Source: Nematocida parisii ERTm1
Lineage: Eukaryota; Microsporidia
Assembly: GCF_000250985.1 (NCBI RefSeq)
Contig: NW_013524651.1
Coordinates: 62,001-126,000, forward strand
DNA length: 64,000 bases
Direction: 5' to 3'
Positions 1-64,000 of the stretch are shown one piece after another; position 1 is the stretch's first letter; every line of letters starts with the position of its first letter. The position numbers were made by a program, and so were the translations under genes. The notes under the pieces are model-generated. The model had not been told where the DNA came from. It saw only the letters and a list, made by a program, of their open reading frames with translations, and searched no databases.

Positions 1-421
1 GTGATTCTTGGATAATAGAAAGAAAATGTTAAAAAGTAAATAGAAAATTACTGCATAAATAGAACAAATATTCATAGGATATTGAAAGAATTGGTTCAAA
101 TTATTTTGAAGAATTGTCATTTTTACTTATGCTGGCTATTCTATTTCTAGATATTTAAGTTGTAAAATTAGAAAAGTAACTGGTTGTAATATTTCTGGTA
201 TATATAATTTTATAAAAAATTAATATTATTTAGAATTATAGACTCTCTGTGGTATTTAACACTGCATTTTAATATATTGTGTGTGCTTTGGTAGTGCATA
301 TATGACGAATAAGCTATGTTGTTTTTATATTGTGTGAATTTTCAGTAAGATAAATTTATCTACATGAAAAATAGTTGGAAATTTAGAAATGTTAACTGGA
401 ATATCATTTATTTAGGGAAAG
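1..421. other. AT-rich sequence with no gene seen
   Basis: This is the left edge of the window, downstream of the lectin gene on the minus strand. It is AT-rich with no ORF of note, no tRNA-like B box and no obvious repeat. A gene to the left could have its 3' flank here. Confidence 0.6.
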
Positions 422-1624
422 CTAGTGCAAAGAGATTTTTTTGATTGGGGAGAATTTCTTTCCCAGCACAAATCCACCTGCAAACAGGCTGCATCCCAAA
501 ACAATCAAACCAAAGATGGGAATATTTCTACTTCTTGGCTCAAGTTCTTCTTTTCTTGACATTTCAGCAAGCTTCGCACTCATATTCTGCACTAGGTAGA
601 ATAGCTCTTGTCTGTGGGCATCTTCTTCCATTGCATGCTTTTTACTTATTTTCACCATAGCTTTAATCTCATCCCTGATTTCCAGCGTATGTGCACTCTG
701 GAAGTTTATGAGCTTTTTAATATATACGACATTCTCTGCAACGGGCCTGCTTTGAGGATCCCCTAAAACAACCCGCAGGTACTTTGTAAGATGCTCAATG
801 CCAGAGATTGTGTGCTGAATTTCTTCATTCGTATGTGGTATTTCATGAGGTAGGCGAGGAGTTGTATCTGCAACCTCGGTGTGGTATGTATCTGGGTCAT
901 ACTCTTCAGTCTCTTCTCTCTCAAACAAATCAAGTCCTTGCAGGTGAAATCCATTATTTTCAGTGCCTTTGGTGCTTGAGTAATCCGTGGTAAGACCAAA
1001 GTACTTTCCAGAAAGCCGAGATCCTATTTCTGTCATGGAAGTATATCTTACTCTGTCATACAGCATGTTCCGATTTGCATCATAGACCTCTATTTTGAAG
1101 TTCTTTGCTGTAGAGATGATTTTTAAGATAAGATCTGTATGGCCCTTAAAAATAGAAGGATCTGGTGAGTCTTTGAGCTCTGTCTCCTCTGGCTTTAGGT
1201 TTGTGTAGTCATTCTCTCCGTGGTTTACTGAAACTACAATGTCCACAGACTTGCCAATAAATTCTAGCCCAGCCATAACCCCATTAAATCGGCCACTTGC
1301 TCCCTTGAACCCCCCATGCTTTATGGGTTCTTCAGTGTACCAAAAGTATAGCCCTGCAAACTCGGGGTGGAGAAGCTGAGGCGCCTTAAATTTGATCTCC
1401 AGACTCCACTCGTCATGGTCTGCATTTTTGTTTGTTAAATTAAGAATTGACCCAGAGTTGCCATTTCTAAGGATCCATTCGTTGCTTTGCTTTATTCCGT
1501 TGTATAATCTAGCAGAGCTATCCGACATAGTCACAAGATCAAGTTTTGTTTCTATATATTTTCCAAGTGCAGTATCTGCAAGCATTAGCATGCCTATTGT
1601 CATTGCCAACCTGACTTTGTTCAT
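422..1624 (-). CDS. L-type lectin-like cargo receptor (ERGIC-53/Emp46/47 family)
   Basis: Predicted type I membrane lectin of 400 aa, likely an ER-Golgi glycoprotein cargo receptor. Seen: a signal peptide (MNKVRLAMTIGMLMLADTALG), a lectin-like beta-sandwich with GLYFW at about 91-95 and FNGVMAGLEF at about 113-122, an acidic/proline linker, a predicted coiled coil at about 310-360, and a C-terminal membrane helix at about 368-388 followed by a short basic tail. That order (signal, lectin, coiled coil, TM, short tail) is the known family architecture. The longest frame starts further upstream on TTG with another ATG 14 codons before this one; I chose 1624 because it begins a clean signal peptide. 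The tail has lysines but no C-terminal KKxx retrieval signal, so cycling may differ from ERGIC-53. The gene is divergent from the secreted protein at 1727, with 102 bp between start codons. Confidence 0.78.
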   Translation of the reverse strand: MNKVRLAMTIGMLMLADTALGKYIETKLDLVTMSDSSARLYNGIKQSNEWILRNGNSGSILNLTNKNADHDEWSLEIKFKAPQLLHPEFAGLYFWYTEEPIKHGGFKGASGRFNGVMAGLEFIGKSVDIVVSVNHGENDYTNLKPEETELKDSPDPSIFKGHTDLILKIISTAKNFKIEVYDANRNMLYDRVRYTSMTEIGSRLSGKYFGLTTDYSSTKGTENNGFHLQGLDLFEREETEEYDPDTYHTEVADTTPRLPHEIPHTNEEIQHTISGIEHLTKYLRVVLGDPQSRPVAENVVYIKKLINFQSAHTLEIRDEIKAMVKISKKHAMEEDAHRQELFYLVQNMSAKLAEMSRKEELEPRSRNIPIFGLIVLGCSLFAGGFVLGKKFSPIKKISLH

Positions 1625-1726
1625 GTGTTGTTTTTTTACAGATATATTTATACATGCAATCTCCATAGCAAACAATTAGTTTCGTATTGTTTTTGTATAT
1701 ATCTAGACATGACATTGTATTGAAGA

Positions 1727-3463
1727 ATGCATCTTATAAGAATTCTGCTCTTATTCAGTGCAATTATAAGCTTAAGCAGTAAAGAGACCGGCGCCGTTCC
1801 TATTTCTATTAACTCACTCTGCTCATGCGTGAATCCATCCGGGGTTTGTGCTATTCTGTGCATGCGCCAGAATTATATAAATCCAGTGCTTGCAAACAGA
1901 ACTTCCCCATATAAAATTGTACAACGACATCCATTGCCTGCACTAACACAGGAAAAGAAGATTGTATTCATTCCAAAGGAGCAACCCGCGCAGCCCATAT
2001 ATACATATACGATTGCTGCAGATCCTAAAACTATTTATAGCACCTTTACTGAAATTAATTATAGCACGATATATGAGACAAAAACCCGAATTAGGCATAC
2101 CCGAAGAACAATTCTATTAACCTCTACAGTAACTAAAAAAGTGCCTGTAACAGTTGAAAGCAGGCGAACAATCACGGTCACGCCACCGCCCGTGGTTTCC
2201 ACAAAAACTGTTACAGACATTTTAAAAGTAACAACTATGGAAAAAATCACTCTTCCTCCCATTATACAACCAGTGACTTTAAAAAGCGTTAAGGTAATTA
2301 CGCAGCCAGCACATACTTCTACAGTGAAAGTCCCTTCTCCTCCTGTAACTAAAACAGTTACCAGCACAGAAAAGTCCTCTCCTGTTCCAATAACTATTAC
2401 ATCTGTGCGCACGCGAACTAAAACAGTTGAAGTAAAGCCTACTATGTACAATGAGTATGTTAATATAACTCCTCTTTATAGCGAGCCTGGCGTTCTTGTT
2501 GAGTTCCACGATTCTAACAATAAAGTGAAAAAAGTGAATGTTATGCTTCCCCCAGGATCTAACAATACAATAGAGAACAAAGTTCCAAAGGAGCCAAGTA
2601 TAAAAGAGCCGAGTATAAAAGAGCCGAGTCCACCTCTCCCACCAAAAGAAGAAACGCCCCTATCGCCGCCCAAGACAATCACCACTAAGATCACATCGTT
2701 TGTAACGCTCCCAAAAATTACAACTACCTCCACAAAATACTTAACTTATAGAGGAACCCCAGTTGTTCTCACAAAAACCAAAACCATTACAAAAACCAAG
2801 ACAAAAACTCAAACCAAGACAAAAACCAAAACTCCTAAACCAGTAGAGAAAACAGTTCCTGTGGATGTTGAAAGAATAGTTCAGGTGCCGATAACGAACA
2901 GTGTAACAGTTACAACAACAAGCGTGTCCTCTATTGTTCTCCCGCCAGTTACACTTATTAAGACGGTCAGCATTCCCGTTGAAAACCAGGTGAGACTGAT
3001 CATTAGCAAAACAACCACAGAAACAAAAACGGTTGATCATACAAAAACGAAATACAAAACAGTCACAAGTACTCCACCCGCACGCACGATAACAAATACA
3101 AAAACCGTGCAGAAAAATAAACTGATGACTTTAACACAAACTACTACAGAAACAAAACTAAAAACAGTAACAGAAACTAAGACAAAGTCATTAAGCCCTA
3201 CCACCATCACTAAAATAGAGCCAGTGTACAATATTCAGACAGAAACAGTCGAAAAGCCGATTATAACCACAAAGTATATCACGATTACAAAAGCAACAGC
3301 TCCTATACAAACAATAGACAAATCACAGGAATATTCTCATATCATTGCAGAACTAAGAAGAAAGCTTAATGTATATGAGCAAAAACTAAATGAGTCTGAC
3401 CAAAAGCAAAAAGAAGGCCAGCAGGAGATATCTACATTAAAAGACCTGCTTAAGAAGAAGTAG
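1727..3463 (+). CDS. secreted Thr/Lys/Val-rich repeat protein with N-terminal CxCxN motif
   Basis: A 578 aa protein I do not recognise by family. Seen: an N-terminal signal peptide (about 1-23), then PISIN and a Cys cluster C32-x-C34-x-N36-x4-C41-x3-C45. A long ladder of alternating Thr/Val/Lys follows (for example TVTKK and TKTKT runs, densest near 345-365), with a PSIKE tandem repeat near 285-300. The C-terminal 45 residues are charged and predicted coiled coil. There is no membrane segment beyond the signal peptide. The Cys cluster matches ones in the secreted proteins at 3983-5080 and 44552-47407, and the TVT ladder recurs in the 44552 and 47797 proteins. A spore wall or polar tube component is plausible (inference only). 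The composition should be highly O-glycosylatable and beta-rich. Confidence 0.75.
   Translation: MHLIRILLLFSAIISLSSKETGAVPISINSLCSCVNPSGVCAILCMRQNYINPVLANRTSPYKIVQRHPLPALTQEKKIVFIPKEQPAQPIYTYTIAADPKTIYSTFTEINYSTIYETKTRIRHTRRTILLTSTVTKKVPVTVESRRTITVTPPPVVSTKTVTDILKVTTMEKITLPPIIQPVTLKSVKVITQPAHTSTVKVPSPPVTKTVTSTEKSSPVPITITSVRTRTKTVEVKPTMYNEYVNITPLYSEPGVLVEFHDSNNKVKKVNVMLPPGSNNTIENKVPKEPSIKEPSIKEPSPPLPPKEETPLSPPKTITTKITSFVTLPKITTTSTKYLTYRGTPVVLTKTKTITKTKTKTQTKTKTKTPKPVEKTVPVDVERIVQVPITNSVTVTTTSVSSIVLPPVTLIKTVSIPVENQVRLIISKTTTETKTVDHTKTKYKTVTSTPPARTITNTKTVQKNKLMTLTQTTTETKLKTVTETKTKSLSPTTITKIEPVYNIQTETVEKPIITTKYITITKATAPIQTIDKSQEYSHIIAELRRKLNVYEQKLNESDQKQKEGQQEISTLKDLLKKK
2598..2635 (+). repeat. 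15-bp tandem repeat coding for PSIKE
   Basis: About two and a half copies of a 15-bp unit (ccgagtataaaagag and variants) code for consecutive PSIKE units inside the 1727 gene. The copies are nearly identical, suggesting recent slippage. Confidence 0.75.
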
Positions 3464-3982
3464 CTTAAATATAGGCCAGAATGCTAGATAATAAATGTTT
3501 TGTATCCAGCTGCCATTGCAAAGAAAGCAGCGCCTGAATAATCTGACTTCTTTTACAAGATACGGATACCCAATTTTTGATTATAATCAAGGCTTATTTA
3601 GTTTTTGGTCTTTGAATAATTGTTTCTAAAACTCCCATAAATAAAACTTTGTATTTATTCGTTTAATATAAAATAGTAGTAGATAGTATATTGCTCCTTT
3701 TTACTATAAAATTGCTTTCTATTGCAATTTAATATTTCTACTATTTTATACTACTTTATACCCATTTAGTCTAAATGTGATAGTGCGCCCTCCGTCATTT
3801 ATAAAATTATTCAGTACTAAAATTTGGGTTGTAGCAGGTTGTAATACAGTCTAATTTCTTATTATAACCTAGAAGCGCAAAGACTTTTCGAATAGATAAG
3901 GTGTTTCGGGTATAAATAAGTATTTCTTGTGCTAGCATAGTGAAGTAATTGTTAAAAAGTAAGTAGTTGTTTTTTAGTTTAT
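3464..3982. other. convergent 3' intergenic region, nothing recognised
   Basis: AT-rich spacer between the convergent 1727 and 3983 genes. It holds a TTCGGGTAT variant of the intergenic 9-mer near 3904. No ORF or RNA gene is supported. Confidence 0.6.
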
Positions 3983-5080
3983 TTAAAGCAAATACATTGG
4001 CTCCACACACTTAATAGACTTGCACTGGCCAGTGCACGTTGAATTGCTGCAGATACAGACAGTCATGCATGACTTTTTCCCCGATTCAAGCTGCTTCTTC
4101 TGATTCTTGTAATATCCCATTATTCCGTCTAAAAACTGGAAGTCGATTTTTTCATCATGGAGCTGCTGAACATCTTTCTTTGTGGTATTTGCGATTTCCT
4201 CTATTAGCATCTTTGTGCTGATGTAGTTCTGGTTTGCAACTTCTTCTGGAAGTCCTTTTTGCTGATAGAATCCAATATCAGACAGATCTCCAGTGGAAAC
4301 AATTTCCTCTTTGGTTCCAACAGGAACACCAGAGAAGTATCCACTTGAATCTACAAGAGTTCCTCCTTCGTTCATTTGGAATTTTATCTTTCCCCAATAA
4401 TCAGTATACAATCCATTTCCTATGGGATATGCCATAATTCCAGTAATCGGAGAAATCCCACCAATTGCGCCTTTTCTCTCTACAAGAGTGTTGTAATAGT
4501 TTCCTATAACATTTGCAGCAGCTAGTCCGTCCTTTATGTTTAGTGAGTAGCTAGATGAAGAGCTAGCGTGCGCGCTGGCATGAGAGCTGGAATGGGAGCT
4601 TCCTGAAATAGCGCTGCCAGATCCAACTGCCGACTCTGTGAGCTCTGGCCCACCATGATTAGAAAATCCGCTCCCTGCACTTGCGCTTGCCTGTGCTTGA
4701 GATTGGGAATATCCGTGGGGTGGGCTAACACTCTTATTCTTTGCGTATCCATCTTCACTGCCTGGCATACGACTGTGTCCACTTCCGTGATATTTTGGAT
4801 CGCCGCTTTTTCCCGGCTTAGAGTAATGTTGCCCATTTTTGTATGGATTCTTTCCATACTTGTCGCTTGGCCCGCCGTATTTGTTAGAATTTCCATACTT
4901 GTCATATTTTCCAGGATGCCCATATTTGTTATTTTTATCATGATGGTGGTGGTGGTCATGTTGATGGCCATGTTTGTTTTTGTCTGACTTTCCTATCCAG
5001 ATCCCTCCAAAAATTCCCTTTTGCCCTGCTAGAACAGTCTTTGTAATTAATAGTGCTAGTATAATAATTTGTATTTTCAT
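3983..5080 (-). CDS. secreted His/Gly/Tyr/Lys-rich protein with TKEE and CxCxN modules
   Basis: A 365 aa secreted protein of no family I recognise. Seen: a signal peptide (MKIQIIILALLITKTVLAG), GIFG at 22-25 followed by KS, then a His cluster (HGHQHDHHHHHD, about 38-49) that could bind metal. Next come a Tyr/Gly/Lys repeat stretch (KYGN, KYGG, DKYG), a Ser/Ala/His stretch (about 130-180) and a globular region at about 185-330 containing G-x-F-x-G-V...G255-TKEE. The Cys-rich tail has C342-x-C344-x-N346-x2-C349-x3-C353. The GIFG..KS, TKEE and Cys modules occur in the same order in the much larger protein at 44552-47407, which argues for common ancestry despite unrelated low-complexity filler. 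A spore coat, polar tube or exported matrix role is inferred from secretion and composition. Confidence 0.78.
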   Translation of the reverse strand: MKIQIIILALLITKTVLAGQKGIFGGIWIGKSDKNKHGHQHDHHHHHDKNNKYGHPGKYDKYGNSNKYGGPSDKYGKNPYKNGQHYSKPGKSGDPKYHGSGHSRMPGSEDGYAKNKSVSPPHGYSQSQAQASASAGSGFSNHGGPELTESAVGSGSAISGSSHSSSHASAHASSSSSYSLNIKDGLAAANVIGNYYNTLVERKGAIGGISPITGIMAYPIGNGLYTDYWGKIKFQMNEGGTLVDSSGYFSGVPVGTKEEIVSTGDLSDIGFYQQKGLPEEVANQNYISTKMLIEEIANTTKKDVQQLHDEKIDFQFLDGIMGYYKNQKKQLESGKKSCMTVCICSNSTCTGQCKSIKCVEPMYLL

Positions 5081-5606
5081 AAATTGAAGGGCGCAGTCTG
5101 GTTATATACACAATTGTAAGACAAAATCAATACACACACATCTGCATTCTGATTGTTGCCACCTCTATAGAAAGTGTTTTGTAATACTATTCGCCTATTT
5201 TATTTTAGTGTATAAAGTGTTGTTATGATACCATGGCAGCACCAAATACTGATTATTCTGTTACCATCACATTATTTGCAACAGTTTCATAACCTATTGT
5301 TCCTTGGTGTGTTTTTTGGTTTTGTGGTATTCTCTAAATATTATTTTTCCTTTTAGAATATTTTAAATTCTTTTTATTCCCGCATAATAAATGTATACAA
5401 AGTCTTTAAATTTAGTTATAAATATGAATGAGTTTATTTATAATTAGATAAAGGAAAATCTATTGAATGCAAAAGAAGAAAGATGTCTAAAACGGCAATA
5501 AAACCATACAAATCAGACGAAACCAGCAATAATCGGTTACTGTAGAGCATCCAGCAAAAGAGCGCGCATATCTTATTTCAATAAACCGCCTTCAATTAAA
5601 AATCTA
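5081..5606. other. intergenic, upstream of the 3983 gene
   Basis: AT-rich spacer between two minus-strand genes, holding the promoter of the 3983 gene. A 20-codon ATG ORF near 5483 is too short to support. No RNA gene is seen. Confidence 0.55.
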
Positions 5607-8600
5607 TTAAAAGAGAGCATTCATGATGTTGTAGTGCAAGCCAAGTTTGGACTTTGTATAGTTGACATTCTTTATACTTATATATATATTTAAAATATCC
5701 GATAGATCTATGGGCAAACTATTCTTTAAACTTTCGATGTTTTCTTTTAATGGAGGACTAAGTATGTAATACATTTCATTGTCTTTGCTAAACAATTCAT
5801 TCATAAAAGCTCTCATTTCTGGACATAAAAGAGAAATTGTAAAGCTCTCTCCTGTGCTTTTTTTTGTATATATACACAATCCATATCGAAGAATATCCTG
5901 TGATACGTGCTTTCTTTGAAGCATTTTTAGTAATAAAGATAAAATAGCAAGCTTCATATTGGTTTCTATGGTGCTAATGCTATAATATGGTATTCTTAGA
6001 TCTAAGTTATAGTTAATATACTCTTCTGTATTAAATTGTATTTTAATGTACCAAGAGAGTTCTATTTCATTATCTTCAAATTCTTTTTGCTTAATATTCA
6101 TGTTGTAGCAATCACAGTCTTCATAAAAACTATTTATACCTAGTATGTAGAAATCGCTGTAATAATATATTTCACGTCTAAATTTGTTAAGTATTTCTAT
6201 AATTGTCTGTTTTCGATCTTTTTTCTTAACCATACGGTCTATCGAGCTAGAAAATTTAATAGGAACCAAGTCTTGATAGTTCTTAATGGACTCAAATTTA
6301 TATTTTTCTGGCTTTAGAACATATGGACCAAAATGCACAACAGATGTCATTAGTCTAGGTAGAAAGAGCGGGATTCGTGGCACACCAATATTTGGTTCAT
6401 ACCTATCAAACAACTTCTTTGCCTCTGCTTTGTTTTCTTTGTATGCTGTATTAATTGTCTCTATGCTAATTGGATTAAGCTGTGCAAATAAAAATTCGAT
6501 TTCGTCTAACCCTTCTTCAATATAGTACAACACAATATCAAATCCATCATTATGCATTTCTTCTATGGTTTTGTCCATGTCATGTATACTATTACTATTT
6601 TCCAATTTTCTTTTTTTAATCTGATCATTATTAAGCTTTGTGATTAATGACCAGGTTTTGTCATTTCTGTTATACTTGAATGGATATATAGTGTTATTGT
6701 ATCTCTGATTATACATAGTTTTGTTACACAACAGTTTACTTGCATGATTTACAATATTCTCAATTGTATGTATATAATGATACACTTCGCTGCCATCCTC
6801 AGTAGAAACAAAAAAGGGAATGTGCACAATGTGCATCTGATGCGTGCTGTTATCTACAAGCTGAACATGGTAGTGCGGCGAATATGGTATAGAAATGATT
6901 TCTGACTTAGCGTGAGTATAGACTATACTTTTTTTTATTATTTTGTCTAATTTTCTACTATTCTCTTTTGTATTGGTATATTTAAATACCATACTGCATT
7001 TTCTTTTATCTGGGATTGAAATAACATCTTTTCCTTGGTATAGCTTGGTGTTACTGGGATCTATTTTTGTGTATTGTTTCATGTATAGATAACAATTATT
7101 TGGTTCTAAAAAAGAAGAATTACTTATACTGCCATTAATATTGGTTTCATACAAATAATAAGAGTGCTTGTAAAAATATGCAAATGTTTTATATACACAT
7201 TTATACACATCAATATCATCACTGTTATGTCTAAAAAGTCTTTTCTTAATCTTTAGTATATTGCTATATGCATTTTCCATTAAGCTGTGGTTATTGTGAA
7301 CTTTTCCATATAAGTATTCTATAATACAAAATTGAGCGCATTTGTTTTTAGATTCTAAGCTGGCGTTACTTTTCATGATTTTTTGTTTTAATAGATGGAT
7401 TTCTTCGTACTTCATATAGAAAAGATCTTCATATATTTCTGGGAGGCATAGAATCAATAGGAGCTGTTTTTTTAAATGCCGGTTTTTTAGATTTTCTACT
7501 ATATTGATAGACGAGCTCAACATAACCTGATTATTATAAGCTATTAACATGCTTTCTGCGTGCCATAGAAGATTTATACGCCTTTTAGTATAGATGATAC
7601 CAAGCGTGATTTGATTAAGATCAGATTCCACTTTTAAATTGGTTTTTGATGAGTTTTTTATAGGGACTCTATAAGAAGATTTACATTTCGCATTTAAATC
7701 TGACAAAATATTAGGATAATAGGACAAATCACAACTTTGGAATATATCATTTTCTATCTTTTGTTGCTTAGATAGATAGCCAATAAGATTCAATCTTTTG
7801 TGTATATTTTCTTTTTTAGCTAAGTACAGTGCAACCCATACATTTTTGTATTTATTAGCATTATCTCTTATCTCTTTTATTGATTTTGAATATTCATCTT
7901 CTGTATACATCATAGAATCGAGGGATAGTGGCATGGGATAATTGTCTTGGTCTTGTTCATTTTTTATAAATTCTAGTATATAATCATGCAGAGCTGTTAC
8001 AATACTTTTATACTCGTCTGAATTTCGAATAGATGACGTTATAAAGGAGATTTTCTTTAATTTATTAACAGTGTTGTAATTTATATTTATAGAAATGTAT
8101 GATATAGCACTTTCAGAGTTTTGATTTTTTTGTTTTCCATCTATAGATGTACTTGTTGTTTGAGTGCTTTCTAGACTCTTGGTGATTCTAGACAATTTTC
8201 TGTTTTCACTGCAGGCAGGAGGAGAATATGGCATTGGATTTGTAGATATATTTTGTAGTTGTATATTATTACAAGCAAGATTAGTACTATTTAATTCAAG
8301 TAGTGTATATTCTTTCTCTGGGTTATATTTTATACTTGTAGAAGGTGAGCCAAATGTATGTGATATTTCTGGTTCAACCCAGTTATTTCTGAAGAGTGTA
8401 TTATTGAAAGAACTATCTTGACCAATATATGAACTATTTGAATATTCACCATTTAACAAAGAGTAGCTGCTGTTATAGGAATTATTTGTATAATTTGGAT
8501 CAAATAGATTTGAAACTGGTATTTTATATAAGTCTTCTGCTAACTCATTACTACTGGTATTTAAAAAAGCAGCTAGAATATTATATGAATTATATTCTTG

Positions 8601-8861
8601 TTCCCCATATATTGGTTGTTCATCATAAGATGGTTCTTTTAAATTATTCACAGACACATTTTCGGGTTGGTTGCTAGAATAACTTTGCTGTAAGAAATAA
8701 TTATTACTTGTGCTATTATTCAACATATGCACGCCATCCCAATTGGAAGCAAAAACAATGGGTTTAAACCCATTTAGTTGTATTGCGTATATCAACATGT
8801 ACCAAATAAACAGAACTATTGTCTTTCTTTTAATTATTCGGAGCATTTGTGAATTTTTCAT
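5607..8861 (-). CDS. large lineage-specific secreted/membrane protein, paralogue of 53319-57242
   Basis: A 1084 aa protein not matching a family I can name. Seen: a hydrophobic N-terminal segment (about 10-30; signal peptide or anchor), an Asn/Ser/Tyr-rich low-complexity region to about 250, then a long mostly helical domain and a C-terminal globular domain. It is clearly homologous over most of its length to the 1307 aa protein at 53319: PEIYEDLF against PEIYEDMF, YHVQLV against YHIQLV, DMDKTIEEM against YMDKTMHEM, LLFAQLNP-like against FIFAQFNP, PRIPLFL in both, and LGLHYNI against LGIHCEI near the C-terminus. Such paralogues are typical of expanded, possibly exported, microsporidian families. 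An in-frame ATG at 8846 is an alternative start. Confidence 0.75.
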   Translation of the reverse strand: MKNSQMLRIIKRKTIVLFIWYMLIYAIQLNGFKPIVFASNWDGVHMLNNSTSNNYFLQQSYSSNQPENVSVNNLKEPSYDEQPIYGEQEYNSYNILAAFLNTSSNELAEDLYKIPVSNLFDPNYTNNSYNSSYSLLNGEYSNSSYIGQDSSFNNTLFRNNWVEPEISHTFGSPSTSIKYNPEKEYTLLELNSTNLACNNIQLQNISTNPMPYSPPACSENRKLSRITKSLESTQTTSTSIDGKQKNQNSESAISYISININYNTVNKLKKISFITSSIRNSDEYKSIVTALHDYILEFIKNEQDQDNYPMPLSLDSMMYTEDEYSKSIKEIRDNANKYKNVWVALYLAKKENIHKRLNLIGYLSKQQKIENDIFQSCDLSYYPNILSDLNAKCKSSYRVPIKNSSKTNLKVESDLNQITLGIIYTKRRINLLWHAESMLIAYNNQVMLSSSINIVENLKNRHLKKQLLLILCLPEIYEDLFYMKYEEIHLLKQKIMKSNASLESKNKCAQFCIIEYLYGKVHNNHSLMENAYSNILKIKKRLFRHNSDDIDVYKCVYKTFAYFYKHSYYLYETNINGSISNSSFLEPNNCYLYMKQYTKIDPSNTKLYQGKDVISIPDKRKCSMVFKYTNTKENSRKLDKIIKKSIVYTHAKSEIISIPYSPHYHVQLVDNSTHQMHIVHIPFFVSTEDGSEVYHYIHTIENIVNHASKLLCNKTMYNQRYNNTIYPFKYNRNDKTWSLITKLNNDQIKKRKLENSNSIHDMDKTIEEMHNDGFDIVLYYIEEGLDEIEFLFAQLNPISIETINTAYKENKAEAKKLFDRYEPNIGVPRIPLFLPRLMTSVVHFGPYVLKPEKYKFESIKNYQDLVPIKFSSSIDRMVKKKDRKQTIIEILNKFRREIYYYSDFYILGINSFYEDCDCYNMNIKQKEFEDNEIELSWYIKIQFNTEEYINYNLDLRIPYYSISTIETNMKLAILSLLLKMLQRKHVSQDILRYGLCIYTKKSTGESFTISLLCPEMRAFMNELFSKDNEMYYILSPPLKENIESLKNSLPIDLSDILNIYISIKNVNYTKSKLGLHYNIMNALF

Positions 8862-9625
8862 ATTTTACAAATTAAACCAGTATATATCTTATTTTCAACT
8901 AGAATGATTTAATATAAAGTATTTGCATATCATAAGAAATAAATATAAGAAGAATTATTGGACCAATATAATCAACTGTATAACCCGAACATGATAAAAT
9001 AATGTATATTTAGATAAAATATAAGAGACTTCTCTATTCAGAAGACAAAATATACTTATTCTTATAAGTATTAAAATAAAATAATTAGTATATTCATATA
9101 CTACTGCTCTATAAACACAGCCGGGTTTCAAATTCGTATAATCAACTGATGGAGTTCTGCTTATATAGTACAGTTAGTAGTGTTATAATTTTATTTTATT
9201 TCTCACAGGAATAATAATTTGGGCTATTAGTAATAATTATTGAATTATATGCAAGTATAGAAAAATAAATTATTGGTTTTTATTCTTATATATTCTATTT
9301 GTACATTTACTAGAAAATAGATCAAACAAGATAAAAAGCATCAAAGTACAAGAATTATTTATATTTCTGTTAGAAATAACGTATAAATAGACAAATAAGA
9401 GATTATTAGCTCTATTTTATACCGATATATTCACTTGTAATATACAACAAATATATTTATTTGTTCTTTCATAATTTATTTTATTGGTTTATAATCGCAT
9501 AACTACTGTGATGCTATAATCATAGAAGTTATAAATTGAAGATATCATTTGTTTAATTTAAATAGAAAATAACCAGTTATTTAAATGACAAAAGTATAAA
9601 TAGTCTGATAAATCACTAATTTATA
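8862..9625. other. divergent intergenic region of two accessory genes
   Basis: A 764-bp AT-rich spacer between head-to-head genes, presumably holding both promoters. It contains one copy of the recurrent 9-mer (TAACCCGAA on plus, 8981-8989). A TATA-like tataaat lies about 30 bp before the plus-strand gene at 9626. Confidence 0.55.
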
Positions 9626-12469
9626 ATGAGAAGCATTAAGATATTATTAATTATATTCCTACTATGCATCTTGATCGCAATTGGAATAGTTGTATATGAA
9701 ATAAGAGAAGAGATAAGTGAAAGTGAAAGTGAAACTAGCAGCGAGGCATATGATAGCACAGCAAATACTATAATAAAGCCATCTACCAGTGCTCAAAAAA
9801 ACCCCGATCCATCCACACAACAGAACCAAAATCAAACTACAGCAATAGTAGCGCCTGGTGTTGTTACTATCAATCCACGTTCTTATATGGTTAATAAACC
9901 CAGTAATGATAACATGGCACCGACAGCATTAACCACTTCTAAAGTAGGAGTATCCAATAGATGCACTGTAGACAGTACATCTTCATTGGGCAATGTTTCT
10001 ACTAAAGAAAATCAAGGTAATATTCACGATTTGGATTCTAAAAAATCAAAAGAGCAAACTCAAAGTACCCAGTCCTCAGTAAATCTTGAGAAAGATGATT
10101 TGGCTAAAAAGGCAGCTGCACCTACAAAATCTACAGCCAGTGGAAGCAGATTGTATCCACGGTTAGAGGATGATATTAATGACGAAAGAGTTTCTATAGA
10201 TTCTTCGCCAAAATATACAGAATCCACTACTGTTTATGCACATAAACCAACACAATTAAGTGCAGAGCCTGTTACTTCACATGCTGCATTAGACTTGGAT
10301 GGCCAGCAGACTACATCCCTATCTAGAGGAATAGATGCAGTTTCTAGTATAACTAAAGAAAAAGAAAAGGAGGAACAAAAAGACTCTAGAAGTTCACCAG
10401 AGTTAAAACAAGAAAATGGCTTAAAACAGACTGCTCGTATAAATGAGGAAGAGGAAGAGGAAGAAGAAGAAAAGCATCTAGAGTCTAATACATCATCATT
10501 TGATATAATTGATCCTGTTAACGAGTCTATGCCAATTAATACAGAAGGGGTGATTGCCGCCATTACGCCACCTGCTGCAGACCAGAGATCTAATTCTACA
10601 TCAGCTATTCCTGTGAAAGAAGAAAAGTCTAATGCATCATCATTTGATATAATTGATTCTAATGATGAATCTAGATCCATTGAGGAGATAAAAGCAGTTT
10701 CCACCATCACACCACCTGCTGCAGGCCAGAGCTCTGGTTCTACACCGGCTATTTTGGTGGAAGAAGAAGTAAAGAACGAAGAGCATTTAGAGGGTATAGA
10801 GAAATCATTTGAAATGATTGGTTCTAATCTAGATGGTGACACAGCAGAAGAAAAAGAACTGGTTAGTATGCTAAATGCTATTGCTAAATTAAACCCAGAC
10901 TTACCAAAAGTAAACTATTCTAATGACACAGAAATTATTAATGCAATTATTAAGAACAAAGATGTGGTTGTAATTAAAAAACAAGACGATTTTGATATAA
11001 ACAAATCTTTTCTACAAATCACACTATGGGAAGTGCTAAACGGCGTTGCTAATGGAGAGACATCACATAAGTATTCAAGTATGCGGACTACAAGAATAAC
11101 ATTTATTATTTCTTATCCTAAAGAACTTCAGCAGAATCCAATCATAGAGCACGCTCTGCTAAGATATTATGGAAATCTACCAATAAGCACGTCTTCTTTA
11201 ACACTTGAAGGATTTGAATTTGCAGCAAATGCTTCTATTTTCAACAAATATGGTATTTTTGATAAAATAAGCACACTTATACTCGCCGAAACCCGCATTT
11301 GCTCTAGTACATTAGCCCAATTAGGCGAGTGCTCAGATATAATCAGGTTGAATATTTGCAAGAACACAGTTATAGACTTTGATTCTAAGTTAGATCTAGG
11401 CTCATCAAAAATATTTATTGTAGAAATAGATGGAATAGACAGAAAGTATATAGATCCATTGTTAATTGGATTAGACGCAATGAATGGGATGAGTGAAATA
11501 TCTATAAGCAACATTGACTTTATGAGCACATCTACACTTAACAGTCTAAAATTTAGTAAAGTATTCGAATTTACTCTCAAAAATATAGTTTTTGATGGTT
11601 CACCTGACTTCTCTTTTCTTAGAAAAATGGATTGTCTTTTTACTTTAACTATGAATAATATTTTCTATTCGTATACAAATGAATTTAAAATAGAAGACTT
11701 GGATAGAATTAAGCAGAATCCAGAAGAATACTTAAGAATAACAGCCGAGCCAGAAGACTCCTCTGCTCAGAAACAAATAGAATTAAACAAGTCAGATGAT
11801 ATAGTAAAAAAGAACAAAGCAGTTGGCGGGTCTATTTCTCCTAAATTGGTTAATGTAGACAGCAAGTTATACAATGATTTAGGACTATGTAAATTAAAAA
11901 GCAAAGAAGGTAATAATTCATGTTATATGAATATTCAATTAGCACCTAAATCATTGGATGGTACAATGCCAACTAAATTTAGATTTAGCTTAGTAAAAAC
12001 CCGAATTAACGTGTGTCTCTATTCTGATGATTCAGAGATTCAAGATGTAATTGATTGTCTTAAATGCATTGACTTTCCATTCACACTGGAAACAGTTATA
12101 GATGAAATCAAATTAAATAGTTCCCTTATGGCATCAAATAATAGTGAAATAATGGAAATGATTTCTGATAGGCTATTTAAGTATGCAGAGCACAATAAGA
12201 TTAAGAAAATCACAGTTTTTTCCATATTTACTTCCACTCCAATGGATATGTACAGAGTTGTTATGTTTAATAGCAAAATGCCTACTCTTGAAGAAATGAC
12301 TCTATCTAATATTAAACTAACACCAACTAAAGCGTCTGCCCAAAACGATGATGAGAAAAAAGCATTGAAATCTTACTGCACTTTTATTGAAAAAGATTCT
12401 TCTTATAAAGAACTTCACATTGTAAAAAATGGAAATATTATGAAAATAGAGCAAAAACCAAAAAAATAG
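9626..12469 (+). CDS. membrane-anchored LRR-like protein with acidic internal repeats
   Basis: A 947 aa protein of unknown function. Seen: an N-terminal membrane helix (about 6-25), then a roughly 400-residue Ser/Thr/Glu-rich disordered region with a Glu run (about 275-284). Two near-identical repeats start near 290 and 337 (SSFDIID...ES...AAITPPAA-like), with a decayed third beginning KSFEMIGSN near 392. The C-terminal half (about 430-930) contains irregular leucine/isoleucine-rich repeats such as ISTLILAETRICSSTL and EISISNIDFMSTSTL, typical of LRR ladders. The helix could be a signal peptide or a type II anchor. Its neighbours are also lineage-specific. Confidence 0.72.
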   Translation: MRSIKILLIIFLLCILIAIGIVVYEIREEISESESETSSEAYDSTANTIIKPSTSAQKNPDPSTQQNQNQTTAIVAPGVVTINPRSYMVNKPSNDNMAPTALTTSKVGVSNRCTVDSTSSLGNVSTKENQGNIHDLDSKKSKEQTQSTQSSVNLEKDDLAKKAAAPTKSTASGSRLYPRLEDDINDERVSIDSSPKYTESTTVYAHKPTQLSAEPVTSHAALDLDGQQTTSLSRGIDAVSSITKEKEKEEQKDSRSSPELKQENGLKQTARINEEEEEEEEEKHLESNTSSFDIIDPVNESMPINTEGVIAAITPPAADQRSNSTSAIPVKEEKSNASSFDIIDSNDESRSIEEIKAVSTITPPAAGQSSGSTPAILVEEEVKNEEHLEGIEKSFEMIGSNLDGDTAEEKELVSMLNAIAKLNPDLPKVNYSNDTEIINAIIKNKDVVVIKKQDDFDINKSFLQITLWEVLNGVANGETSHKYSSMRTTRITFIISYPKELQQNPIIEHALLRYYGNLPISTSSLTLEGFEFAANASIFNKYGIFDKISTLILAETRICSSTLAQLGECSDIIRLNICKNTVIDFDSKLDLGSSKIFIVEIDGIDRKYIDPLLIGLDAMNGMSEISISNIDFMSTSTLNSLKFSKVFEFTLKNIVFDGSPDFSFLRKMDCLFTLTMNNIFYSYTNEFKIEDLDRIKQNPEEYLRITAEPEDSSAQKQIELNKSDDIVKKNKAVGGSISPKLVNVDSKLYNDLGLCKLKSKEGNNSCYMNIQLAPKSLDGTMPTKFRFSLVKTRINVCLYSDDSEIQDVIDCLKCIDFPFTLETVIDEIKLNSSLMASNNSEIMEMISDRLFKYAEHNKIKKITVFSIFTSTPMDMYRVVMFNSKMPTLEEMTLSNIKLTPTKASAQNDDEKKALKSYCTFIEKDSSYKELHIVKNGNIMKIEQKPKK
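10490..10790 (+). repeat. imperfect ~144-bp coding repeat
   Basis: Two direct copies, beginning near 10491 and 10635, code for SSFDIID...TPPAA...PVKEE-like units inside the LRR-like gene. A shortened third copy follows near 10803. Confidence 0.65.
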
Positions 12470-13247
12470 AGCAGTTAATATCAAACTATTTTATCAAACC
12501 ACGGTATAAACAGAAGTGTGTCTTTAGCCTGTATTATATAACTATAACAATTACCCAGCCATTTTAGATAAGCTACAGCTTAAAACATTATCATTATTAG
12601 ATAATAGAAATAAATCGGCTATACACAAACACATCTAATATTTACATTTATAATACACTGAGAGTATTATTTTTATTTAATGCCCTTTAAGAGATTTAGC
12701 AATTTGTTTCTATGACTATAATTAGAAATAACATGTGCATTTAGTTCTTTGAGTATTGTATTACGATTGTCTCTATGTATTTTCTGAAAGTATGCCAGAG
12801 AAAGCATGCTTAACTTTCCCATTTAACTTGCTGCTTTGTATTGAATTTAAGATTTCTAGTGAACTAGAGCCGGATGCACTCTGCATTAGTATGTCCAAAG
12901 AGTATAGTCTTTAAACCCCTACTCTAAGGCGCTGCTTGGCCGGCCTTTATAATATGCTTTGTTTTCTTTAATTTTCTCCAATAAATGTTAATGGTGATGA
13001 TATTGTAGGCAAAGACAGCCTAACCCGAACTGAAAATATAAATTATACATATTTTTCATTTAATTATAAATAATTCGTATTTATTTGAAATAATTCGTGT
13101 ATACACTTTAAAATAAAGCAGAATAATTCATAAAAATATATTGAAAAATTGGCTATAAACCAGCCTATCCTATTATCCAAACTAAATTTAATTTACTAGT
13201 GCTCCGAAAATACAGAAACATTGAAATACTCTATAATACTGCACAGC
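12470..13247. other. intergenic region with one small ORF and a 9-mer
   Basis: Between the LRR-like gene and the glutaredoxin gene. It holds a 49-codon minus-strand ORF (listed separately), a slightly GC-richer patch near 12895-12960 containing ggcgctgcttggccggcc, and the 9-mer TAACCCGAA at 13021-13029. Confidence 0.5.
12673..12822 (-). CDS. small ORF of 49 codons, unknown
   Basis: An ATG ORF of 49 codons, immediately preceded by a stop. The product is Lys/Asn/Leu-rich, starting MGKLSMLSLAYFQ and ending LLNLLKGIK, and predicted helical. I do not recognise it. Its upstream region lacks the T-tract/CC element, so it may be chance or a remnant. Confidence 0.25.
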   Translation of the reverse strand: MGKLSMLSLAYFQKIHRDNRNTILKELNAHVISNYSHRNKLLNLLKGIK

Positions 13248-13823
13248 TTACTCTATATCCAGAATAGACCTGATTGTTCCATTTTTTCTTTCTACTTTAA
13301 GAACATCCAGGCCACCCACAAGCTCTTGGTTTATATAAACTTGTGGATAAGTTGGCCAGTCTCCATACTCCTTTATTTTTTCCCTTACTGTCACTGAATC
13401 CAGGACATTCACACTCTTATAGTCACTCTCGGCTACTAAACCTTCTTCTTTCAGCATGTTTATAAGCTCTCTTGTAAATTTGCACTGGGGCATATTAGGT
13501 GTTCCTTTTATAAATATAACTCGTTTGTTTCTTTTTATCATGTCTATTGCTGCATTATACTCGCTTTCATTGAACTCTCTCTCTTTTTGTTTCACTGCTT
13601 CTATTTCTTCAATAGAAAAGACTTGCCCATATGCTAGTATGCACGGAAGTGCGTCTACACTGTATAGTCTCTGCAGTGCTTCTTCAAGGTCCTTTCTGCC
13701 TGTGAGGTCTATCTCATTAAATGTTTCCATCTCGTCTGTTATGTCTACCTCTCCTTTGTGCAGAAGAATAATTGACTTTTCTACTGCAGATTTTATTGAG
13801 TCATCGTATGTGTGTTGTGCCAT
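13248..13823 (-). CDS. monothiol glutaredoxin (Grx3/Grx4/PICOT-like)
   Basis: A 191 aa protein with a C-terminal glutaredoxin domain (about 92-188) of the CGFS class involved in iron-sulfur cluster handling. Seen: IKGTPNMPQC114KFT, DWPTYPQVYI with cis-Pro160, and the glutathione-binding G170-G171-LD. These match the Grx3/4 pattern KGTP..P.C, WPTFPQLYI, GGLD. The usual CGFS active site reads CKFT, keeping the Cys but replacing Gly and Ser. The 90 N-terminal residues may be a degenerate thioredoxin-like domain, shorter than in yeast Grx3/4. The gene is divergent from the RRM gene, with only 38 bp between start codons, so the two probably share a promoter region. Confidence 0.85.
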   Translation of the reverse strand: MAQHTYDDSIKSAVEKSIILLHKGEVDITDEMETFNEIDLTGRKDLEEALQRLYSVDALPCILAYGQVFSIEEIEAVKQKEREFNESEYNAAIDMIKRNKRVIFIKGTPNMPQCKFTRELINMLKEEGLVAESDYKSVNVLDSVTVREKIKEYGDWPTYPQVYINQELVGGLDVLKVERKNGTIRSILDIE

Positions 13824-13861
13824 TGGTTAAAAGAAATTCTCTGCAAATTATTTCAAAGCAT

Positions 13862-14563
13862 ATGGAAGAAAACATTACGCGAACTATTCTTATTACGAAC
13901 TTTCCCAAAACTGTGTCGCATAGTGACCTGCTCCGCACGTGCAAAGCAGCAGGGCCTGTACGAGAGCACTTTATCATGAACAGTAAGCATTCAGTCTTTT
14001 TTGTTTCATTTTATGACTTAAGAGCAGCCCAAAAGGCGCATGCTCTGCTTACAGGAGAAAAGAACAACTTTGTAGTGAAGTATACGATATCCCAGCGAGA
14101 AGTGCCTAAGGGAGCAGACAGCTGCACAGAAGATAAAAACCAAGGCACTGTGGTATATACTGCAGCAGAAGAGTTTAAACCAACACAGGAGTCAGACGTA
14201 ATTGATAGCATAAAGAAAGGAAAGGAGAATATTATCCGCTTCTACGACTCTAGAGAAGCATTAAAGTTTCTAAATATGCTAAAAGCAGAGCAGCCCAGAA
14301 GCTCGCCAAAGATGGCCTGGGATAATGACTTAAGAAAAAGAATAACCTTTCTTAAGACTGCAGAAGAAATTGTCAAAAATGCACCGGGTGGGTTTTTTAA
14401 AGGAATTGGGGACGAAGACCAACCAATGAAGAGGCGCATGGGAGAGCCTGCCGGAGCATCTGCAGACACCAAAAAGAAAATAAAGCTATCAACTAATTGG
14501 ATGCTTGAGTTATTTGATAGTTTTATTGCAAATAATGCAGATGAGATTTTTTCAAGTATGTAA
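13862..14563 (+). CDS. RRM-domain RNA-binding protein (Mei2-like or calcipressin-like fold)
   Basis: A 233 aa protein. Residues 6-80 look like an RNA recognition motif: TILITNFPKTVS as RNP2-like strand 1, and HSVFFVSFYDLRAAQKA as the RNP1 strand followed by helix 2. FYDLRAA is close to the FYDIRAA of Mei2-type RRMs. A second segment near 125-140 (IIRFYDSREALKFLN) may be a weaker RRM-like repeat, a layout also reminiscent of calcipressins. The middle and C-terminal parts are charged. I chose the ATG at 13862 over an in-frame one 90 bp upstream because the upstream stretch overlaps the divergent glutaredoxin CDS and is not conserved-looking. Confidence 0.65.
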   Translation: MEENITRTILITNFPKTVSHSDLLRTCKAAGPVREHFIMNSKHSVFFVSFYDLRAAQKAHALLTGEKNNFVVKYTISQREVPKGADSCTEDKNQGTVVYTAAEEFKPTQESDVIDSIKKGKENIIRFYDSREALKFLNMLKAEQPRSSPKMAWDNDLRKRITFLKTAEEIVKNAPGGFFKGIGDEDQPMKRRMGEPAGASADTKKKIKLSTNWMLELFDSFIANNADEIFSSM

Positions 14564-15033
14564 TCAGTTTAAGAATTTAGTAAACAACAGCACACATTTG
14601 GTGCTTTATAACCAATTAGGTAAATAAGTCGAGTATTTAAGCCAGGCAAGTTTTAATTAATTAAATGTGAATTATAAGTAACTCTTTCTTTATTTAAATT
14701 ATAGAATGTAGTGCTAACGGCAGGTGGTTAATGCACTCAATTGTTGTATGTAAGGAATTATAGACAAGGATAAGATAAAATGCATTTATTTCGGGGTATA
14801 TCTTTAATAATACACAGTCTGCATTTCTACTGAAGCATAGTACCTGCGTATATAATACTATATGGAGTCATGTAGATATGAAAATAGCATGTAGTAACTA
14901 ATCCATGCATTATAACTCTGAGTTATGTCTGTGTTGAAGTATATATTGCAATGTGTATAGGGCAGCTGATATATCTATTTCTGCATGTAGTAATAATTTC
15001 ATGCAGTACTAACATGTTAGACTAGGTATATTC
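14564..15033. other. convergent intergenic region, nothing recognised
   Basis: AT-rich 3' flank shared by the RRM gene and the RMD1-like gene. No ORF, tRNA signature or strong repeat is seen. Confidence 0.6.
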
Positions 15034-15999
15034 TTATTTTGCCCAGTTGAAATACATTGAAACTAGGCCTATCCCTATTTCCAGAGTTATGAGTATAATA
15101 ATAATTTTTTCCAGCCTTTCACCGCTCATTGTGTTAATATGCGTTGATAAGAGGGTTAGTATTTCATGGATCACATCACATTTCTGATTTACAATTTCTG
15201 TTCTACTCTTCAGCTCTAGGTAGAGCTTGAAGCTTTCATATAAAGAGGTATAATTTGGGTAGTACCACAGAATTTCTGGAGTATCTAAGATATTTGTAGA
15301 CAAGTTCAAGTTGAACTTTAGTCTATGCAATACTCCAATTAGTTTGACCACCTCTTCTCTTTTTCGAGTGGTAAACCCCTTTGCAACTATTTCATCTGGA
15401 AGACCTCTTACGCTTTCAATAGTTCTTTCTGCATGCCTCTCAAAGACATCAAGTTTAGTACTCTGGGCAAGTGCATTAGAAATAATCATTTTGTTATAGA
15501 CAGTTTCGTTGTCCAAATAGATCACATCGTTAATAATAGATGCGCCCTCTCTAACTATTCCATATCTAAAGTCTTCTCTCTCAACCAACTCCTTGCTATA
15601 GCTCTTTTCTTCAAAGAACTGCTGGTGTGCAAGTATTTTATCTCGTGACTCTTCACTTATCCCCCAGAATACAACCACTCCATATCTGAATATAAATATG
15701 TCTCCTTTTCCATTTGGCTCATTAGTCATTATATGAATGCATTCTCTGAAGTATATATTTATATCTGGGTATGTTGCTCTTTCTTTTAAGAATCCAAATA
15801 GCTTTATAATGTTAATCTTCTCTGCTGTGCACAGAACTAGAATGTCCTTTAGCTCTATTGACTTATCTATGTCGTTAGACTGTTTTTGTGCTGGCTGTAT
15901 TGTTTTTAACTCCAATGCCTCTTTCGAAACTCTTCTATTTTCTATTCTGGATCTTTTAGTGTCATTTGGCTCTGCATAGCCCTTTGCTTCCGCTTTCAT
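15034..15999 (-). CDS. RMD1/RMND1-like DUF155 protein
   Basis: A 321 aa protein of the DUF155 family (yeast RMD1/RMD8, animal RMND1). Seen: a basic N-terminus, then the domain core at about 90-270 with GDIFIFRYGVVVFWGIS, the hallmark FxxGxxVFW segment, and DVIYLDNETVYNKMIISNALAQS. A C-terminal membrane helix lies near 298-316. In other fungi DUF155 proteins act at mitochondria or in meiotic division; here the target could be the mitosome or another membrane (inference). There is no classic targeting peptide. The length is in the lower family range. Confidence 0.82.
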   Translation of the reverse strand: MKAEAKGYAEPNDTKRSRIENRRVSKEALELKTIQPAQKQSNDIDKSIELKDILVLCTAEKINIIKLFGFLKERATYPDINIYFRECIHIMTNEPNGKGDIFIFRYGVVVFWGISEESRDKILAHQQFFEEKSYSKELVEREDFRYGIVREGASIINDVIYLDNETVYNKMIISNALAQSTKLDVFERHAERTIESVRGLPDEIVAKGFTTRKREEVVKLIGVLHRLKFNLNLSTNILDTPEILWYYPNYTSLYESFKLYLELKSRTEIVNQKCDVIHEILTLLSTHINTMSGERLEKIIIILITLEIGIGLVSMYFNWAK

Positions 16000-18555
16000 T
16001 TTGTCTTTTTATTTTTGTGTAGTTTCATTAAATATATGCGGGTTACAGATTTAATTGGTTGCTCCAATGAAAGAAAGCAGAAAAACAATTGGTTTTATAA
16101 AAGATGAAAATACTCCGAGAGGAAAGAACAAATAAATAATTAAAATATAGGGGGTCCAAGCAGCAGGCCAGAAGATAATAATTAACGGATATTTTTATGC
16201 AAAAATTTCGAGCTGTGTACTATAATATTACACTTAATAAGAAATTTAAATATTTAGCAAATCACAAAGAGCTGGCTCATTTAAAATCATTGTTACAGGC
16301 GCCTGCATGGCATAATATGCCATAGAGTTTCAGCTAGCACCATAAGACTGTATAAAACTATATGGGGCTCTAAAAATTTGAACTTGTATCTTTAATTTCT
16401 GTATAATTTAGAGTATGATAAGTTGGTTATTCCCTTGTGCATTATTAAAACTCATGCCAATTTTTTATTATTCTTATCTTATATAGTTTCAATTTCCAAT
16501 TATGCAACTCTATAAGACTTCGCGGATGTGGGCGTGAGGCTCCCACATGAGATATGGTTCCTCTCCTACGATAGAAACCAACATAATATAATTCAGAAAT
16601 CACTTAAAATTGCCTTTTATAGTAACTCTGTTTAAGATGCACTTTGAAGTAAGACATGTATTTATTCAATATTCTCGTATATGTACACAATTAGAACATG
16701 TTGAACAGATAATTTATGTCTACTTGATGCATTTCAAATTGCATGCTTCTTTATTTCTAGTTTATTAGCTGAACTAAGTGCAATGACTATTTTATAAATA
16801 GAAGAAAACTTTCACATAATAGCAAGTCACATTTAGTAGAAATCTAAAATACACTATTTTTAGTAGAAGTATATCTCTATTTTTCAAATAATTCTTCCTG
16901 TTATATAGCATTTCATGGGTATTCTAAGAATATATGTAATTAAGAGAAACAAATATAAATTCTTGAATGTAAAATACTTCAATAAAATTACTAATTGTTT
17001 CATCCATTCTATTATATTCAATGGAAATTGGTATAACTTCTCATATGCTATGAGTATTATATTTATTGGCAGCCTATTAATTTTATTCTATAAATAAATT
17101 AAAGAATATAAGTTAAGGTTGTATAAGTCGAAACAAACTATGGTATATTTGCTATCGAATGAGTGGTATCTCTTTAACTAGCACAATTTTCTATCTTCAG
17201 TGCTTCTGGCTATTTCTAGGATTAAGTTTAATATAATTATTAAAATAAAATGTACACATTTAAATTTTCAAATATGTACCCCTTATAATTTATTCAATTT
17301 CATTCTTATATAAATAAAAATAAAATAGTCACATGGTATAATAAGCAAATACTTTGCTAAAGAACACCAATAGACAAACCATCCTAGAATTATACTATAG
17401 GAACACAACAGTGTGCAGTATATAGTGGGTTTAAATAGACACAAGTAGTATTAAATATATATGCATGGTGTGAATATTTTACAACTTAGTATAAATACGG
17501 TCAAAGTTAAACACTATGGTAATATAAATATAATTATCTACATAGCTTTTCTTCCTTTGGTTTGTTACTTATGTAATCACAGTAAACAGTTTAAATTCGT
17601 ATGTGGTTAGTAATTTATAAAAAAATCAGAATAGCTCGAAATATACTGTAGGTTATATTAAAAATAAAGTAAGGAATTATATTATTTATAGTCAATTTTA
17701 TTTATTCTACTTTATAAGTAGTTAAATTAATAAGAAGCAAAAATTTAAATAAAATACAGTCATAATAACATAATTGCAGGTAGTCAAGTTAACAATTAAT
17801 GATATTAAAGAGCTATTACATTACTACATATCACAAATGCATATATTAATGGTTAGAGTTGTTTTCTTAGGAAAAGGCATTCTTAAACTTTGGCTTTTAT
17901 TGAATTTGTATACGTATTTATAAACCGTATAATCAATTTAATTTATGTTGACTTGTTGTGCCAACAATAATTTCTGATCTAATCTGTGCTGTCATGTTTA
18001 TGTAAATATTACAATAACTCATGCCACGCTAAACCAATGCTATTCTTAGCACACAACAGTTAGAACAAGTACGATTTCTTGCATTAAGCCATATATTAGG
18101 CTATGCGCTTAAAATAGAGTACTATTCATGCCATTATGTATAATTATTTTCGGGTTATTGTATAAGTTTTCTGATGATTCAAAGAAATACTCTTTGAAAA
18201 AATATTCTTAGTTTTATAAATTATTTTTATGAAGAATAGTTACTACATAGTATGAAAAATAAATATAAGTTGTTCTAGAGAATTATTAAATAAATTTAAT
18301 AAACACTCCATTCTATCGAAGAAAACACCATACGAGTATGCCCTGCCACATGTTCTGAAATGCACGAAAAACTAAATACAATTACATGAGTTGCTAAAGA
18401 AAGTAAAGTATGCTAACAGCAAATACTCTTATTACAGAGTTGCAAATTTGAATAGTTTTGGTCGTTATAGCAAATATATTTCTACCAACCAATCTTGGCT
18501 CTAAACTTCAATTTCTATTATATTTGGGTTATAAGAATTAGTAAACTATGATTTA
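16000..18555. other. 2.5-kb gene-poor region
   Basis: The longest stretch here without a convincing gene. It holds a GC-rich island with two potential hairpins (16515-16585, listed separately), a perfect 8-bp-arm palindrome at 16307-16323 (ATGGCATA-A-TATGCCAT), a 9-mer TTCGGGTTA at 18149-18157, and a 60-codon ORF at 16915-17097 ending in a hydrophobic segment, which I do not trust. A non-coding RNA gene or decayed genes are possible. Confidence 0.5.
16515..16585. other. GC-rich island with two potential hairpins
   Basis: A sharply GC-richer patch in AT-rich DNA. ATGTGGG and CCCACAT form a 7-bp stem around a 9-nt loop (about 16525-16547). GGTT and AACC flank a second possible stem (about 16556-16580). 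It does not fold into a tRNA cloverleaf by eye. It could be a structured RNA or a mobile-element scrap; the strand is unknown. Confidence 0.3.
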
Positions 18556-18807
18556 TTAAAGAGTGTTGGCTGCAATTGATCTTCTCTGGTTAATCTTCAT
18601 GTATTTTTTCAAGTGTCTCATTCTACCAGTTCCTTGTGCTCTTCTTCCTTGTGCTTTTGGTGATCCTGGGTTTCTCCATCTTCTTTCTGGGTATGCACAG
18701 CTTGAACAACTGTGCTTCTGTTTGTGATATGACTCGTTACCACATCTAATACACTGAATGTGATTTCTCTTATTTCTCTTACCAAAACTTGTTGTTCCCT
18801 TTGTCAT
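18556..18807 (-). CDS. RPL37: 60S ribosomal protein eL37
   Basis: An 83 aa large-subunit ribosomal protein with the eL37 start [11 protein letters not shown] and a zinc-binding Cys set: CIRCG (C19, C22) and CSSCAYP (C34, C37). The basic RNA-binding C-terminus contains [20 protein letters not shown]. Length and motifs fit a complete protein. It sits alone between 2.5 kb and about 1 kb of non-coding DNA. Upstream (minus strand) is a T-rich tract followed by ACATCCC and a 12-nt gap before the ATG, resembling the element in front of other housekeeping genes here. Confidence 0.96.
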
Positions 18808-18840
18808 TTTTAACTAACCGGGATGTAAAAATAAAAAGAA
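18808..18840 (-). promoter_or_regulatory. T-tract plus ATCCC element before eL37
   Basis: On the minus strand a T/A-rich tract leads to ACATCCCGG, ending about 10 nt before the ATG. It matches the T-tract plus CC pattern of uL22, APC11, V-ATPase c and Ub-eL40. It is probably a start-site/initiator signal. Confidence 0.45.
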
Positions 18841-19796
18841 TAAAGAGAAAAAAAACTGAATAAACAGAAATATTCACTAAAATTAGCATAGATCATAATT
18901 CAAGTGAAAAGAGAAAAAGTCGCATAGTTATGCGTGGAATGCTGCCTATGCATGCTTAATTAGACGCTATTTTCTATGAATGCATAAAATGATTGGAAAC
19001 CAATATAATATATATAACATATTATAAAATGAGAAGTAAAATTTAAATTATTTAGAATAGAAACAGCAGATTGTGGGTAAGTATTAGTAGCCAAAGATTT
19101 ACATTAACACTGTATTTTACTCTAGACTGCATTATAAGGATATTTTTCAAGTATTCTAATACATTTTATATTATACCATGCATTATATATTTTTATTAGA
19201 GAATAGAAAAATATATTTTATGTATAATAGTTAGCCTATTATTTTATGAATTTAATAAAAGAATGCAGGTTTACTTAGAATTATTTATGCACTAAAAAAT
19301 GATTTAGTGAAGTATTAATTAATTTTAAATAGATCAAAAACCATTATAGAGACTGTGGTGACACCACCACTCAAGCGCGCATGCCCGATACCGATCTTCC
19401 AATGCGCCTATTAGCGCGGTGATCCCACCTCGACAAAAGGACAAGGTTTAATAATCACAGATCAACTTTGGACTATATAAGTGGCAAGCATCCAAACAAA
19501 TCATGGGAGAACCACGGAAAACATTTACTACATGGCTCAGCGTCAGTAGCGCCACAAGGACTCCGCATCCGCGCGCACCCCCACATCCCAATAATCATAA
19601 TAAAGAGCATCCATCAATACTATCTCTATCTATCTTGAACTATGCTATCCGGGCGGTGACGGTGCCTCCCCGTGAGCACGTTAGAGACACTAACTATATT
19701 CATATTTTATGCAAATAGAATGAACTAATGCTTAAATTATGTACAACAAAGCAATTTTGGGTTATATGAATTGGTAAATTAAAAAAGGATCTTTTT
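18841..19796. other. intergenic region containing an LTR-like island
   Basis: AT-rich sequence upstream of eL37, then the GC-rich LTR-like island (19354-19681). The remainder shows no gene; the 72-codon frame at 19503-19718 lies within the island and looks incidental. Confidence 0.5.
19354..19681 (+). mobile_element. solo-LTR-like island
   Basis: A 328-bp GC-rich block in AT-rich DNA, beginning TGTGGTGACACC. It has a TATA-like ctatataag near 19474 and an AATAAA near 19599, the expected order of promoter and poly-A signal in an LTR. The 7-mer TAGAGAC lies immediately before it (19347-19353) and after it (19682-19688), as a target-site duplication would. The 3' end lacks the usual CA, no internal retroelement genes are present, and no second copy is in the window, so the call is tentative. 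Confidence 0.38.
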
Positions 19797-20606
19797 ATGA
19801 ATTATTTAATGAAAATAGTTCATATTTTAAAACACATGCTTATAACAGATACGGATAAAAATTTCTCGATAAAATGCCGAGCACACTATAAAACATATAC
19901 TTCTATAAGAAGATTTACGCGCAAGAGTATAGTAGAGCGGGCATTGCTTATTTTGTTCTGTGTGGCGGAAATAGCTGCATTCGATAAAATAGAAAACATA
20001 TATAACTATAGCATTAAGAGCATAATAAAGAGTATGGTAATTAGACCACTTGGGCCATTAGATTTTCTAAATCGAAAGTTGTTTAATGAAAACAAACTTA
20101 CACTGAATAAAAGACTTCTGGCAATAGAAATAGAACCACATAGCAAATTAAAGATATCTGGCCTAAATCTATTAGAAAAAAACTGTTCTTGTAAAGCAGA
20201 ACGGGAGATGGATACGCTTTGTTCTAATCTATCATCGCACAAATATAATTTTCAGAGTTATATGAATAGTTACCATAGGGCACTTATTATAATGTTTCCA
20301 TCAGAAAACAACATTTTAAGCATACGCAGCAGTAAAAGAAAATCATTTTTGGACTTTTTAGAGAATGGATTAACAAAACAAAAATCTATGTATATTCTTG
20401 CCTCTTTACTTCTTCTATCGGAGGGAATAGACGTTCCAGTAACTATAAATTCTAATGATAGTGAGGTGTTTTTTAAACTGGATGAGATTACAATTGGTGA
20501 TAGTGTTATTGGTATAGACATAAACCTAAAAGAAAGTATTTATGATGAGCCACTTAAAAAAAAAGAAAAATCTGTGAGAAGCAATATTCTTATTATTCTG
20601 AGATAG
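19797..20606 (+). CDS. lineage-specific protein, N-terminal part, frameshifted
   Basis: A 269-codon frame with a hydrophobic segment at about 45-62 (ERALLILFCVAEIAAF), then a charged, mostly helical region. I do not recognise the family. It runs out shortly after a 9-base A run (20556-20564). The next frame (20675-22564) is open back to 20558 and reads on in the same style, so these are almost certainly the two halves of one gene of about 920 codons. One base lost from the A run would explain it, either a sequencing error or a real inactivating mutation. The start is the first ATG; internal ATGs just before the hydrophobic segment are alternatives. Confidence 0.6.
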   Translation: MNYLMKIVHILKHMLITDTDKNFSIKCRAHYKTYTSIRRFTRKSIVERALLILFCVAEIAAFDKIENIYNYSIKSIIKSMVIRPLGPLDFLNRKLFNENKLTLNKRLLAIEIEPHSKLKISGLNLLEKNCSCKAEREMDTLCSNLSSHKYNFQSYMNSYHRALIIMFPSENNILSIRSSKRKSFLDFLENGLTKQKSMYILASLLLLSEGIDVPVTINSNDSEVFFKLDEITIGDSVIGIDINLKESIYDEPLKKKEKSVRSNILIILR

Positions 20607-22564
20607 CTAATGTAATTGACTTATTCATAAATTGCTATAAGAAATCCAGTTTTATTAAAGCAAAAGTACCGCCTATGCCAACTTCATATACAGAGTTCCA
20701 AGCAGGTGGATTTTTAAACAACCCGCAATTTCTTATACAGGCATATATATACGAGTACATTACCAAGGCGGATGATATAGAAAAGTTTGTTAGTATAGTC
20801 CATGACATGCTGTGTAGTCTTATAAAAAGAAAAGAGCAAGAGCAAGAACAAAAAAAACAGAGTTTGAAAGATGAAATAACTTGTCTATATTATATTTTAG
20901 ATAAGTATTTCATCCCTAATGAGGAAAATAATCTTACATATATTGGAGTAGACTGCGCGGCCCTATATATTAGGTTAAAACAAAATATATCTGCATATGA
21001 AGGGGGTATTATAGACGTAAGAACATTGGCTATTAAAAAAGAGGAGGAATTTATAAAAAAATATTATACAGAGGCTGTTTTGTTAAAGGTATTTAGTCTG
21101 CTTATATACGAATCATACCAGAAACAGAAAAATTTCAAGCAAAAATTAGCAATATTACCAGAGCCAATAGTTAATTTTTTTGAAAAACACTCAGAAGAAG
21201 ATCTACAAATACCATCAGAGCCTATATTAGATGATTGGAAGGAATTAATTATAAATCAACTCAATTTTAAAGAAATTGGTGTTGGCAAGGGTGATTTAAC
21301 TATTCTACCAGGATTAATAAGTATGATTCAGACTATACTGTGCATCATGGGAAAATTCAAGCGATTGGCCCAAATAGACACTATAGAAAAGAAGATCAAT
21401 GAATCTGGTATAGATAATCCAATAAGCTGTGATCTGGTTAAATCGCTTGAGGATGTTAGTTATGACATTTTTAAACGAGCGTGCCCGCACATAGAATTCA
21501 TTAATGTAGAGTTAATACACCCCAAAAAGGGCCATGCCAGCCAGAAGAAAATAGATGTATATGGCTATCTTAAATTGAAATATTTTGCATATAAAATTAA
21601 GAAATCCATATTAATTAATATAAAAAATCCATCTGATACGAGACTTCCAGAAAACGATATTCCCAGCCTTCCAAATAATGGTATTCCTTTAGGCGCGCAT
21701 AATGGGTTTCTTAATGAGTTAGAAAAGGTTTTTGAAAACCTGAAAAACACACTAGCAGAGCACATGCTTCGGAGCTACATTGAATCCGCTATACAAACTA
21801 CATCTGAAAAGAAAATAGTTCAAACATTTATTAATTCCGCCGAGCTAAACTCCAAAAATTCTCTGAATGCAGGCATTCTATGTTTTATGACAACCAGACA
21901 GCTACAGAATTCCTGCTATAGAACCGATTTAATGATTTTTTTGATATATTATGCCTTTTGCTATAATCTCCCAAAAAACAATTGTATTGTTAGATTTGCT
22001 GAGAATCTACTTCAAAGCACGAAATTTGCTCCTAATGCGAATTCAAAGGTTCTGTGCTTTCTTATTATGATAGGAAAGGCATCTAAATCTTATTTCAATA
22101 ATGTAGAGTTATCCATACCTGAATGTCAGATAAAAGAGTGTTTTAGTGATGTAGTAGACCAAATACTTATTTATGCATCAAAAAGCGTGAAAGCCGAAAA
22201 AGGCATTTATGCTTTGCTTCGTGGATACTTAATCTTAGATAAAAAGTATAACGTAGGCTATATACGAACTATGCTCTCCACTGTCGCTAAGGAAGAACAG
22301 GTGGATTTTTTCAATACACTTACTAAAAACAGAACCACATTTTATTACATTGATGAAATCACATCCTTAATAATGAAACAGCGCGATAAATCTAATAATG
22401 ACGAGATTGAAACAAGTGTTAAGGAATTCTTTCACTCAATAATAAGAATCTCTTCACATTGCAAAGATCGCTCACTAATTTTAGATCTATTTATAGAAAA
22501 GATTAAAGAAAAGATTGGCTCTAACAATATGTCCTATTTCTTTGATATAGATAGAACAGAATAG
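20558..22564 (+). CDS. lineage-specific protein, C-terminal part, frameshifted
   Basis: The first ATG of this frame is at 20675 (629 aa), but it is open from 20558, just after the last in-frame stop, and continues the 19797 frame across the A run. The product is Lys/Ile/Leu-rich and helical, with a Lys/Glu/Gln-rich coiled-coil-like stretch early on. There is no membrane helix of note and no catalytic motif I can name. Taken with the upstream part it would form a roughly 920 aa protein with an N-terminal hydrophobic segment, the style of large expanded microsporidian families of likely secreted or membrane proteins. Family identity is unknown. Confidence 0.68.
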   Translation, partial: KKRKICEKQYSYYSEIANVIDLFINCYKKSSFIKAKVPPMPTSYTEFQAGGFLNNPQFLIQAYIYEYITKADDIEKFVSIVHDMLCSLIKRKEQEQEQKKQSLKDEITCLYYILDKYFIPNEENNLTYIGVDCAALYIRLKQNISAYEGGIIDVRTLAIKKEEEFIKKYYTEAVLLKVFSLLIYESYQKQKNFKQKLAILPEPIVNFFEKHSEEDLQIPSEPILDDWKELIINQLNFKEIGVGKGDLTILPGLISMIQTILCIMGKFKRLAQIDTIEKKINESGIDNPISCDLVKSLEDVSYDIFKRACPHIEFINVELIHPKKGHASQKKIDVYGYLKLKYFAYKIKKSILINIKNPSDTRLPENDIPSLPNNGIPLGAHNGFLNELEKVFENLKNTLAEHMLRSYIESAIQTTSEKKIVQTFINSAELNSKNSLNAGILCFMTTRQLQNSCYRTDLMIFLIYYAFCYNLPKNNCIVRFAENLLQSTKFAPNANSKVLCFLIMIGKASKSYFNNVELSIPECQIKECFSDVVDQILIYASKSVKAEKGIYALLRGYLILDKKYNVGYIRTMLSTVAKEEQVDFFNTLTKNRTTFYYIDEITSLIMKQRDKSNNDEIETSVKEFFHSIIRISSHCKDRSLILDLFIEKIKEKIGSNNMSYFFDIDRTE

Positions 22565-23548
22565 CACAGTATATTTTATGAACTATGCATTCTTTATTAA
22601 AATTAAAATATTATTTATGCCTTACATGTTTAATAACTTATTAAGTTATATTAACTCAAATAAATACAATTTATCTAATAAATACTATCGGATACTTATT
22701 AATATACAAATACTTAGAATAGAGAAATTCACTATTAATAAATATTATTAAGAAAAAACAATTCTTTATTATTCAGATATAATATAATTTTTATGACATA
22801 TTAATATAGAACATTATGTCACAGCATATAATATTTAGGATTTCTATATTTAAGGAAATATTTAAACCCCTGCAGAACACATTCAATAAAGAACATACCC
22901 AATTCAGACTTATCTTCAGATTATATAAAGAAGTATATAGATGTATACAGGAGTTAATTAAGATATGCTAAATCTTCTAAGAAATATTTAAGTATAAATT
23001 TCTTATCACAATATAATGAGTGCCAGGCATAATATATGAGAAATATTTGGGTTATATTTTATTTTCTGGGTAGAAGAGAATGATTACTAGCTGCATATAT
23101 ATATTTTATTCAAATACATTGTTTCTAGGCTCTAAAAAGAACTTATTTATTAGCCCACTGAATTTGGCCAGACAAAACATGACTAAGTTGATAAATATGT
23201 TTGCCCAGGAGCGAACCAACTCACATATTTTATTTATATTTAAACTGTCTAGTATACTCTGTAGTGATATTGCCATTTAAGCGCCTTTTCGTTTTTTAAA
23301 ATAAAAATAGTAATTGATTCTACAGTAGAATAAAATTGCCAAATATATACTAAATATTCTCAAAACAAAGAAATTAACAAACTCGGGGAATATAACTAGA
23401 AAGTTGCGTATATAATGATTCAGTAGAACAGATCATCTGTATATAATGGCAGCGCCGTATATTTCTATTTTATTAAGTTATTTTATGTAATTATTTATAC
23501 AGATGTATTCTTCATGCTATAAATAATTTATTTTTTTATATCCTGTAA
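22565..23548. other. intergenic region upstream of LysRS
   Basis: A 984-bp AT-rich spacer. A 66-codon ATG frame at 23080-23280 shows no recognisable features and may be a remnant. No RNA gene is seen. Confidence 0.5.
23528..23548 (+). promoter_or_regulatory. T-tract plus ATCC element before LysRS
   Basis: A run of T (ttattttttt) followed by ATATCCTG ends 4 nt before the LysRS ATG. Same pattern as before other housekeeping genes in the window. Confidence 0.45.
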
Positions 23549-25111
23549 ATGAAAGAAGAAACCAGTAGATATAAATATCTAGAAAGCAAAGCAGCTGCAG
23601 GAGAGTTGCTATACCCATACGACTTTAAGGAAAGCATGCCAATTAAAGAGATTATTCGAGTGGTTGAAGAAAACAAGCTTACGCCTGAAAACATAGATAA
23701 AAGCGAGTATGCCACAAAGCGTATAACAACTGCTGGAAGAGTTCTTGCTATTAGATCAATAGGAAAAATATCTTTTATACGGATAGAGTCAGGCGGTCTT
23801 TCTATGCAAATTATATATAAAGACAAGTGTAAAGAAGTCTTTAGAGGAGACATAGTAGGTGTAGAAGGAGCTATTGGGTACAGCAAGAAGGGAGAGCTGA
23901 GTGTTCTGAGCAACAATATGCGGGTTCTTTCTCCATGTCTGCACATTTATCCTACAGTGCACTATGGGCTAAAGGAAACAGAGCTACGATACAGGCAGAG
24001 ATATCTAGACTTGGTGCTGAACAAAAACAGCTTGGACCGATTTGTGGCACGTAACAAAATCATTAGCTTTATAAGAAAATTCCTGGACAGCAAAGACTTC
24101 ATGGAGGTAGAAACCCCAATGATGCACATTATCCCAGGAGGGGCTGCTGCAAAACCGTTTACCACAAAGCTAAACGAGATGAACATGGACTTAAGTTTAA
24201 GAATATCACCAGAGCTTCACTTAAAAACTCTTTTAATAGGAGGAATACCTCGTGTATATGAAATTGGAAGGCAGTTCAGAAATGAAGGAATTGATGCCAC
24301 TCACAATCCAGAGTTTACTACCTGCGAGTTTTATATGTCCTATGCAGACTACAATGACGTTCTCCAGATAACTGAGGAAATGCTCAGCCAGATGGTCATG
24401 GAGATATTTGGAACGAAGATAATTGAATACACCGCACAAGGAAACGCAGATGGCTCTGATAGCGCAGATGCCAAGAAAATAAGAATAGACTTTACAACTC
24501 CATTTAAGAGAGTAGACATTCTAGGAGAGCTATCAAAGAAGCTAGGTGTAGAGATAACTGGAGATATTCTAGAGACAGAAGAAGGAAGGCTCTTGCTTGA
24601 TGATCTGTGCCGTAAGAATAACATCAGATGTAACAATCCTAGAACCACCAGCAGACTTCTTGATAAGCTGGTAGGCGAGTATTTAGAAAGCGAGTGTAAC
24701 AACCCAACTTTCTTGATGAATCATCCAAAGATAATGTCTCCACTTGCAAAAGAGCATAGAAGCAGAAAGAACATCACAGAAAGATTTGAGCTGTTCATTC
24801 TAGGAAAAGAAGTCTGCAATGCATACACGGAGCTGAACGATCCATTCGATCAAAGAAGAAGATTTGAGCAGCAGGCACAAGATAAGAGTGCTGGGGATGA
24901 TGAAGCCCAAGAAATTGATGAAGACTTCTGCACTGCAATGGAATATGGCCTTCCACCAGCAGGAGGTTGGGGAATTGGAATAGATAGACTAGTCATGATG
25001 CTAACCGGTGCACAGAACATTAGGGATGTACTTTTCTTCCCAACAATGCGCCCACAATCAAAGCAAGCCATAAAAGAAAAAGAAGATGTGCCAGAAAAGG
25101 AAAAGAAATAG
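23549..25111 (+). CDS. KRS1: lysyl-tRNA synthetase, class II, cytosolic
   Basis: A 520 aa aminoacyl-tRNA synthetase that charges tRNA-Lys. Seen: an OB-fold anticodon-binding domain at about 55-135, then the class II catalytic core. The core has motif 1 near ARNKIISFIRKFL...EVETPM, motif 2 with FRNEGIDATHNPEFT (about 245-262) and motif 3 with GIGIDRLVMMLTG (about 473-487) plus the C-terminal LFFPTMRP. All signature residues appear present. A lysine-rich N-terminal tRNA-binding extension, common in animal and fungal enzymes, is nearly absent, fitting microsporidian shrinkage. An acidic insertion (about 440-455) lies before motif 3. The ATG is 4 nt after a T-tract/TCC element. Confidence 0.97.
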   Translation: MKEETSRYKYLESKAAAGELLYPYDFKESMPIKEIIRVVEENKLTPENIDKSEYATKRITTAGRVLAIRSIGKISFIRIESGGLSMQIIYKDKCKEVFRGDIVGVEGAIGYSKKGELSVLSNNMRVLSPCLHIYPTVHYGLKETELRYRQRYLDLVLNKNSLDRFVARNKIISFIRKFLDSKDFMEVETPMMHIIPGGAAAKPFTTKLNEMNMDLSLRISPELHLKTLLIGGIPRVYEIGRQFRNEGIDATHNPEFTTCEFYMSYADYNDVLQITEEMLSQMVMEIFGTKIIEYTAQGNADGSDSADAKKIRIDFTTPFKRVDILGELSKKLGVEITGDILETEEGRLLLDDLCRKNNIRCNNPRTTSRLLDKLVGEYLESECNNPTFLMNHPKIMSPLAKEHRSRKNITERFELFILGKEVCNAYTELNDPFDQRRRFEQQAQDKSAGDDEAQEIDEDFCTAMEYGLPPAGGWGIGIDRLVMMLTGAQNIRDVLFFPTMRPQSKQAIKEKEDVPEKEKK

Positions 25112-25480
25112 TCTAGATTTGCTATAAAAACCAGACTACCTGCTTAAATAAAGACTCTTATTTGATATAATTTACACGTTGTGCAGAAAAATAATCAAGT
25201 ATCAAGCCTCTCTTCTAAATATATAACCTGAAAATTGCAAGAGAATCCAGCCACAACAGAAGAGCAAATCAGAATATAGAAATCTACTAAAATTATGGCC
25301 ATGCCATTTGAACTAATTAGTAGACAAATATCATGCTATATAAAAACCCAAAGATGCATGCGCCATTATGTGCAGGAAGAATATAACTAATGAAGCCATA
25401 ATATATTATTGTTTAATTCTTTATTTATGCTAAGGCGGAATTTACACTAATCTGAGAAGTGTTTTTTGGATTTCTGTAAA
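25112..25480. other. convergent intergenic region, nothing recognised
   Basis: A 369-bp AT-rich 3' flank of LysRS and the DOP1-like gene. No gene is seen. Confidence 0.6.
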
Positions 25481-28400
25481 CTATAACTCTGGAAGACCAT
25501 TCACCACAGAGTCCATTATTGCTGTAGAGTCCATATTTACACAGTTCCTCTGCTTTATATGGTGAAGCGCCACTTGTATTATCATTTCGTCAAGCGGCAT
25601 GTTGTTTTTCTCTGAAAGTGTAGAGATGTATGGAATTCTGTGCGTTATAGTAAACTTTGAAATAGTCTCGCTCTGCCCCTCTTCTGGTTCATAGTCCATG
25701 CCTAGTGTGCTGGGGAGATTTTCAACAAGCCACCGGAACTCAATGAGCTCAGGATAGTTCAAAGATGCAACCAGGTCTAAAAACTGCAAAGCAGAGTATG
25801 CAATCGACCTATTCCCATTAGAGAGCGCATTTAAGGAAAGAGTGTCAATTGCCTCGCTTACTGATATTGGCCACATGTTTATGAGAGTGTCCACCGGCAT
25901 CTTTATGCACAGCACCCGGCAGAGAGAGAATATTTCTACAAGCAAAGCTTTGCACCCGCTGGATACTGCAAATATTTCACTAATCAAACTGAATATTCCA
26001 GGAAGGTTTTCAACATACTCCCCCGAAGGTGCACACAGAATCATATATCTGACCCTTTTAATTAAAGATGCACGGAATAAAATATCTGACTCTCGTATAA
26101 AAAAACTTGTTGTGTTTGCCCTGATTACTAAGTCAAATACTTTCTCACAGTCCACTAACTGTGCTCCAATATCTACCTTAATCCGAATATTTTCAAGCGT
26201 GTCTTTGAAGAATCTTTCTCCCTGAATATACTCAAAGAACTCTTTCTTGCATATCTTGCATTCGGGCAGTTTTACTAAGTATTTTGTGATTTCCAGCGCT
26301 TTGGTATAAAGACTGTTTACTGAGTTGAATTTGAAGCAGGGAACTATTAATGCGTTCCAAACAGAAATTACATCAAGAGAGTACTCCTTTTCCACAGCAG
26401 TCATTATAACAGAGCCAATAATGTTTAAAAGCTCAAGCAAATCAGATGAATGATCAATTCTATCAATAATTGTCTTTTTCAGACCTAGCTTCCCAGAAAA
26501 TACAACACATCCATCTAGAATCTTGTTTCCTAGAATAGTTCCTGCGCTCGCCCCAACAAGCTTTAGATAATCCATGCAGAACCACAACAAATCGCTTACT
26601 TTAGGATACATTTTTATCTGAGAAAGTATTGTGGAAATGTGGGTGTGCACCTGGGTTGATATAAATATTAGCCTGTTTTCTGTGTATAATGTCCATTTCT
26701 GCAAAAGCTGATACTTTCCTCTAAGATCGCTCCCCAGAAGCCCTAAAAATACATCTAGCTCAATGGTTTTATGAATGGCAGAAATAAAATCAATCCTTTT
26801 GGTTGTGATATATTCCTCCAAAACTGCTTCTACAAGAATGCTTTTATACTTTGTGTGAATTGCAAAAACATACCTAGAAATAACCTCCAAATTGTTCTCA
26901 TATTCGTATTCCAAAGCACTGTTTATCTCTTTTTCTTGAACTCGTAGGCTGCCTAGCCTATCACTGAATATAGCATATAGCTTAAGCAGTATAGCCGCCA
27001 CAACACCTATATCTTGGTCGGTAAATATCTCTGAATAAACAATTCCGCAGAAGCATACTTTTCTGCGGCCTTCACTAATCATTGGTATAATGTCTGTTAG
27101 CGAGCATGTGCTTTTCACCCCGGCAGAGTCCATATATACACAGTGTTGTAGTATATACTCAACATGGCGCATGTTACATTCCGTTCGGCCTGCACTTTCA
27201 GCATTCACTATTTCTTCTATAAGGTCTGTAGATGTTTTAAGCAAAGATAAAAGTATGTCTGCTCTTTTTTCTTTTACACAGTATGTTATAAGAGCCATTC
27301 TGATAGATTTGGCCGTTAAAAACATATTCACTACTGAATCAATATACTCACTCTTGGATAGCCGCAGAAACACATCAAGAGCATATGAAATGCTCTGCTC
27401 AGTCACTGCGCTGTGCAGAAGAGAAGTCAGTACACTCTGGTGTATCACCGGCCAGAATTCAATAGTCTCTGAACAAAGAATGCTTCTAAGTATTTTAACA
27501 GAAGTTTCTCGTATTTCCCGAATATAGCATAGAATGAATTCATTTGTTGTCTTATTTGCAGAGTATATAGCCCCCATAAATTCTGAGCTCTGATACTCTG
27601 CAGTGCAGTACATAAACAATAGGCATACTAGATCTGCGAGTCCGGATTTCTCTCCTTCTTCAATATAAACCTCTATTAAACCAGATACTCCAGAAGCCTC
27701 TGGTAATATATTCTGGTTCTCCTGCAGAAATATATGAAAGCTGCTAGAACACCCCAGCATATTATTCAGCGTATGAAGCCCAAATAAAACTCTGTTATAA
27801 TCGCAATCCACTATACACACTTTCTCATGGAGAGACCGCTCTGGCGGATAGTTCAGCCCTTCTATAATTTTTTTGAATATGTCTGCATGCTGTCCTACCT
27901 TTCTACAGAATGTCTTTGCGCACTCTCTAGTAAGGTAATTTGGCGAATTACAGAATGAAACCAGAAAGATAATCAGATTAATGTTTATCTTTTTATAGTT
28001 GCAGTGACTAACCAAATCAAAGACCAAATTAAGCTCTTTCGATCCATCTAGAGACTGCCTGACTTTGTCCTTTTGATATATCACTCTTTGTATAAGAATA
28101 TCCTGCAGCTTGCCCGAAAAGAGCTCATCGTACTGCCAAAATATATCCGGATACTTTATTGCAGTATCATAAAGCAAAATAGAGTCACTGCCCGACAACT
28201 CATAGTGCACAACGATCTTTGTCAGCGCGGTTGTTATCTCTGCATGAATATTTTTCCCTAAATTCTGCTGCCTCCAGTATTTAACAAATATCTTACTAAC
28301 CGTCCCAACCACTTCTGTATACGTACTAAGTAAGTCTGTAGTCACCGGTATGGACAGAAAGAATATAATTATTTGCAGAGGATTCTTGCTACTTTCCAAG

Positions 28401-29656
28401 TGTTTTTGAATGTCTCTCCATATTTCTTTGTATGCTGCTGGCGTGGGGCGTATAATACTTATCCACTCATATGGATATACGTCATTTTGTAAATACTTTG
28501 AAATAAGAATGGGCAGCTCATATGACTGTGTCTGCTCATCTATTAGCTCATAGTTTATTGCTTTGTTGACTAAGTCTGTGCTTAAAGGCCTTTCTAGAAT
28601 AATTCTCCAAACAATTCTTCTGTCAAGTATCTTTAAAAAAGACTGCGCATGCATTTTAGTCTTTGCATCTACCGTAGAAAGAATCCACACAATAGACCTT
28701 TCAAATATTTTTGGGGCTTCTTCTATATTTTGCCGTATTGCCATGAGTATTTTGAAGTACGCTGCTGGCGATTCATCAAAGATCTGGCACAATGAAATAA
28801 ATAGTTGGTTTGTTCCACTAGGGTGGTTTATTAGATGGGTGATCCATATCTGTACCCTTTTTAGTAGAGATATCTCCTTTAGAAGAAGAAGCTTTAAAAC
28901 CCCAACAGAAACCATGCCGCTGTTTAAATGTATGTTTAACCCATCGTTTTTGTAGCTTAGGAGCAGGTCAAATCCTTTTCTAAGAGTGATTATTTCCTTT
29001 GACTGTAAAGCAGATACAAACCCTTTACTTAAAAGGTCTGTTTTGTTTTTCATTATTTCTAATCCCCCATCCATCTTTAAAATGTACATTAGACACCCTG
29101 GAACTAACTCTGTACACTGCCCCATTACCTCCCAGGTCTTTTCTAGAACAGTCGCCGCTCCTACTTTCTCTTCTAGCACGGTTAACACACGAAGTGTCAT
29201 TCCATATTGCTCGCTGTTGTCTTCTTCCAGCCCCATAATCACCCCCAGAATAAGGTTTTTGCATATTCTTATGGTCTTGTCTTCCAGCACCTCAATAATT
29301 TGCTTGATCACGTCTAGGTAGCTAGAAATACTTGTTAGGCTTGCGTGTGAATAAAAACTGAATAGACCGAGTGTAAGAATGTTAATCTCCTTCAACAAAT
29401 GCTCCTTTGACACTTTAGACATTACAATTTTGTACACACCAAGAGCCTTCATGTGAACACCTGCTGGGAGCGCAGGATTAAGACATTGGTTTAATCTTCT
29501 GTATAACATGTGCGGTTTAGGAATGCGTGTGTACTTATTTACTCTTAAAATACCTTCTAGCCCTGTTAAGTATGCTACTAAATCTGACCAGTCTGTGGCC
29601 GTTCTAAATAACTCCAGCTGTCTTTCCAAGGCAATCTCAAACTTTTTCTCGCTCAT
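25481..29656 (-). CDS. DOP1: Dopey (DOP1) family protein
   Basis: A 1391 aa protein whose N-terminal 250 residues match the Dopey N-terminal domain: FEIALERQLELFRTATDWSDLVAYL, LNQCLNPALPAGVHMKALGVYKI and LTLGLFSFYSHAS, in the same order as in animal and yeast Dopey. The rest is a long helical-repeat solenoid without a catalytic motif. Yeast Dop1 works with the flippase regulator Mon2/Neo1 in endosome-Golgi traffic; retention here would mean that system survives genome reduction. The longest frame starts at 29668 on GTG; I use the ATG at 29656. The protein is shorter than in other eukaryotes (usually over 1600 aa), losing mainly C-terminal repeat. Confidence 0.88.
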   Translation of the reverse strand: MSEKKFEIALERQLELFRTATDWSDLVAYLTGLEGILRVNKYTRIPKPHMLYRRLNQCLNPALPAGVHMKALGVYKIVMSKVSKEHLLKEINILTLGLFSFYSHASLTSISSYLDVIKQIIEVLEDKTIRICKNLILGVIMGLEEDNSEQYGMTLRVLTVLEEKVGAATVLEKTWEVMGQCTELVPGCLMYILKMDGGLEIMKNKTDLLSKGFVSALQSKEIITLRKGFDLLLSYKNDGLNIHLNSGMVSVGVLKLLLLKEISLLKRVQIWITHLINHPSGTNQLFISLCQIFDESPAAYFKILMAIRQNIEEAPKIFERSIVWILSTVDAKTKMHAQSFLKILDRRIVWRIILERPLSTDLVNKAINYELIDEQTQSYELPILISKYLQNDVYPYEWISIIRPTPAAYKEIWRDIQKHLESSKNPLQIIIFFLSIPVTTDLLSTYTEVVGTVSKIFVKYWRQQNLGKNIHAEITTALTKIVVHYELSGSDSILLYDTAIKYPDIFWQYDELFSGKLQDILIQRVIYQKDKVRQSLDGSKELNLVFDLVSHCNYKKININLIIFLVSFCNSPNYLTRECAKTFCRKVGQHADIFKKIIEGLNYPPERSLHEKVCIVDCDYNRVLFGLHTLNNMLGCSSSFHIFLQENQNILPEASGVSGLIEVYIEEGEKSGLADLVCLLFMYCTAEYQSSEFMGAIYSANKTTNEFILCYIREIRETSVKILRSILCSETIEFWPVIHQSVLTSLLHSAVTEQSISYALDVFLRLSKSEYIDSVVNMFLTAKSIRMALITYCVKEKRADILLSLLKTSTDLIEEIVNAESAGRTECNMRHVEYILQHCVYMDSAGVKSTCSLTDIIPMISEGRRKVCFCGIVYSEIFTDQDIGVVAAILLKLYAIFSDRLGSLRVQEKEINSALEYEYENNLEVISRYVFAIHTKYKSILVEAVLEEYITTKRIDFISAIHKTIELDVFLGLLGSDLRGKYQLLQKWTLYTENRLIFISTQVHTHISTILSQIKMYPKVSDLLWFCMDYLKLVGASAGTILGNKILDGCVVFSGKLGLKKTIIDRIDHSSDLLELLNIIGSVIMTAVEKEYSLDVISVWNALIVPCFKFNSVNSLYTKALEITKYLVKLPECKICKKEFFEYIQGERFFKDTLENIRIKVDIGAQLVDCEKVFDLVIRANTTSFFIRESDILFRASLIKRVRYMILCAPSGEYVENLPGIFSLISEIFAVSSGCKALLVEIFSLCRVLCIKMPVDTLINMWPISVSEAIDTLSLNALSNGNRSIAYSALQFLDLVASLNYPELIEFRWLVENLPSTLGMDYEPEEGQSETISKFTITHRIPYISTLSEKNNMPLDEMIIQVALHHIKQRNCVNMDSTAIMDSVVNGLPEL

Positions 29657-30150
29657 TTTCTGGTCCACAAATAAAAACTCTTAAAATTAGAAAAATAAAC
29701 CCGATAACTCGAAGCTCCAAAATGCCCAAAGTTGTATCTGAAAGAGTGCACAAAATAAAAAAAAGAATCTATCCGGATGCACACAATATGCACCTACAAA
29801 AAGACAATAACCACACCATTTATTGTTTAAAGGACAATGCTGCTCTGCTTTTGGATTAATTTCAAGTATAGCTAAAAAATTAGGTCGGCCGGTTTTTGCT
29901 CTCTTGTGCATAGGCTCTAATCGATGCATCCCTCAATCTATTCATATGCGTATAATTTATAGTTATATCTTGGTGAGTGTTTGTAAATGTGCTAGTTGTT
30001 TCATTTAATATAATACTATTTTATACACTGGATTTTTGGTAAGTGTTCGTTATTTGTGTAAAGTGTTAGGTATGCGTGCGTATTTGATCTTTCACTTTTC
30101 CAAATAGTTTTACAATTTATTTATTCCTGCTTTCTGTGTTTTTAATATTT
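29657..30150. other. divergent promoter region of DOP1 and PRE7
   Basis: A 494-bp spacer between head-to-head genes. A T-rich tract with TTATTCCTGC lies about 30 bp before the PRE7 ATG. The plus-strand 62-codon frame at 29823-30008 is not convincing. Confidence 0.5.
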
Positions 30151-30879
30151 ATGTTTGCATATAAAGAGAAGGCACCAGAAGATATACCAGAGACCGAACT
30201 AAACAGAGCAGGAGTAATTAAATGCGGAGGAGGTGACGATTTATATGGCGACAACTCTGGAACCAGCTTGTCAATTATTGGAGCTGATTTCTGTGTGGTG
30301 GCTTCAGATACTCGGCACTCGGCACCGTACAATATTAACACCCGGCACGCAACAAAGTCATTCTGTCTTGACGGTAGATTCATTCTGAGCACAACTGGGT
30401 TTTATGCAGACTCCAGGTTTGTCTACACTGAACTAGCATATCAAATAGATAAATATCAGTTTAAATATAACAAAAAGATGGGTATAGAGCAGGCTGCCGC
30501 TCTTCTCCATGTTCTTTTGTATAAGCACAGATTCTTTCCCAAGTTTACATACTGCTGCTTAGTTGGGTTCAATGAAGAGGAGAAGCCAAAAATATTTTCA
30601 TATGACCCAGTTGGTTCATACCAGGAAACTCCGTGCAGATGCAATGGATCTGGAACAACCATGCTGCAGCCAATGCTTGACTCATGGATTACTCGGAAGA
30701 ACTGGCACTGTGAGGAAGGAAAGGATTATGTGTGCACAGAGGAAGAAGTTATTTCTTTGGTAAAAGATGTTTTTAACAGCGTAGCTGAAACTGATGTAAA
30801 AACAGGAGACGGGTTAGAGGTGTACGTAATAAAGAAGGACGGCATCACACGAGAGGAGTATCCACTGAGGTCTGATTAG
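30151..30879 (+). CDS. PRE7: 20S proteasome subunit beta-6 (PRE7/PSMB1)
   Basis: A 242 aa non-catalytic beta subunit of the 20S core. Seen: GTSLSIIGADFCVVASDTR near 45-63, the RFFPKFTYCCLVG strand, YDPVGSYQETPCRCNGSG and LVKDVFNSVAETDVKTGDGLEVYVI, which align step by step with yeast Pre7 and human PSMB1. As expected for beta-6 it lacks a processed catalytic Thr. The frame extends 15 bp upstream only through a GTG, so the ATG at 30151 is used. It is divergent from DOP1 and convergent with the DEAH helicase. Confidence 0.95.
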   Translation: MFAYKEKAPEDIPETELNRAGVIKCGGGDDLYGDNSGTSLSIIGADFCVVASDTRHSAPYNINTRHATKSFCLDGRFILSTTGFYADSRFVYTELAYQIDKYQFKYNKKMGIEQAAALLHVLLYKHRFFPKFTYCCLVGFNEEEKPKIFSYDPVGSYQETPCRCNGSGTTMLQPMLDSWITRKNWHCEEGKDYVCTEEEVISLVKDVFNSVAETDVKTGDGLEVYVIKKDGITREEYPLRSD

Positions 30880-31575
30880 TACGAACAATAAATCAACAAT
30901 AAACTATCTATAATTATACTAATTGTCTAGTACGCCACCATATAGCAAAAGCACATTAAATACCGCTGAGATAAATAGATGGGCTGCTTGCTTCCAGCTT
31001 ATTTGTGGTCTATTCTAGTCTATTAAAAAGGTATTTGCCGTACAATTGTCACTTTACTACACACAATATACCTGAGATTTTGTTAGTTCGTTGGAGTGCT
31101 CTAAATATTGCATTTTATTGTGATTCATCTGTTAATATTATAATTTCTGCTATTTTTATTTATTATGTATAATATTTATTCTTAAATATACAATTAAAGG
31201 AAAAAATAAAAGTATTCAGAAAATAGGGAAAATGAAGAGTTTAATAAATAATCATAAACAGCAAAACCAAACAAATTACAAAAACAACTGAAACCAGTGT
31301 ATATATGGAAGGCCCCAATAACTCTGCTAGAAATCAATCCTACCGATAGGAAAAAAGTAAAATTGTACAGATGCATGTTTATTTTCAGCAATCAACTAAA
31401 TATTTGGAAATAATATAAAATTTACATATATGTTGTAATATATGCGGCATATAATGTAATAAACAACACACCATTTACAAAGAACAAACAAGAGACACTA
31501 AATATATGTTAAGTGGCATATTTACTGTATAATAATTAGTATATGAGTAGACCCAGTGATGCAAGGATTTTTAGG
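30880..31575. other. convergent intergenic region with one small ORF
   Basis: AT-rich 3' flank of PRE7 and the DEAH helicase, long for a convergent spacer. It holds the candidate 60-codon minus-strand ORF at 31194-31376, listed separately. Confidence 0.5.
31194..31376 (-). CDS. candidate small hydrophobic protein, 60 codons
   Basis: An ATG frame coding a Phe-rich hydrophobic peptide (MHLYNFTFFLSVGLISS...) with one or two possible membrane helices. I cannot assign it. The AT-rich setting makes a chance Phe/Leu-rich frame possible, and no T-tract/CC element precedes it. Confidence 0.28.
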   Translation of the reverse strand: MHLYNFTFFLSVGLISSRVIGAFHIYTGFSCFCNLFGFAVYDYLLNSSFSLFSEYFYFFL

Positions 31576-33660
31576 CTATAGGACTATTCCACCATCTGCC
31601 ATTAGTATATTTGGCGTGTATGGGAATACATGCAGGATATATGGCTTTGCTGTCTCTGATGTTATAATAAACGACACCAGGCCTTCTCGTCGAGCAAACA
31701 TAACGGAGCTAGGATGAATGTAAACCATTCTTTCTGAGTACATGTGAACATACCCATTGCCCTTTGCTTCAGCCACTCTGATTAGGAATCCTGCAGATGC
31801 AGCTGCATGTAATTTATCTGCAGTATTTTTCTTCAATGGAGTGCAGCCATACCCAGTTTCCTCCTTTTCTGTCTCTTCATCCACTGCATTACTCTCTATT
31901 TTCATTAAAGACAATAGCTGTCTATAAATATTCTCACTGTTCTTCATTTCCTGCTGAGATATCTTCAGTGACTGGCAAAAGTCCTTTCGCAGCCTGGGTG
32001 AGTACTTAAAATATGTAAAAAACACACTGGCATACAGAGACAAATCAGAGCATTTGGTAGGAGACTCGTGCACACTAATAATAGAAGATGTGTCTATATC
32101 TTTAGGAAATAAAGATATTCTTTCTCCAGAAAGAAGAGAGCACACCGCCGCCGCCGAGCAACCAGCGCCAAGAGACTTCCCATGAATCAAAAACTTACCC
32201 AGTGATGGAGAAAGCGGCAGTTTGCTCACTTCCTTTCCTAGCGCAGTAATCTTCTTCTTGTCACTAATCAGACCAAGAATAAAAAGCTCTGAAAGTGCTG
32301 AAAGAATGGAGTTCTCTCCGGGAGACTCTAAAAAATCAAACTTCTCTGGATCTGCATCGAGAGCAATTAAAGAAAGTGTGACAGAGGAGATGTCAGCCCG
32401 AAGAATTTCTGGTATGTTGTTCTCCTGCAGGCCGTTATATGCTTCTTCTGTGTACAGCCGATAGCATACACCAGGACCAACTCGGCCAGCTCTTCCAGAC
32501 CTCTGCTTGGCAGCCGACTTAGATATTTTAATTATTCCTAGAGTATCTACCCCCTCCTTTGATAGATTTGTCTTCTGAACGCCTGCGTCTACAACCCACT
32601 TTACATCTTCTATAGTCAGACTTGTCTCTGCGATGTTTGTAGAGAGTATAACCCGAATACTCTTCTGTCTTTGGGTGAATATCAGCTGCTGCTCTTTATC
32701 AGGAAGTGAAGAGTGTAGTTTTAGAAGCTCTATTCCAGAATGCACCTCAAGCATTTTGTAAAGATCTTCAATATCCTCCAAACCAGAGAGAAACACGAGA
32801 ATAGTTCCCGAGGTAAACACATCATTCTTTTCCTGCACAGGATTATAAGAATTTAGACTAACTCCAGAAAACAAGCAATCAATTTCATCCATTCCTTCTG
32901 CAGAAGATGCGCCCAAAAAGGGTGTCTTTTTCTTTCTACTTTCTAAACTTTTTGGTGCAGAGCATTTGCTATTATTCTGCCTGCCAGTGCTGGGTTTCGC
33001 ATTTCTTGAATTTTCATTATTTTTAGATTTATTTGTGCTTTCTCTTTCTGTCTTTGCATCCTTTATGATTTTTTTAATTGTATCGTATGCAAGCTGTATG
33101 TAATCTGATGACTTCTTTGGGAGATACTTTATTCTTACATCATGCTTCTGGGAGGGTATCTCGCAGTGCGATACAGGGATGCCGTCCTTTGCAAAGTATT
33201 CTGTAAGCATATTTACATCTGCAGTAGCACTCATTAGAACAAGCCGGATACCATTTATTCTTTTCTTTAGAAGCCCAAGTAGAATATCTGTTCTGATCGA
33301 TCTTTCATGAACTTCATCTACAACAACAGTTGACAGCTTGGCTTCTTCCTGCAGTTCCTTCAAAAGTATTCCATCTGTAACATATCGCAGCCTTGTATTT
33401 TTGTTTGTAGTATCGCTGAATCGCACCTTATGCCCTACTTTATCCCCCGGCACACACGTTATGACTCTTTTTACATGGCTGGCAAGTGAAATTGCGGCAA
33501 CTCTTCTGGGCTGGGTGACCGTTATTAGATCATTAGTTGTGCTCAGAAGAGCCTGGGGTATCCCTGTGGACTTTCCAGATCCAGTGGCCCCCACAACTAT
33601 TAAAACCCCTCCTTTCTTTGCTTTTTGGATTATTTCTTGGTTCATCTGCGGTGTTAACAT
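31576..33660 (-). CDS. DEAH/DEVH-box RNA helicase (Dhr2/Prp43-like)
   Basis: A 694 aa SF2 helicase. Seen: Walker A GATGSGKST (motif I), TQPRRVAAISLA (Ia), VVVDEVHERSIRTD (motif II, DEVH rather than DEAH), LMSATADV (III), FLSGLEDIE (IV), ILSTNIAETSLTIEDVKWVVDAG (V) and QRSGRAGRVGPGVCYRLY (VI), followed by the winged-helix/ratchet HA2 region. A charged Lys/Ser/Asn insertion of about 90 residues (about 210-290) interrupts between RecA domains 1 and 2. The size suits Dhr2/DHX33, Prp43 or a similar ribosome biogenesis or splicing helicase; which one is unresolved. The ATG at 33660 is chosen because the longer frame begins on TTG inside the divergent uL22 gene. Only 24 bp separate the two start codons. 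Confidence 0.88.
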   Translation of the reverse strand: MLTPQMNQEIIQKAKKGGVLIVVGATGSGKSTGIPQALLSTTNDLITVTQPRRVAAISLASHVKRVITCVPGDKVGHKVRFSDTTNKNTRLRYVTDGILLKELQEEAKLSTVVVDEVHERSIRTDILLGLLKKRINGIRLVLMSATADVNMLTEYFAKDGIPVSHCEIPSQKHDVRIKYLPKKSSDYIQLAYDTIKKIIKDAKTERESTNKSKNNENSRNAKPSTGRQNNSKCSAPKSLESRKKKTPFLGASSAEGMDEIDCLFSGVSLNSYNPVQEKNDVFTSGTILVFLSGLEDIEDLYKMLEVHSGIELLKLHSSLPDKEQQLIFTQRQKSIRVILSTNIAETSLTIEDVKWVVDAGVQKTNLSKEGVDTLGIIKISKSAAKQRSGRAGRVGPGVCYRLYTEEAYNGLQENNIPEILRADISSVTLSLIALDADPEKFDFLESPGENSILSALSELFILGLISDKKKITALGKEVSKLPLSPSLGKFLIHGKSLGAGCSAAAVCSLLSGERISLFPKDIDTSSIISVHESPTKCSDLSLYASVFFTYFKYSPRLRKDFCQSLKISQQEMKNSENIYRQLLSLMKIESNAVDEETEKEETGYGCTPLKKNTADKLHAAASAGFLIRVAEAKGNGYVHMYSERMVYIHPSSVMFARREGLVSFIITSETAKPYILHVFPYTPNILMADGGIVL

Positions 33661-33684
33661 TTTAATTTTTTTACTCCCCTGCAG
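33661..33684 (+). promoter_or_regulatory. 24-bp bidirectional gap with T-tract/CCCC element
   Basis: The whole space between the DEAH helicase and uL22 start codons. It reads as a T-tract, then ACTCCCCTGCAG directly before the uL22 ATG. The promoter elements of each gene must lie inside the other's transcript or CDS. Confidence 0.55.
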
Positions 33685-34284
33685 ATGAAAAAAGTCAAGA
33701 CTAATTATGGGTACACCCCAAAAAATGAAGACAAGGCAGTGAAGGCAGCTATTAAGGATGCAAAAATAAGCTTCAAGAACACACACCAAACAGTCACAAT
33801 TCTCCGGGGAATGTGGCTGGTCTCCGCCATAAAGTACTTAGAGGATGTTCTGGCACACAAGAGATGCATTCCCATGAGAAGATTCAACGGAGGTGTCCCA
33901 AGAGTCGCCCAGGCAAAGGAGTTTGGAGCCCTCCAGGGAAGATGGCCAGAGAAGAGTGTTATACAGGCAAAGACTATGCTGAAGAACATGCAAAACATTG
34001 CCGTTGGCAAGGGATTAGATATCTCCAAGATGAAAATAGTGCATGCCCACGTTAATAGAGCCCCAATCATCCACAACAGAACGTACAGAGCACACGGAAG
34101 AGTCACTGCATGGAACAAGTCCCCATGCCACGTTCAGCTCATTGCAGAGGAGCAGCTTGGAGAAATCCCAGCAGAAACCGCCGTAAAGACAATTGCTGAG
34201 AAGAGAGCATTCAGAAAGTTCGTCACCCTTGCAGTCAAGGGTCACCTCAGAGGACCACACAGAAAGCAGATGCTGAGGGACTAA
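33685..34284 (+). CDS. RPL17: 60S ribosomal protein uL22 (L17)
   Basis: A 199 aa large-subunit protein of the uL22 family lining the peptide exit tunnel. Seen: AIKDAKISFKNTHQTVTILRGM, the PMRRFNGGVPRVAQAKEFG segment, RWPEKSVIQAKTMLKN and the C-terminal hairpin region HAHVNRAPIIHNRTYRAHGR with its conserved RRTYRAHGRI-like core. Complete at normal length. Codon choice is noticeably richer in C/G than neighbouring genes, typical of highly expressed genes. It has the same orientation as APC11, whose ATG follows 49 bp after this stop. Confidence 0.97.
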   Translation: MKKVKTNYGYTPKNEDKAVKAAIKDAKISFKNTHQTVTILRGMWLVSAIKYLEDVLAHKRCIPMRRFNGGVPRVAQAKEFGALQGRWPEKSVIQAKTMLKNMQNIAVGKGLDISKMKIVHAHVNRAPIIHNRTYRAHGRVTAWNKSPCHVQLIAEEQLGEIPAETAVKTIAEKRAFRKFVTLAVKGHLRGPHRKQMLRD

Positions 34285-34319
34285 GCCAACGCCAATTAAT
34301 AAAGCGCTTTAACTGTTTG

Positions 34320-34333
34320 TTATTTTTTTATCC
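34320..34333 (+). promoter_or_regulatory. T-tract plus ATCC directly abutting the APC11 ATG
   Basis: tattttttttatcc runs straight into ATG. If transcription starts at or near the CC, the mRNA has almost no 5' leader. Confidence 0.5.
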
Positions 34334-34594
34334 ATGAAGAATCTGCGCATCCGAGTGAATGCCATCCATGCATCGTTCACGTGGAGGTGGAAGATGGCAG
34401 AGGGCATTTGCGGAATATGCCAGCAGGCATTTGAACAGATGTGCTCAGAGTGTGAGCATCCAATCGAGTGCGTGCCTGCGCTGGGCGAGTGCAACCACTG
34501 CTACCACAGACACTGCATAAAGAATTGGATTGCCACAAATAACCTGTGTCCAATATGCAGGGCTCGGTGGAAGGAGAAAGAAGAAATAAGTTAA
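34334..34594 (+). CDS. APC11: anaphase-promoting complex RING subunit APC11
   Basis: An 86 aa RING-H2 subunit that, with APC2, recruits E2 enzymes to the anaphase-promoting complex. Seen: the APC11-specific start MKNLRIRV, then WRWKMAEGICGIC, CSECEHPIECVPALGECNHCYH (the extra zinc-binding Cys pair in the APC11 loop), HCIKNWI and LCPICRARWKEKEE. The order and spacing match human APC11 closely, including the Trp after the last Cys pair. Complete. It lies in tandem with uL22 at 49 bp, and an AATAAA for uL22 sits between them. Confidence 0.93.
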   Translation: MKNLRIRVNAIHASFTWRWKMAEGICGICQQAFEQMCSECEHPIECVPALGECNHCYHRHCIKNWIATNNLCPICRARWKEKEEIS

Positions 34595-35107
34595 TAAATT
34601 TGTATGAAGCACAATTTTACACTTCATGGCGCATTAAGCACTTATGTAAATTTCAGCAATTAATATTACCTGTAAAGGATTAGTTGTTTAAATTAGTATA
34701 GATATAGAAAACAAGCTAGTAAATTTGGTGTTATATTCCAATATACTAGATGTAAACCACACAGAATATTAGAAGGCACTGTCTTATACAAATTCCTTCA
34801 ATATATTAAGTATTTCTATTGCTAAGTATCATGTATAGAGCTGCTTAAAATCCTTTTTACTTTTCTCTTTCTAATTTATTCTGTTTATGCATTTAGATTG
34901 TCTTTATTATAGAAAGTCATATTGTCATTGCAAAATTCTCATTTAAATTTTGGATTTCGGGTTATTTGTCTGAAATAATAACTAACAACTTAATTATAAT
35001 ACGCACAAGCAGGTTGGTCAAGATATTTATTGACTGATTACACACCTTTGTAAGAAAAGCAAACTAATTCATACTGCGCATGTGAATTCAAAATTAGCAC
35101 TGCCCAC
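34595..35107. other. convergent intergenic region, one 9-mer
   Basis: AT-rich 3' flank of APC11 and FTase beta. It holds the 9-mer TTCGGGTTA at 34956-34964. No gene is seen. Confidence 0.55.
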
Positions 35108-36151
35108 TTATGCTGCTACAGGCAGGCCCAGGTGATAGTTAAAGTCTGTTTCATTTATGATATATAGCCCTATTAAAGCATATGCTGTGTGATATATATC
35201 CGGATGTGACTCAGGAATGTTTTTTATGCCGCCTTCTTCCTCTTGGCAGTTAGACAGAGTGTACTGTGCTAAGCCTTCATATGACCGTATTCCTAACCCA
35301 AGCATTTTGTAGCACGCACCCACCCAAAAGTTATAGCAAGAGTCAGAGCCTTTATTTGTTCTCCCATTGAACCCATTATTTATCACATCCTGCCTCTCCA
35401 AAAGCCACCTTTTCAGAATGTCTGTGTTGGGAATAGGCTTTTGTAAAATCTTTAATCCAGCCACTGCGCAGTATGTATACCCACCGTGCGCCTCCTCCCC
35501 AGGAGAAGCAGCAAATCCCCCCTCATACGTCTGGAGAGAGCACAGGATAGTATCTATGCCGCCAAATATATTCTTTCCTTCCTCGCTTTCTAATGGATTG
35601 TGCTGATTTTCTTGCTGTATATCCTCTGAGTGCAAAATAGAGTAAGTGGCCACAGCACAGTATATAGATCTAGGATCTATTTCTCCATCTGCATACATGG
35701 TAAACCCATTAGGCACTCGCATTTCCTTTATAAACTGCACTATACCCGCCTTATCTATCTCATCCAGTCTGTTAAGAATCTTCAATAGGACTACCCCAGC
35801 GTACGTGCTCCCAAGATTTGGCATATGCCCAGGACCTGCAGATATACCTGTTCCACTTCCTTGTAAATTAATAATTTGTGTTGCTATTTTATCTAGCTTT
35901 TCTACTTCTTCGTGCGTTCCGTCATAGAATTGGTCTCTTCCCAATATGACATAAAGTGCATTTGCCATCCACGCACCAACCCAGGGTATTAGGGCAGAAT
36001 ATGCTATGTTTAATGGCTTGTTCATTTGCTTTATTATATATTTTAAATGCCTGTCCTTATCCAGCAATGTTGGCTTCTTATTCTTTATCGTCGCATTTAG
36101 ATTCATTGCATCCACTGAGCTCTGTGTAGAAACACCTTCGTCATTATACAT
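35108..36151 (-). CDS. RAM1: protein farnesyltransferase beta subunit (or GGTase-I beta)
   Basis: A 347 aa prenyltransferase beta subunit attaching an isoprenoid to CaaX cysteines. Seen: the N-terminal PWVGAWMANAL (like the FTase PWLCYW), repeated alpha-alpha barrel units with the motifs DPRSIYCAVATYS, EGGFAASPGEEAHGGYTYCAVA and NKGSDSCYNFW, and DIYHTAYALIGLYI. The zinc ligands appear as D270, C272 and H321. AHGGYTYC and DxRSxYC favour farnesyltransferase; FWVGA and SHPD recall GGTase-I, so the class is not certain. It is shorter than yeast Ram1 (431 aa). An alpha subunit gene would be needed elsewhere. Confidence 0.85.
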   Translation of the reverse strand: MYNDEGVSTQSSVDAMNLNATIKNKKPTLLDKDRHLKYIIKQMNKPLNIAYSALIPWVGAWMANALYVILGRDQFYDGTHEEVEKLDKIATQIINLQGSGTGISAGPGHMPNLGSTYAGVVLLKILNRLDEIDKAGIVQFIKEMRVPNGFTMYADGEIDPRSIYCAVATYSILHSEDIQQENQHNPLESEEGKNIFGGIDTILCSLQTYEGGFAASPGEEAHGGYTYCAVAGLKILQKPIPNTDILKRWLLERQDVINNGFNGRTNKGSDSCYNFWVGACYKMLGLGIRSYEGLAQYTLSNCQEEEGGIKNIPESHPDIYHTAYALIGLYIINETDFNYHLGLPVAA

Positions 36152-36382
36152 TTACGTAATTTGAATAAAATAGAATAAGCAATAAAAGAATATAAAATAA
36201 GCACCATATAGAAACAGCCCGAAAACAACAAATAATAAGAACTCATCCCTGGAATATTGTAAAAATTAAATAAAAAGTAGCTGCGTGCATCAAGCATGGA
36301 GGAAATAGTAATAAAATGTGCTCTACTTCTAGATATAAATAAATCGATATAATATATGCTTGACATGCGCCATTACTTTATT

Positions 36383-38755
36383 TTATAGAACATCCTTTAT
36401 AATTGGCAGTTCTTCAAGTGGGTGAACACTCTCTCCGGGTATTTTATGCTCGGGTGTGCTTTCTCTACTTTCTGTGTCCTCTGCGGGATCTGAATGAATT
36501 GCGTTTTCTGCTGTTTGCTTAGATGGGGATTCTTCAAGTACTGATTCTTTACTTTTAGTCTCATTTTCTGTTTTACTCGCTTCTTCTTTCTCTTTATTCT
36601 CTTCCTTTTCCTTTTCAGCTGCCATTTCCTCTGCTTTTTTCTTCTCTTCCTGCATTTGCCTGAGAATTTCCTCGTGCTGTCTCTGGTCTGTGTTTATCAC
36701 ATACGTTCTATAATTGATGCCTTCTTCAATCTGCTTGAGTTTCTTCTTTAGCGCAGTTTTCTCAGCTAAGTCCATCTCTGGTGAATACTTCTCTGCAGAT
36801 TTGACCTTTCCATTCTCCAGTTGATGCTGCTTCAGGAACCTCTGAAGATTTTCGCAAGGCGCTGGAACTTGTGCCTGCGCTTTGGATATTACACTCTCAG
36901 CATTTTTGACTAGATTTGGAATATTCTTCAAAAGAGCGGATATGTCTCTATCCAAAAGAGAGTTCTGCGCGGAGTCTACGACCATTTTCTTATACGCTTT
37001 GGCCACCTCCTGATACTTCGGGTTCTGGAAGAATTTAATGTATGGCATACCATTTCTTATTTCATCCACCTGCTTGATCAGTGCGCCGACTCTTTGCTGG
37101 CCGTATTTGTTCACTGCGCTCTTGTACTCAGCTGATTTTTCATCGTTTCTTATCAGTGCCCTTAGCGTGCTCCTGATTTCCACTTCTTCATCAAGATTTT
37201 TCTTGTAGTGCCACCACTGCTTCAGCTCGCTGTTCAGAGTGTATGGCCGGGTGTAGTCCCTAAAAGTGCGCAGTGTATGGTCTACCTGGTACGTTCCTGT
37301 TGAACTGGATGCACTGTTAGGGCGCATGTCAACTATTTTAATGTTCATTCTCTGCATCTGTAATGGAGCACTTGCCAGGTCAGACTTGCTGGGGGCATAT
37401 CCACCAGTCATGCCTACTCTATGCAGAAGGTACAGTGCCTGCTGCGGGCAGAGAACATCGTTGTATACAGATGTGTCTACATGTGCACTGGCTTTCTTCT
37501 CTTGCTTTTCTTCGCCTTCTTTCTCTGCGTGCCCTTCCATGTCCTTCTGTATGTCCTCCAGTACCTTTGTAGTTTCCTCAAACATTGTCTTGATCTTTTC
37601 GCTGACTCCTTCTGTATACTGCACTATCTGCTCAAGAAGAAGGGCCAGGTCTATCTCGATCTGCTCCTTTCCTATAGTTGGAAGAAGAATTAGCTTCCCC
37701 TCTGCATTGTCTGACTCTGGAAGCAATTCCAATGAAAGAGTCCGTATCGTTTGAATCACATTCAAATTCTCAATCTTTTCGAAATCCTTATCCGATGTGA
37801 ATTTCATCTCCCATATCCTCTGAAGCACTAAATCAACCAAGGGAAGGACCTCTATGTTGTACACAGTTGTCTCCTGGTCGCCCTGCAGAGTATCCTTCTC
37901 GCTTTCTGTGCGCTCTGGTTTGATAAACCCTAAGTCTGGAGTTCCAGATACTTTTATATTCATGTGTGGGTGCCTTGCCTGTGCTATCTTGCTTACCTGT
38001 GTGAGTAAGTAGTTGTATACCATGCTTAGCACAGAATAGTCAGAGTACCCAGAATACTCCTTCTGATGCAGTAGCTTCACTGTGCTTATATCAGATACAT
38101 TCTCTGCCTTTTCATAGAAAAATATCTCAGAAACCATTTTCTCACCACGCAGACTGTACGCCACCACATATCCAGTTGAATACGGTGTGGTAACTATCCT
38201 AGTAATTGCCTGTGCCATACCATCTGTCATCAGATGCAGCTGATACATTGGGAATATATCCTTCATCACTTGGAATAGAATATCCCTTGTGTTTTCTGTG
38301 TGGTACCCCCGAGTGACCATGCCCAGGCTTAGAACAGGAACATCTTCTTTCTTTTTCTTATTTATAATCTTTTGCAGATACTTCTTCAGAAGTAATATTT
38401 CTGGTATATCTGAGTACAGATCGTCAATTCTTATAGTTCTATTATAAGCATCATCCTTTACAGATACGTTTTTATTTATAGTGCTGGCGACAGAAACAGA
38501 TTCTGTGGCAACTATTTGGGGAAAGTACAGAGTGCTAAGTACCTCTGATGCTTTATCTTTAGACTCCTCTGGATATTGAAAGAGTATTGTTTTTTCTTTA
38601 TCTATTTTCTTTCCTGCAGTATTTCCTGATGTAATGATTGAATTACTGTACGTGTTCACACAAGGAACAAAAATAGAATTGTCTACTCCCATGCGCATAA
38701 AATTGCTGCTACAATATACTTTAAATAAGCACACAACCCACAGAATGCACTTCAT
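36383..38755 (-). CDS. divergent ER Hsp70-like protein (Lhs1/Grp170 type)
   Basis: A 790 aa secretory protein, tentatively an ER Hsp110/Grp170-like nucleotide-exchange chaperone. Seen: a signal peptide (about 1-16), then MGVDNSIFV, a degraded form of the Hsp70 phosphate-1 loop. Further Hsp70-like order follows: QLHLMTDGMAQAI near 165-180 (compare QLINDNTATAL), and helical segments where subdomain IB/IIB should be. The charged C-terminal half is predicted coiled coil with a Glu/Lys-rich tail. It ends KDVL, reminiscent of but not identical to a KDEL-type retrieval signal. The catalytic motifs are poor, fitting an exchange factor rather than an active ATPase. Other secreted coiled-coil proteins remain possible. 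Confidence 0.55.
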   Translation of the reverse strand: MKCILWVVCLFKVYCSSNFMRMGVDNSIFVPCVNTYSNSIITSGNTAGKKIDKEKTILFQYPEESKDKASEVLSTLYFPQIVATESVSVASTINKNVSVKDDAYNRTIRIDDLYSDIPEILLLKKYLQKIINKKKKEDVPVLSLGMVTRGYHTENTRDILFQVMKDIFPMYQLHLMTDGMAQAITRIVTTPYSTGYVVAYSLRGEKMVSEIFFYEKAENVSDISTVKLLHQKEYSGYSDYSVLSMVYNYLLTQVSKIAQARHPHMNIKVSGTPDLGFIKPERTESEKDTLQGDQETTVYNIEVLPLVDLVLQRIWEMKFTSDKDFEKIENLNVIQTIRTLSLELLPESDNAEGKLILLPTIGKEQIEIDLALLLEQIVQYTEGVSEKIKTMFEETTKVLEDIQKDMEGHAEKEGEEKQEKKASAHVDTSVYNDVLCPQQALYLLHRVGMTGGYAPSKSDLASAPLQMQRMNIKIVDMRPNSASSSTGTYQVDHTLRTFRDYTRPYTLNSELKQWWHYKKNLDEEVEIRSTLRALIRNDEKSAEYKSAVNKYGQQRVGALIKQVDEIRNGMPYIKFFQNPKYQEVAKAYKKMVVDSAQNSLLDRDISALLKNIPNLVKNAESVISKAQAQVPAPCENLQRFLKQHQLENGKVKSAEKYSPEMDLAEKTALKKKLKQIEEGINYRTYVINTDQRQHEEILRQMQEEKKKAEEMAAEKEKEENKEKEEASKTENETKSKESVLEESPSKQTAENAIHSDPAEDTESRESTPEHKIPGESVHPLEELPIIKDVL

Positions 38756-39096
38756 AAAAAATAAAAATTAAATTACTTATATAATAGACTAATTACAACG
38801 AAGCCTATCAAGCAGCTCTACTAAAATAAAAGAATTAATTACACATTATGTAAAAAGAACACTATAATGCATTATTATATACACATTATATAAAAATTCA
38901 TGACTAAATAAGCCATTACCAAAATATTATAATATACTGTGCAGTTTAAATAACGCATAGTATAATTAATCTTGGAGCAATATAAGACAATACTTATTAC
39001 ACAATCATTATAAATAATTATATTATACCCTATGTATAATATATATTGTTACACTGTATTTATACATCTATCAACTGAATACCATTTATTTATGAC
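38756..39096. other. intergenic region, very AT-rich
   Basis: A 341-bp spacer between two minus-strand genes, with repeated tatata/attata runs. No gene is seen. The Hsp70-like ATG is preceded by a T-rich tract without CC. Confidence 0.6.
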
Positions 39097-39495
<399 letters not shown>

Positions 39496-39499
39496 TCAT

Positions 39500-39522
39500 G
39501 GGGTAAGAAAAAAAAGAAAAAA
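39500..39522 (-). promoter_or_regulatory. T-tract plus TTACCCC element before Ub-eL40
   Basis: On the minus strand a T-rich tract (tttttttctt) ends in ACCCC directly before the out-of-frame ATG at 39499, and 4 nt before the ubiquitin ATG. Confidence 0.5.
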
Positions 39523-40029
39523 ATAGAACAGCAGAGAGAAATATAACCAGAAATATCACAGAAAGAGAGTGCACCACAGAAATATTCTACAATAAAATAG
39601 AGGTACTGCTTAAGTATAAATAATACAGTGTATAATTATATACAAAATATATTATTCATTAGAATTAGTATAATTTACTGTATACTAATACAGAATATAT
39701 AAGACATAGTGTATTAAGTAGTATATATAAGACATATAGTAATAAGTACTGCGTATACATTAAGCAATATATATTGATAATTACATAATATATTGTGTAA
39801 CATATTCCATTATATAATGATGTTTGTATAAATAGTATTATTTTATATGCAATGTTTATTAATTATTAGACTGTGCTAATCATCAACAGATATTACTATA
39901 TGATATTATAGCATATTTAATAGGAATATGAAATATTACGAAATATTACACGTGGTATAAACCCAAGAAATAATTTATACTGGAATACTTCAAAATCATA
40001 AAAATCATATTCTTGTGGATCTCACTGCT
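39523..40029. other. intergenic region, very AT-rich
   Basis: Dominated by repeated atata/tataat runs (39600-39900). It separates the Ub-eL40 promoter from the 3' end of the AHA1-like gene. No gene or RNA is recognised. Confidence 0.6.
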
Positions 40030-40770
40030 CTATCCTATTAAATTGGCTCTTTTAAGGCGGTCTATCACAAGGCTTTCATAATACGAAATAAACTTGTCAC
40101 AGAATCCAATGGGAACTGTACCGCATATCCTTAGAACACTTCCCTGCATTCTTTCCTTTAAAATGAACTGTAAAGTAAATGTCTTTCCTTCCATGCGCAC
40201 CGTGCACTCTCTCTTTAATCCTTCTCCATCCTCTTTCACTTCAGATGGAAGTATTTCTAAAACCTTCCCAGGACAGCTTACAAAAGAGACCTCTGGGGAT
40301 ATAACAGGAACTATGTCTCTGTTGAATAATATACTGGATATGTGCTGTACTGGTCCTTTAAACTCTATTTCCTTCTTTAATTCCTCTGACTCTATTGGTT
40401 TACTCTTTGACGTGTCTGTGTTTACCTGTGATATTTGGTGTATTTCTTTTTTGGTCTCTGTCTGTTTTTTTTGTAATCCTTCTATGACCTCTTTTACTGA
40501 TGTAATGAATATTTCCTTAAGTGGAGATTCTTCTACCTCATCTGATGATATGCCAGTATACCCCACTATGTATAATTTGGTGCTGTCTTTCTGTAGTACA
40601 CCTGAAATATCCAATCTGTAGGATTTCCTGCCCATTCTTTGTGTTAAATATATTGTGGATGGGTCTTCTGTGAATGTGATTCCTTTGCTTTTTAAGTGTT
40701 CTTTAAGTAAATTTATTCCTTCTGCGGTGTAATCATCTTGTGTCCAGTGGTAATTGTCTTGGTTGAACAT
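40030..40770 (-). CDS. AHA1-like Hsp90 co-chaperone
   Basis: A 246 aa protein resembling activator of Hsp90 ATPase. Seen: an N-terminal DNYHWTQDDYTAEGINLLKEHL, close to the NWHW...W...L start of Aha1 N-domains. Next are GRKSYRLDISGVLQKD, a beta-meander, and DEVEESPLKEIFITSVKEVIEGL, which aligns with the closing helix. After a charged linker, a second domain (about 145-246) ends in a helix YYESLVIDRLKRANLIG, as an AHSA1-type (SRPBCC) domain would. Both domains are shorter than in yeast Aha1 (350 aa). I used the ATG at 40770; an upstream in-frame ATG at 40872 adds a Phe/Ile-rich stretch with no homology. Confidence 0.58.
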   Translation of the reverse strand: MFNQDNYHWTQDDYTAEGINLLKEHLKSKGITFTEDPSTIYLTQRMGRKSYRLDISGVLQKDSTKLYIVGYTGISSDEVEESPLKEIFITSVKEVIEGLQKKQTETKKEIHQISQVNTDTSKSKPIESEELKKEIEFKGPVQHISSILFNRDIVPVISPEVSFVSCPGKVLEILPSEVKEDGEGLKRECTVRMEGKTFTLQFILKERMQGSVLRICGTVPIGFCDKFISYYESLVIDRLKRANLIG

Positions 40771-41059
40771 AAAAAGAAAAAAGAAGAGAAAATTATAATT
40801 TCGGATTTTTCGAATTTTTCCAATTATTTTCGGATTATATACAGAAAATAATAGAATTGGTATATATTCCATACAGAAAAAGTAATAAAAATAAATTTAT
40901 TTCTGAATATTGAATTATTCACAGCTATTTAATTATACTTATACGAAATATGAAATATGAATGACAAATGGGTTACTGATTTATTCATTAAATTAGTAGA
41001 AATAATCTTTAAATACGCATTCTCTGATTAATTCGTGATGGATATGGAGACAATTGAGA

Positions 41060-43249
41060 TTATTTGCTTTGAAGCCATCTTATTTCTCTTTGTCTGTCTT
41101 CTTTTTGTTGTTTCTTCTTAATTTCATTGTGTATTTTGTCGGTTATTTTTTCTGGTGTAAACCCAAAGTATTCATATACTGCGCTTGTTGGGCCACTTGC
41201 TCCAAATGTATCTACTCCTATTTGAACTTGAGCATATTTATCCCAGCCAAATGTACTTAGGGCTTCTATACTCACAGATATATCACAGAATAAAATATCC
41301 TCTACATATTCTTGTGGCTGTTCTTGAAAGAGTTCAAAAGAGAGAAGAGAAACTACCCTTACATTGTAATTATTCAGAAGGGGCTTTACACGCAGGGCCA
41401 GAGGTACTTCTGAGCCCGTTGCTAGAAGAAGCAACTTCTGTGCTGAATTATCTGGGGAGTAGTCTGAAATGATGTGCGCCCCTCGGAGTATTGAAGTAAT
41501 TCTAGAAATATAAGAAGTATTCTTCAATGGTGCAGAATTATCATAAATACTTTGATTTTCTGCTATGCCTTCTGTTTCCTGTACATCCGTCTTTAATTTA
41601 TTATCGGTTCCTGTATTTTGTGCTTTGCTATTCTTTCTAATGCCTTTTTCTGGGATTTCTTCAATGCCTTGCCTGGATAGAATGATGACACATGGGCGCT
41701 CTGATTGATAAAAGGCATACAGAACTGCTGCCTCTACCTCTGATCTAGATGCTGGGCGAAATGTAATCAATCCAGGTGTTGCCCGAAGAAGAGCAAGCAT
41801 TTCCACTGGCTGGTGAGTTGGGCCGTCGCCGCCTAGAGCTATTGAGTCGTGCGTTGCAATATACACAGAAGGTGCCTCAGAAAGTGCAGCTATGCGGACA
41901 GCAGGAAATCCATAGGCTAGAAAATTAAGGAACGTGCTGCAGTACGCCCTGTGCTCACCAAACAAAGCAATTCCGCATACAATCCCACACATTGCGTGCT
42001 CTCTAATACCAAAGTGTATGAAATTCTGATTCTCTTCAGTGTTTTTTTCTGTTTTCGGATCTATTTGGCAACTATGATCACCTTCAATGATTTCAGGCTT
42101 TTTAGTCAGTGCTGCACCTAGACAAGTGGATTCTGTTAGATCTGCAGATCCCCCAAGGATGTTTGGGTTCTTTAGAAGGCCAGGAACAAGATCACCAAAT
42201 ATTTCTCGTGTTGATTTATTTGGTTTCTTCTTCTCAACATAATTCTGGCTTTCTAACATTTGCACAAACTCTTTCTCGTATTTATTATTTGTTTTCTTGT
42301 TCTCATCTTCCATATTGACTTCTTCCACACCATTGCAGGTTCTGCCAGCATTGGCATTTTTCAAATCATCTATTTGTCTCTCCTTCCACTGCATGTATTC
42401 CTGTGCCACTTCTTCTTCTCGTTTTCTGTAGATTTCTTTTGTGCTTTCTGAGATGTAAAATGACTTTCCGCATAAATTGTACTTTTCCTGGAGTTTTGCT
42501 ACCTCTGCTTCTCCTAACGGAGATCCATGGGCTTTTCTGTTGTTTTCTACAGATGTGTCCTTCCCTATCACAGAGTGCATAATTAAGAACACTGGCCTGC
42601 CGTATTGTTTACCGAGAATTTCTTCTATTCCTTCTGTATCCTCTGCATCCACCTCAAGCACTTCATAATTCATGGATTCCATCCGCTTTTTAGCATCATC
42701 AGATGTGGAATAAGAAGTTGCCCCATCAATCGTGATTTTATTGCTATCAAAAACAAAAAAAAGATTCTTCAGCTGCAAATGCCCCGCAAGCGAAAATGCT
42801 TCTTGCGAAATTCCTTCCTGCATGCACCCATCTCCTAGAATGCAAAATACTCGATTGTTTTTCTGTTTTTTACTTATCGAGATCGCATATCCTACGGCCT
42901 GTGCTACTCCCTGCCCAAGTGGACCAGTAGTTGCATCTATTGCATTATCTCGTGAGTACTCTGGATGGCCAGGCGTTTTACTCCCAATCTGCCTGTATTC
43001 TTTTAAATCTTTTTCTGTCAAAACCCCTCGGCAGAATAAAGCAGCATACAGAATAGCAACTGAATGCCCATTAGAAAGCACTAAAATATCTCGTTCTGAC
43101 CATTTAAGATCACATTTTGTTATTTTTAAAACCCTGCTGTACAATACGTGAAATAAAGGTGCCATTCCAATTGCACTCCCTGGATGGCCCTCTCCTGCAT
43201 TCTGCACTATCTGAGCCACTAAAAGGCGCATTTCCTGCACTGCTCCCAT
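41060..43249 (-). CDS. TKL1: transketolase
   Basis: A 729 aa thiamine-diphosphate enzyme of the non-oxidative pentose phosphate pathway. Seen: GEGHPGSAIGMAPL, LSNGHS, ATTGPLGQGVAQAVG, the ThDP-binding GDGCMQEGISQEAF...DSNKITIDG, and the Pyr domain with GIREHAMCGIVCGIALFG (catalytic Glu), THDSIALGGDGPTHQPVE and ITFRPAS. The C-terminal domain ends near FGASGPTSAVYEYFGFT. Lys/Asn/Glu-rich insertions lie between the PP and Pyr domains (about 300-345), near 385-400 and near 560-595, and make it longer than the usual 660-680 aa; none hits an active-site motif. It is divergent from V-ATPase c with 268 bp between starts. Several microsporidia retain this pathway despite losing most carbon metabolism. 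Confidence 0.95.
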   Translation of the reverse strand: MGAVQEMRLLVAQIVQNAGEGHPGSAIGMAPLFHVLYSRVLKITKCDLKWSERDILVLSNGHSVAILYAALFCRGVLTEKDLKEYRQIGSKTPGHPEYSRDNAIDATTGPLGQGVAQAVGYAISISKKQKNNRVFCILGDGCMQEGISQEAFSLAGHLQLKNLFFVFDSNKITIDGATSYSTSDDAKKRMESMNYEVLEVDAEDTEGIEEILGKQYGRPVFLIMHSVIGKDTSVENNRKAHGSPLGEAEVAKLQEKYNLCGKSFYISESTKEIYRKREEEVAQEYMQWKERQIDDLKNANAGRTCNGVEEVNMEDENKKTNNKYEKEFVQMLESQNYVEKKKPNKSTREIFGDLVPGLLKNPNILGGSADLTESTCLGAALTKKPEIIEGDHSCQIDPKTEKNTEENQNFIHFGIREHAMCGIVCGIALFGEHRAYCSTFLNFLAYGFPAVRIAALSEAPSVYIATHDSIALGGDGPTHQPVEMLALLRATPGLITFRPASRSEVEAAVLYAFYQSERPCVIILSRQGIEEIPEKGIRKNSKAQNTGTDNKLKTDVQETEGIAENQSIYDNSAPLKNTSYISRITSILRGAHIISDYSPDNSAQKLLLLATGSEVPLALRVKPLLNNYNVRVVSLLSFELFQEQPQEYVEDILFCDISVSIEALSTFGWDKYAQVQIGVDTFGASGPTSAVYEYFGFTPEKITDKIHNEIKKKQQKEDRQREIRWLQSK

Positions 43250-43499
43250 ATAGAAAAAAAAACATGCAATATATTCCCAGCAATGCTCTACATTGCATAA
43301 TAAATAATTTTATAAAATCAGAGAATGCCCGTATTACACGCATAACCAGAAATTCTCTTTTTATAACTCTGCGTATATTTATTAAATAATTAATTATTTA
43401 TAGTTTTACTCTTATTTGATTTGTGTTATTCTTCTTTAGTCTATATTATACTTAAGCTATCTATTATTTATACACAATGTATAAATAATATATTTTATT

Positions 43500-43517
43500 T
43501 TATTTATTTTTTATCCC
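43500..43517 (+). promoter_or_regulatory. T-tract plus ATCCC abutting the V-ATPase c ATG
   Basis: ttatttattttttatccc directly precedes ATG, the same arrangement as APC11. A transcript starting here would be essentially leaderless. Confidence 0.5.
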
Positions 43518-43979
43518 ATGCAGAAACTACTTCTTGAGTGTATCTATCCTATCGGTGTAATTAGTCTGCTATGCCCCACATTTGCTGGTGTAAGTCTGGG
43601 CATGAGCAAAGCATCAATTGGTATCTGTAATTCAGCTAGTATTAAGTCAGATATAATACTGACTATAATACCATCTGCATTTATTGGTGTGGGTGTGCTT
43701 TACTCTGTTTTACTTTTCTTCACCACTGCCCCACAAGGCACTCCAACAGAGTTTTCTATTCCCATGAAATGGCTCGCAGCTTATATTGTCACTGGAATGG
43801 GAATGTTCTGGGGGTCAATCAGTCTAGGAGATATTTCTGCAGTAGCCACTGTTACTGCTGCACAGCAGAAGAGATTTAAGCCTTCTTTCTTCTTGTTGCT
43901 TGTTTTTGGTGAGTTGATAGGCCTATTCGGACTAATAGTTGGATTTATACTGAGTGTTAGTAATAGAGTGTGGGCATAA
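43518..43979 (+). CDS. VMA3: V-type ATPase proteolipid subunit c
   Basis: A 153 aa membrane rotor subunit with four predicted TM helices. TM4 carries the proton-binding Glu132 in FGELIGLFGLIVGFIL, matching the FAE.LGLYGLIVAL signature. TM1 and TM2 contain GVSLGMSKASIGI, the conserved small-residue packing motif. Subunits c, c' and c'' are not separable by eye; the length and lack of a fifth helix favour c or c'. It is divergent from transketolase. Confidence 0.93.
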   Translation: MQKLLLECIYPIGVISLLCPTFAGVSLGMSKASIGICNSASIKSDIILTIIPSAFIGVGVLYSVLLFFTTAPQGTPTEFSIPMKWLAAYIVTGMGMFWGSISLGDISAVATVTAAQQKRFKPSFFLLLVFGELIGLFGLIVGFILSVSNRVWA

Positions 43980-44551
43980 TAAATCACTATTAAATATGTT
44001 AAGTGATTGCTTTGCATTGCTAGTATTTGTCTTATATAGTAATAGAGAAATGAAAACTGAAAATAGAGTGACTATATAATAAACACGGCTATAATAGGCA
44101 ATAATTATACTGATTATATTCCATAATTAGTAATAATAGTAATTACATTGTAATTTACCGTATTATTGCTAAATATAACGGTTAATTACTAAATATAGAA
44201 ATAAAAGGTATTTACTAATGTATTTTAGTCTATTGTTATACTAGAAAATATGCTATTTTTACATAATGTAAATTTGTCTACACAAATTATACTATAGAAC
44301 ACTCTAGACCAATTAATCACACTGCATGTGGTATAGACTAATTATAATATATTCTGGACTAATTATCACAGAGTAATACTTCTTAGTCTGTATTATAGCT
44401 AGAGTATTATTGGGCTATACAGTATTCTTTGGGTATTTCCTAGTCTGTATTATATACAGATCAGTATTTCGGGATATTATTTGTTTATTTGGATTATTTA
44501 TACCTGTACAAGTAATTCCTTATACTTTAGTTTCATTTGTTATTGTTTATT
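43980..44551. other. intergenic region upstream of the 44552 gene
   Basis: A 572-bp AT-rich spacer with no gene recognised. It contains repeated tagactaattat-like phrases (44305-44365) without clear unit structure. Confidence 0.55.
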
Positions 44552-47407
44552 ATGAAGGTGAGTGGAAGAGCAGTCTTGTGCCTATTACAATTAGTTATAG
44601 TCACTGCAAAAATATTCCCAGATCTGACACAGTCTAATATAGCAAACACTGATACTAAGCAGGCTAACTCTGAAAAGAATAAAAGTACTTCTGAAACAAG
44701 CAAAGCCAAAGCCAAGCCTGATGCGAGTAAAGCCAAGCCTGATGCGAGTAAATCTAAAGCGAAGCCGGACGCGAGTAAGGATAAAAATAAGCCAGATGAT
44801 AAATCATCAGATAAGTCTGGTGGTATATTAGGTTTATTTGGAGGCAAGTCAAGCACAAATAAGAGCAAAGACAGCAAGAAAAATAGCGCAGATGTAAATA
44901 AGGACAAGGATAAATCTAAAGATCAAAAAAATAAGTCGCAAGATAAATCCTCTGGTGGTATATTTGGGCTATTTAGTGGGAGTAAGTCACAGGATAAGTC
45001 TAAAACAGATTCCAAGCAGTCTAAGGATGCCAAAGATGCTAAAGACAAGGCTAAGGCGGATAAGGCCAAGAAAGACAAGGATGCTAAAGACAAGGCCAAG
45101 AAAGACAAGGATGCTAAAAACAAGGTTAAGGCGGATAAGGCCAAGAAAGACAAGGATGCTAAAGACAAGGCCAAAGATGCCAAGGACAAGCCTAAAGACA
45201 GCAAAGATAAATCTAAGGATGATAAAGATGCCAAGGACAAGTCTAAGAATGATAAAGATGCCAAGGACAAGTCTAAGGATGCAAAGGATGGCAATGACAA
45301 GTCTAAGGATGGCAAAGATAAAAATGATTCGGGAGCTACACCAATCGTTGCAGGTGTACCGCAAAACAAAGATAACAAGCCTGATAGCGTGAATGATAAG
45401 TCTACAGTCAGTTCTGTATCCAGTATATCTAGTATATCCAGTGCTTCTACTGTATCTAGTATTTCTACTGTGTCTAGTGTATCTAGTATATCCAGTGTGT
45501 CTAGTGTATCTAGTATATCCAGTGTATCCAGTATATCCAGTGCATCCAGTGTATCTAGTATTTCTACTGTGTCTAGTGTATCCAGCATATCTAGTGTATC
45601 TACTGTGTCTAGTATGATTGGTTCTGCCTCTAATGATTATATTTCTACTGTGCTATCGTATGGTAGCCGTATATCTAATTATAACACAACCAATGTGTCT
45701 ATTACCAATATAGCTGTATACTACAATGTAGAGTGCAGCTGCTATAAAGATGTATCTGATAGAATTAGTTTATATTCATCTAATGGCGTGATTAAAGATA
45801 AAACAGGAATTTTTATAGGTGTGGACTGTGGTAAGACTAAGGAAGAAGCCAGAAGTAAATCACAATTGACTTCGACTGGATTATACCAAACAAATATTTC
45901 CCAAGAGGAAATAGACGCACAGACAAAATCCCTGCAAAGCATGGTTAGTACACTCGGCAAAAATAATATTAGTAGCAGTACAGTTAATAGTGTAAGTATA
46001 TCTAATAATGTATCTGGCGGCAGCAGCACTACTAATGTAGATGGTGCCAGTGCGACTAGTAATAGTGTAAATGTATCTAGCAATAGTGCAGATAGTGCAA
46101 GTGCAGCTGCTGGGGCCGGTGCCATCGCAGGCGCGGCTTCTGGTGCTAGCGCGAATGCAGGTGCAACTGCTGGAACTGATGCCAGTGCTAATACCGGAGC
46201 AGCCTCTGGTGCTAATGTAGGCGCGGCTTCTGGTGCTAGTGCTGATGCTAATGCAGGCGCAGGTGCAAGCGATGCAAATGTACCTAGCTCACCCATACCA
46301 AATGCAAATGGTGGCGATGCTAATATGTCTAGTAGTTCATCTAGTGTTTCTATAGCTACTGTTCCTCCTACTGTTCCTAATACTGGTATAAATAACCAAA
46401 GCTCACCCAATCCTTCTTTACCCAGCTCTGGCAGTAAGCAAGGATGTGGCAACATGTGCTATGACGTTGTAAGATACTTTAAGATAAAGTTGCCTCAGCC
46501 TGTAATACACTCTATATCTACACTTACAAATATACTATCAGTATACAAAACCGTGGATAGATTAATTACTACTACAAATGTAATATATAGTACTAATACT
46601 GTAGATAGAGTAGTCACCACTACTAACACCGTATACAATACTAATACAGTGTATACTACTAAAATACATACTAAAATCATAACAAACACCGTTACAGTAA
46701 AGCCTAAACCACAGAATGCATGTAAATTGTGCAATGTAGAATATACAGAGTATAAGACAATTCCCATCTCAATTGATGCTTCAGCCTTTGTAGAAGAATT
46801 ATGTCCATGTGAGAATGCATTCTGTCTTAATCCCTGCACGCCCATGATAGATGCAGTGCATGGGCATATACTAAATAATGGAGAAAGTATACAGAACACA
46901 CAAAATAAACAAGTAAAAATAGGGCAGAGCAATCAAGCCAATTATGTAGATAAAATACAGCAGATTGACAGCCAATCTGGCCAAATCAGTCAAAGCAGCG
47001 GTCAATCTACGCAGAGTAATGAACAAAGCAGTGGACAAATAAGCCAATCTGGCCAGAGCACTGGTCATATAGATCAAGCACAACAGGGCAGTGGCCAAAA
47101 TCTACAAAGCAATCAGACGAACATACAAGGCAGCCAACAGAGCATACAAAATAGGCAGGGAAGTGTACAAATCAGCCAGAATAGTGGCAGTGCAAGCCAA
47201 GTAGATCAAATGCAGCAGATCCACCAGGGGGGTCAGATTGGTGATATACATCCAATGGGTATAGATGGAGAAATACTTGGGCATGTACAAATAGTAGATG
47301 GTCATTTAGTACAAGGTATAAGCAGCAGTGTTAGTGCAAGCAGCACTAGTGCCGGCATACATACTGCCCCTGCTAGAAATACACCAGATATACCTACTAT
47401 TGTATAA
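44552..47407 (+). CDS. secreted mosaic low-complexity protein (TKEE/CxCxN family)
   Basis: A 951 aa protein with no database-style family I can name. In order: a signal peptide (about 1-22); a Lys/Asp/Ser repeat region (about 30-265) punctuated by GILG near 90 and GIFG near 135, each followed by KS; a Ser-Val-Ser-Ser-Ile ladder (about 285-355); a globular segment (about 380-470) with G-x-F-x-G-V...G427-KTKEE; a Ser/Ala/Gly-rich stretch (about 485-595); a Thr/Val ladder (about 650-720); PISID; C751-x-C753-x-N755-x2-C758-x3-C762; a Gln/Ser-rich region (about 785-895); and GHLVQG...SS near the end. The longest frame opens on TTG, so I use the ATG at 44552. The GIFG, TKEE and Cys modules are shared with the 3983 protein. 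A spore wall or polar tube role is inferred only. Confidence 0.78.
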   Translation: MKVSGRAVLCLLQLVIVTAKIFPDLTQSNIANTDTKQANSEKNKSTSETSKAKAKPDASKAKPDASKSKAKPDASKDKNKPDDKSSDKSGGILGLFGGKSSTNKSKDSKKNSADVNKDKDKSKDQKNKSQDKSSGGIFGLFSGSKSQDKSKTDSKQSKDAKDAKDKAKADKAKKDKDAKDKAKKDKDAKNKVKADKAKKDKDAKDKAKDAKDKPKDSKDKSKDDKDAKDKSKNDKDAKDKSKDAKDGNDKSKDGKDKNDSGATPIVAGVPQNKDNKPDSVNDKSTVSSVSSISSISSASTVSSISTVSSVSSISSVSSVSSISSVSSISSASSVSSISTVSSVSSISSVSTVSSMIGSASNDYISTVLSYGSRISNYNTTNVSITNIAVYYNVECSCYKDVSDRISLYSSNGVIKDKTGIFIGVDCGKTKEEARSKSQLTSTGLYQTNISQEEIDAQTKSLQSMVSTLGKNNISSSTVNSVSISNNVSGGSSTTNVDGASATSNSVNVSSNSADSASAAAGAGAIAGAASGASANAGATAGTDASANTGAASGANVGAASGASADANAGAGASDANVPSSPIPNANGGDANMSSSSSSVSIATVPPTVPNTGINNQSSPNPSLPSSGSKQGCGNMCYDVVRYFKIKLPQPVIHSISTLTNILSVYKTVDRLITTTNVIYSTNTVDRVVTTTNTVYNTNTVYTTKIHTKIITNTVTVKPKPQNACKLCNVEYTEYKTIPISIDASAFVEELCPCENAFCLNPCTPMIDAVHGHILNNGESIQNTQNKQVKIGQSNQANYVDKIQQIDSQSGQISQSSGQSTQSNEQSSGQISQSGQSTGHIDQAQQGSGQNLQSNQTNIQGSQQSIQNRQGSVQISQNSGSASQVDQMQQIHQGGQIGDIHPMGIDGEILGHVQIVDGHLVQGISSSVSASSTSAGIHTAPARNTPDIPTIV
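45015..45315 (+). repeat. Lys/Asp-coding repeat array (KDAKDK type)
   Basis: Degenerate tandem units, many around 30-33 bp (for example gccaagaaagacaaggatg, repeated), code for KDAKDKAKKDK-like sequence. Some units are identical, pointing to recent expansion. Confidence 0.75.
45405..45620 (+). repeat. Ser-Val/Ile minisatellite
   Basis: Tandem 9-bp-multiple units of the type tctagtgta and tccagtata code for SSVSSISSVS over about 70 codons. Long open frames on the other strand here are artefacts of the repeat. Confidence 0.8.
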
Positions 47408-47796
47408 ACTAAGAATAAAGTATTTGAAAATATTTACATATTATAAGATAATCTAATTTAGTATTTTGATGAGCACCTCATATATTCTATATTAGTGCCA
47501 CCTTTGATTGTATTTGCTGCCTGATATTTCAGGCTATAACCTCACTTTAATGGCTTTCTATGCTTAGTTAGTTACTTTATCTGGAGATAGAAATGTTTCT
47601 AGTATTTTTATATTATGTTAGGTTAAAACTGTGATTATATTATTGTAGAAAGAAGTATATGATTGGATCGGTTGCTTTACACTCTATTACTACTTTATTC
47701 TATTGTGTACTATGGTTTCATTGTATTTATGTTTCTTGGCAGGAGTGAAACAGTGTATGATGGTTGTATATTTAATGAATAGATGTGTTATTAGTT
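47408..47796. other. intergenic region between tandem secreted proteins
   Basis: A 389-bp spacer between two plus-strand secreted repeat proteins. It must hold the 47797 promoter. No gene is seen. Confidence 0.55.
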
Positions 47797-49140
47797 ATGA
47801 AGAAGTTTTTTATATTGACAGTAATTTCTACTGTATTAGCCAGCGAACTATTTGCTAAGGATATAGTTATAGATGCACCAGCAGCACAGAACACAGAAGG
47901 AAAGGTACAGAGTGATAATGACAAAAAGCCAAAAGAGGAAGAAAAAAAGTCTTCACCTTTTTCCTTTTTAAACATTTTTAATAGAAGTACAAAGACTGAG
48001 CAGAATACAACAAAAGATACCCAAGACAAAAAAGAAAAATCAACTGGGACAGATACCAAAACACTTACCGAAAAATCCACCAGCAAGTCTTCCACTAAGT
48101 CAACGACTCTTGATAAGCATAACAACAGTTACGAGAATGCCAAGGAAAAACCCAGTAGCAAAGACAAGTCTGGAAGCATAAAGGATAAATCCAGCGGAAA
48201 AGACAAATCTGACAGCAAAGACAAGTCTGGAAGCTCTAAGGATAAGCCTACTAGTAAAGATAAATCCAGTAGTAAAGATAAGAAAGACGGCGACAAATCA
48301 TCGAACAATGTTAAGACTGTTACTGTAACAGAAATACGTGTAGTGACTGTTTACAAGCCAATTATGCCAGAGTCTAGCCAGAATGCGTCTGAGAAGTACA
48401 ACAACTACTCAAAGAGTGCATTGAGCAGCTCAGCAAAGTCTGTTAAGGTGGCTAATGTGGATGCCGTGAAAGCCCATGAAAAGGCAAGCGAAACTGTCAT
48501 AAAAAGCAATAAAATGACTTTGAAGGATTTACAGAAGCAAAAGGACGAGGCGACAAAGAAGCTTGCATCTCTGGAAAAAAACCTGGCTGAGATTCAGAAA
48601 AACATTGCAGTTGCAGAAAGCCAGAAGAACATACACCAGAATACTGTCCAAGAAAAGATGGAAAATCTGAAAAGTGCTCAGAAGCAATTCCAAATCAATC
48701 AGGAGGAGGTGAAGAAGAGCATTAAAGCAATTGAGAAAAAAATAAAAAGCAACAGCTCTGTTCTGGAACAAAACAAAAACAAGAAAACAGAGGTTGAAGA
48801 AGATATCAAAGTAACAAAGAAACAGACAGACCACTTGAAAAAGGCCGAAAAGACTGTTGAGGGCTTTGTGAACGAAAACACTGAGACAATCATAAAAGAC
48901 CTTAAGAAAGAGGAGAAAACCGAGAAAAAAACTGAGAAGAAGGAAGAAAAGAAGGAGAAAAAAGAGGGAAAGTCGCTTGATAAGACCAAAAAAGAACTGA
49001 AGGATCAGAAGAATAAAGAAAAGGATCAAAAGGAGAAGGAGAAAAAGAATAAAGATAAGAAAGAGGAAAAAGATAAGAAAGAAAAGAAACTGAAGGAAAA
49101 GAAAGAAAAAGAAAAGAAAGAAAAAGGATCAGAAGAATAA
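47797..49140 (+). CDS. secreted Lys/Ser-rich coiled-coil protein, frameshifted at its 3' end
   Basis: A 447-codon frame. Seen: a signal peptide (MKKFFILTVISTVLASELFAKD), then SPFSFLNIFNRS near 50, a Ser/Lys/Asp repeat region (KDKSGS, KDKSSS; about 110-170), a short Thr/Val ladder VTVTEIRVVTVYKP near 180, and a long predicted coiled coil (about 235-345). A Lys/Glu homopolymeric tail (KEKKEKEKK) is where the frame ends. The protein has no Cys. The Lys/Asp/Ser style and TVT segment match the gene just upstream, so the pair may be a tandem duplication. The frame stops inside an A/G-rich tract; a second frame continues the same Lys-rich sequence and adds about 131 codons (see 49094-49489). The longest frame starts on GTG; the ATG at 47797 is used. 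Confidence 0.72.
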   Translation: MKKFFILTVISTVLASELFAKDIVIDAPAAQNTEGKVQSDNDKKPKEEEKKSSPFSFLNIFNRSTKTEQNTTKDTQDKKEKSTGTDTKTLTEKSTSKSSTKSTTLDKHNNSYENAKEKPSSKDKSGSIKDKSSGKDKSDSKDKSGSSKDKPTSKDKSSSKDKKDGDKSSNNVKTVTVTEIRVVTVYKPIMPESSQNASEKYNNYSKSALSSSAKSVKVANVDAVKAHEKASETVIKSNKMTLKDLQKQKDEATKKLASLEKNLAEIQKNIAVAESQKNIHQNTVQEKMENLKSAQKQFQINQEEVKKSIKAIEKKIKSNSSVLEQNKNKKTEVEEDIKVTKKQTDHLKKAEKTVEGFVNENTETIIKDLKKEEKTEKKTEKKEEKKEKKEGKSLDKTKKELKDQKNKEKDQKEKEKKNKDKKEEKDKKEKKLKEKKEKEKKEKGSEE

Positions 49141-49489
49141 AGACCAGAAAGAATCTTCTCTGGGCATAGAAAGATCTGATATGATCAGACATGGATTGTT
49201 TGATGCACAGAAAAAGTCTGCAATAAACATAGAAAATACATCCGCTAGCCCACTTTCCCCAGGAAATGACGATCAGAAAATGCAGCTTCCTTCATTTGCA
49301 CAGAACTTCACAAATGGGCATCTAGTAATCAGTGGCTCTTCTATAACCTCCAACCCTTCAAGCATTCTTACTGCTCAGAGCCTGTTCAAAAACTCCCTAG
49401 ACAAGGCTAAAGAAAAGGTTAAGGCAGGAGAGAAGGTTCTTGCCTTCTGGGGATATGTAACCTCACTGCTTTCATCAGCACGCCAATAA
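49094..49489 (+). CDS. probable C-terminal part of the 47797 protein in the +1 frame
   Basis: This frame is open from just after a TGA at 49091-49093 to the TAA at 49487-49489 (first ATG 49181). It begins with Lys-rich codons and then KDQKNKDQKESSLG, which echoes the KDQKNKEKDQK of the 47797 protein. It continues into a non-repetitive tail with NGHLVISGSSITSN, similar to DGHLVQGISSSVSA at the end of the 44552 protein. A one-base excess somewhere in the A/G tract 49094-49138 would restore continuity. An assembly error in the homopolymer-rich tract is likeliest; a real frameshift or programmed shift is possible. Confidence 0.6.
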   Translation, partial: RKRKKKKRKKKDQKNKDQKESSLGIERSDMIRHGLFDAQKKSAINIENTSASPLSPGNDDQKMQLPSFAQNFTNGHLVISGSSITSNPSSILTAQSLFKNSLDKAKEKVKAGEKVLAFWGYVTSLLSSARQ

Positions 49490-49722
49490 ATACATATTTG
49501 GATTACTTTTCTTTATTCTTTACTGTGGAATATACAATTCTATAATACAAAACTAATTAATTCTGTTTACATTGGTATAATACTTGTCTAAATGCATTTA
49601 TTCAGCCATTCTTATCGATGCGTCCATGGCCCTTATGTCTGTTATGTCGGGCTATATTTCTATTCATTCTTGGTGATTTAAAATAGTATAACTCAAATTT
49701 GTTTAAGGCCTTTCAGAGCGTA

Positions 49723-50706
49723 TTACAATTTAAATTCTTGTCTATGTGAAATAACCCAGCAACTTACAATAATTAAAACTATTAGTAATAGTATAAAGAT
49801 GCCATATTTAAACTGTTTGTAGCCTGCGATTTTTGATTTGCTTCTGGAGCTTTTTTGTGGAAGTAATTCTACTAAACTCTCTGTATATTCTGCCGTTCCA
49901 AGAATACTGCTTATCACCTGGCTATAGAATCTTCTTAACTCTTCTAAATACTGTACTTCGGTTAGTGTTATTCCCTGTTGATTCAGAGTGTTTGCTGCAG
50001 TATCAGAGATAGGAACTTCTCCGGCAACTATTTTGTACACTTTCAGCATAAACCCCATTAAATACTTCATTTGATACTCATTATACTTGGCTGGTATCTT
50101 TGGATATAATTTGTTCATTTTCTCTAAAAGTGATTCTTCTTGTATGCTATTCTCTTTTGCAAATTTCTCCAGAAGAATTTCCAGATTACTCACTCCTCCT
50201 AACTCTACTGCACTTATCTCAATCAGATTTATTCGGCATGTTATGTCTATTTTATTCGCAAGCTGTTTTGCTTCTTCTTTTGAAATATGCTCTAATTTAG
50301 TTGCTAAGTATTCATTTATTCGCGGGCTTAAGTCCTTCAAAAAATATTTCACCTCTTTTTTGAGCTGTTGTGTAATGCTTTTAAGAATGCTTGGGCTGGG
50401 CTCATTGCTTTGAAGAAGTAAAATTAAATCACTTGATGTTTTCTTGAAGAGCTTTGTTTTCCTTGCTTCATACTCTATACAGACGCTCATGGAATTCTCT
50501 AACTCTCTTGGCAGCTGGGTTTCTTTGCTCCTGGTAATGCAGTCTTTTACAGCAGGAACAATAACCATCTGATAACCAGAGAACGGGAATATCATAGACT
50601 TTGTGGTTTTGGTCTCTGCAGCTATTTTTAAGTACTCTTCCATTCTTTTATCAACCGATTGATCAATCGCACTTTCGTTGATGTTATAGTAAAGCTCACT
50701 GTCCAT
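49723..50706 (-). CDS. tail-anchored helical protein of unknown function
   Basis: A 327 aa protein: about 290 mostly helical, charged residues, then one hydrophobic segment (about 300-318, GIFILLLIVLIIVSCWVI) and a short tail HRQEFKL, a classic tail-anchor arrangement. No signal peptide is seen. I do not recognise the soluble part; it could be SNARE-like in topology but lacks an obvious heptad layer motif. It heads a group of tail-anchored genes (also 51171 and 60923). Confidence 0.65.
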   Translation of the reverse strand: MDSELYYNINESAIDQSVDKRMEEYLKIAAETKTTKSMIFPFSGYQMVIVPAVKDCITRSKETQLPRELENSMSVCIEYEARKTKLFKKTSSDLILLLQSNEPSPSILKSITQQLKKEVKYFLKDLSPRINEYLATKLEHISKEEAKQLANKIDITCRINLIEISAVELGGVSNLEILLEKFAKENSIQEESLLEKMNKLYPKIPAKYNEYQMKYLMGFMLKVYKIVAGEVPISDTAANTLNQQGITLTEVQYLEELRRFYSQVISSILGTAEYTESLVELLPQKSSRSKSKIAGYKQFKYGIFILLLIVLIIVSCWVISHRQEFKL

Positions 50707-51170
50707 GAATTCCCCTGGATGTTGCTATTTGTGCTTGTGTTTTTAGTAGACCAATTGCGTATTCACTATTATAGAAACTCTTATTAAAGCCGCCCCTTTT
50801 ATTTTAATAGAGGGAGAGTATATACATTCAAAAGAATGCACTAAAACACAGCATAAAAGTAAAATGTATGATAAGAAAAAGGAGAATTATTTATAAAGAG
50901 ACTAACCCGAAAGTCAGAGTATTTCTTCCATACTAATAGTAATTCTTAAAAAGAACAATTCTTTACACATTCATATTTAAACCATACTGCACATATACAT
51001 ATAACTTAATTTCAGTAGTAAATTATACTAGCATACTCCTAAAATCTGGTTTATTAAATAAGAATATTTATTTTTTAAATATCATGTGGATGCCTTGCTT
51101 ATAAATGTAACTTGAGCATTCTCTGTTATGAATATGTAAGGCATAAATAATATTTTATTTTTAATAAATT
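50707..51170. other. divergent intergenic region
   Basis: Holds the promoters of two head-to-head tail-anchored genes, a 9-mer (TAACCCGAA, 50903-50911) and the shared promoter module at 51137-51170. Confidence 0.55.
51137..51170 (+). promoter_or_regulatory. 34-bp promoter module, copy 1
   Basis: taaggcataaataatatttt followed by atttttaataaatt abuts the ATG at 51171. Nearly the same sequence abuts the ATG at 57394. The gcataaata part looks like a TATA element about 30 bp upstream. Confidence 0.55.
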
Positions 51171-52442
51171 ATGCATAGTTCACAGAATATAAATTTAGAA
51201 CAAATTCCTCTCATAGAAGAAATAAAAATTAGTGATATAGAAGAAGATATAAACATAAAAACAGATAAATTGTTCATGTATATAATGCCTTCTATATACA
51301 CAGACACCACTATCCATAATTCAAACAGTGAGGATTTTATTGAATACTTTAATATAGAACATATCACCCAAATCTTTATGAAAATGTGTTTATCTATGAA
51401 TTGCTATATACACACTTTAAGCAAACAGAATGTCTTTTTCGAGTTATTTCGAGCGGCTATTTTTAATTATATTAGTCTGTGTATAGTATCTATACGGCCA
51501 AAGGACTGTGTTAGCGCACAGCTAAAGATTCTCGCAAAAAAGATTCTAGGGATTAGTATAATGAATTACTGCATAGAAATAGACAATGCGGAAACCAATA
51601 ATGAAACTTTAATTCTAAGCAAGGCATGCCAAGACTATATTTTAAACATATTCAAGGACAAGGCACTATTAGATAAAATAAAATATACAGAAATAGCATG
51701 CAATAAATGGCACACTTCTCTAATACGGTCTTCTGGAAATGCGTATCATCCGTATTTAAAATACATGATGTTTACAGTGAATGAAAACCTTTTAATGTCA
51801 TTTTATGTCAGAGAAATTATAGAAAATACTCTGTGTGAGTTTTTTCAATATTATAAAGAGTATTCTTCTACAAAAGAAGTATGTTTATTTGATAAAACAG
51901 AAAGCGGAATGTACAAAATAGATTGTGCAATGGATCTAGTTATGAATAATCTGGGGAAGATTAAGTTTTATCACCAGTTTAAAGACGAACCAAGCAATAT
52001 AAAATTTTCTAACTACGAAAAGGGCTTGCTCTATGCACTAAAAACCAATATTTCAGAAGTACTAGATGTATTCAGTATAATCCGTGAGATAACAAATGAC
52101 TATACGGACTGCATAGATTATAACCACATTGTTCTAAACACACGCATAGCGCCGAAAGAAACAATATTTAAAAAAAGTCTTTTAGAGCTAGGGCATATGC
52201 TAAACAATATAAATGCCCGATTAATCTTACTTATAGAAAATAATACACTAACAATGCCGGCTTTAGAATATGTTATAGATAGAGTTAACCTATACATTAG
52301 TTTATTAAATGAGATAATCGCACATAAAATAAGCCAACAAAAAAAGAAGAAAGCGCAGGCTATATTTTTTATGGCATGCACATTTGTTCCTGGAATTATT
52401 ATATCAAGTTATATGTTATTTAGAGCACTTATAGTGAAATAG
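51171..52442 (+). CDS. tail-anchored helical protein of unknown function
   Basis: A 423 aa protein, Ile/Lys/Asn-rich and mostly helical, with a basic KISQQKKKK patch followed by a C-terminal hydrophobic segment (about 395-417) and a short tail ALIVK. There is no signal peptide and no motif I recognise. Its architecture resembles the proteins at 49723 and 60923, though sequence similarity by eye is weak. A module shared with the 57394 ORF sits directly upstream. Likely a lineage-specific membrane protein. Confidence 0.65.
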   Translation: MHSSQNINLEQIPLIEEIKISDIEEDINIKTDKLFMYIMPSIYTDTTIHNSNSEDFIEYFNIEHITQIFMKMCLSMNCYIHTLSKQNVFFELFRAAIFNYISLCIVSIRPKDCVSAQLKILAKKILGISIMNYCIEIDNAETNNETLILSKACQDYILNIFKDKALLDKIKYTEIACNKWHTSLIRSSGNAYHPYLKYMMFTVNENLLMSFYVREIIENTLCEFFQYYKEYSSTKEVCLFDKTESGMYKIDCAMDLVMNNLGKIKFYHQFKDEPSNIKFSNYEKGLLYALKTNISEVLDVFSIIREITNDYTDCIDYNHIVLNTRIAPKETIFKKSLLELGHMLNNINARLILLIENNTLTMPALEYVIDRVNLYISLLNEIIAHKISQQKKKKAQAIFFMACTFVPGIIISSYMLFRALIVK

Positions 52443-53318
52443 ATTTAACCAATCCGGTATATAATACTAAACTTGTTAGATTTATATTGCTAAATACAAA
52501 AATCCTATAAATATTTATACTTTAAATACATTAAAATGAAGCATCTACTATAGGCTCGTATATATTATGTATTCCTTACATAAATTGCCTTCTTTTATAA
52601 ATAAATAGAATTTATTTAAACACACGCAATTCATATCCTACTGTATAATTTACTAAATAATTATAACTCTTTCTGCATACAACTTCTTACTCTATTGAAA
52701 TATAGTATATCTAAATAGTCTATTTTATTCATAATATTTTATTATATACCGTGTAGTAATAATTAATAAATATGGCGAATTCAATACATGTCTGTTCCAT
52801 TCCAGTTACATTATTCAGATTGTTTTTGCTTAATTTGCTTGGTTTAAAGTGTTATTAAAGTGTTTAATTTTAAATTTTTTTGGCTGAAGAGTTTAATTTC
52901 TGTATATTTTTAAACATGTACTTCTATATTATAAATACCCACAAGAATATCCAAAAAATCACATACAAAATTAAATATAGATGATATTTAGTAAAATCAT
53001 CCACTCTCTTAATTATAATTATAACATATAACGCGCCAGGAACAGCTTCCCCAATAAATAGCTATTAAATATCATTTACATATACATATTTCGGGTCTCA
53101 GATTATATCTGATGTGTAATTATAGAATAGTATTAAGAATTAGTATATGCAGCCAGATAAACCATACAGAATAAACATTAGAAAACCTACAGCTCTACCA
53201 ATAACAAGAATACTACTCCTAACGCCACTAGAATGATCCAAAAGTATACAGATTGGTTCTGATCATTGGCTATTATATCTGGTAATTGTATTTGAAGAGA
53301 AAAAACTAAACATTTCAA
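52443..53318. other. intergenic region, nothing recognised
   Basis: An 876-bp AT-rich spacer between two plus-strand accessory genes. It contains a cgggtctcag patch near 53093 but no gene, tRNA or clear repeat. Confidence 0.55.
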
Positions 53319-56300
53319 ATGAAATTCATTATAAAGTTATTTCTTACAAAGAAGTTTATACTTGTTGGATTACGGGCCCGGTTAAGTACTATTGCTGCCA
53401 CAACACCAGTGCACAGAGGTGAATACATAGATAATGAAGTCCAACAACCATCTATACCGACCTCAGAAAATAATCAATTAATAGGCGAAAACCAAATGGA
53501 ATTTCCTTTACTTAATGGCATGGTGGAGCAGAATAACTATTATACCGATTTAGAAAGAGAAAGTCCTGCTATGAACATAGCTCGCCATAGCCAGAGTGAG
53601 CGATCTATTGATTCATTTAATAGTTTTTCCGGACTCGATGAGCACAGTGTAGTGGATACTAGTAAACCAGACCAGCAGAACATTAGCAAGACAAATAATT
53701 ATGATTCATTGCCAGATTTAAATGAAATTGCAAAAATGTTAGGAAATTACATAAATTTCGAGGAACTAGAAAAAGCCAACCAGCCAGAATCAAACAATAG
53801 AAATGAACAAGTGCCAAATACTATTGCCCGGCCTGAATTACCTGCTATAAACATAGATGATCTACCTAGCAGCGACTTTGAAAATATAATATGTAGCGAT
53901 TTTAATATTGATGCATTCAATAGTATATTTAACCAATTAAATGAAGAATTAGAATGCGCAGAGGATTATATACCAAACACAGAAGGAGAAGATATGACTC
54001 GTTTCTATATGTGTAATGAGAACAGCAGCACGCACAGCGATCAAATTTCTACCCATAGTAAAGAAAGAAATGCCCAGGAACATAAATCGTACACAGGCAC
54101 ATTTAATGCTACAAATAGCACGAAGAGGTTACTAGATCTAAATGAAAATACATTAAGCAGCCAAAGTACTTCCAATTATTCAAATCTTTCCCATAACTCA
54201 AGTAGTTTAGACAATTCACCTAACACTTTTATCAAAAGGAAAAAAGAGTGGGATTCTTGTCCTTCTGCAGCCGAAAAGAATCTAGTTTCACAAACCACTA
54301 AAAAGCCCTGCTATAGTTCCGTTGGCAGCTTTGATTTGGAACAGAGCCAAGCGTCTTCTTCTGAATATACTTTTAGTGAATCACATAAATCTTTTAAAGA
54401 ATCTCAAAAAATGATTAACATCAGAAGCAACTTAAATCCCATACAAAACAGAAAAACTATTGAAAAGAAACAAAGCGCAACATCTGACTCTACCACCTTG
54501 GCAGCACTAGATGTTCCAAACAAAAGTTCAAAAATAACAGAAGTAGAAGATGCAAAATGCCCTAAAATGGAAAAAGGCACTAATTTAGATCAAGTAAATC
54601 AAAAATCAGGCCTACTAGACAACAAAAATGCATATGATTTGATAAATCAATACATTAAAAAAAACAGTGTTAGAAAGTTTTCTTGCCATGTACATCACAG
54701 CCCAGATATAATTGCTTACAAAAAAAATCAGTGCCAAAGGCTAGCTCGTATGAATCGCACACCTCAGACACCCGCATTGGCCTACACCACACCATTTTAT
54801 ACAGAACCCATATTTAATGAAACAATCCAAAAATTGTACAAATTATATAAGAATATATGGCTGTTTATTTCTTCATTGACATATGAAACCCACAGCAAAA
54901 AGATGGATTGCATTATATATTTGTGTAGCCTGCCAATTGAATTGAAAAAAGCTTTATTTTCTACGACTAATTCCATTTCATGCTATTACAATGGGTTCTT
55001 GGACGATCTATATAATTATATTTATAATATGGGGTCTCCTCAGAGTATAGAAGTAGAGAAAGCGCCTAAAGCTGTTTTCATAAAAAAGGAATTTATTCAG
55101 AAAAACGAAACCATTCAAGATATATATGATAAAAAGGGAATAGATCCTGTTTTGCTTATACATGGCATAATAGCTAGCTATAGCCAGATAAACCACTCAG
55201 ATATAACCTCCCAAGGCAAGGAAAAAAATAAATCCATCGAGTTGTTATCTAAAATAAAGGATATACCAGATGAAATACAGAATAAGCTAGGGTTTATTTT
55301 AAAAATACCGGAGATATACGAAGACATGTTCCACATAACAGAGAAAGTAATTAACCAAATACGAGACCGGGTAGCTATCGGTTTTAATAAAAAGTGGGCG
55401 AATAGTTTTTTCATAATAAATGCCTTAGCACACATAGTTCAGAAAAGCAAATTCAAACTATCAGATAACGACATGCAGGCAGTGTGTGCGATAAAAATTA
55501 ATAGGGTGCCTATTATAAATTGCAAACCCAGTGAGGTACTTGATGTTATGCTCAACCTATTTAGAGTATTCTATATAAATGCACCTTATATATATGAAAC
55601 AACAACCCCTCTTACTAATGCAGAAGTGTGCGATGAAACTTCAATAAAGGGTATAAATATGCCCTCCGTTACACGCAGTGGCGCTAGCTCTTGTGCTAGT
55701 AAAACTATACTTCGAAAATTGTTAGGAAAGAATGTTATTACTGTTTCGCAGTTTAACAGATGCTATGCGCTCATTACCTCTAAAATAACCTATAAAACCC
55801 AATCAAACAAAGAGGCAGGCAATCTGCCTAGTGATGCAGAGGAGTGGATAGATTCCAGTGTAGTAAAATCATACATATCGTATTTTCAGCTAGCAAATGA
55901 CATCCCAATCACGCATAGCATTCACTATCACATACAGCTGGTTCTTAATTCAAAGCATCGTGTGAAAATAATACACCTTCCTAGATACACGGTGGTTAAT
56001 TCTAAAAATAGAAAATTCTATAACAAGCTCTGCTATACAATTAAGAATATTGTAGTCTACTTGGACAGATTAATATCCACAAATCCAGTCGCCTTTGGAA
56101 TAAATATCAAAACTGGCCAGACATTTTTAAGCCGACCTACAAAACAAATCTATGAAGACATAAGCAGTGTTACTGATTCCAAATGTATCTATCCAGCTGT
56201 CTATAATAGAACAACAAAAAAATGGACAATGATGTCTACTACGGACTTATACATGGACAAAACCATGCATGAAATGAACAAGAAAGGGCTTGATGTTATA

Positions 56301-57242
56301 TTCTACTACCTAGAGGAAAGCGTGCTTAACTCTTCCTTTATTTTTGCACAGTTTAATCCCTCTTCATCCAACAACAGGAAAAATCTGCCTAGAATGAAAG
56401 ACGCGCAACCAAACCCAAGAATACCGCTATTTTTGTCTACTTTTCTGCTGTCTTCTATTCCACTATCCTCTTACTACCCCTTCAAAAAAACATATATGGC
56501 TAATATTAATTTAATCTGTAATACAGCGCCATTTCAGTTCAACTATAGTTCCATTAATTCAATATTCTTTGAAGGCATCCCAAATAAAGCTAAAATCCTA
56601 AAAAACTATGAAGAAATAACTGTAAACTATTATAGTGACTTTTTTATACGAAATATCTATAGCGAATATAAAGACCTGGATTGTTATTGCCTTAACTCAG
56701 CTATGAAACAAACCAATAACCCAAGCCAAATAGTTCTAGAATGGAATGTTCGTATTACACAAAGTGTAGATGAGTACACTACCTATTATTATACAAGACC
56801 CAAAGACCCAGAAAAAAGTTATTTATCCGAGTATTCTCCTATAAAAGCCCTTAAATCTCTTGTAAAAATGCTGCAAAGCCCGCATATATCAGAAGACATG
56901 GTTTATTATGGCATTTGCTTATACAAAAACAAAGACGACCCGGTAGAGTATACTTCCTTTATTTTATGCCCGGTACTTAGATCTCTTCTAGATAAAACAG
57001 ACGACAGTTTGATAAAAAAATCCTATAAAAGCTTTGTTCTTTCTTTACCCCCAATTACAGATGACAATATGGAAAAAATGGAATGCGCCAAAATAATTGT
57101 AAAAGAAAATAACTATACAATGTCCAAATTGGGCATTCATTGTGAAATTTGGGATATTTTGACTTCAAATTTTAAAAATACTGAATGCTATGCGCCCTCT
57201 ACACAAAAACAAGAAGCTCATCCATCTACAAGCGCTGCTTAA
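53319..57242 (+). CDS. large lineage-specific secreted/membrane protein, paralogue of 5607-8861
   Basis: A 1307 aa protein. Seen: a basic hydrophobic N-terminus (about 1-27; signal peptide or anchor), a roughly 400-residue Ser/Asn/Glu-rich low-complexity region, then a long helical and globular part. Homology to the 1084 aa protein at 5607 runs through the whole second half (PEIYEDMF, YHIQLV, YMDKTMHEM, FIFAQFNP, PRIPLFL, YYSDFFIRNIYSE, LGIHCEI), with the same order and spacing. The low-complexity part is longer and different. The function is unknown; a secreted or surface host-interaction role is a guess based on family style. Confidence 0.75.
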   Translation: MKFIIKLFLTKKFILVGLRARLSTIAATTPVHRGEYIDNEVQQPSIPTSENNQLIGENQMEFPLLNGMVEQNNYYTDLERESPAMNIARHSQSERSIDSFNSFSGLDEHSVVDTSKPDQQNISKTNNYDSLPDLNEIAKMLGNYINFEELEKANQPESNNRNEQVPNTIARPELPAINIDDLPSSDFENIICSDFNIDAFNSIFNQLNEELECAEDYIPNTEGEDMTRFYMCNENSSTHSDQISTHSKERNAQEHKSYTGTFNATNSTKRLLDLNENTLSSQSTSNYSNLSHNSSSLDNSPNTFIKRKKEWDSCPSAAEKNLVSQTTKKPCYSSVGSFDLEQSQASSSEYTFSESHKSFKESQKMINIRSNLNPIQNRKTIEKKQSATSDSTTLAALDVPNKSSKITEVEDAKCPKMEKGTNLDQVNQKSGLLDNKNAYDLINQYIKKNSVRKFSCHVHHSPDIIAYKKNQCQRLARMNRTPQTPALAYTTPFYTEPIFNETIQKLYKLYKNIWLFISSLTYETHSKKMDCIIYLCSLPIELKKALFSTTNSISCYYNGFLDDLYNYIYNMGSPQSIEVEKAPKAVFIKKEFIQKNETIQDIYDKKGIDPVLLIHGIIASYSQINHSDITSQGKEKNKSIELLSKIKDIPDEIQNKLGFILKIPEIYEDMFHITEKVINQIRDRVAIGFNKKWANSFFIINALAHIVQKSKFKLSDNDMQAVCAIKINRVPIINCKPSEVLDVMLNLFRVFYINAPYIYETTTPLTNAEVCDETSIKGINMPSVTRSGASSCASKTILRKLLGKNVITVSQFNRCYALITSKITYKTQSNKEAGNLPSDAEEWIDSSVVKSYISYFQLANDIPITHSIHYHIQLVLNSKHRVKIIHLPRYTVVNSKNRKFYNKLCYTIKNIVVYLDRLISTNPVAFGINIKTGQTFLSRPTKQIYEDISSVTDSKCIYPAVYNRTTKKWTMMSTTDLYMDKTMHEMNKKGLDVIFYYLEESVLNSSFIFAQFNPSSSNNRKNLPRMKDAQPNPRIPLFLSTFLLSSIPLSSYYPFKKTYMANINLICNTAPFQFNYSSINSIFFEGIPNKAKILKNYEEITVNYYSDFFIRNIYSEYKDLDCYCLNSAMKQTNNPSQIVLEWNVRITQSVDEYTTYYYTRPKDPEKSYLSEYSPIKALKSLVKMLQSPHISEDMVYYGICLYKNKDDPVEYTSFILCPVLRSLLDKTDDSLIKKSYKSFVLSLPPITDDNMEKMECAKIIVKENNYTMSKLGIHCEIWDILTSNFKNTECYAPSTQKQEAHPSTSAA

Positions 57243-57360
57243 GTGTTACATAACAAATAGCTCTTTCTATCTTAATTTATTATGAAGTTCTCTAAGTATG
57301 GTGGCCTAGTATATATTTATAAAAGTTCAAAAGAGTAAAAATTAATAAAGATAATTATTA

Positions 57361-57393
57361 TAAGGCATAAATAGTATTTTATCTTAATAAATC
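57361..57393 (+). promoter_or_regulatory. 33-bp promoter module, copy 2
   Basis: taaggcataaatagtatttt followed by atcttaataaatc abuts the ATG at 57394. It differs from the copy at 51137-51170 by about three substitutions and one single-base gap. Confidence 0.55.
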
Positions 57394-57600
57394 ATGCTTA
57401 TATTACAATTATTAGAAAAGGTATGGTGTTTTCTCATGTTTTCATTAATTTCTGTATATTTTGTTTTCAGTTTTTATGTATTTTTTATATTAATTGCTTT
57501 TTCTTTTCATCTATTGCAATACATTCATTATTTTAGCAAATATACTTATTTTTATAGACAACTTATGCTTTTAACTATATTATTTGAGCACTTAATATAG
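57394..57600 (+). CDS. small hydrophobic protein, 68 codons
   Basis: A Phe/Leu/Ile-rich frame with two possible membrane helices. On composition alone I would reject it, but it is preceded by the same 33-34 bp module that precedes the 51171 gene, with the ATG at the same spot. That supports an expressed small protein, or a truncated remnant whose promoter survives. No homology recognised. Confidence 0.4.
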   Translation: MLILQLLEKVWCFLMFSLISVYFVFSFYVFFILIAFSFHLLQYIHYFSKYTYFYRQLMLLTILFEHLI

Positions 57601-57986
57601 TTAGAAGGGGACGTATTTGCCAGTTGAACTATTTTCATGGGTTTAAGAATCTATTTAGGCTAGGAACTGTATTTAATAGAATATTTTCACAAAACATAAT
57701 AAAATAATAATTTGTATGTCTACTACATATTATAGACATACTGCTGTAATTTACGTAAGTATTTAAGAAGAACCCCTTTAAAAGTATTACCAATATTTAA
57801 TGTTTATGTTATGCTGCCTCAAGTAAACCAATACAGGGCATATTCTTCTAATTGCAATACAAACAGCTCTAATCTATTGAATAATGATTTGATTGATTTG
57901 ATTTGATGTGATAAAAATTTATTCCGTTATTGGCTAATAGTTTTCTCGGATGCATAAATTTATAAAAATTTACAATTTTTTATAGC

Positions 57987-58733
57987 ATGAATAGCATCGA
58001 GGAAGGATGGTCATCAATTCAAAAAATGAATGTTAAAATATCAAATGATATAACAAACAATTTTATAGAATGGCAAAATGGGGACAAGAGAAAAAAATCA
58101 GTAGCTATTAAAAAACTATTTTCAATTATAGCGCTCAATATATTACTTTCTTTTAGTGTTGAATTTACACTAAAGATTTTTTTTGCAATACTAATTGCGC
58201 CAAGCTACAGATTTAAAGGGTTGTATTTAAGTGTGATAAATTTAATATTTTCATTATTAGCACTTGGTTTGTTTTTCGAGCCAAACAAAAACTTATTAAA
58301 AATTCGGTGCGTGGATAGAAGTGAGTTGTACGGTATAAATTGGCTAGGGAAAACTGCACTTTTAGTCATATTTTATGCATCATTTTCCATGATTTCTATA
58401 ATTAAGCTATTTTTAATATCTTTTAGTAATCGATTTTTGATTAAAAAATATTTAGTTGGGTCTATACTATATACTATAACAGGAAATGTAACCCTTCTGT
58501 TCTTGTTAATAGAGGCATTTAGTATGTTTAAGTCTATAGTCAAATTTAAATATCCATCTGAAACCATTGAAAAAATTTCATTTATAATCAATTGGGTGTA
58601 TTTCATTATTATTCTGATGTTACTATTTAGCGTATCTATTCCTTTAGGAGCTTTTTTTTATGCACAATGTATAAACTGGATAAAACAGAGCAATCTTCTA
58701 GTATTCACAAAAGGTGCAATACTATCTGTATAA
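57987..58733 (+). CDS. polytopic membrane protein, local family member 1
   Basis: A 248 aa protein with a hydrophilic N-terminus of about 45 residues and some five or six TM helices. In TM1 it has LLSFSVEFTLKIFF, matching the FS-x-[QE]-[FY]-x-L signature also seen in the 59594 and 62671 proteins. Those two are of similar length and topology, so this is a small local gene family. No transporter motif is recognised and the function is unknown. Confidence 0.65.
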   Translation: MNSIEEGWSSIQKMNVKISNDITNNFIEWQNGDKRKKSVAIKKLFSIIALNILLSFSVEFTLKIFFAILIAPSYRFKGLYLSVINLIFSLLALGLFFEPNKNLLKIRCVDRSELYGINWLGKTALLVIFYASFSMISIIKLFLISFSNRFLIKKYLVGSILYTITGNVTLLFLLIEAFSMFKSIVKFKYPSETIEKISFIINWVYFIIILMLLFSVSIPLGAFFYAQCINWIKQSNLLVFTKGAILSV

Positions 58734-59593
58734 CACAAATATTAACACTATTAAATAGACAAGCAATAAATTTATAGAGATAAAATGTCTATTTCAGTCT
58801 AGTATTAGACTAAATTATATTAATTCTAATTTTAGAGACATTTCGATAGACTTAAAATAAAATAAAATTCTGTTTTAACATATTTAAACTAACTCAAAAA
58901 TATATATTTATATACATAAATGCAATGTATTATGATTTACTCAATTATAAATTTTTACACAGTAAACCAATACAATCAAACAATTTATTCTCCTGAATAT
59001 TAAAATGACCATTAAGAATTCAATAGATTCCGGGCATACTATACTCCGTGATTCATACACATTTGCACCAATAGAATCATTTTAAAATAGAAAATATATA
59101 GGCTAGTTTAAGCATACTAGAAAAACTTAACACTTTTATATGGGCTGTATACATGCATTCTTCTATATTTATTTTCCCACTATATTGTACACTATTTTCA
59201 CTATAAAGTTAGTCTTTTAAAACAATTTTTATATTTAATTTCTAAATTGGGACTAGCATCTTAAATATACTTAGTAGATTCGTAATAGAATTCTTTTCTG
59301 ACCATAGTTAAGTTTTCCTCTGAACATCTGACAAATTATTTTGATAGTTTTCTACACTCTTATACTGCCTTTTTCTTATTATAATTGAAAATTCATTATA
59401 ATTACATTTTTGCATTCCAATTCCTAGGCATTATATTCAATATCAGAAAACCAACCACACGCACTAGCTATCACAATATATAGGCAATTTCGTCTACAGA
59501 TAAGAGACTTACTATGTTCTTAGTAAAAAAGATTAATTAATTCGGAGAAAAATTCTCCATTCTAGACTATTTAAAAAAATACAAAAAAATTTT
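58734..59593. other. intergenic region, nothing recognised
   Basis: An 860-bp AT-rich spacer between two members of the polytopic family. The ATG at 59594 is preceded by ctattt and long A runs. No other gene is seen. Confidence 0.55.
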
Positions 59594-60319
59594 ATGAATA
59601 ATTTAGTTAAACTTAGCAAAACAGTCTTTCAAGATTTCCTAAATGATATAATACAGTCAATAATGTATAATATGAGCCAGCCAAATAAACTCCCAACTGA
59701 AAATCTAAAAGAATTTTCGGTAGAATTCTTTAAAGTTCTTGCTCTTATGGTACTATTTGTGTTTTCTTATCAATATATTTTAAGACTTGCACTAAATGTA
59801 AGTAAAAGCCCCCAAAAAATATATAATAGAGCAATTTCTCCGCTTATTTCTATATTTACAAATCTATTTTTTTGTGTTTGCGGGTTTATTCCTACGTACA
59901 TCTATATATATAACCAATATGAAGTGTTTTTTGAGAAAAATGTCGAGTTATATAAGATTTTTGCTATATCTATGTTTTGTGCACTGCCCATTTTTTCCAT
60001 AATAATATCAAGTATTTTAATTAGTATATTACCAATTAAAAAGACTAGAAACATAACAATATTAATCTACATGGCATCATTAATTGTAATGATTTTTATA
60101 TTTTTAATTGAAATTGCCCGCATACTCAAACCTAACAATGATGCATACATATTTTCGACTGCAGATTCCTCTTTTATTAAACAATCTGCGATCTATGGTT
60201 TATATGCATATAAAATCAGTATTATAGTGGCAGGAATAACTACTTTGTTTAATATAATCGTGTGGCTTCCTTGTATTATATTTAAAAATTTCAATGGCAA
60301 GAAAAACCCTCGTTTATAG
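59594..60319 (+). CDS. polytopic membrane protein, local family member 2
   Basis: A 241 aa protein with a hydrophilic N-terminal stretch of about 45 residues and five or six TM helices. TM1 contains FVFSYQYILRLAL, the family signature. The tail FNGKKNPRL is basic. Same strand and topology as 57987, suggesting tandem duplication followed by strong divergence. No function recognised. Confidence 0.65.
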   Translation: MNNLVKLSKTVFQDFLNDIIQSIMYNMSQPNKLPTENLKEFSVEFFKVLALMVLFVFSYQYILRLALNVSKSPQKIYNRAISPLISIFTNLFFCVCGFIPTYIYIYNQYEVFFEKNVELYKIFAISMFCALPIFSIIISSILISILPIKKTRNITILIYMASLIVMIFIFLIEIARILKPNNDAYIFSTADSSFIKQSAIYGLYAYKISIIVAGITTLFNIIVWLPCIIFKNFNGKKNPRL

Positions 60320-60922
60320 AAATAGTCTCGTAGACTATTAATACTATGGCATCACATAGACCATTTTATAATATTTCTAGTAATATTGGGGTATTATTTA
60401 TATTTATACTATATCTTACAAGAAATTAATAAATATTAGTTGTGAACTATGCATAATTTATTTAAAATAAAATATTAGCTAATTTAAATTATTTTGCTTT
60501 TATACTATGGTTGTCTTAATATGTCTTAATTTTCATATGCTACAATAAAATATATTTCAAAATAGCTTCAATTGTTAACTAACTGCTCTAATATAAGCAA
60601 TAGTTTAAGCCAAACACAAATAATCTAAACAAAAAAAAGAAAAAAAGAGTATGTGTGTAGTTGAGAAATAGTACAATTTTGTATATAGTTCATAGAACAA
60701 ATATGCACTGTATACAAAAATAAAATCTATTAAAAGAATATGCTTTAAATACTCTGAAATATCTTTATTAAACAGTCATATGTCTCTGAGGCTATATTAT
60801 ACATAGGATGAATTATGAAATAATATTAAACAATCTTTCATAGAACTTCTATAACTTTTTTCTGAATCTTTCTAGTAACCTATGAATAGTGTTTATAGTA
60901 GATATTATCTGGATCAAACCAT
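60320..60922. other. convergent intergenic region, nothing recognised
   Basis: AT-rich, with a poly-A-like aaacaaaaaaaagaaaaaaa run near 60628-60650 next to a TG-rich patch. No gene is seen. Confidence 0.55.
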
Positions 60923-62269
60923 TCAATATTCAAATAAATTCAGAATTATTACTTCTAGCGCCCTATAACAGTATATAATTATACTGATAAAAACTAATGC
61001 TATAATAGTCAATATTCCTATAACTAATTGATTCGAACTTCTTACTAGAGTTGGCTGGCAATTCGTAGATTCAGAAGGGGAATCTTCTTGATTTTGAGAA
61101 GTTTCTTGGCCTGGAGTGATTGTATTCAATTTTTTTGCTGTTCTGTTGTTTTTAGGCGGCTTAGCCACTGGCCTTTGACATCTTCTTGCTTGGTTATTGT
61201 TTTCGATAAAGAAAGGATCTAGATTTGGCTTTATAGTTTTTACATAATTATCCCCCACATTAGTTTTAAATTTAATAGAGCTAAACCCCTTAATTTTTTT
61301 TAGACTTAACGTTTCTTGGATTGTGAACAGAAAATCCACTACATCCCAATTATCACAGCTCTGTAGACTGTTGTACAAGGCATATTTAAACTCACTCTCG
61401 CAGTAGCTTACGTCAATGGGAGCAAAATTCGAGCTATTTTCTAAAAAGAAAAATAAACTTTTCAGAACTATTATTTTATCAAAGTCGCCATCTTTAGTAC
61501 TTTCTATATTAATTGAGTTGTATATTTTTTTTATAATCATACTTAAATGTTTATAATTGACGCTTGTAAATAAATGTAGTGATTCAATATCCTCTTCTGA
61601 TAGTCCAAGAGTATCTAAATTTGATTCCTTTTCTCCCAACTCATTGCATCGAGTAAATTTTCCTGTATTGTTTGTTATTATATCCAACACTTTTTGAAGC
61701 CTAGAACATTCGCCATCTCCTGTTAGCTCTAAAATCTCATCTAACGCTTTAGAGCTGCTAATTTTATTTAATTTTTTGGTCGCATAATATGGATATAGTG
61801 CATGTATTATATCGGTCCACACATAACTTCTCACTATAGAAATATTCGCTATAAATAAATGGTTGCTATTCATCAGTTTATAGTATGCATCTCTTTGTTT
61901 TGGGATCTTTATTTTTTTTGCAGCATTTTCTATACCCGTAATAGTTGTTTTAGTGTCTCTTATAGCGTTCTTCACCGCTTCTATATATAAATCTGCATCA
62001 ATTGTATCAATATTATTTAGGCGCTGCATTAAAAAGACCATAAACGCATTGTACTCAAGGTTGTTTAGTACCGCGCTCTCGGCTTTAAATACCTCCCCTC
62101 TTGTACATACGCTTAGTATTATGGGAACAAATGTTTTTAATGGCGCACGCAGTGTTCGATTTTTTTTGTTAATTTCCTCAATTTTTAGTGCTAACTGCTT
62201 TCTTAATTTTTTCTCATTAAACATCACTTGCAGATTTTTTCTCAAGTTTATACCGTACCCCTGAAACAT
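60923..62269 (-). CDS. tail-anchored protein of unknown function
   Basis: A 448 aa protein: about 330 mostly helical charged residues, a basic/Pro/Gln/Ser-rich linker (about 345-405, with KPPKNNRTAKK), then a membrane segment (about 412-434, VIGILTIIALVFISIIIYCY) and a short tail. Third member of the tail-anchored group by architecture (with 49723 and 51171). No motif or family recognised; there is no signal peptide. Confidence 0.65.
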   Translation of the reverse strand: MFQGYGINLRKNLQVMFNEKKLRKQLALKIEEINKKNRTLRAPLKTFVPIILSVCTRGEVFKAESAVLNNLEYNAFMVFLMQRLNNIDTIDADLYIEAVKNAIRDTKTTITGIENAAKKIKIPKQRDAYYKLMNSNHLFIANISIVRSYVWTDIIHALYPYYATKKLNKISSSKALDEILELTGDGECSRLQKVLDIITNNTGKFTRCNELGEKESNLDTLGLSEEDIESLHLFTSVNYKHLSMIIKKIYNSINIESTKDGDFDKIIVLKSLFFFLENSSNFAPIDVSYCESEFKYALYNSLQSCDNWDVVDFLFTIQETLSLKKIKGFSSIKFKTNVGDNYVKTIKPNLDPFFIENNNQARRCQRPVAKPPKNNRTAKKLNTITPGQETSQNQEDSPSESTNCQPTLVRSSNQLVIGILTIIALVFISIIIYCYRALEVIILNLFEY

Positions 62270-62670
62270 ATTTTATAACTATTTTAATATTTTCTATATA
62301 AAATAGACTTGGAAAAAGTTAATAATAAGTATTTTTAATAATTTCTGGTTATATAACACAAAAGTCTTTTAGGCTATATTAAATTTATAAAAATCCAAAA
62401 AGTCAAATATATATTCTGAAATTAAAACTAAAGCTCCTTCTATTTATGGAAATACGCAGATATACACCTGTTTATACAATAGAACAATTCAGCACAGCTA
62501 TTCAAGTATTGGAACTATTCGCAGATTGCTTGTAAATATTTAAGATGATTTTTTAAATGGAAATCAGTTTATTGATATAAGGTTCGAGGGGCCTCGAATG
62601 GATGGCCGTTGAGGACCACATACTCTCTAAGCCGTTCCTCGTGTAAGATGATTTTCAATTGATATCCTAA
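62270..62670. other. intergenic region with a GC-rich island
   Basis: AT-rich except for 62580-62645 (listed separately). The phrase aagatgatttt occurs on both sides of the island (about 62541 and 62645), which could be a duplication. Confidence 0.5.
62580..62645. other. GC-rich island, possible structured RNA or element scrap
   Basis: aggttcgaggggcctcgaat includes an inverted pair CGAGG/CCTCG with a 2-nt loop, followed by ggccgttgaggaccacat. A ggttcga T-loop-like word occurs but no cloverleaf follows. The island is bounded by repeats of aagatgatttt. Confidence 0.3.
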
Positions 62671-63369
62671 TTAATATACACAGTAAGCCTTTATTATTTG
62701 AAACAGTATAAGCCAACCAATATATAGAAAAATGGCTGCACATATTAACACTAGCGCCACAGAATATACTACATTGCATATATTCTCTACTGCTTTCTGT
62801 GTGAATTCTATTTTTATTCTTGTGTATAGAGTTTTTTGTATAAAAATGCTTATAATCTCTTTTATAAGAAAGTGATACAGCATAATACCACTAAAGGCAT
62901 ATATCCCCAGAAACAGAACAATGCTATTCCTTGATAGATCTGTAGAGTATTCTAAAAGTATAGTAGGAATAAAATAGAGCAGAATAAATACAAAAAAGTA
63001 AACTACTGCCACAATTAATTTAGCAGTCCTTCTAGCCTCTCTGTGGTTAAATAATTTGTTAATAGAAAGAAGCATTATGTCTTTCATAAGTCCTATTTGA
63101 ATAACTATAAAATAATAAGTAGATATTTTCTGAATAATACACCTGTTTTTCTCCGCAAGAGAAATACTCTCTAAAGCACTATTTAAAACAAATTGACAAG
63201 AAAATAGCAAACAGTTTAAATATGTAATGTTTCTTATAATTCTAAATACATCGGTCCACATAAATCTGCTGGCTTCTATTGCTAAATACAATTTTCGTAT
63301 ATGGTTCTTTTGCCCTTGCTGGATATAAGTCAATTTTGAGCTGGCCTCTCTCTCGCTAGAATCTTGCAT
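62671..63369 (-). CDS. polytopic membrane protein, local family member 3
   Basis: A 232 aa protein with a hydrophilic N-terminus of about 45 residues and five or six TM helices. TM1 contains LLFSCQFVLNSAL, matching FS-x-[QE]-[FY]-x-L of the 57987 and 59594 proteins. It is on the opposite strand to them. No function recognised. Confidence 0.65.
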   Translation of the reverse strand: MQDSSEREASSKLTYIQQGQKNHIRKLYLAIEASRFMWTDVFRIIRNITYLNCLLFSCQFVLNSALESISLAEKNRCIIQKISTYYFIVIQIGLMKDIMLLSINKLFNHREARRTAKLIVAVVYFFVFILLYFIPTILLEYSTDLSRNSIVLFLGIYAFSGIMLYHFLIKEIISIFIQKTLYTRIKIEFTQKAVENICNVVYSVALVLICAAIFLYIGWLILFQIIKAYCVY

Positions 63370-64000
63370 ATCGTATTTTTTTATTTTTGACTTTATTTAA
63401 TAGTAATGTATATGTTGTGTCCTGTAGGTGGTGACTGTGAAGTCTCTACGTAATACTCCACTACGTTCCTAGAACGGCAAAGCTTGTAATTGATATTAGT
63501 TGATTGCTTCTTTATTGGTATGGTTTCTGATATGTATGTTCTTATCCGACTTGTGTAAAAAAAATAAATTAATTTATCCTAATTTGTTCGGATACGACAG
63601 TATACTTAAATATATAAGAAAACAAATATGTACAGTTTTTTTGCTACACTGAAAGGTTTTATTAATGCTAGAATGATGAGAAATAATAAACATCTAGATT
63701 TCATAATAAAACGTGTGCAAAGACTGCCCACACTATAAACACACACGGACATAAATAAATCCATAGCAGCCACATCACAAAAATGTATGTATTCTTACCT
63801 TCTATTACATCGGCTATTAAGCACAAAAAGTATTTTTATACGTGTTGGCTGTGTGTATGTGCAAGGCGGCCTAAGCTCTTATCTACAACATAAAACAACA
63901 CAGAGTACATAGTTTACAGGAATGGTTTTATATCACAAATCCAGAAATATCACCAACTGCAATTATCTTGGCAACAACTCTGTTTCGGTCGGTAGTTCCA
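63370..64000. other. right edge, with a small GC-richer patch
   Basis: 63413-63490 is GC-richer and holds two short inverted repeats (ACGTA...TACGT and CGTTC-CTA-GAACG). The rest is AT-rich with no gene. A gene starting beyond the window could have its promoter here. Confidence 0.5.

Follow-up and report, generated by a model that had tools for sequence, protein, structure and literature searches.

We analyzed a window, a stretch of 64,000 nucleotides from a Nematocida genome, in which two genes encode the secreted proteins P0003 and P0001 (Table 1) and a third encodes P0002 (1727-3463). P0003 is read from the minus strand; the plus-strand frame at 3983-5080 is interrupted by stops. A sequence-only reading had proposed that P0003 and P0001 share three modules, namely a GI[FL]G motif behind the signal peptide, a globular module around the letters TKEE and a cysteine motif, with the last also present in P0002. 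The residue positions behind this proposal (G255 and G427 in the module; C342-C353, C751-C762 and, in P0002, C32-C45) are correct, and P0003 and P0001 both carry GIFG, the TKEE module and the Cys motif in this order. Of the three modules, one proved to be a homologous domain, but the other two amount to a cysteine spacing and a four-residue motif.

Table 1. Features of P0003 and P0001 in the window
Feature	Coordinates	Strand	Basis
P0003, secreted protein, 365 aa: disordered G/S/H/K body, conserved C-terminal domain, Cys tail	3983..5080	-	
P0003 signal-peptide-like hydrophobic N-terminus, residues 1-18	5027..5080	-	hydrophobic run alone; cleavage site by eye
P0003 GIFG motif, residues 22-25	5006..5017	-	
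P0003 conserved C-terminal region, residues 181-365 (~185 residues)	3986..4540	-	alignment and AF2 model
P0003 shared TKEE module, about residues 210-298	4187..4453	-	
P0003 Cys tail, C338-C358, six Cys; motif C342-C353 at 4022-4057	4007..4069	-	
P0001, secreted mosaic protein, 951 aa	44552..47407	+	
P0001 signal-peptide-like hydrophobic N-terminus, residues 1-19	44552..44608	+	hydrophobic run alone; cleavage site by eye
P0001 GILGLF motif, residues 91-96	44822..44839	+	
P0001 GIFGLF motif, residues 136-141	44957..44974	+	
P0001 shared TKEE module, residues 382-469	45695..45958	+	
P0001 CYDVVRYFKIK segment, residues 631-656, 59% identity with P0013	46442..46519	+	
P0001 EYKTIPI ... CPCENAFCLNPC segment, residues 727-781, 55% identity with P0013; Cys motif at 46802-46837	46730..46894	+	

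Our search recovered nine homologues of P0003, giving a P0003-type family of 10 members; five of the nine carry names, and all five are Nematocida. Relative to its closest homologue, P0003 differs at only 2 of 185 positions in the C-terminal region, compared to 15 of 163 positions (3 being gaps) in the body, and the body of this type evolves faster than the C-terminal region. The same division is seen in the ten-sequence alignment, where the domain and Cys tail are strongly conserved over several species within the genus: 36 of its 38 invariant columns fall at residues 184-300, and the distance from the start of the protein to the module, with the signal peptide counted, ranges between 165 and 324 residues. 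In the AF2 model of P0003, residues 1-179 have pLDDT values below 50, residues 181-310 reach block means of 84-96, and the Cys tail is poorly modelled.

P0001 is a mosaic whose blocks run from a K/D-rich and an S/V-rich stretch through the module to an S/A-rich stretch, CYDVVRYF, a T/V-rich stretch, the Cys motif and a Q/S-rich end. A single homologue, the AWRm80 protein P0013, was found among the 7999 candidates sharing most words. A search with P0001 residues 378-470 returned no match; because even P0013 was missed, this search must be regarded as insensitive.

We found that the TKEE modules of P0003 and P0001 are homologous. An HMM of the P0003 region matched P0001 at 24.1 bits (E 7.8e-7 among 527 sequences), with the next frame at 4.9 bits, and matched P0013 equally well (24 bits). 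In shuffle controls the best scores for this HMM were 9.0 bits in 4000 whole shuffles and 11.3 bits in 4000 block shuffles. Alignment of the two modules with hhalign gave a probability of 93% (E 3.4e-7), and when full-length P0013 was aligned with the P0003 family in MAFFT, the three modules aligned in order. Structure models built from separate alignments have matching secondary structure at 70 of the 86 positions aligned; the module alignment used here, and in one search of PDB sequences, included seven of the 10 P0003-type members. The strands and helices follow the same order in both models, of which the P0001 model is of low confidence (mean pLDDT 56, from an alignment of two sequences), and no difference in predicted fold was seen. 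The module is longer than first claimed, at ~75-88 residues, and lies outside the low-complexity parts. Its namesake letters are a poor guide to it: TKEE itself occurs in only two of the 10 P0003-type members (P0003 and P0004), whereas [ST][KR]x[ED] occurs in all 10 and F-x-G is invariant among them. Module-bearing homologues are present in other Nematocida, and the picture of a conserved module set amid freely changing filler in a group of secreted proteins is supported by the homologues, the profile scores and the models.

The cysteine motif gave a different result. Of the 526 window frames of at least 40 aa, 3 contain the pattern C-x-C-x-[ND]-x2-4-C-x3-C, namely those of P0003, P0001 and P0002. 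It did not appear in 100,000 shuffles each of P0001 residues 471-951, P0013 residues 392-848 and the whole of P0002; when P0002 residues 19-98 were shuffled 200,000 times, it appeared twice. In both P0001 and P0013 the form C-x-C-x-[ND]-x2-C-x3-C follows the module; the domain profile scores -3.5 and -2.6 bits on the two Cys motifs. When a profile of the Cys tail was built from nine of the 10 P0003-type members (P0012 has no tail), P0013 ranked fifth behind unrelated frames (4.6 bits, E 0.89) and P0001 was absent among the best six matches listed. Shuffles that kept the cysteines in place equaled the real tail score in 136 of 1000 cases for P0001 and 83 of 1000 for P0013. The pattern is present in all three proteins as claimed, but the motifs of P0003 and P0001 have a common cysteine spacing with no significant further residue similarity.

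For P0002, whose cysteines are more loosely spaced than those of P0003 and P0001, membership through either the Cys cluster or the TKEE module is not supported. Its Cys segment scored -0.8 bits with the tail profile and 1.4 bits with a P0001-type profile, and cysteine-kept shuffles often reached these values (741 and 541 of 1000, respectively); its frame is absent from the domain-profile matches listed, down to an E of about 53. The T/V-rich likeness of P0002 to P0001 and P0013 is treated here as shared composition, as E values down to 1e-12 without correction became 0.22 (P0013) and no match (P0001) once composition was corrected for.

GI[FL]G, four residues long, recurs in the proteins of each type. 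Exact GIFG is found in eight of the 10 P0003-type members, with F24 invariant; the motif stands at residue 22 in P0003, and its counterpart at residues 22-101 in the other nine. A position just behind the signal peptide holds for P0003 but not for P0001, where the motif lies at residues 91 and 136. Two further ideas about this motif were rejected. The first, that the GIFG segment is an amphipathic or membrane-active peptide, fails as a general feature: a helical moment reached by at most ~1% of shuffles was seen in two of the 10 family members (P0010 and P0011) and in no GIFG segment of P0001 or P0013. The second, that GI[FL]G[FL]F is a genome-wide tag, was judged from five DNA matches in the genome, compared to two for a reversed control pattern. 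Two of the five lie in P0001, while the remaining three fall in seemingly non-coding, short frames (71, 37 and 25 residues), and given these counts and frames there is no family of tagged proteins.

Taken at the sequence level, P0003 and P0001 form a small, undescribed and apparently Nematocida-restricted secreted protein family. Queries with P0003, P0001, the P0013 modules and the Cys tail found no member beyond these two in this genome, a search that remote copies could escape; with only two members here, a 'matrix family' rests on few proteins. Relatives of the P0003 family were likewise absent from one scan each of viral contigs and genome contigs, Pfam and PDB sequences gave no significant profile match, and no description of such a family was found in the abstracts and passages of the open-licence literature.

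Our preferred reading, to which we assign a probability of roughly 0.5, is that this undescribed, apparently Nematocida-restricted family with its common domain consists of structural spore proteins of the wall or polar tube. Each protein would begin like a signal peptide and combine a disordered body that evolves fast, at least one hydrophobic GI[FL]G patch, the domain and a Cys cluster. The common domain is predicted to be of the alpha/beta type, with strands, a helix, two strands and a long helix. After export, both proteins would become part of an extracellular structure of the spore, either its wall or its polar tube. The folded domain would serve as the assembly unit, and the Cys cluster would form disulfides within a chain or from one chain to another. 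The GI[FL]G patches would stick weakly to one another or to other surfaces, and the disordered bodies would be spacers of tunable length. We infer from this layout that P0003 and P0001 may have an anchoring or cross-linking role there.

A disordered body followed by a conserved, cysteine-bearing end would parallel Anncaliia PTP2, a secreted protein that, according to PMC10229552, varies in its Gly/Ser-rich N-terminal part and is conserved in its C-terminal part, which contains cysteines; the same source notes that DTT was required to recover PTP1, PTP2 and PTP7. The parallel is by analogy, as the two differ in detail. PTP2 has a Lys-rich C-terminal region, and in Anncaliia eight cysteines at conserved C-terminal positions (PMC10229552), whereas the P0003 domain (residues 181-337) is acidic with a pI of 5.2, and its six cysteines lie near the extreme C-terminus. 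PTP6 of Nosema bombycis, which is His/Ser-rich, was compared by description and resembles the P0003 body (10% H and 20% S at residues 19-180). It is set apart, again by description, by an overlap region that is mainly beta-strand (PMC10468886), unlike the mixed fold predicted for P0003, and by orthologues that, outside N. bombycis, the PTP6 account in PMC10229552 reports from Encephalitozoon and N. ceranae alone.

Alternatively, P0003 and/or P0001 might simply be divergent Nematocida PTP1- or PTP2-type proteins beyond the reach of sequence profiles. The PTP2-like architecture (PMC10229552) would fit, as would the listing of PTP2 in PMC3879972 among the core families of microsporidia; the N. 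parisii member listed there is transcribed but may be another gene. The Pfam PTP2 profile (PF17022), however, matched none of the 10 P0003-type members at E <=10 (above about 0.1, most matches are lost to the filters of HMMER), and the six cysteines within residues 338-358 do not correspond to the eight of PTP2; we therefore regard this explanation as distinctly unlikely. Searching this genome with PF17022 gave no match, and neither did searching 14 control genomes. Chance resemblance between low-complexity sequences is far less probable still. The bodies are indeed of low complexity, the T/V-rich likeness to P0002 fades with composition correction and the cysteine likeness is one of spacing, but for the TKEE module, which lies outside such parts, chance is excluded by profile scores more than twice those of the best block shuffle, the AWRm80 homologue matches equally, and the secondary structures predicted for the P0003 and P0001 modules agree. 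The likeness of P0002, by contrast, may be due to chance.

A more credible competitor, though still somewhat unlikely, is that P0003 and P0001 are host-exposed secreted proteins, either effectors or a coat for the intracellular stage, and not parts of the spore structure. Disordered parts in a secreted protein would suit this role just as well, and signal-peptide-like N-termini, fast bodies and exclusively Nematocida named homologues fit the clade-specific secreted proteins of PMC5423893. P0003 and P0001 resemble the Nematocida large gene families (NemLGF) and other host-exposed proteins in being secreted, of no known function and with named homologues from Nematocida alone (PMC10393165, PMC5423893). 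Against this, the searches of this genome showed no expansion, with two genes found compared to at least 10 members per genome for a NemLGF, and the domain and Cys tail are strongly conserved over several species, whereas PMC5423893 gives just 12% as the share of N. parisii host-exposed proteins with orthologues beyond the closest species group.

A 2023 study of nematode-infecting microsporidia describes Nematocida polar tube proteins as still to be identified (PMC10393165), although an earlier survey lists N. parisii within the PTP2 and spore wall families (PMC3879972). A bolder version, which we consider unlikely, is that the domain serves the infection apparatus as a genus-specific building block, of undescribed fold and re-used amid filler of evolvable length, and that P0003 and P0001 are the missing polar tube or spore wall proteins; if this were true, filler length could tune the mechanics of tube or wall between species. 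The domain, which is conserved, secreted and has a foldable core, offers a target for antibodies and spore proteomics in these parasites of C. elegans, and its small size and conservation allow such proteins to be recognized across species despite otherwise incomparable sequence.

The remote relationship between P0003 and P0001, two Nematocida parisii proteins in which a sequence-only reading had spotted a shared TKEE module by eye, proved to be real. Pairwise BLASTP aligned the two with an E value of 1e-5. When a profile built from the C-terminal regions of all ten P0003-type members (the domain profile) was run against the 526 frames of the window and P0013, the P0001 homologue of Nematocida sp. 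AWRm80, P0003 itself scored 342 bits, P0013 24.2 bits and P0001 24.1 bits, with all others at 4.9 bits or below. Shuffled versions of P0001 and P0013 (2,000 each) reached a maximum of 9.0 bits, or 11.3 bits when shuffled inside 20-residue blocks. An hhalign comparison of the two types gave a probability of 93% (E 3.4e-7, 72 columns), and a MAFFT alignment of full-length P0013 with the P0003 family brought the GIFG motif, the module and the Cys motif together unguided.

Loci discussed here, by position in the window
Feature	Position	Strand	Description
lectin-like gene	422-1666	-	weak hit to the legume-type lectin family (PF03388; E 2.3e-4; 21 bits, cut-off 24); starts 60 bases from P0002, transcribed divergently
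P0002	1727-3463	+	looser Cys spacing, C32-C45
P0003	3983-5080	-	365 aa; module ~210-298; Cys motif C342-C353
large protein	5607-8861	-	1,084 aa; no Pfam match above cut-off
sparse region	16000-19797		3.8 kb, nearly gene-free; rest of window compact
short ORF, in sparse region	18556-18807	-	resembles ribosomal protein eL37 (by eye)
stretch in sparse region	~19360-19660		GC-richer (by eye)
c-subunit-like protein	43518-43979	+	just upstream of P0001; ATP-synthase/V-ATPase type (PF00137, E 2.3e-7)
P0001	44552-47407	+	951 aa; module 382-469; Cys motif C751-C762
Lys-rich protein	47797-49140	+	secreted-looking; 25% K, no Cys; in tandem, 389 bases downstream of P0001
large protein	53319-57242	+	1,307 aa; no Pfam match above cut-off

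Structure prediction points the same way. With the ten-sequence alignment, AlphaFold2 modelled P0003 residues 181-310 as a domain (block-mean pLDDT 84-96), with residues 1-179 below 50 and the Cys tail poorly modelled. P0001 residues 375-475, with P0013 as the only homologue, gave a low-confidence model (mean pLDDT 56, core blocks 52-71) in which strands and helices follow the same order as in P0003, and secondary structure agreed at 70 of 86 aligned positions. Shuffled segments averaged 34% agreement and were equally good in 3 of 20,000 cases, while a one-residue shift still gave 71-72%. We take this agreement as support rather than proof, as sequences that resemble each other also have similar local propensities.

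A search of ~5.8 billion proteins yielded nine P0003 homologues with E ≤10 among 3,231 candidates. All five that carry an organism name are from Nematocida (sp. AWRm78, N. minor, sp. LUAm3, N. homosporus and sp. AWRm77), a genus whose hosts are described as nematodes, including C. elegans (PMC10393165); the other four are unnamed. P0003-type proteins combine a conserved domain, a variable body and a conserved Cys-rich end. Of 38 invariant columns in the ten-sequence alignment, 36 lie within residues 184-300. The stretch ahead of the module, signal peptide counted, ranges from 165 to 324 residues, and these bodies have little in common except GIFG, which is exact in eight members and reads SLFG or GIFS in the other two. 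Relative to the closest homologue (95% identity, annotated Nematocida sp. AWRm78), P0003 differs at 15 of 163 body positions, 3 of them gaps, and at 2 of 185 C-terminal positions. A nearly invariant six-cysteine tail ends all nine complete members; P0012, which stops ahead of it, was left out of this count.

P0001 is a compositional mosaic of K/D-, S/V-, S/A-, T/V- and Q/S-rich stretches. Its sole recovered homologue, among the 7,999 candidates with most shared words, was the 848-aa P0013 (AWRm80 is given as N. botruosus in PMC10393165). Besides composition, the two share segments at P0001 residues 378-468 (48% identity, E 3.5e-22), 631-656 (59%) and 727-781 (55%). Both also carry motifs of the GI[FL]G type: P0001 has two, and P0013 has comparable ones at residues 83, 117 and 191. 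A narrower database search did not recover P0013, so such searches underestimate the spread of P0001. In the 3.98-Mb genome (11 contigs, window included), queries with P0003, P0001, the P0013 module, the P0013 C-terminal segments and the Cys tail found no genes other than P0003 and P0001, except for two hits that aligned with low-complexity sequence of P0001. The single-sequence P0013 module query missed P0003, so another member just as remote may have escaped detection.

Among neighboring genes, the Lys-rich protein carries a hydrophobic patch, SPFSFLNIFNRS, inside its K/S-rich body and a 13-residue T/V stretch 54% identical to P0013 (E 0.76); a genome search with it returned its own locus only. 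The two large proteins are paralogues, sharing 26% identity across ~850 aligned positions (E 1e-52), and may belong to a large Nematocida gene family. Rfam and tRNA searches of the window gave zero matches.

The Cys motif had been read as a further shared module, extending the family to P0002. Among the 526 frames, the pattern C-x-C-x-[ND]-x2-4-C-x3-C indeed occurs in P0003, P0001 and P0002 and in no other. When P0001 471-951, P0013 392-848 and whole P0002 were each shuffled 100,000 times, it never appeared; for P0002 residues 19-98, it appeared in 2 of 200,000 shuffles. Spacing held up between P0003 and P0001, but residue similarity beyond it did not. The two Cys motifs scored -3.5 and -2.6 bits against the domain profile, which argues against homology beyond spacing. 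With a P0003-type tail profile, P0013 ranked fifth (4.6 bits, E 0.89), below unrelated frames, and P0001 was absent from the best six matches; hhalign of the tail against the P0001-type segment gave a probability of 37%. Cys-fixed shuffles scored at least as high as the real sequence in 136 (P0001), 83 (P0013) and 741 (P0002) of 1,000 cases. P0003 and P0001 therefore have a spacing in common, after a homologous domain, and P0002 the looser spacing alone, so that its inclusion was an over-extension; the PISIN/PISID pair of P0002 and P0001 amounts to four identical residues.

Both P0003 and P0001 begin with a hydrophobic run fit for secretion, as putative signal peptides. On the likeliest reading, they would be exported and end up in an extracellular structure of the spore. 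The domain would act as an assembly unit, the Cys-rich end as a cross-link and the variable body as a spacer. The nearest architectural parallel is Anncaliia PTP2. In PMC10229552 its N-terminal part is described as divergent and rich in Gly and Ser, its C-terminal part as conserved and containing eight cysteines, and the protein as recovered only with DTT. A role exposed to the host seems less likely: the domain is conserved across several species, which tends to count against it because only 12% of N. parisii host-exposed proteins are reported to have orthologues beyond the closest group (PMC5423893). P0003 and P0001 form a new, small, putatively secreted Nematocida family, for which the predicted structural role is plausible.
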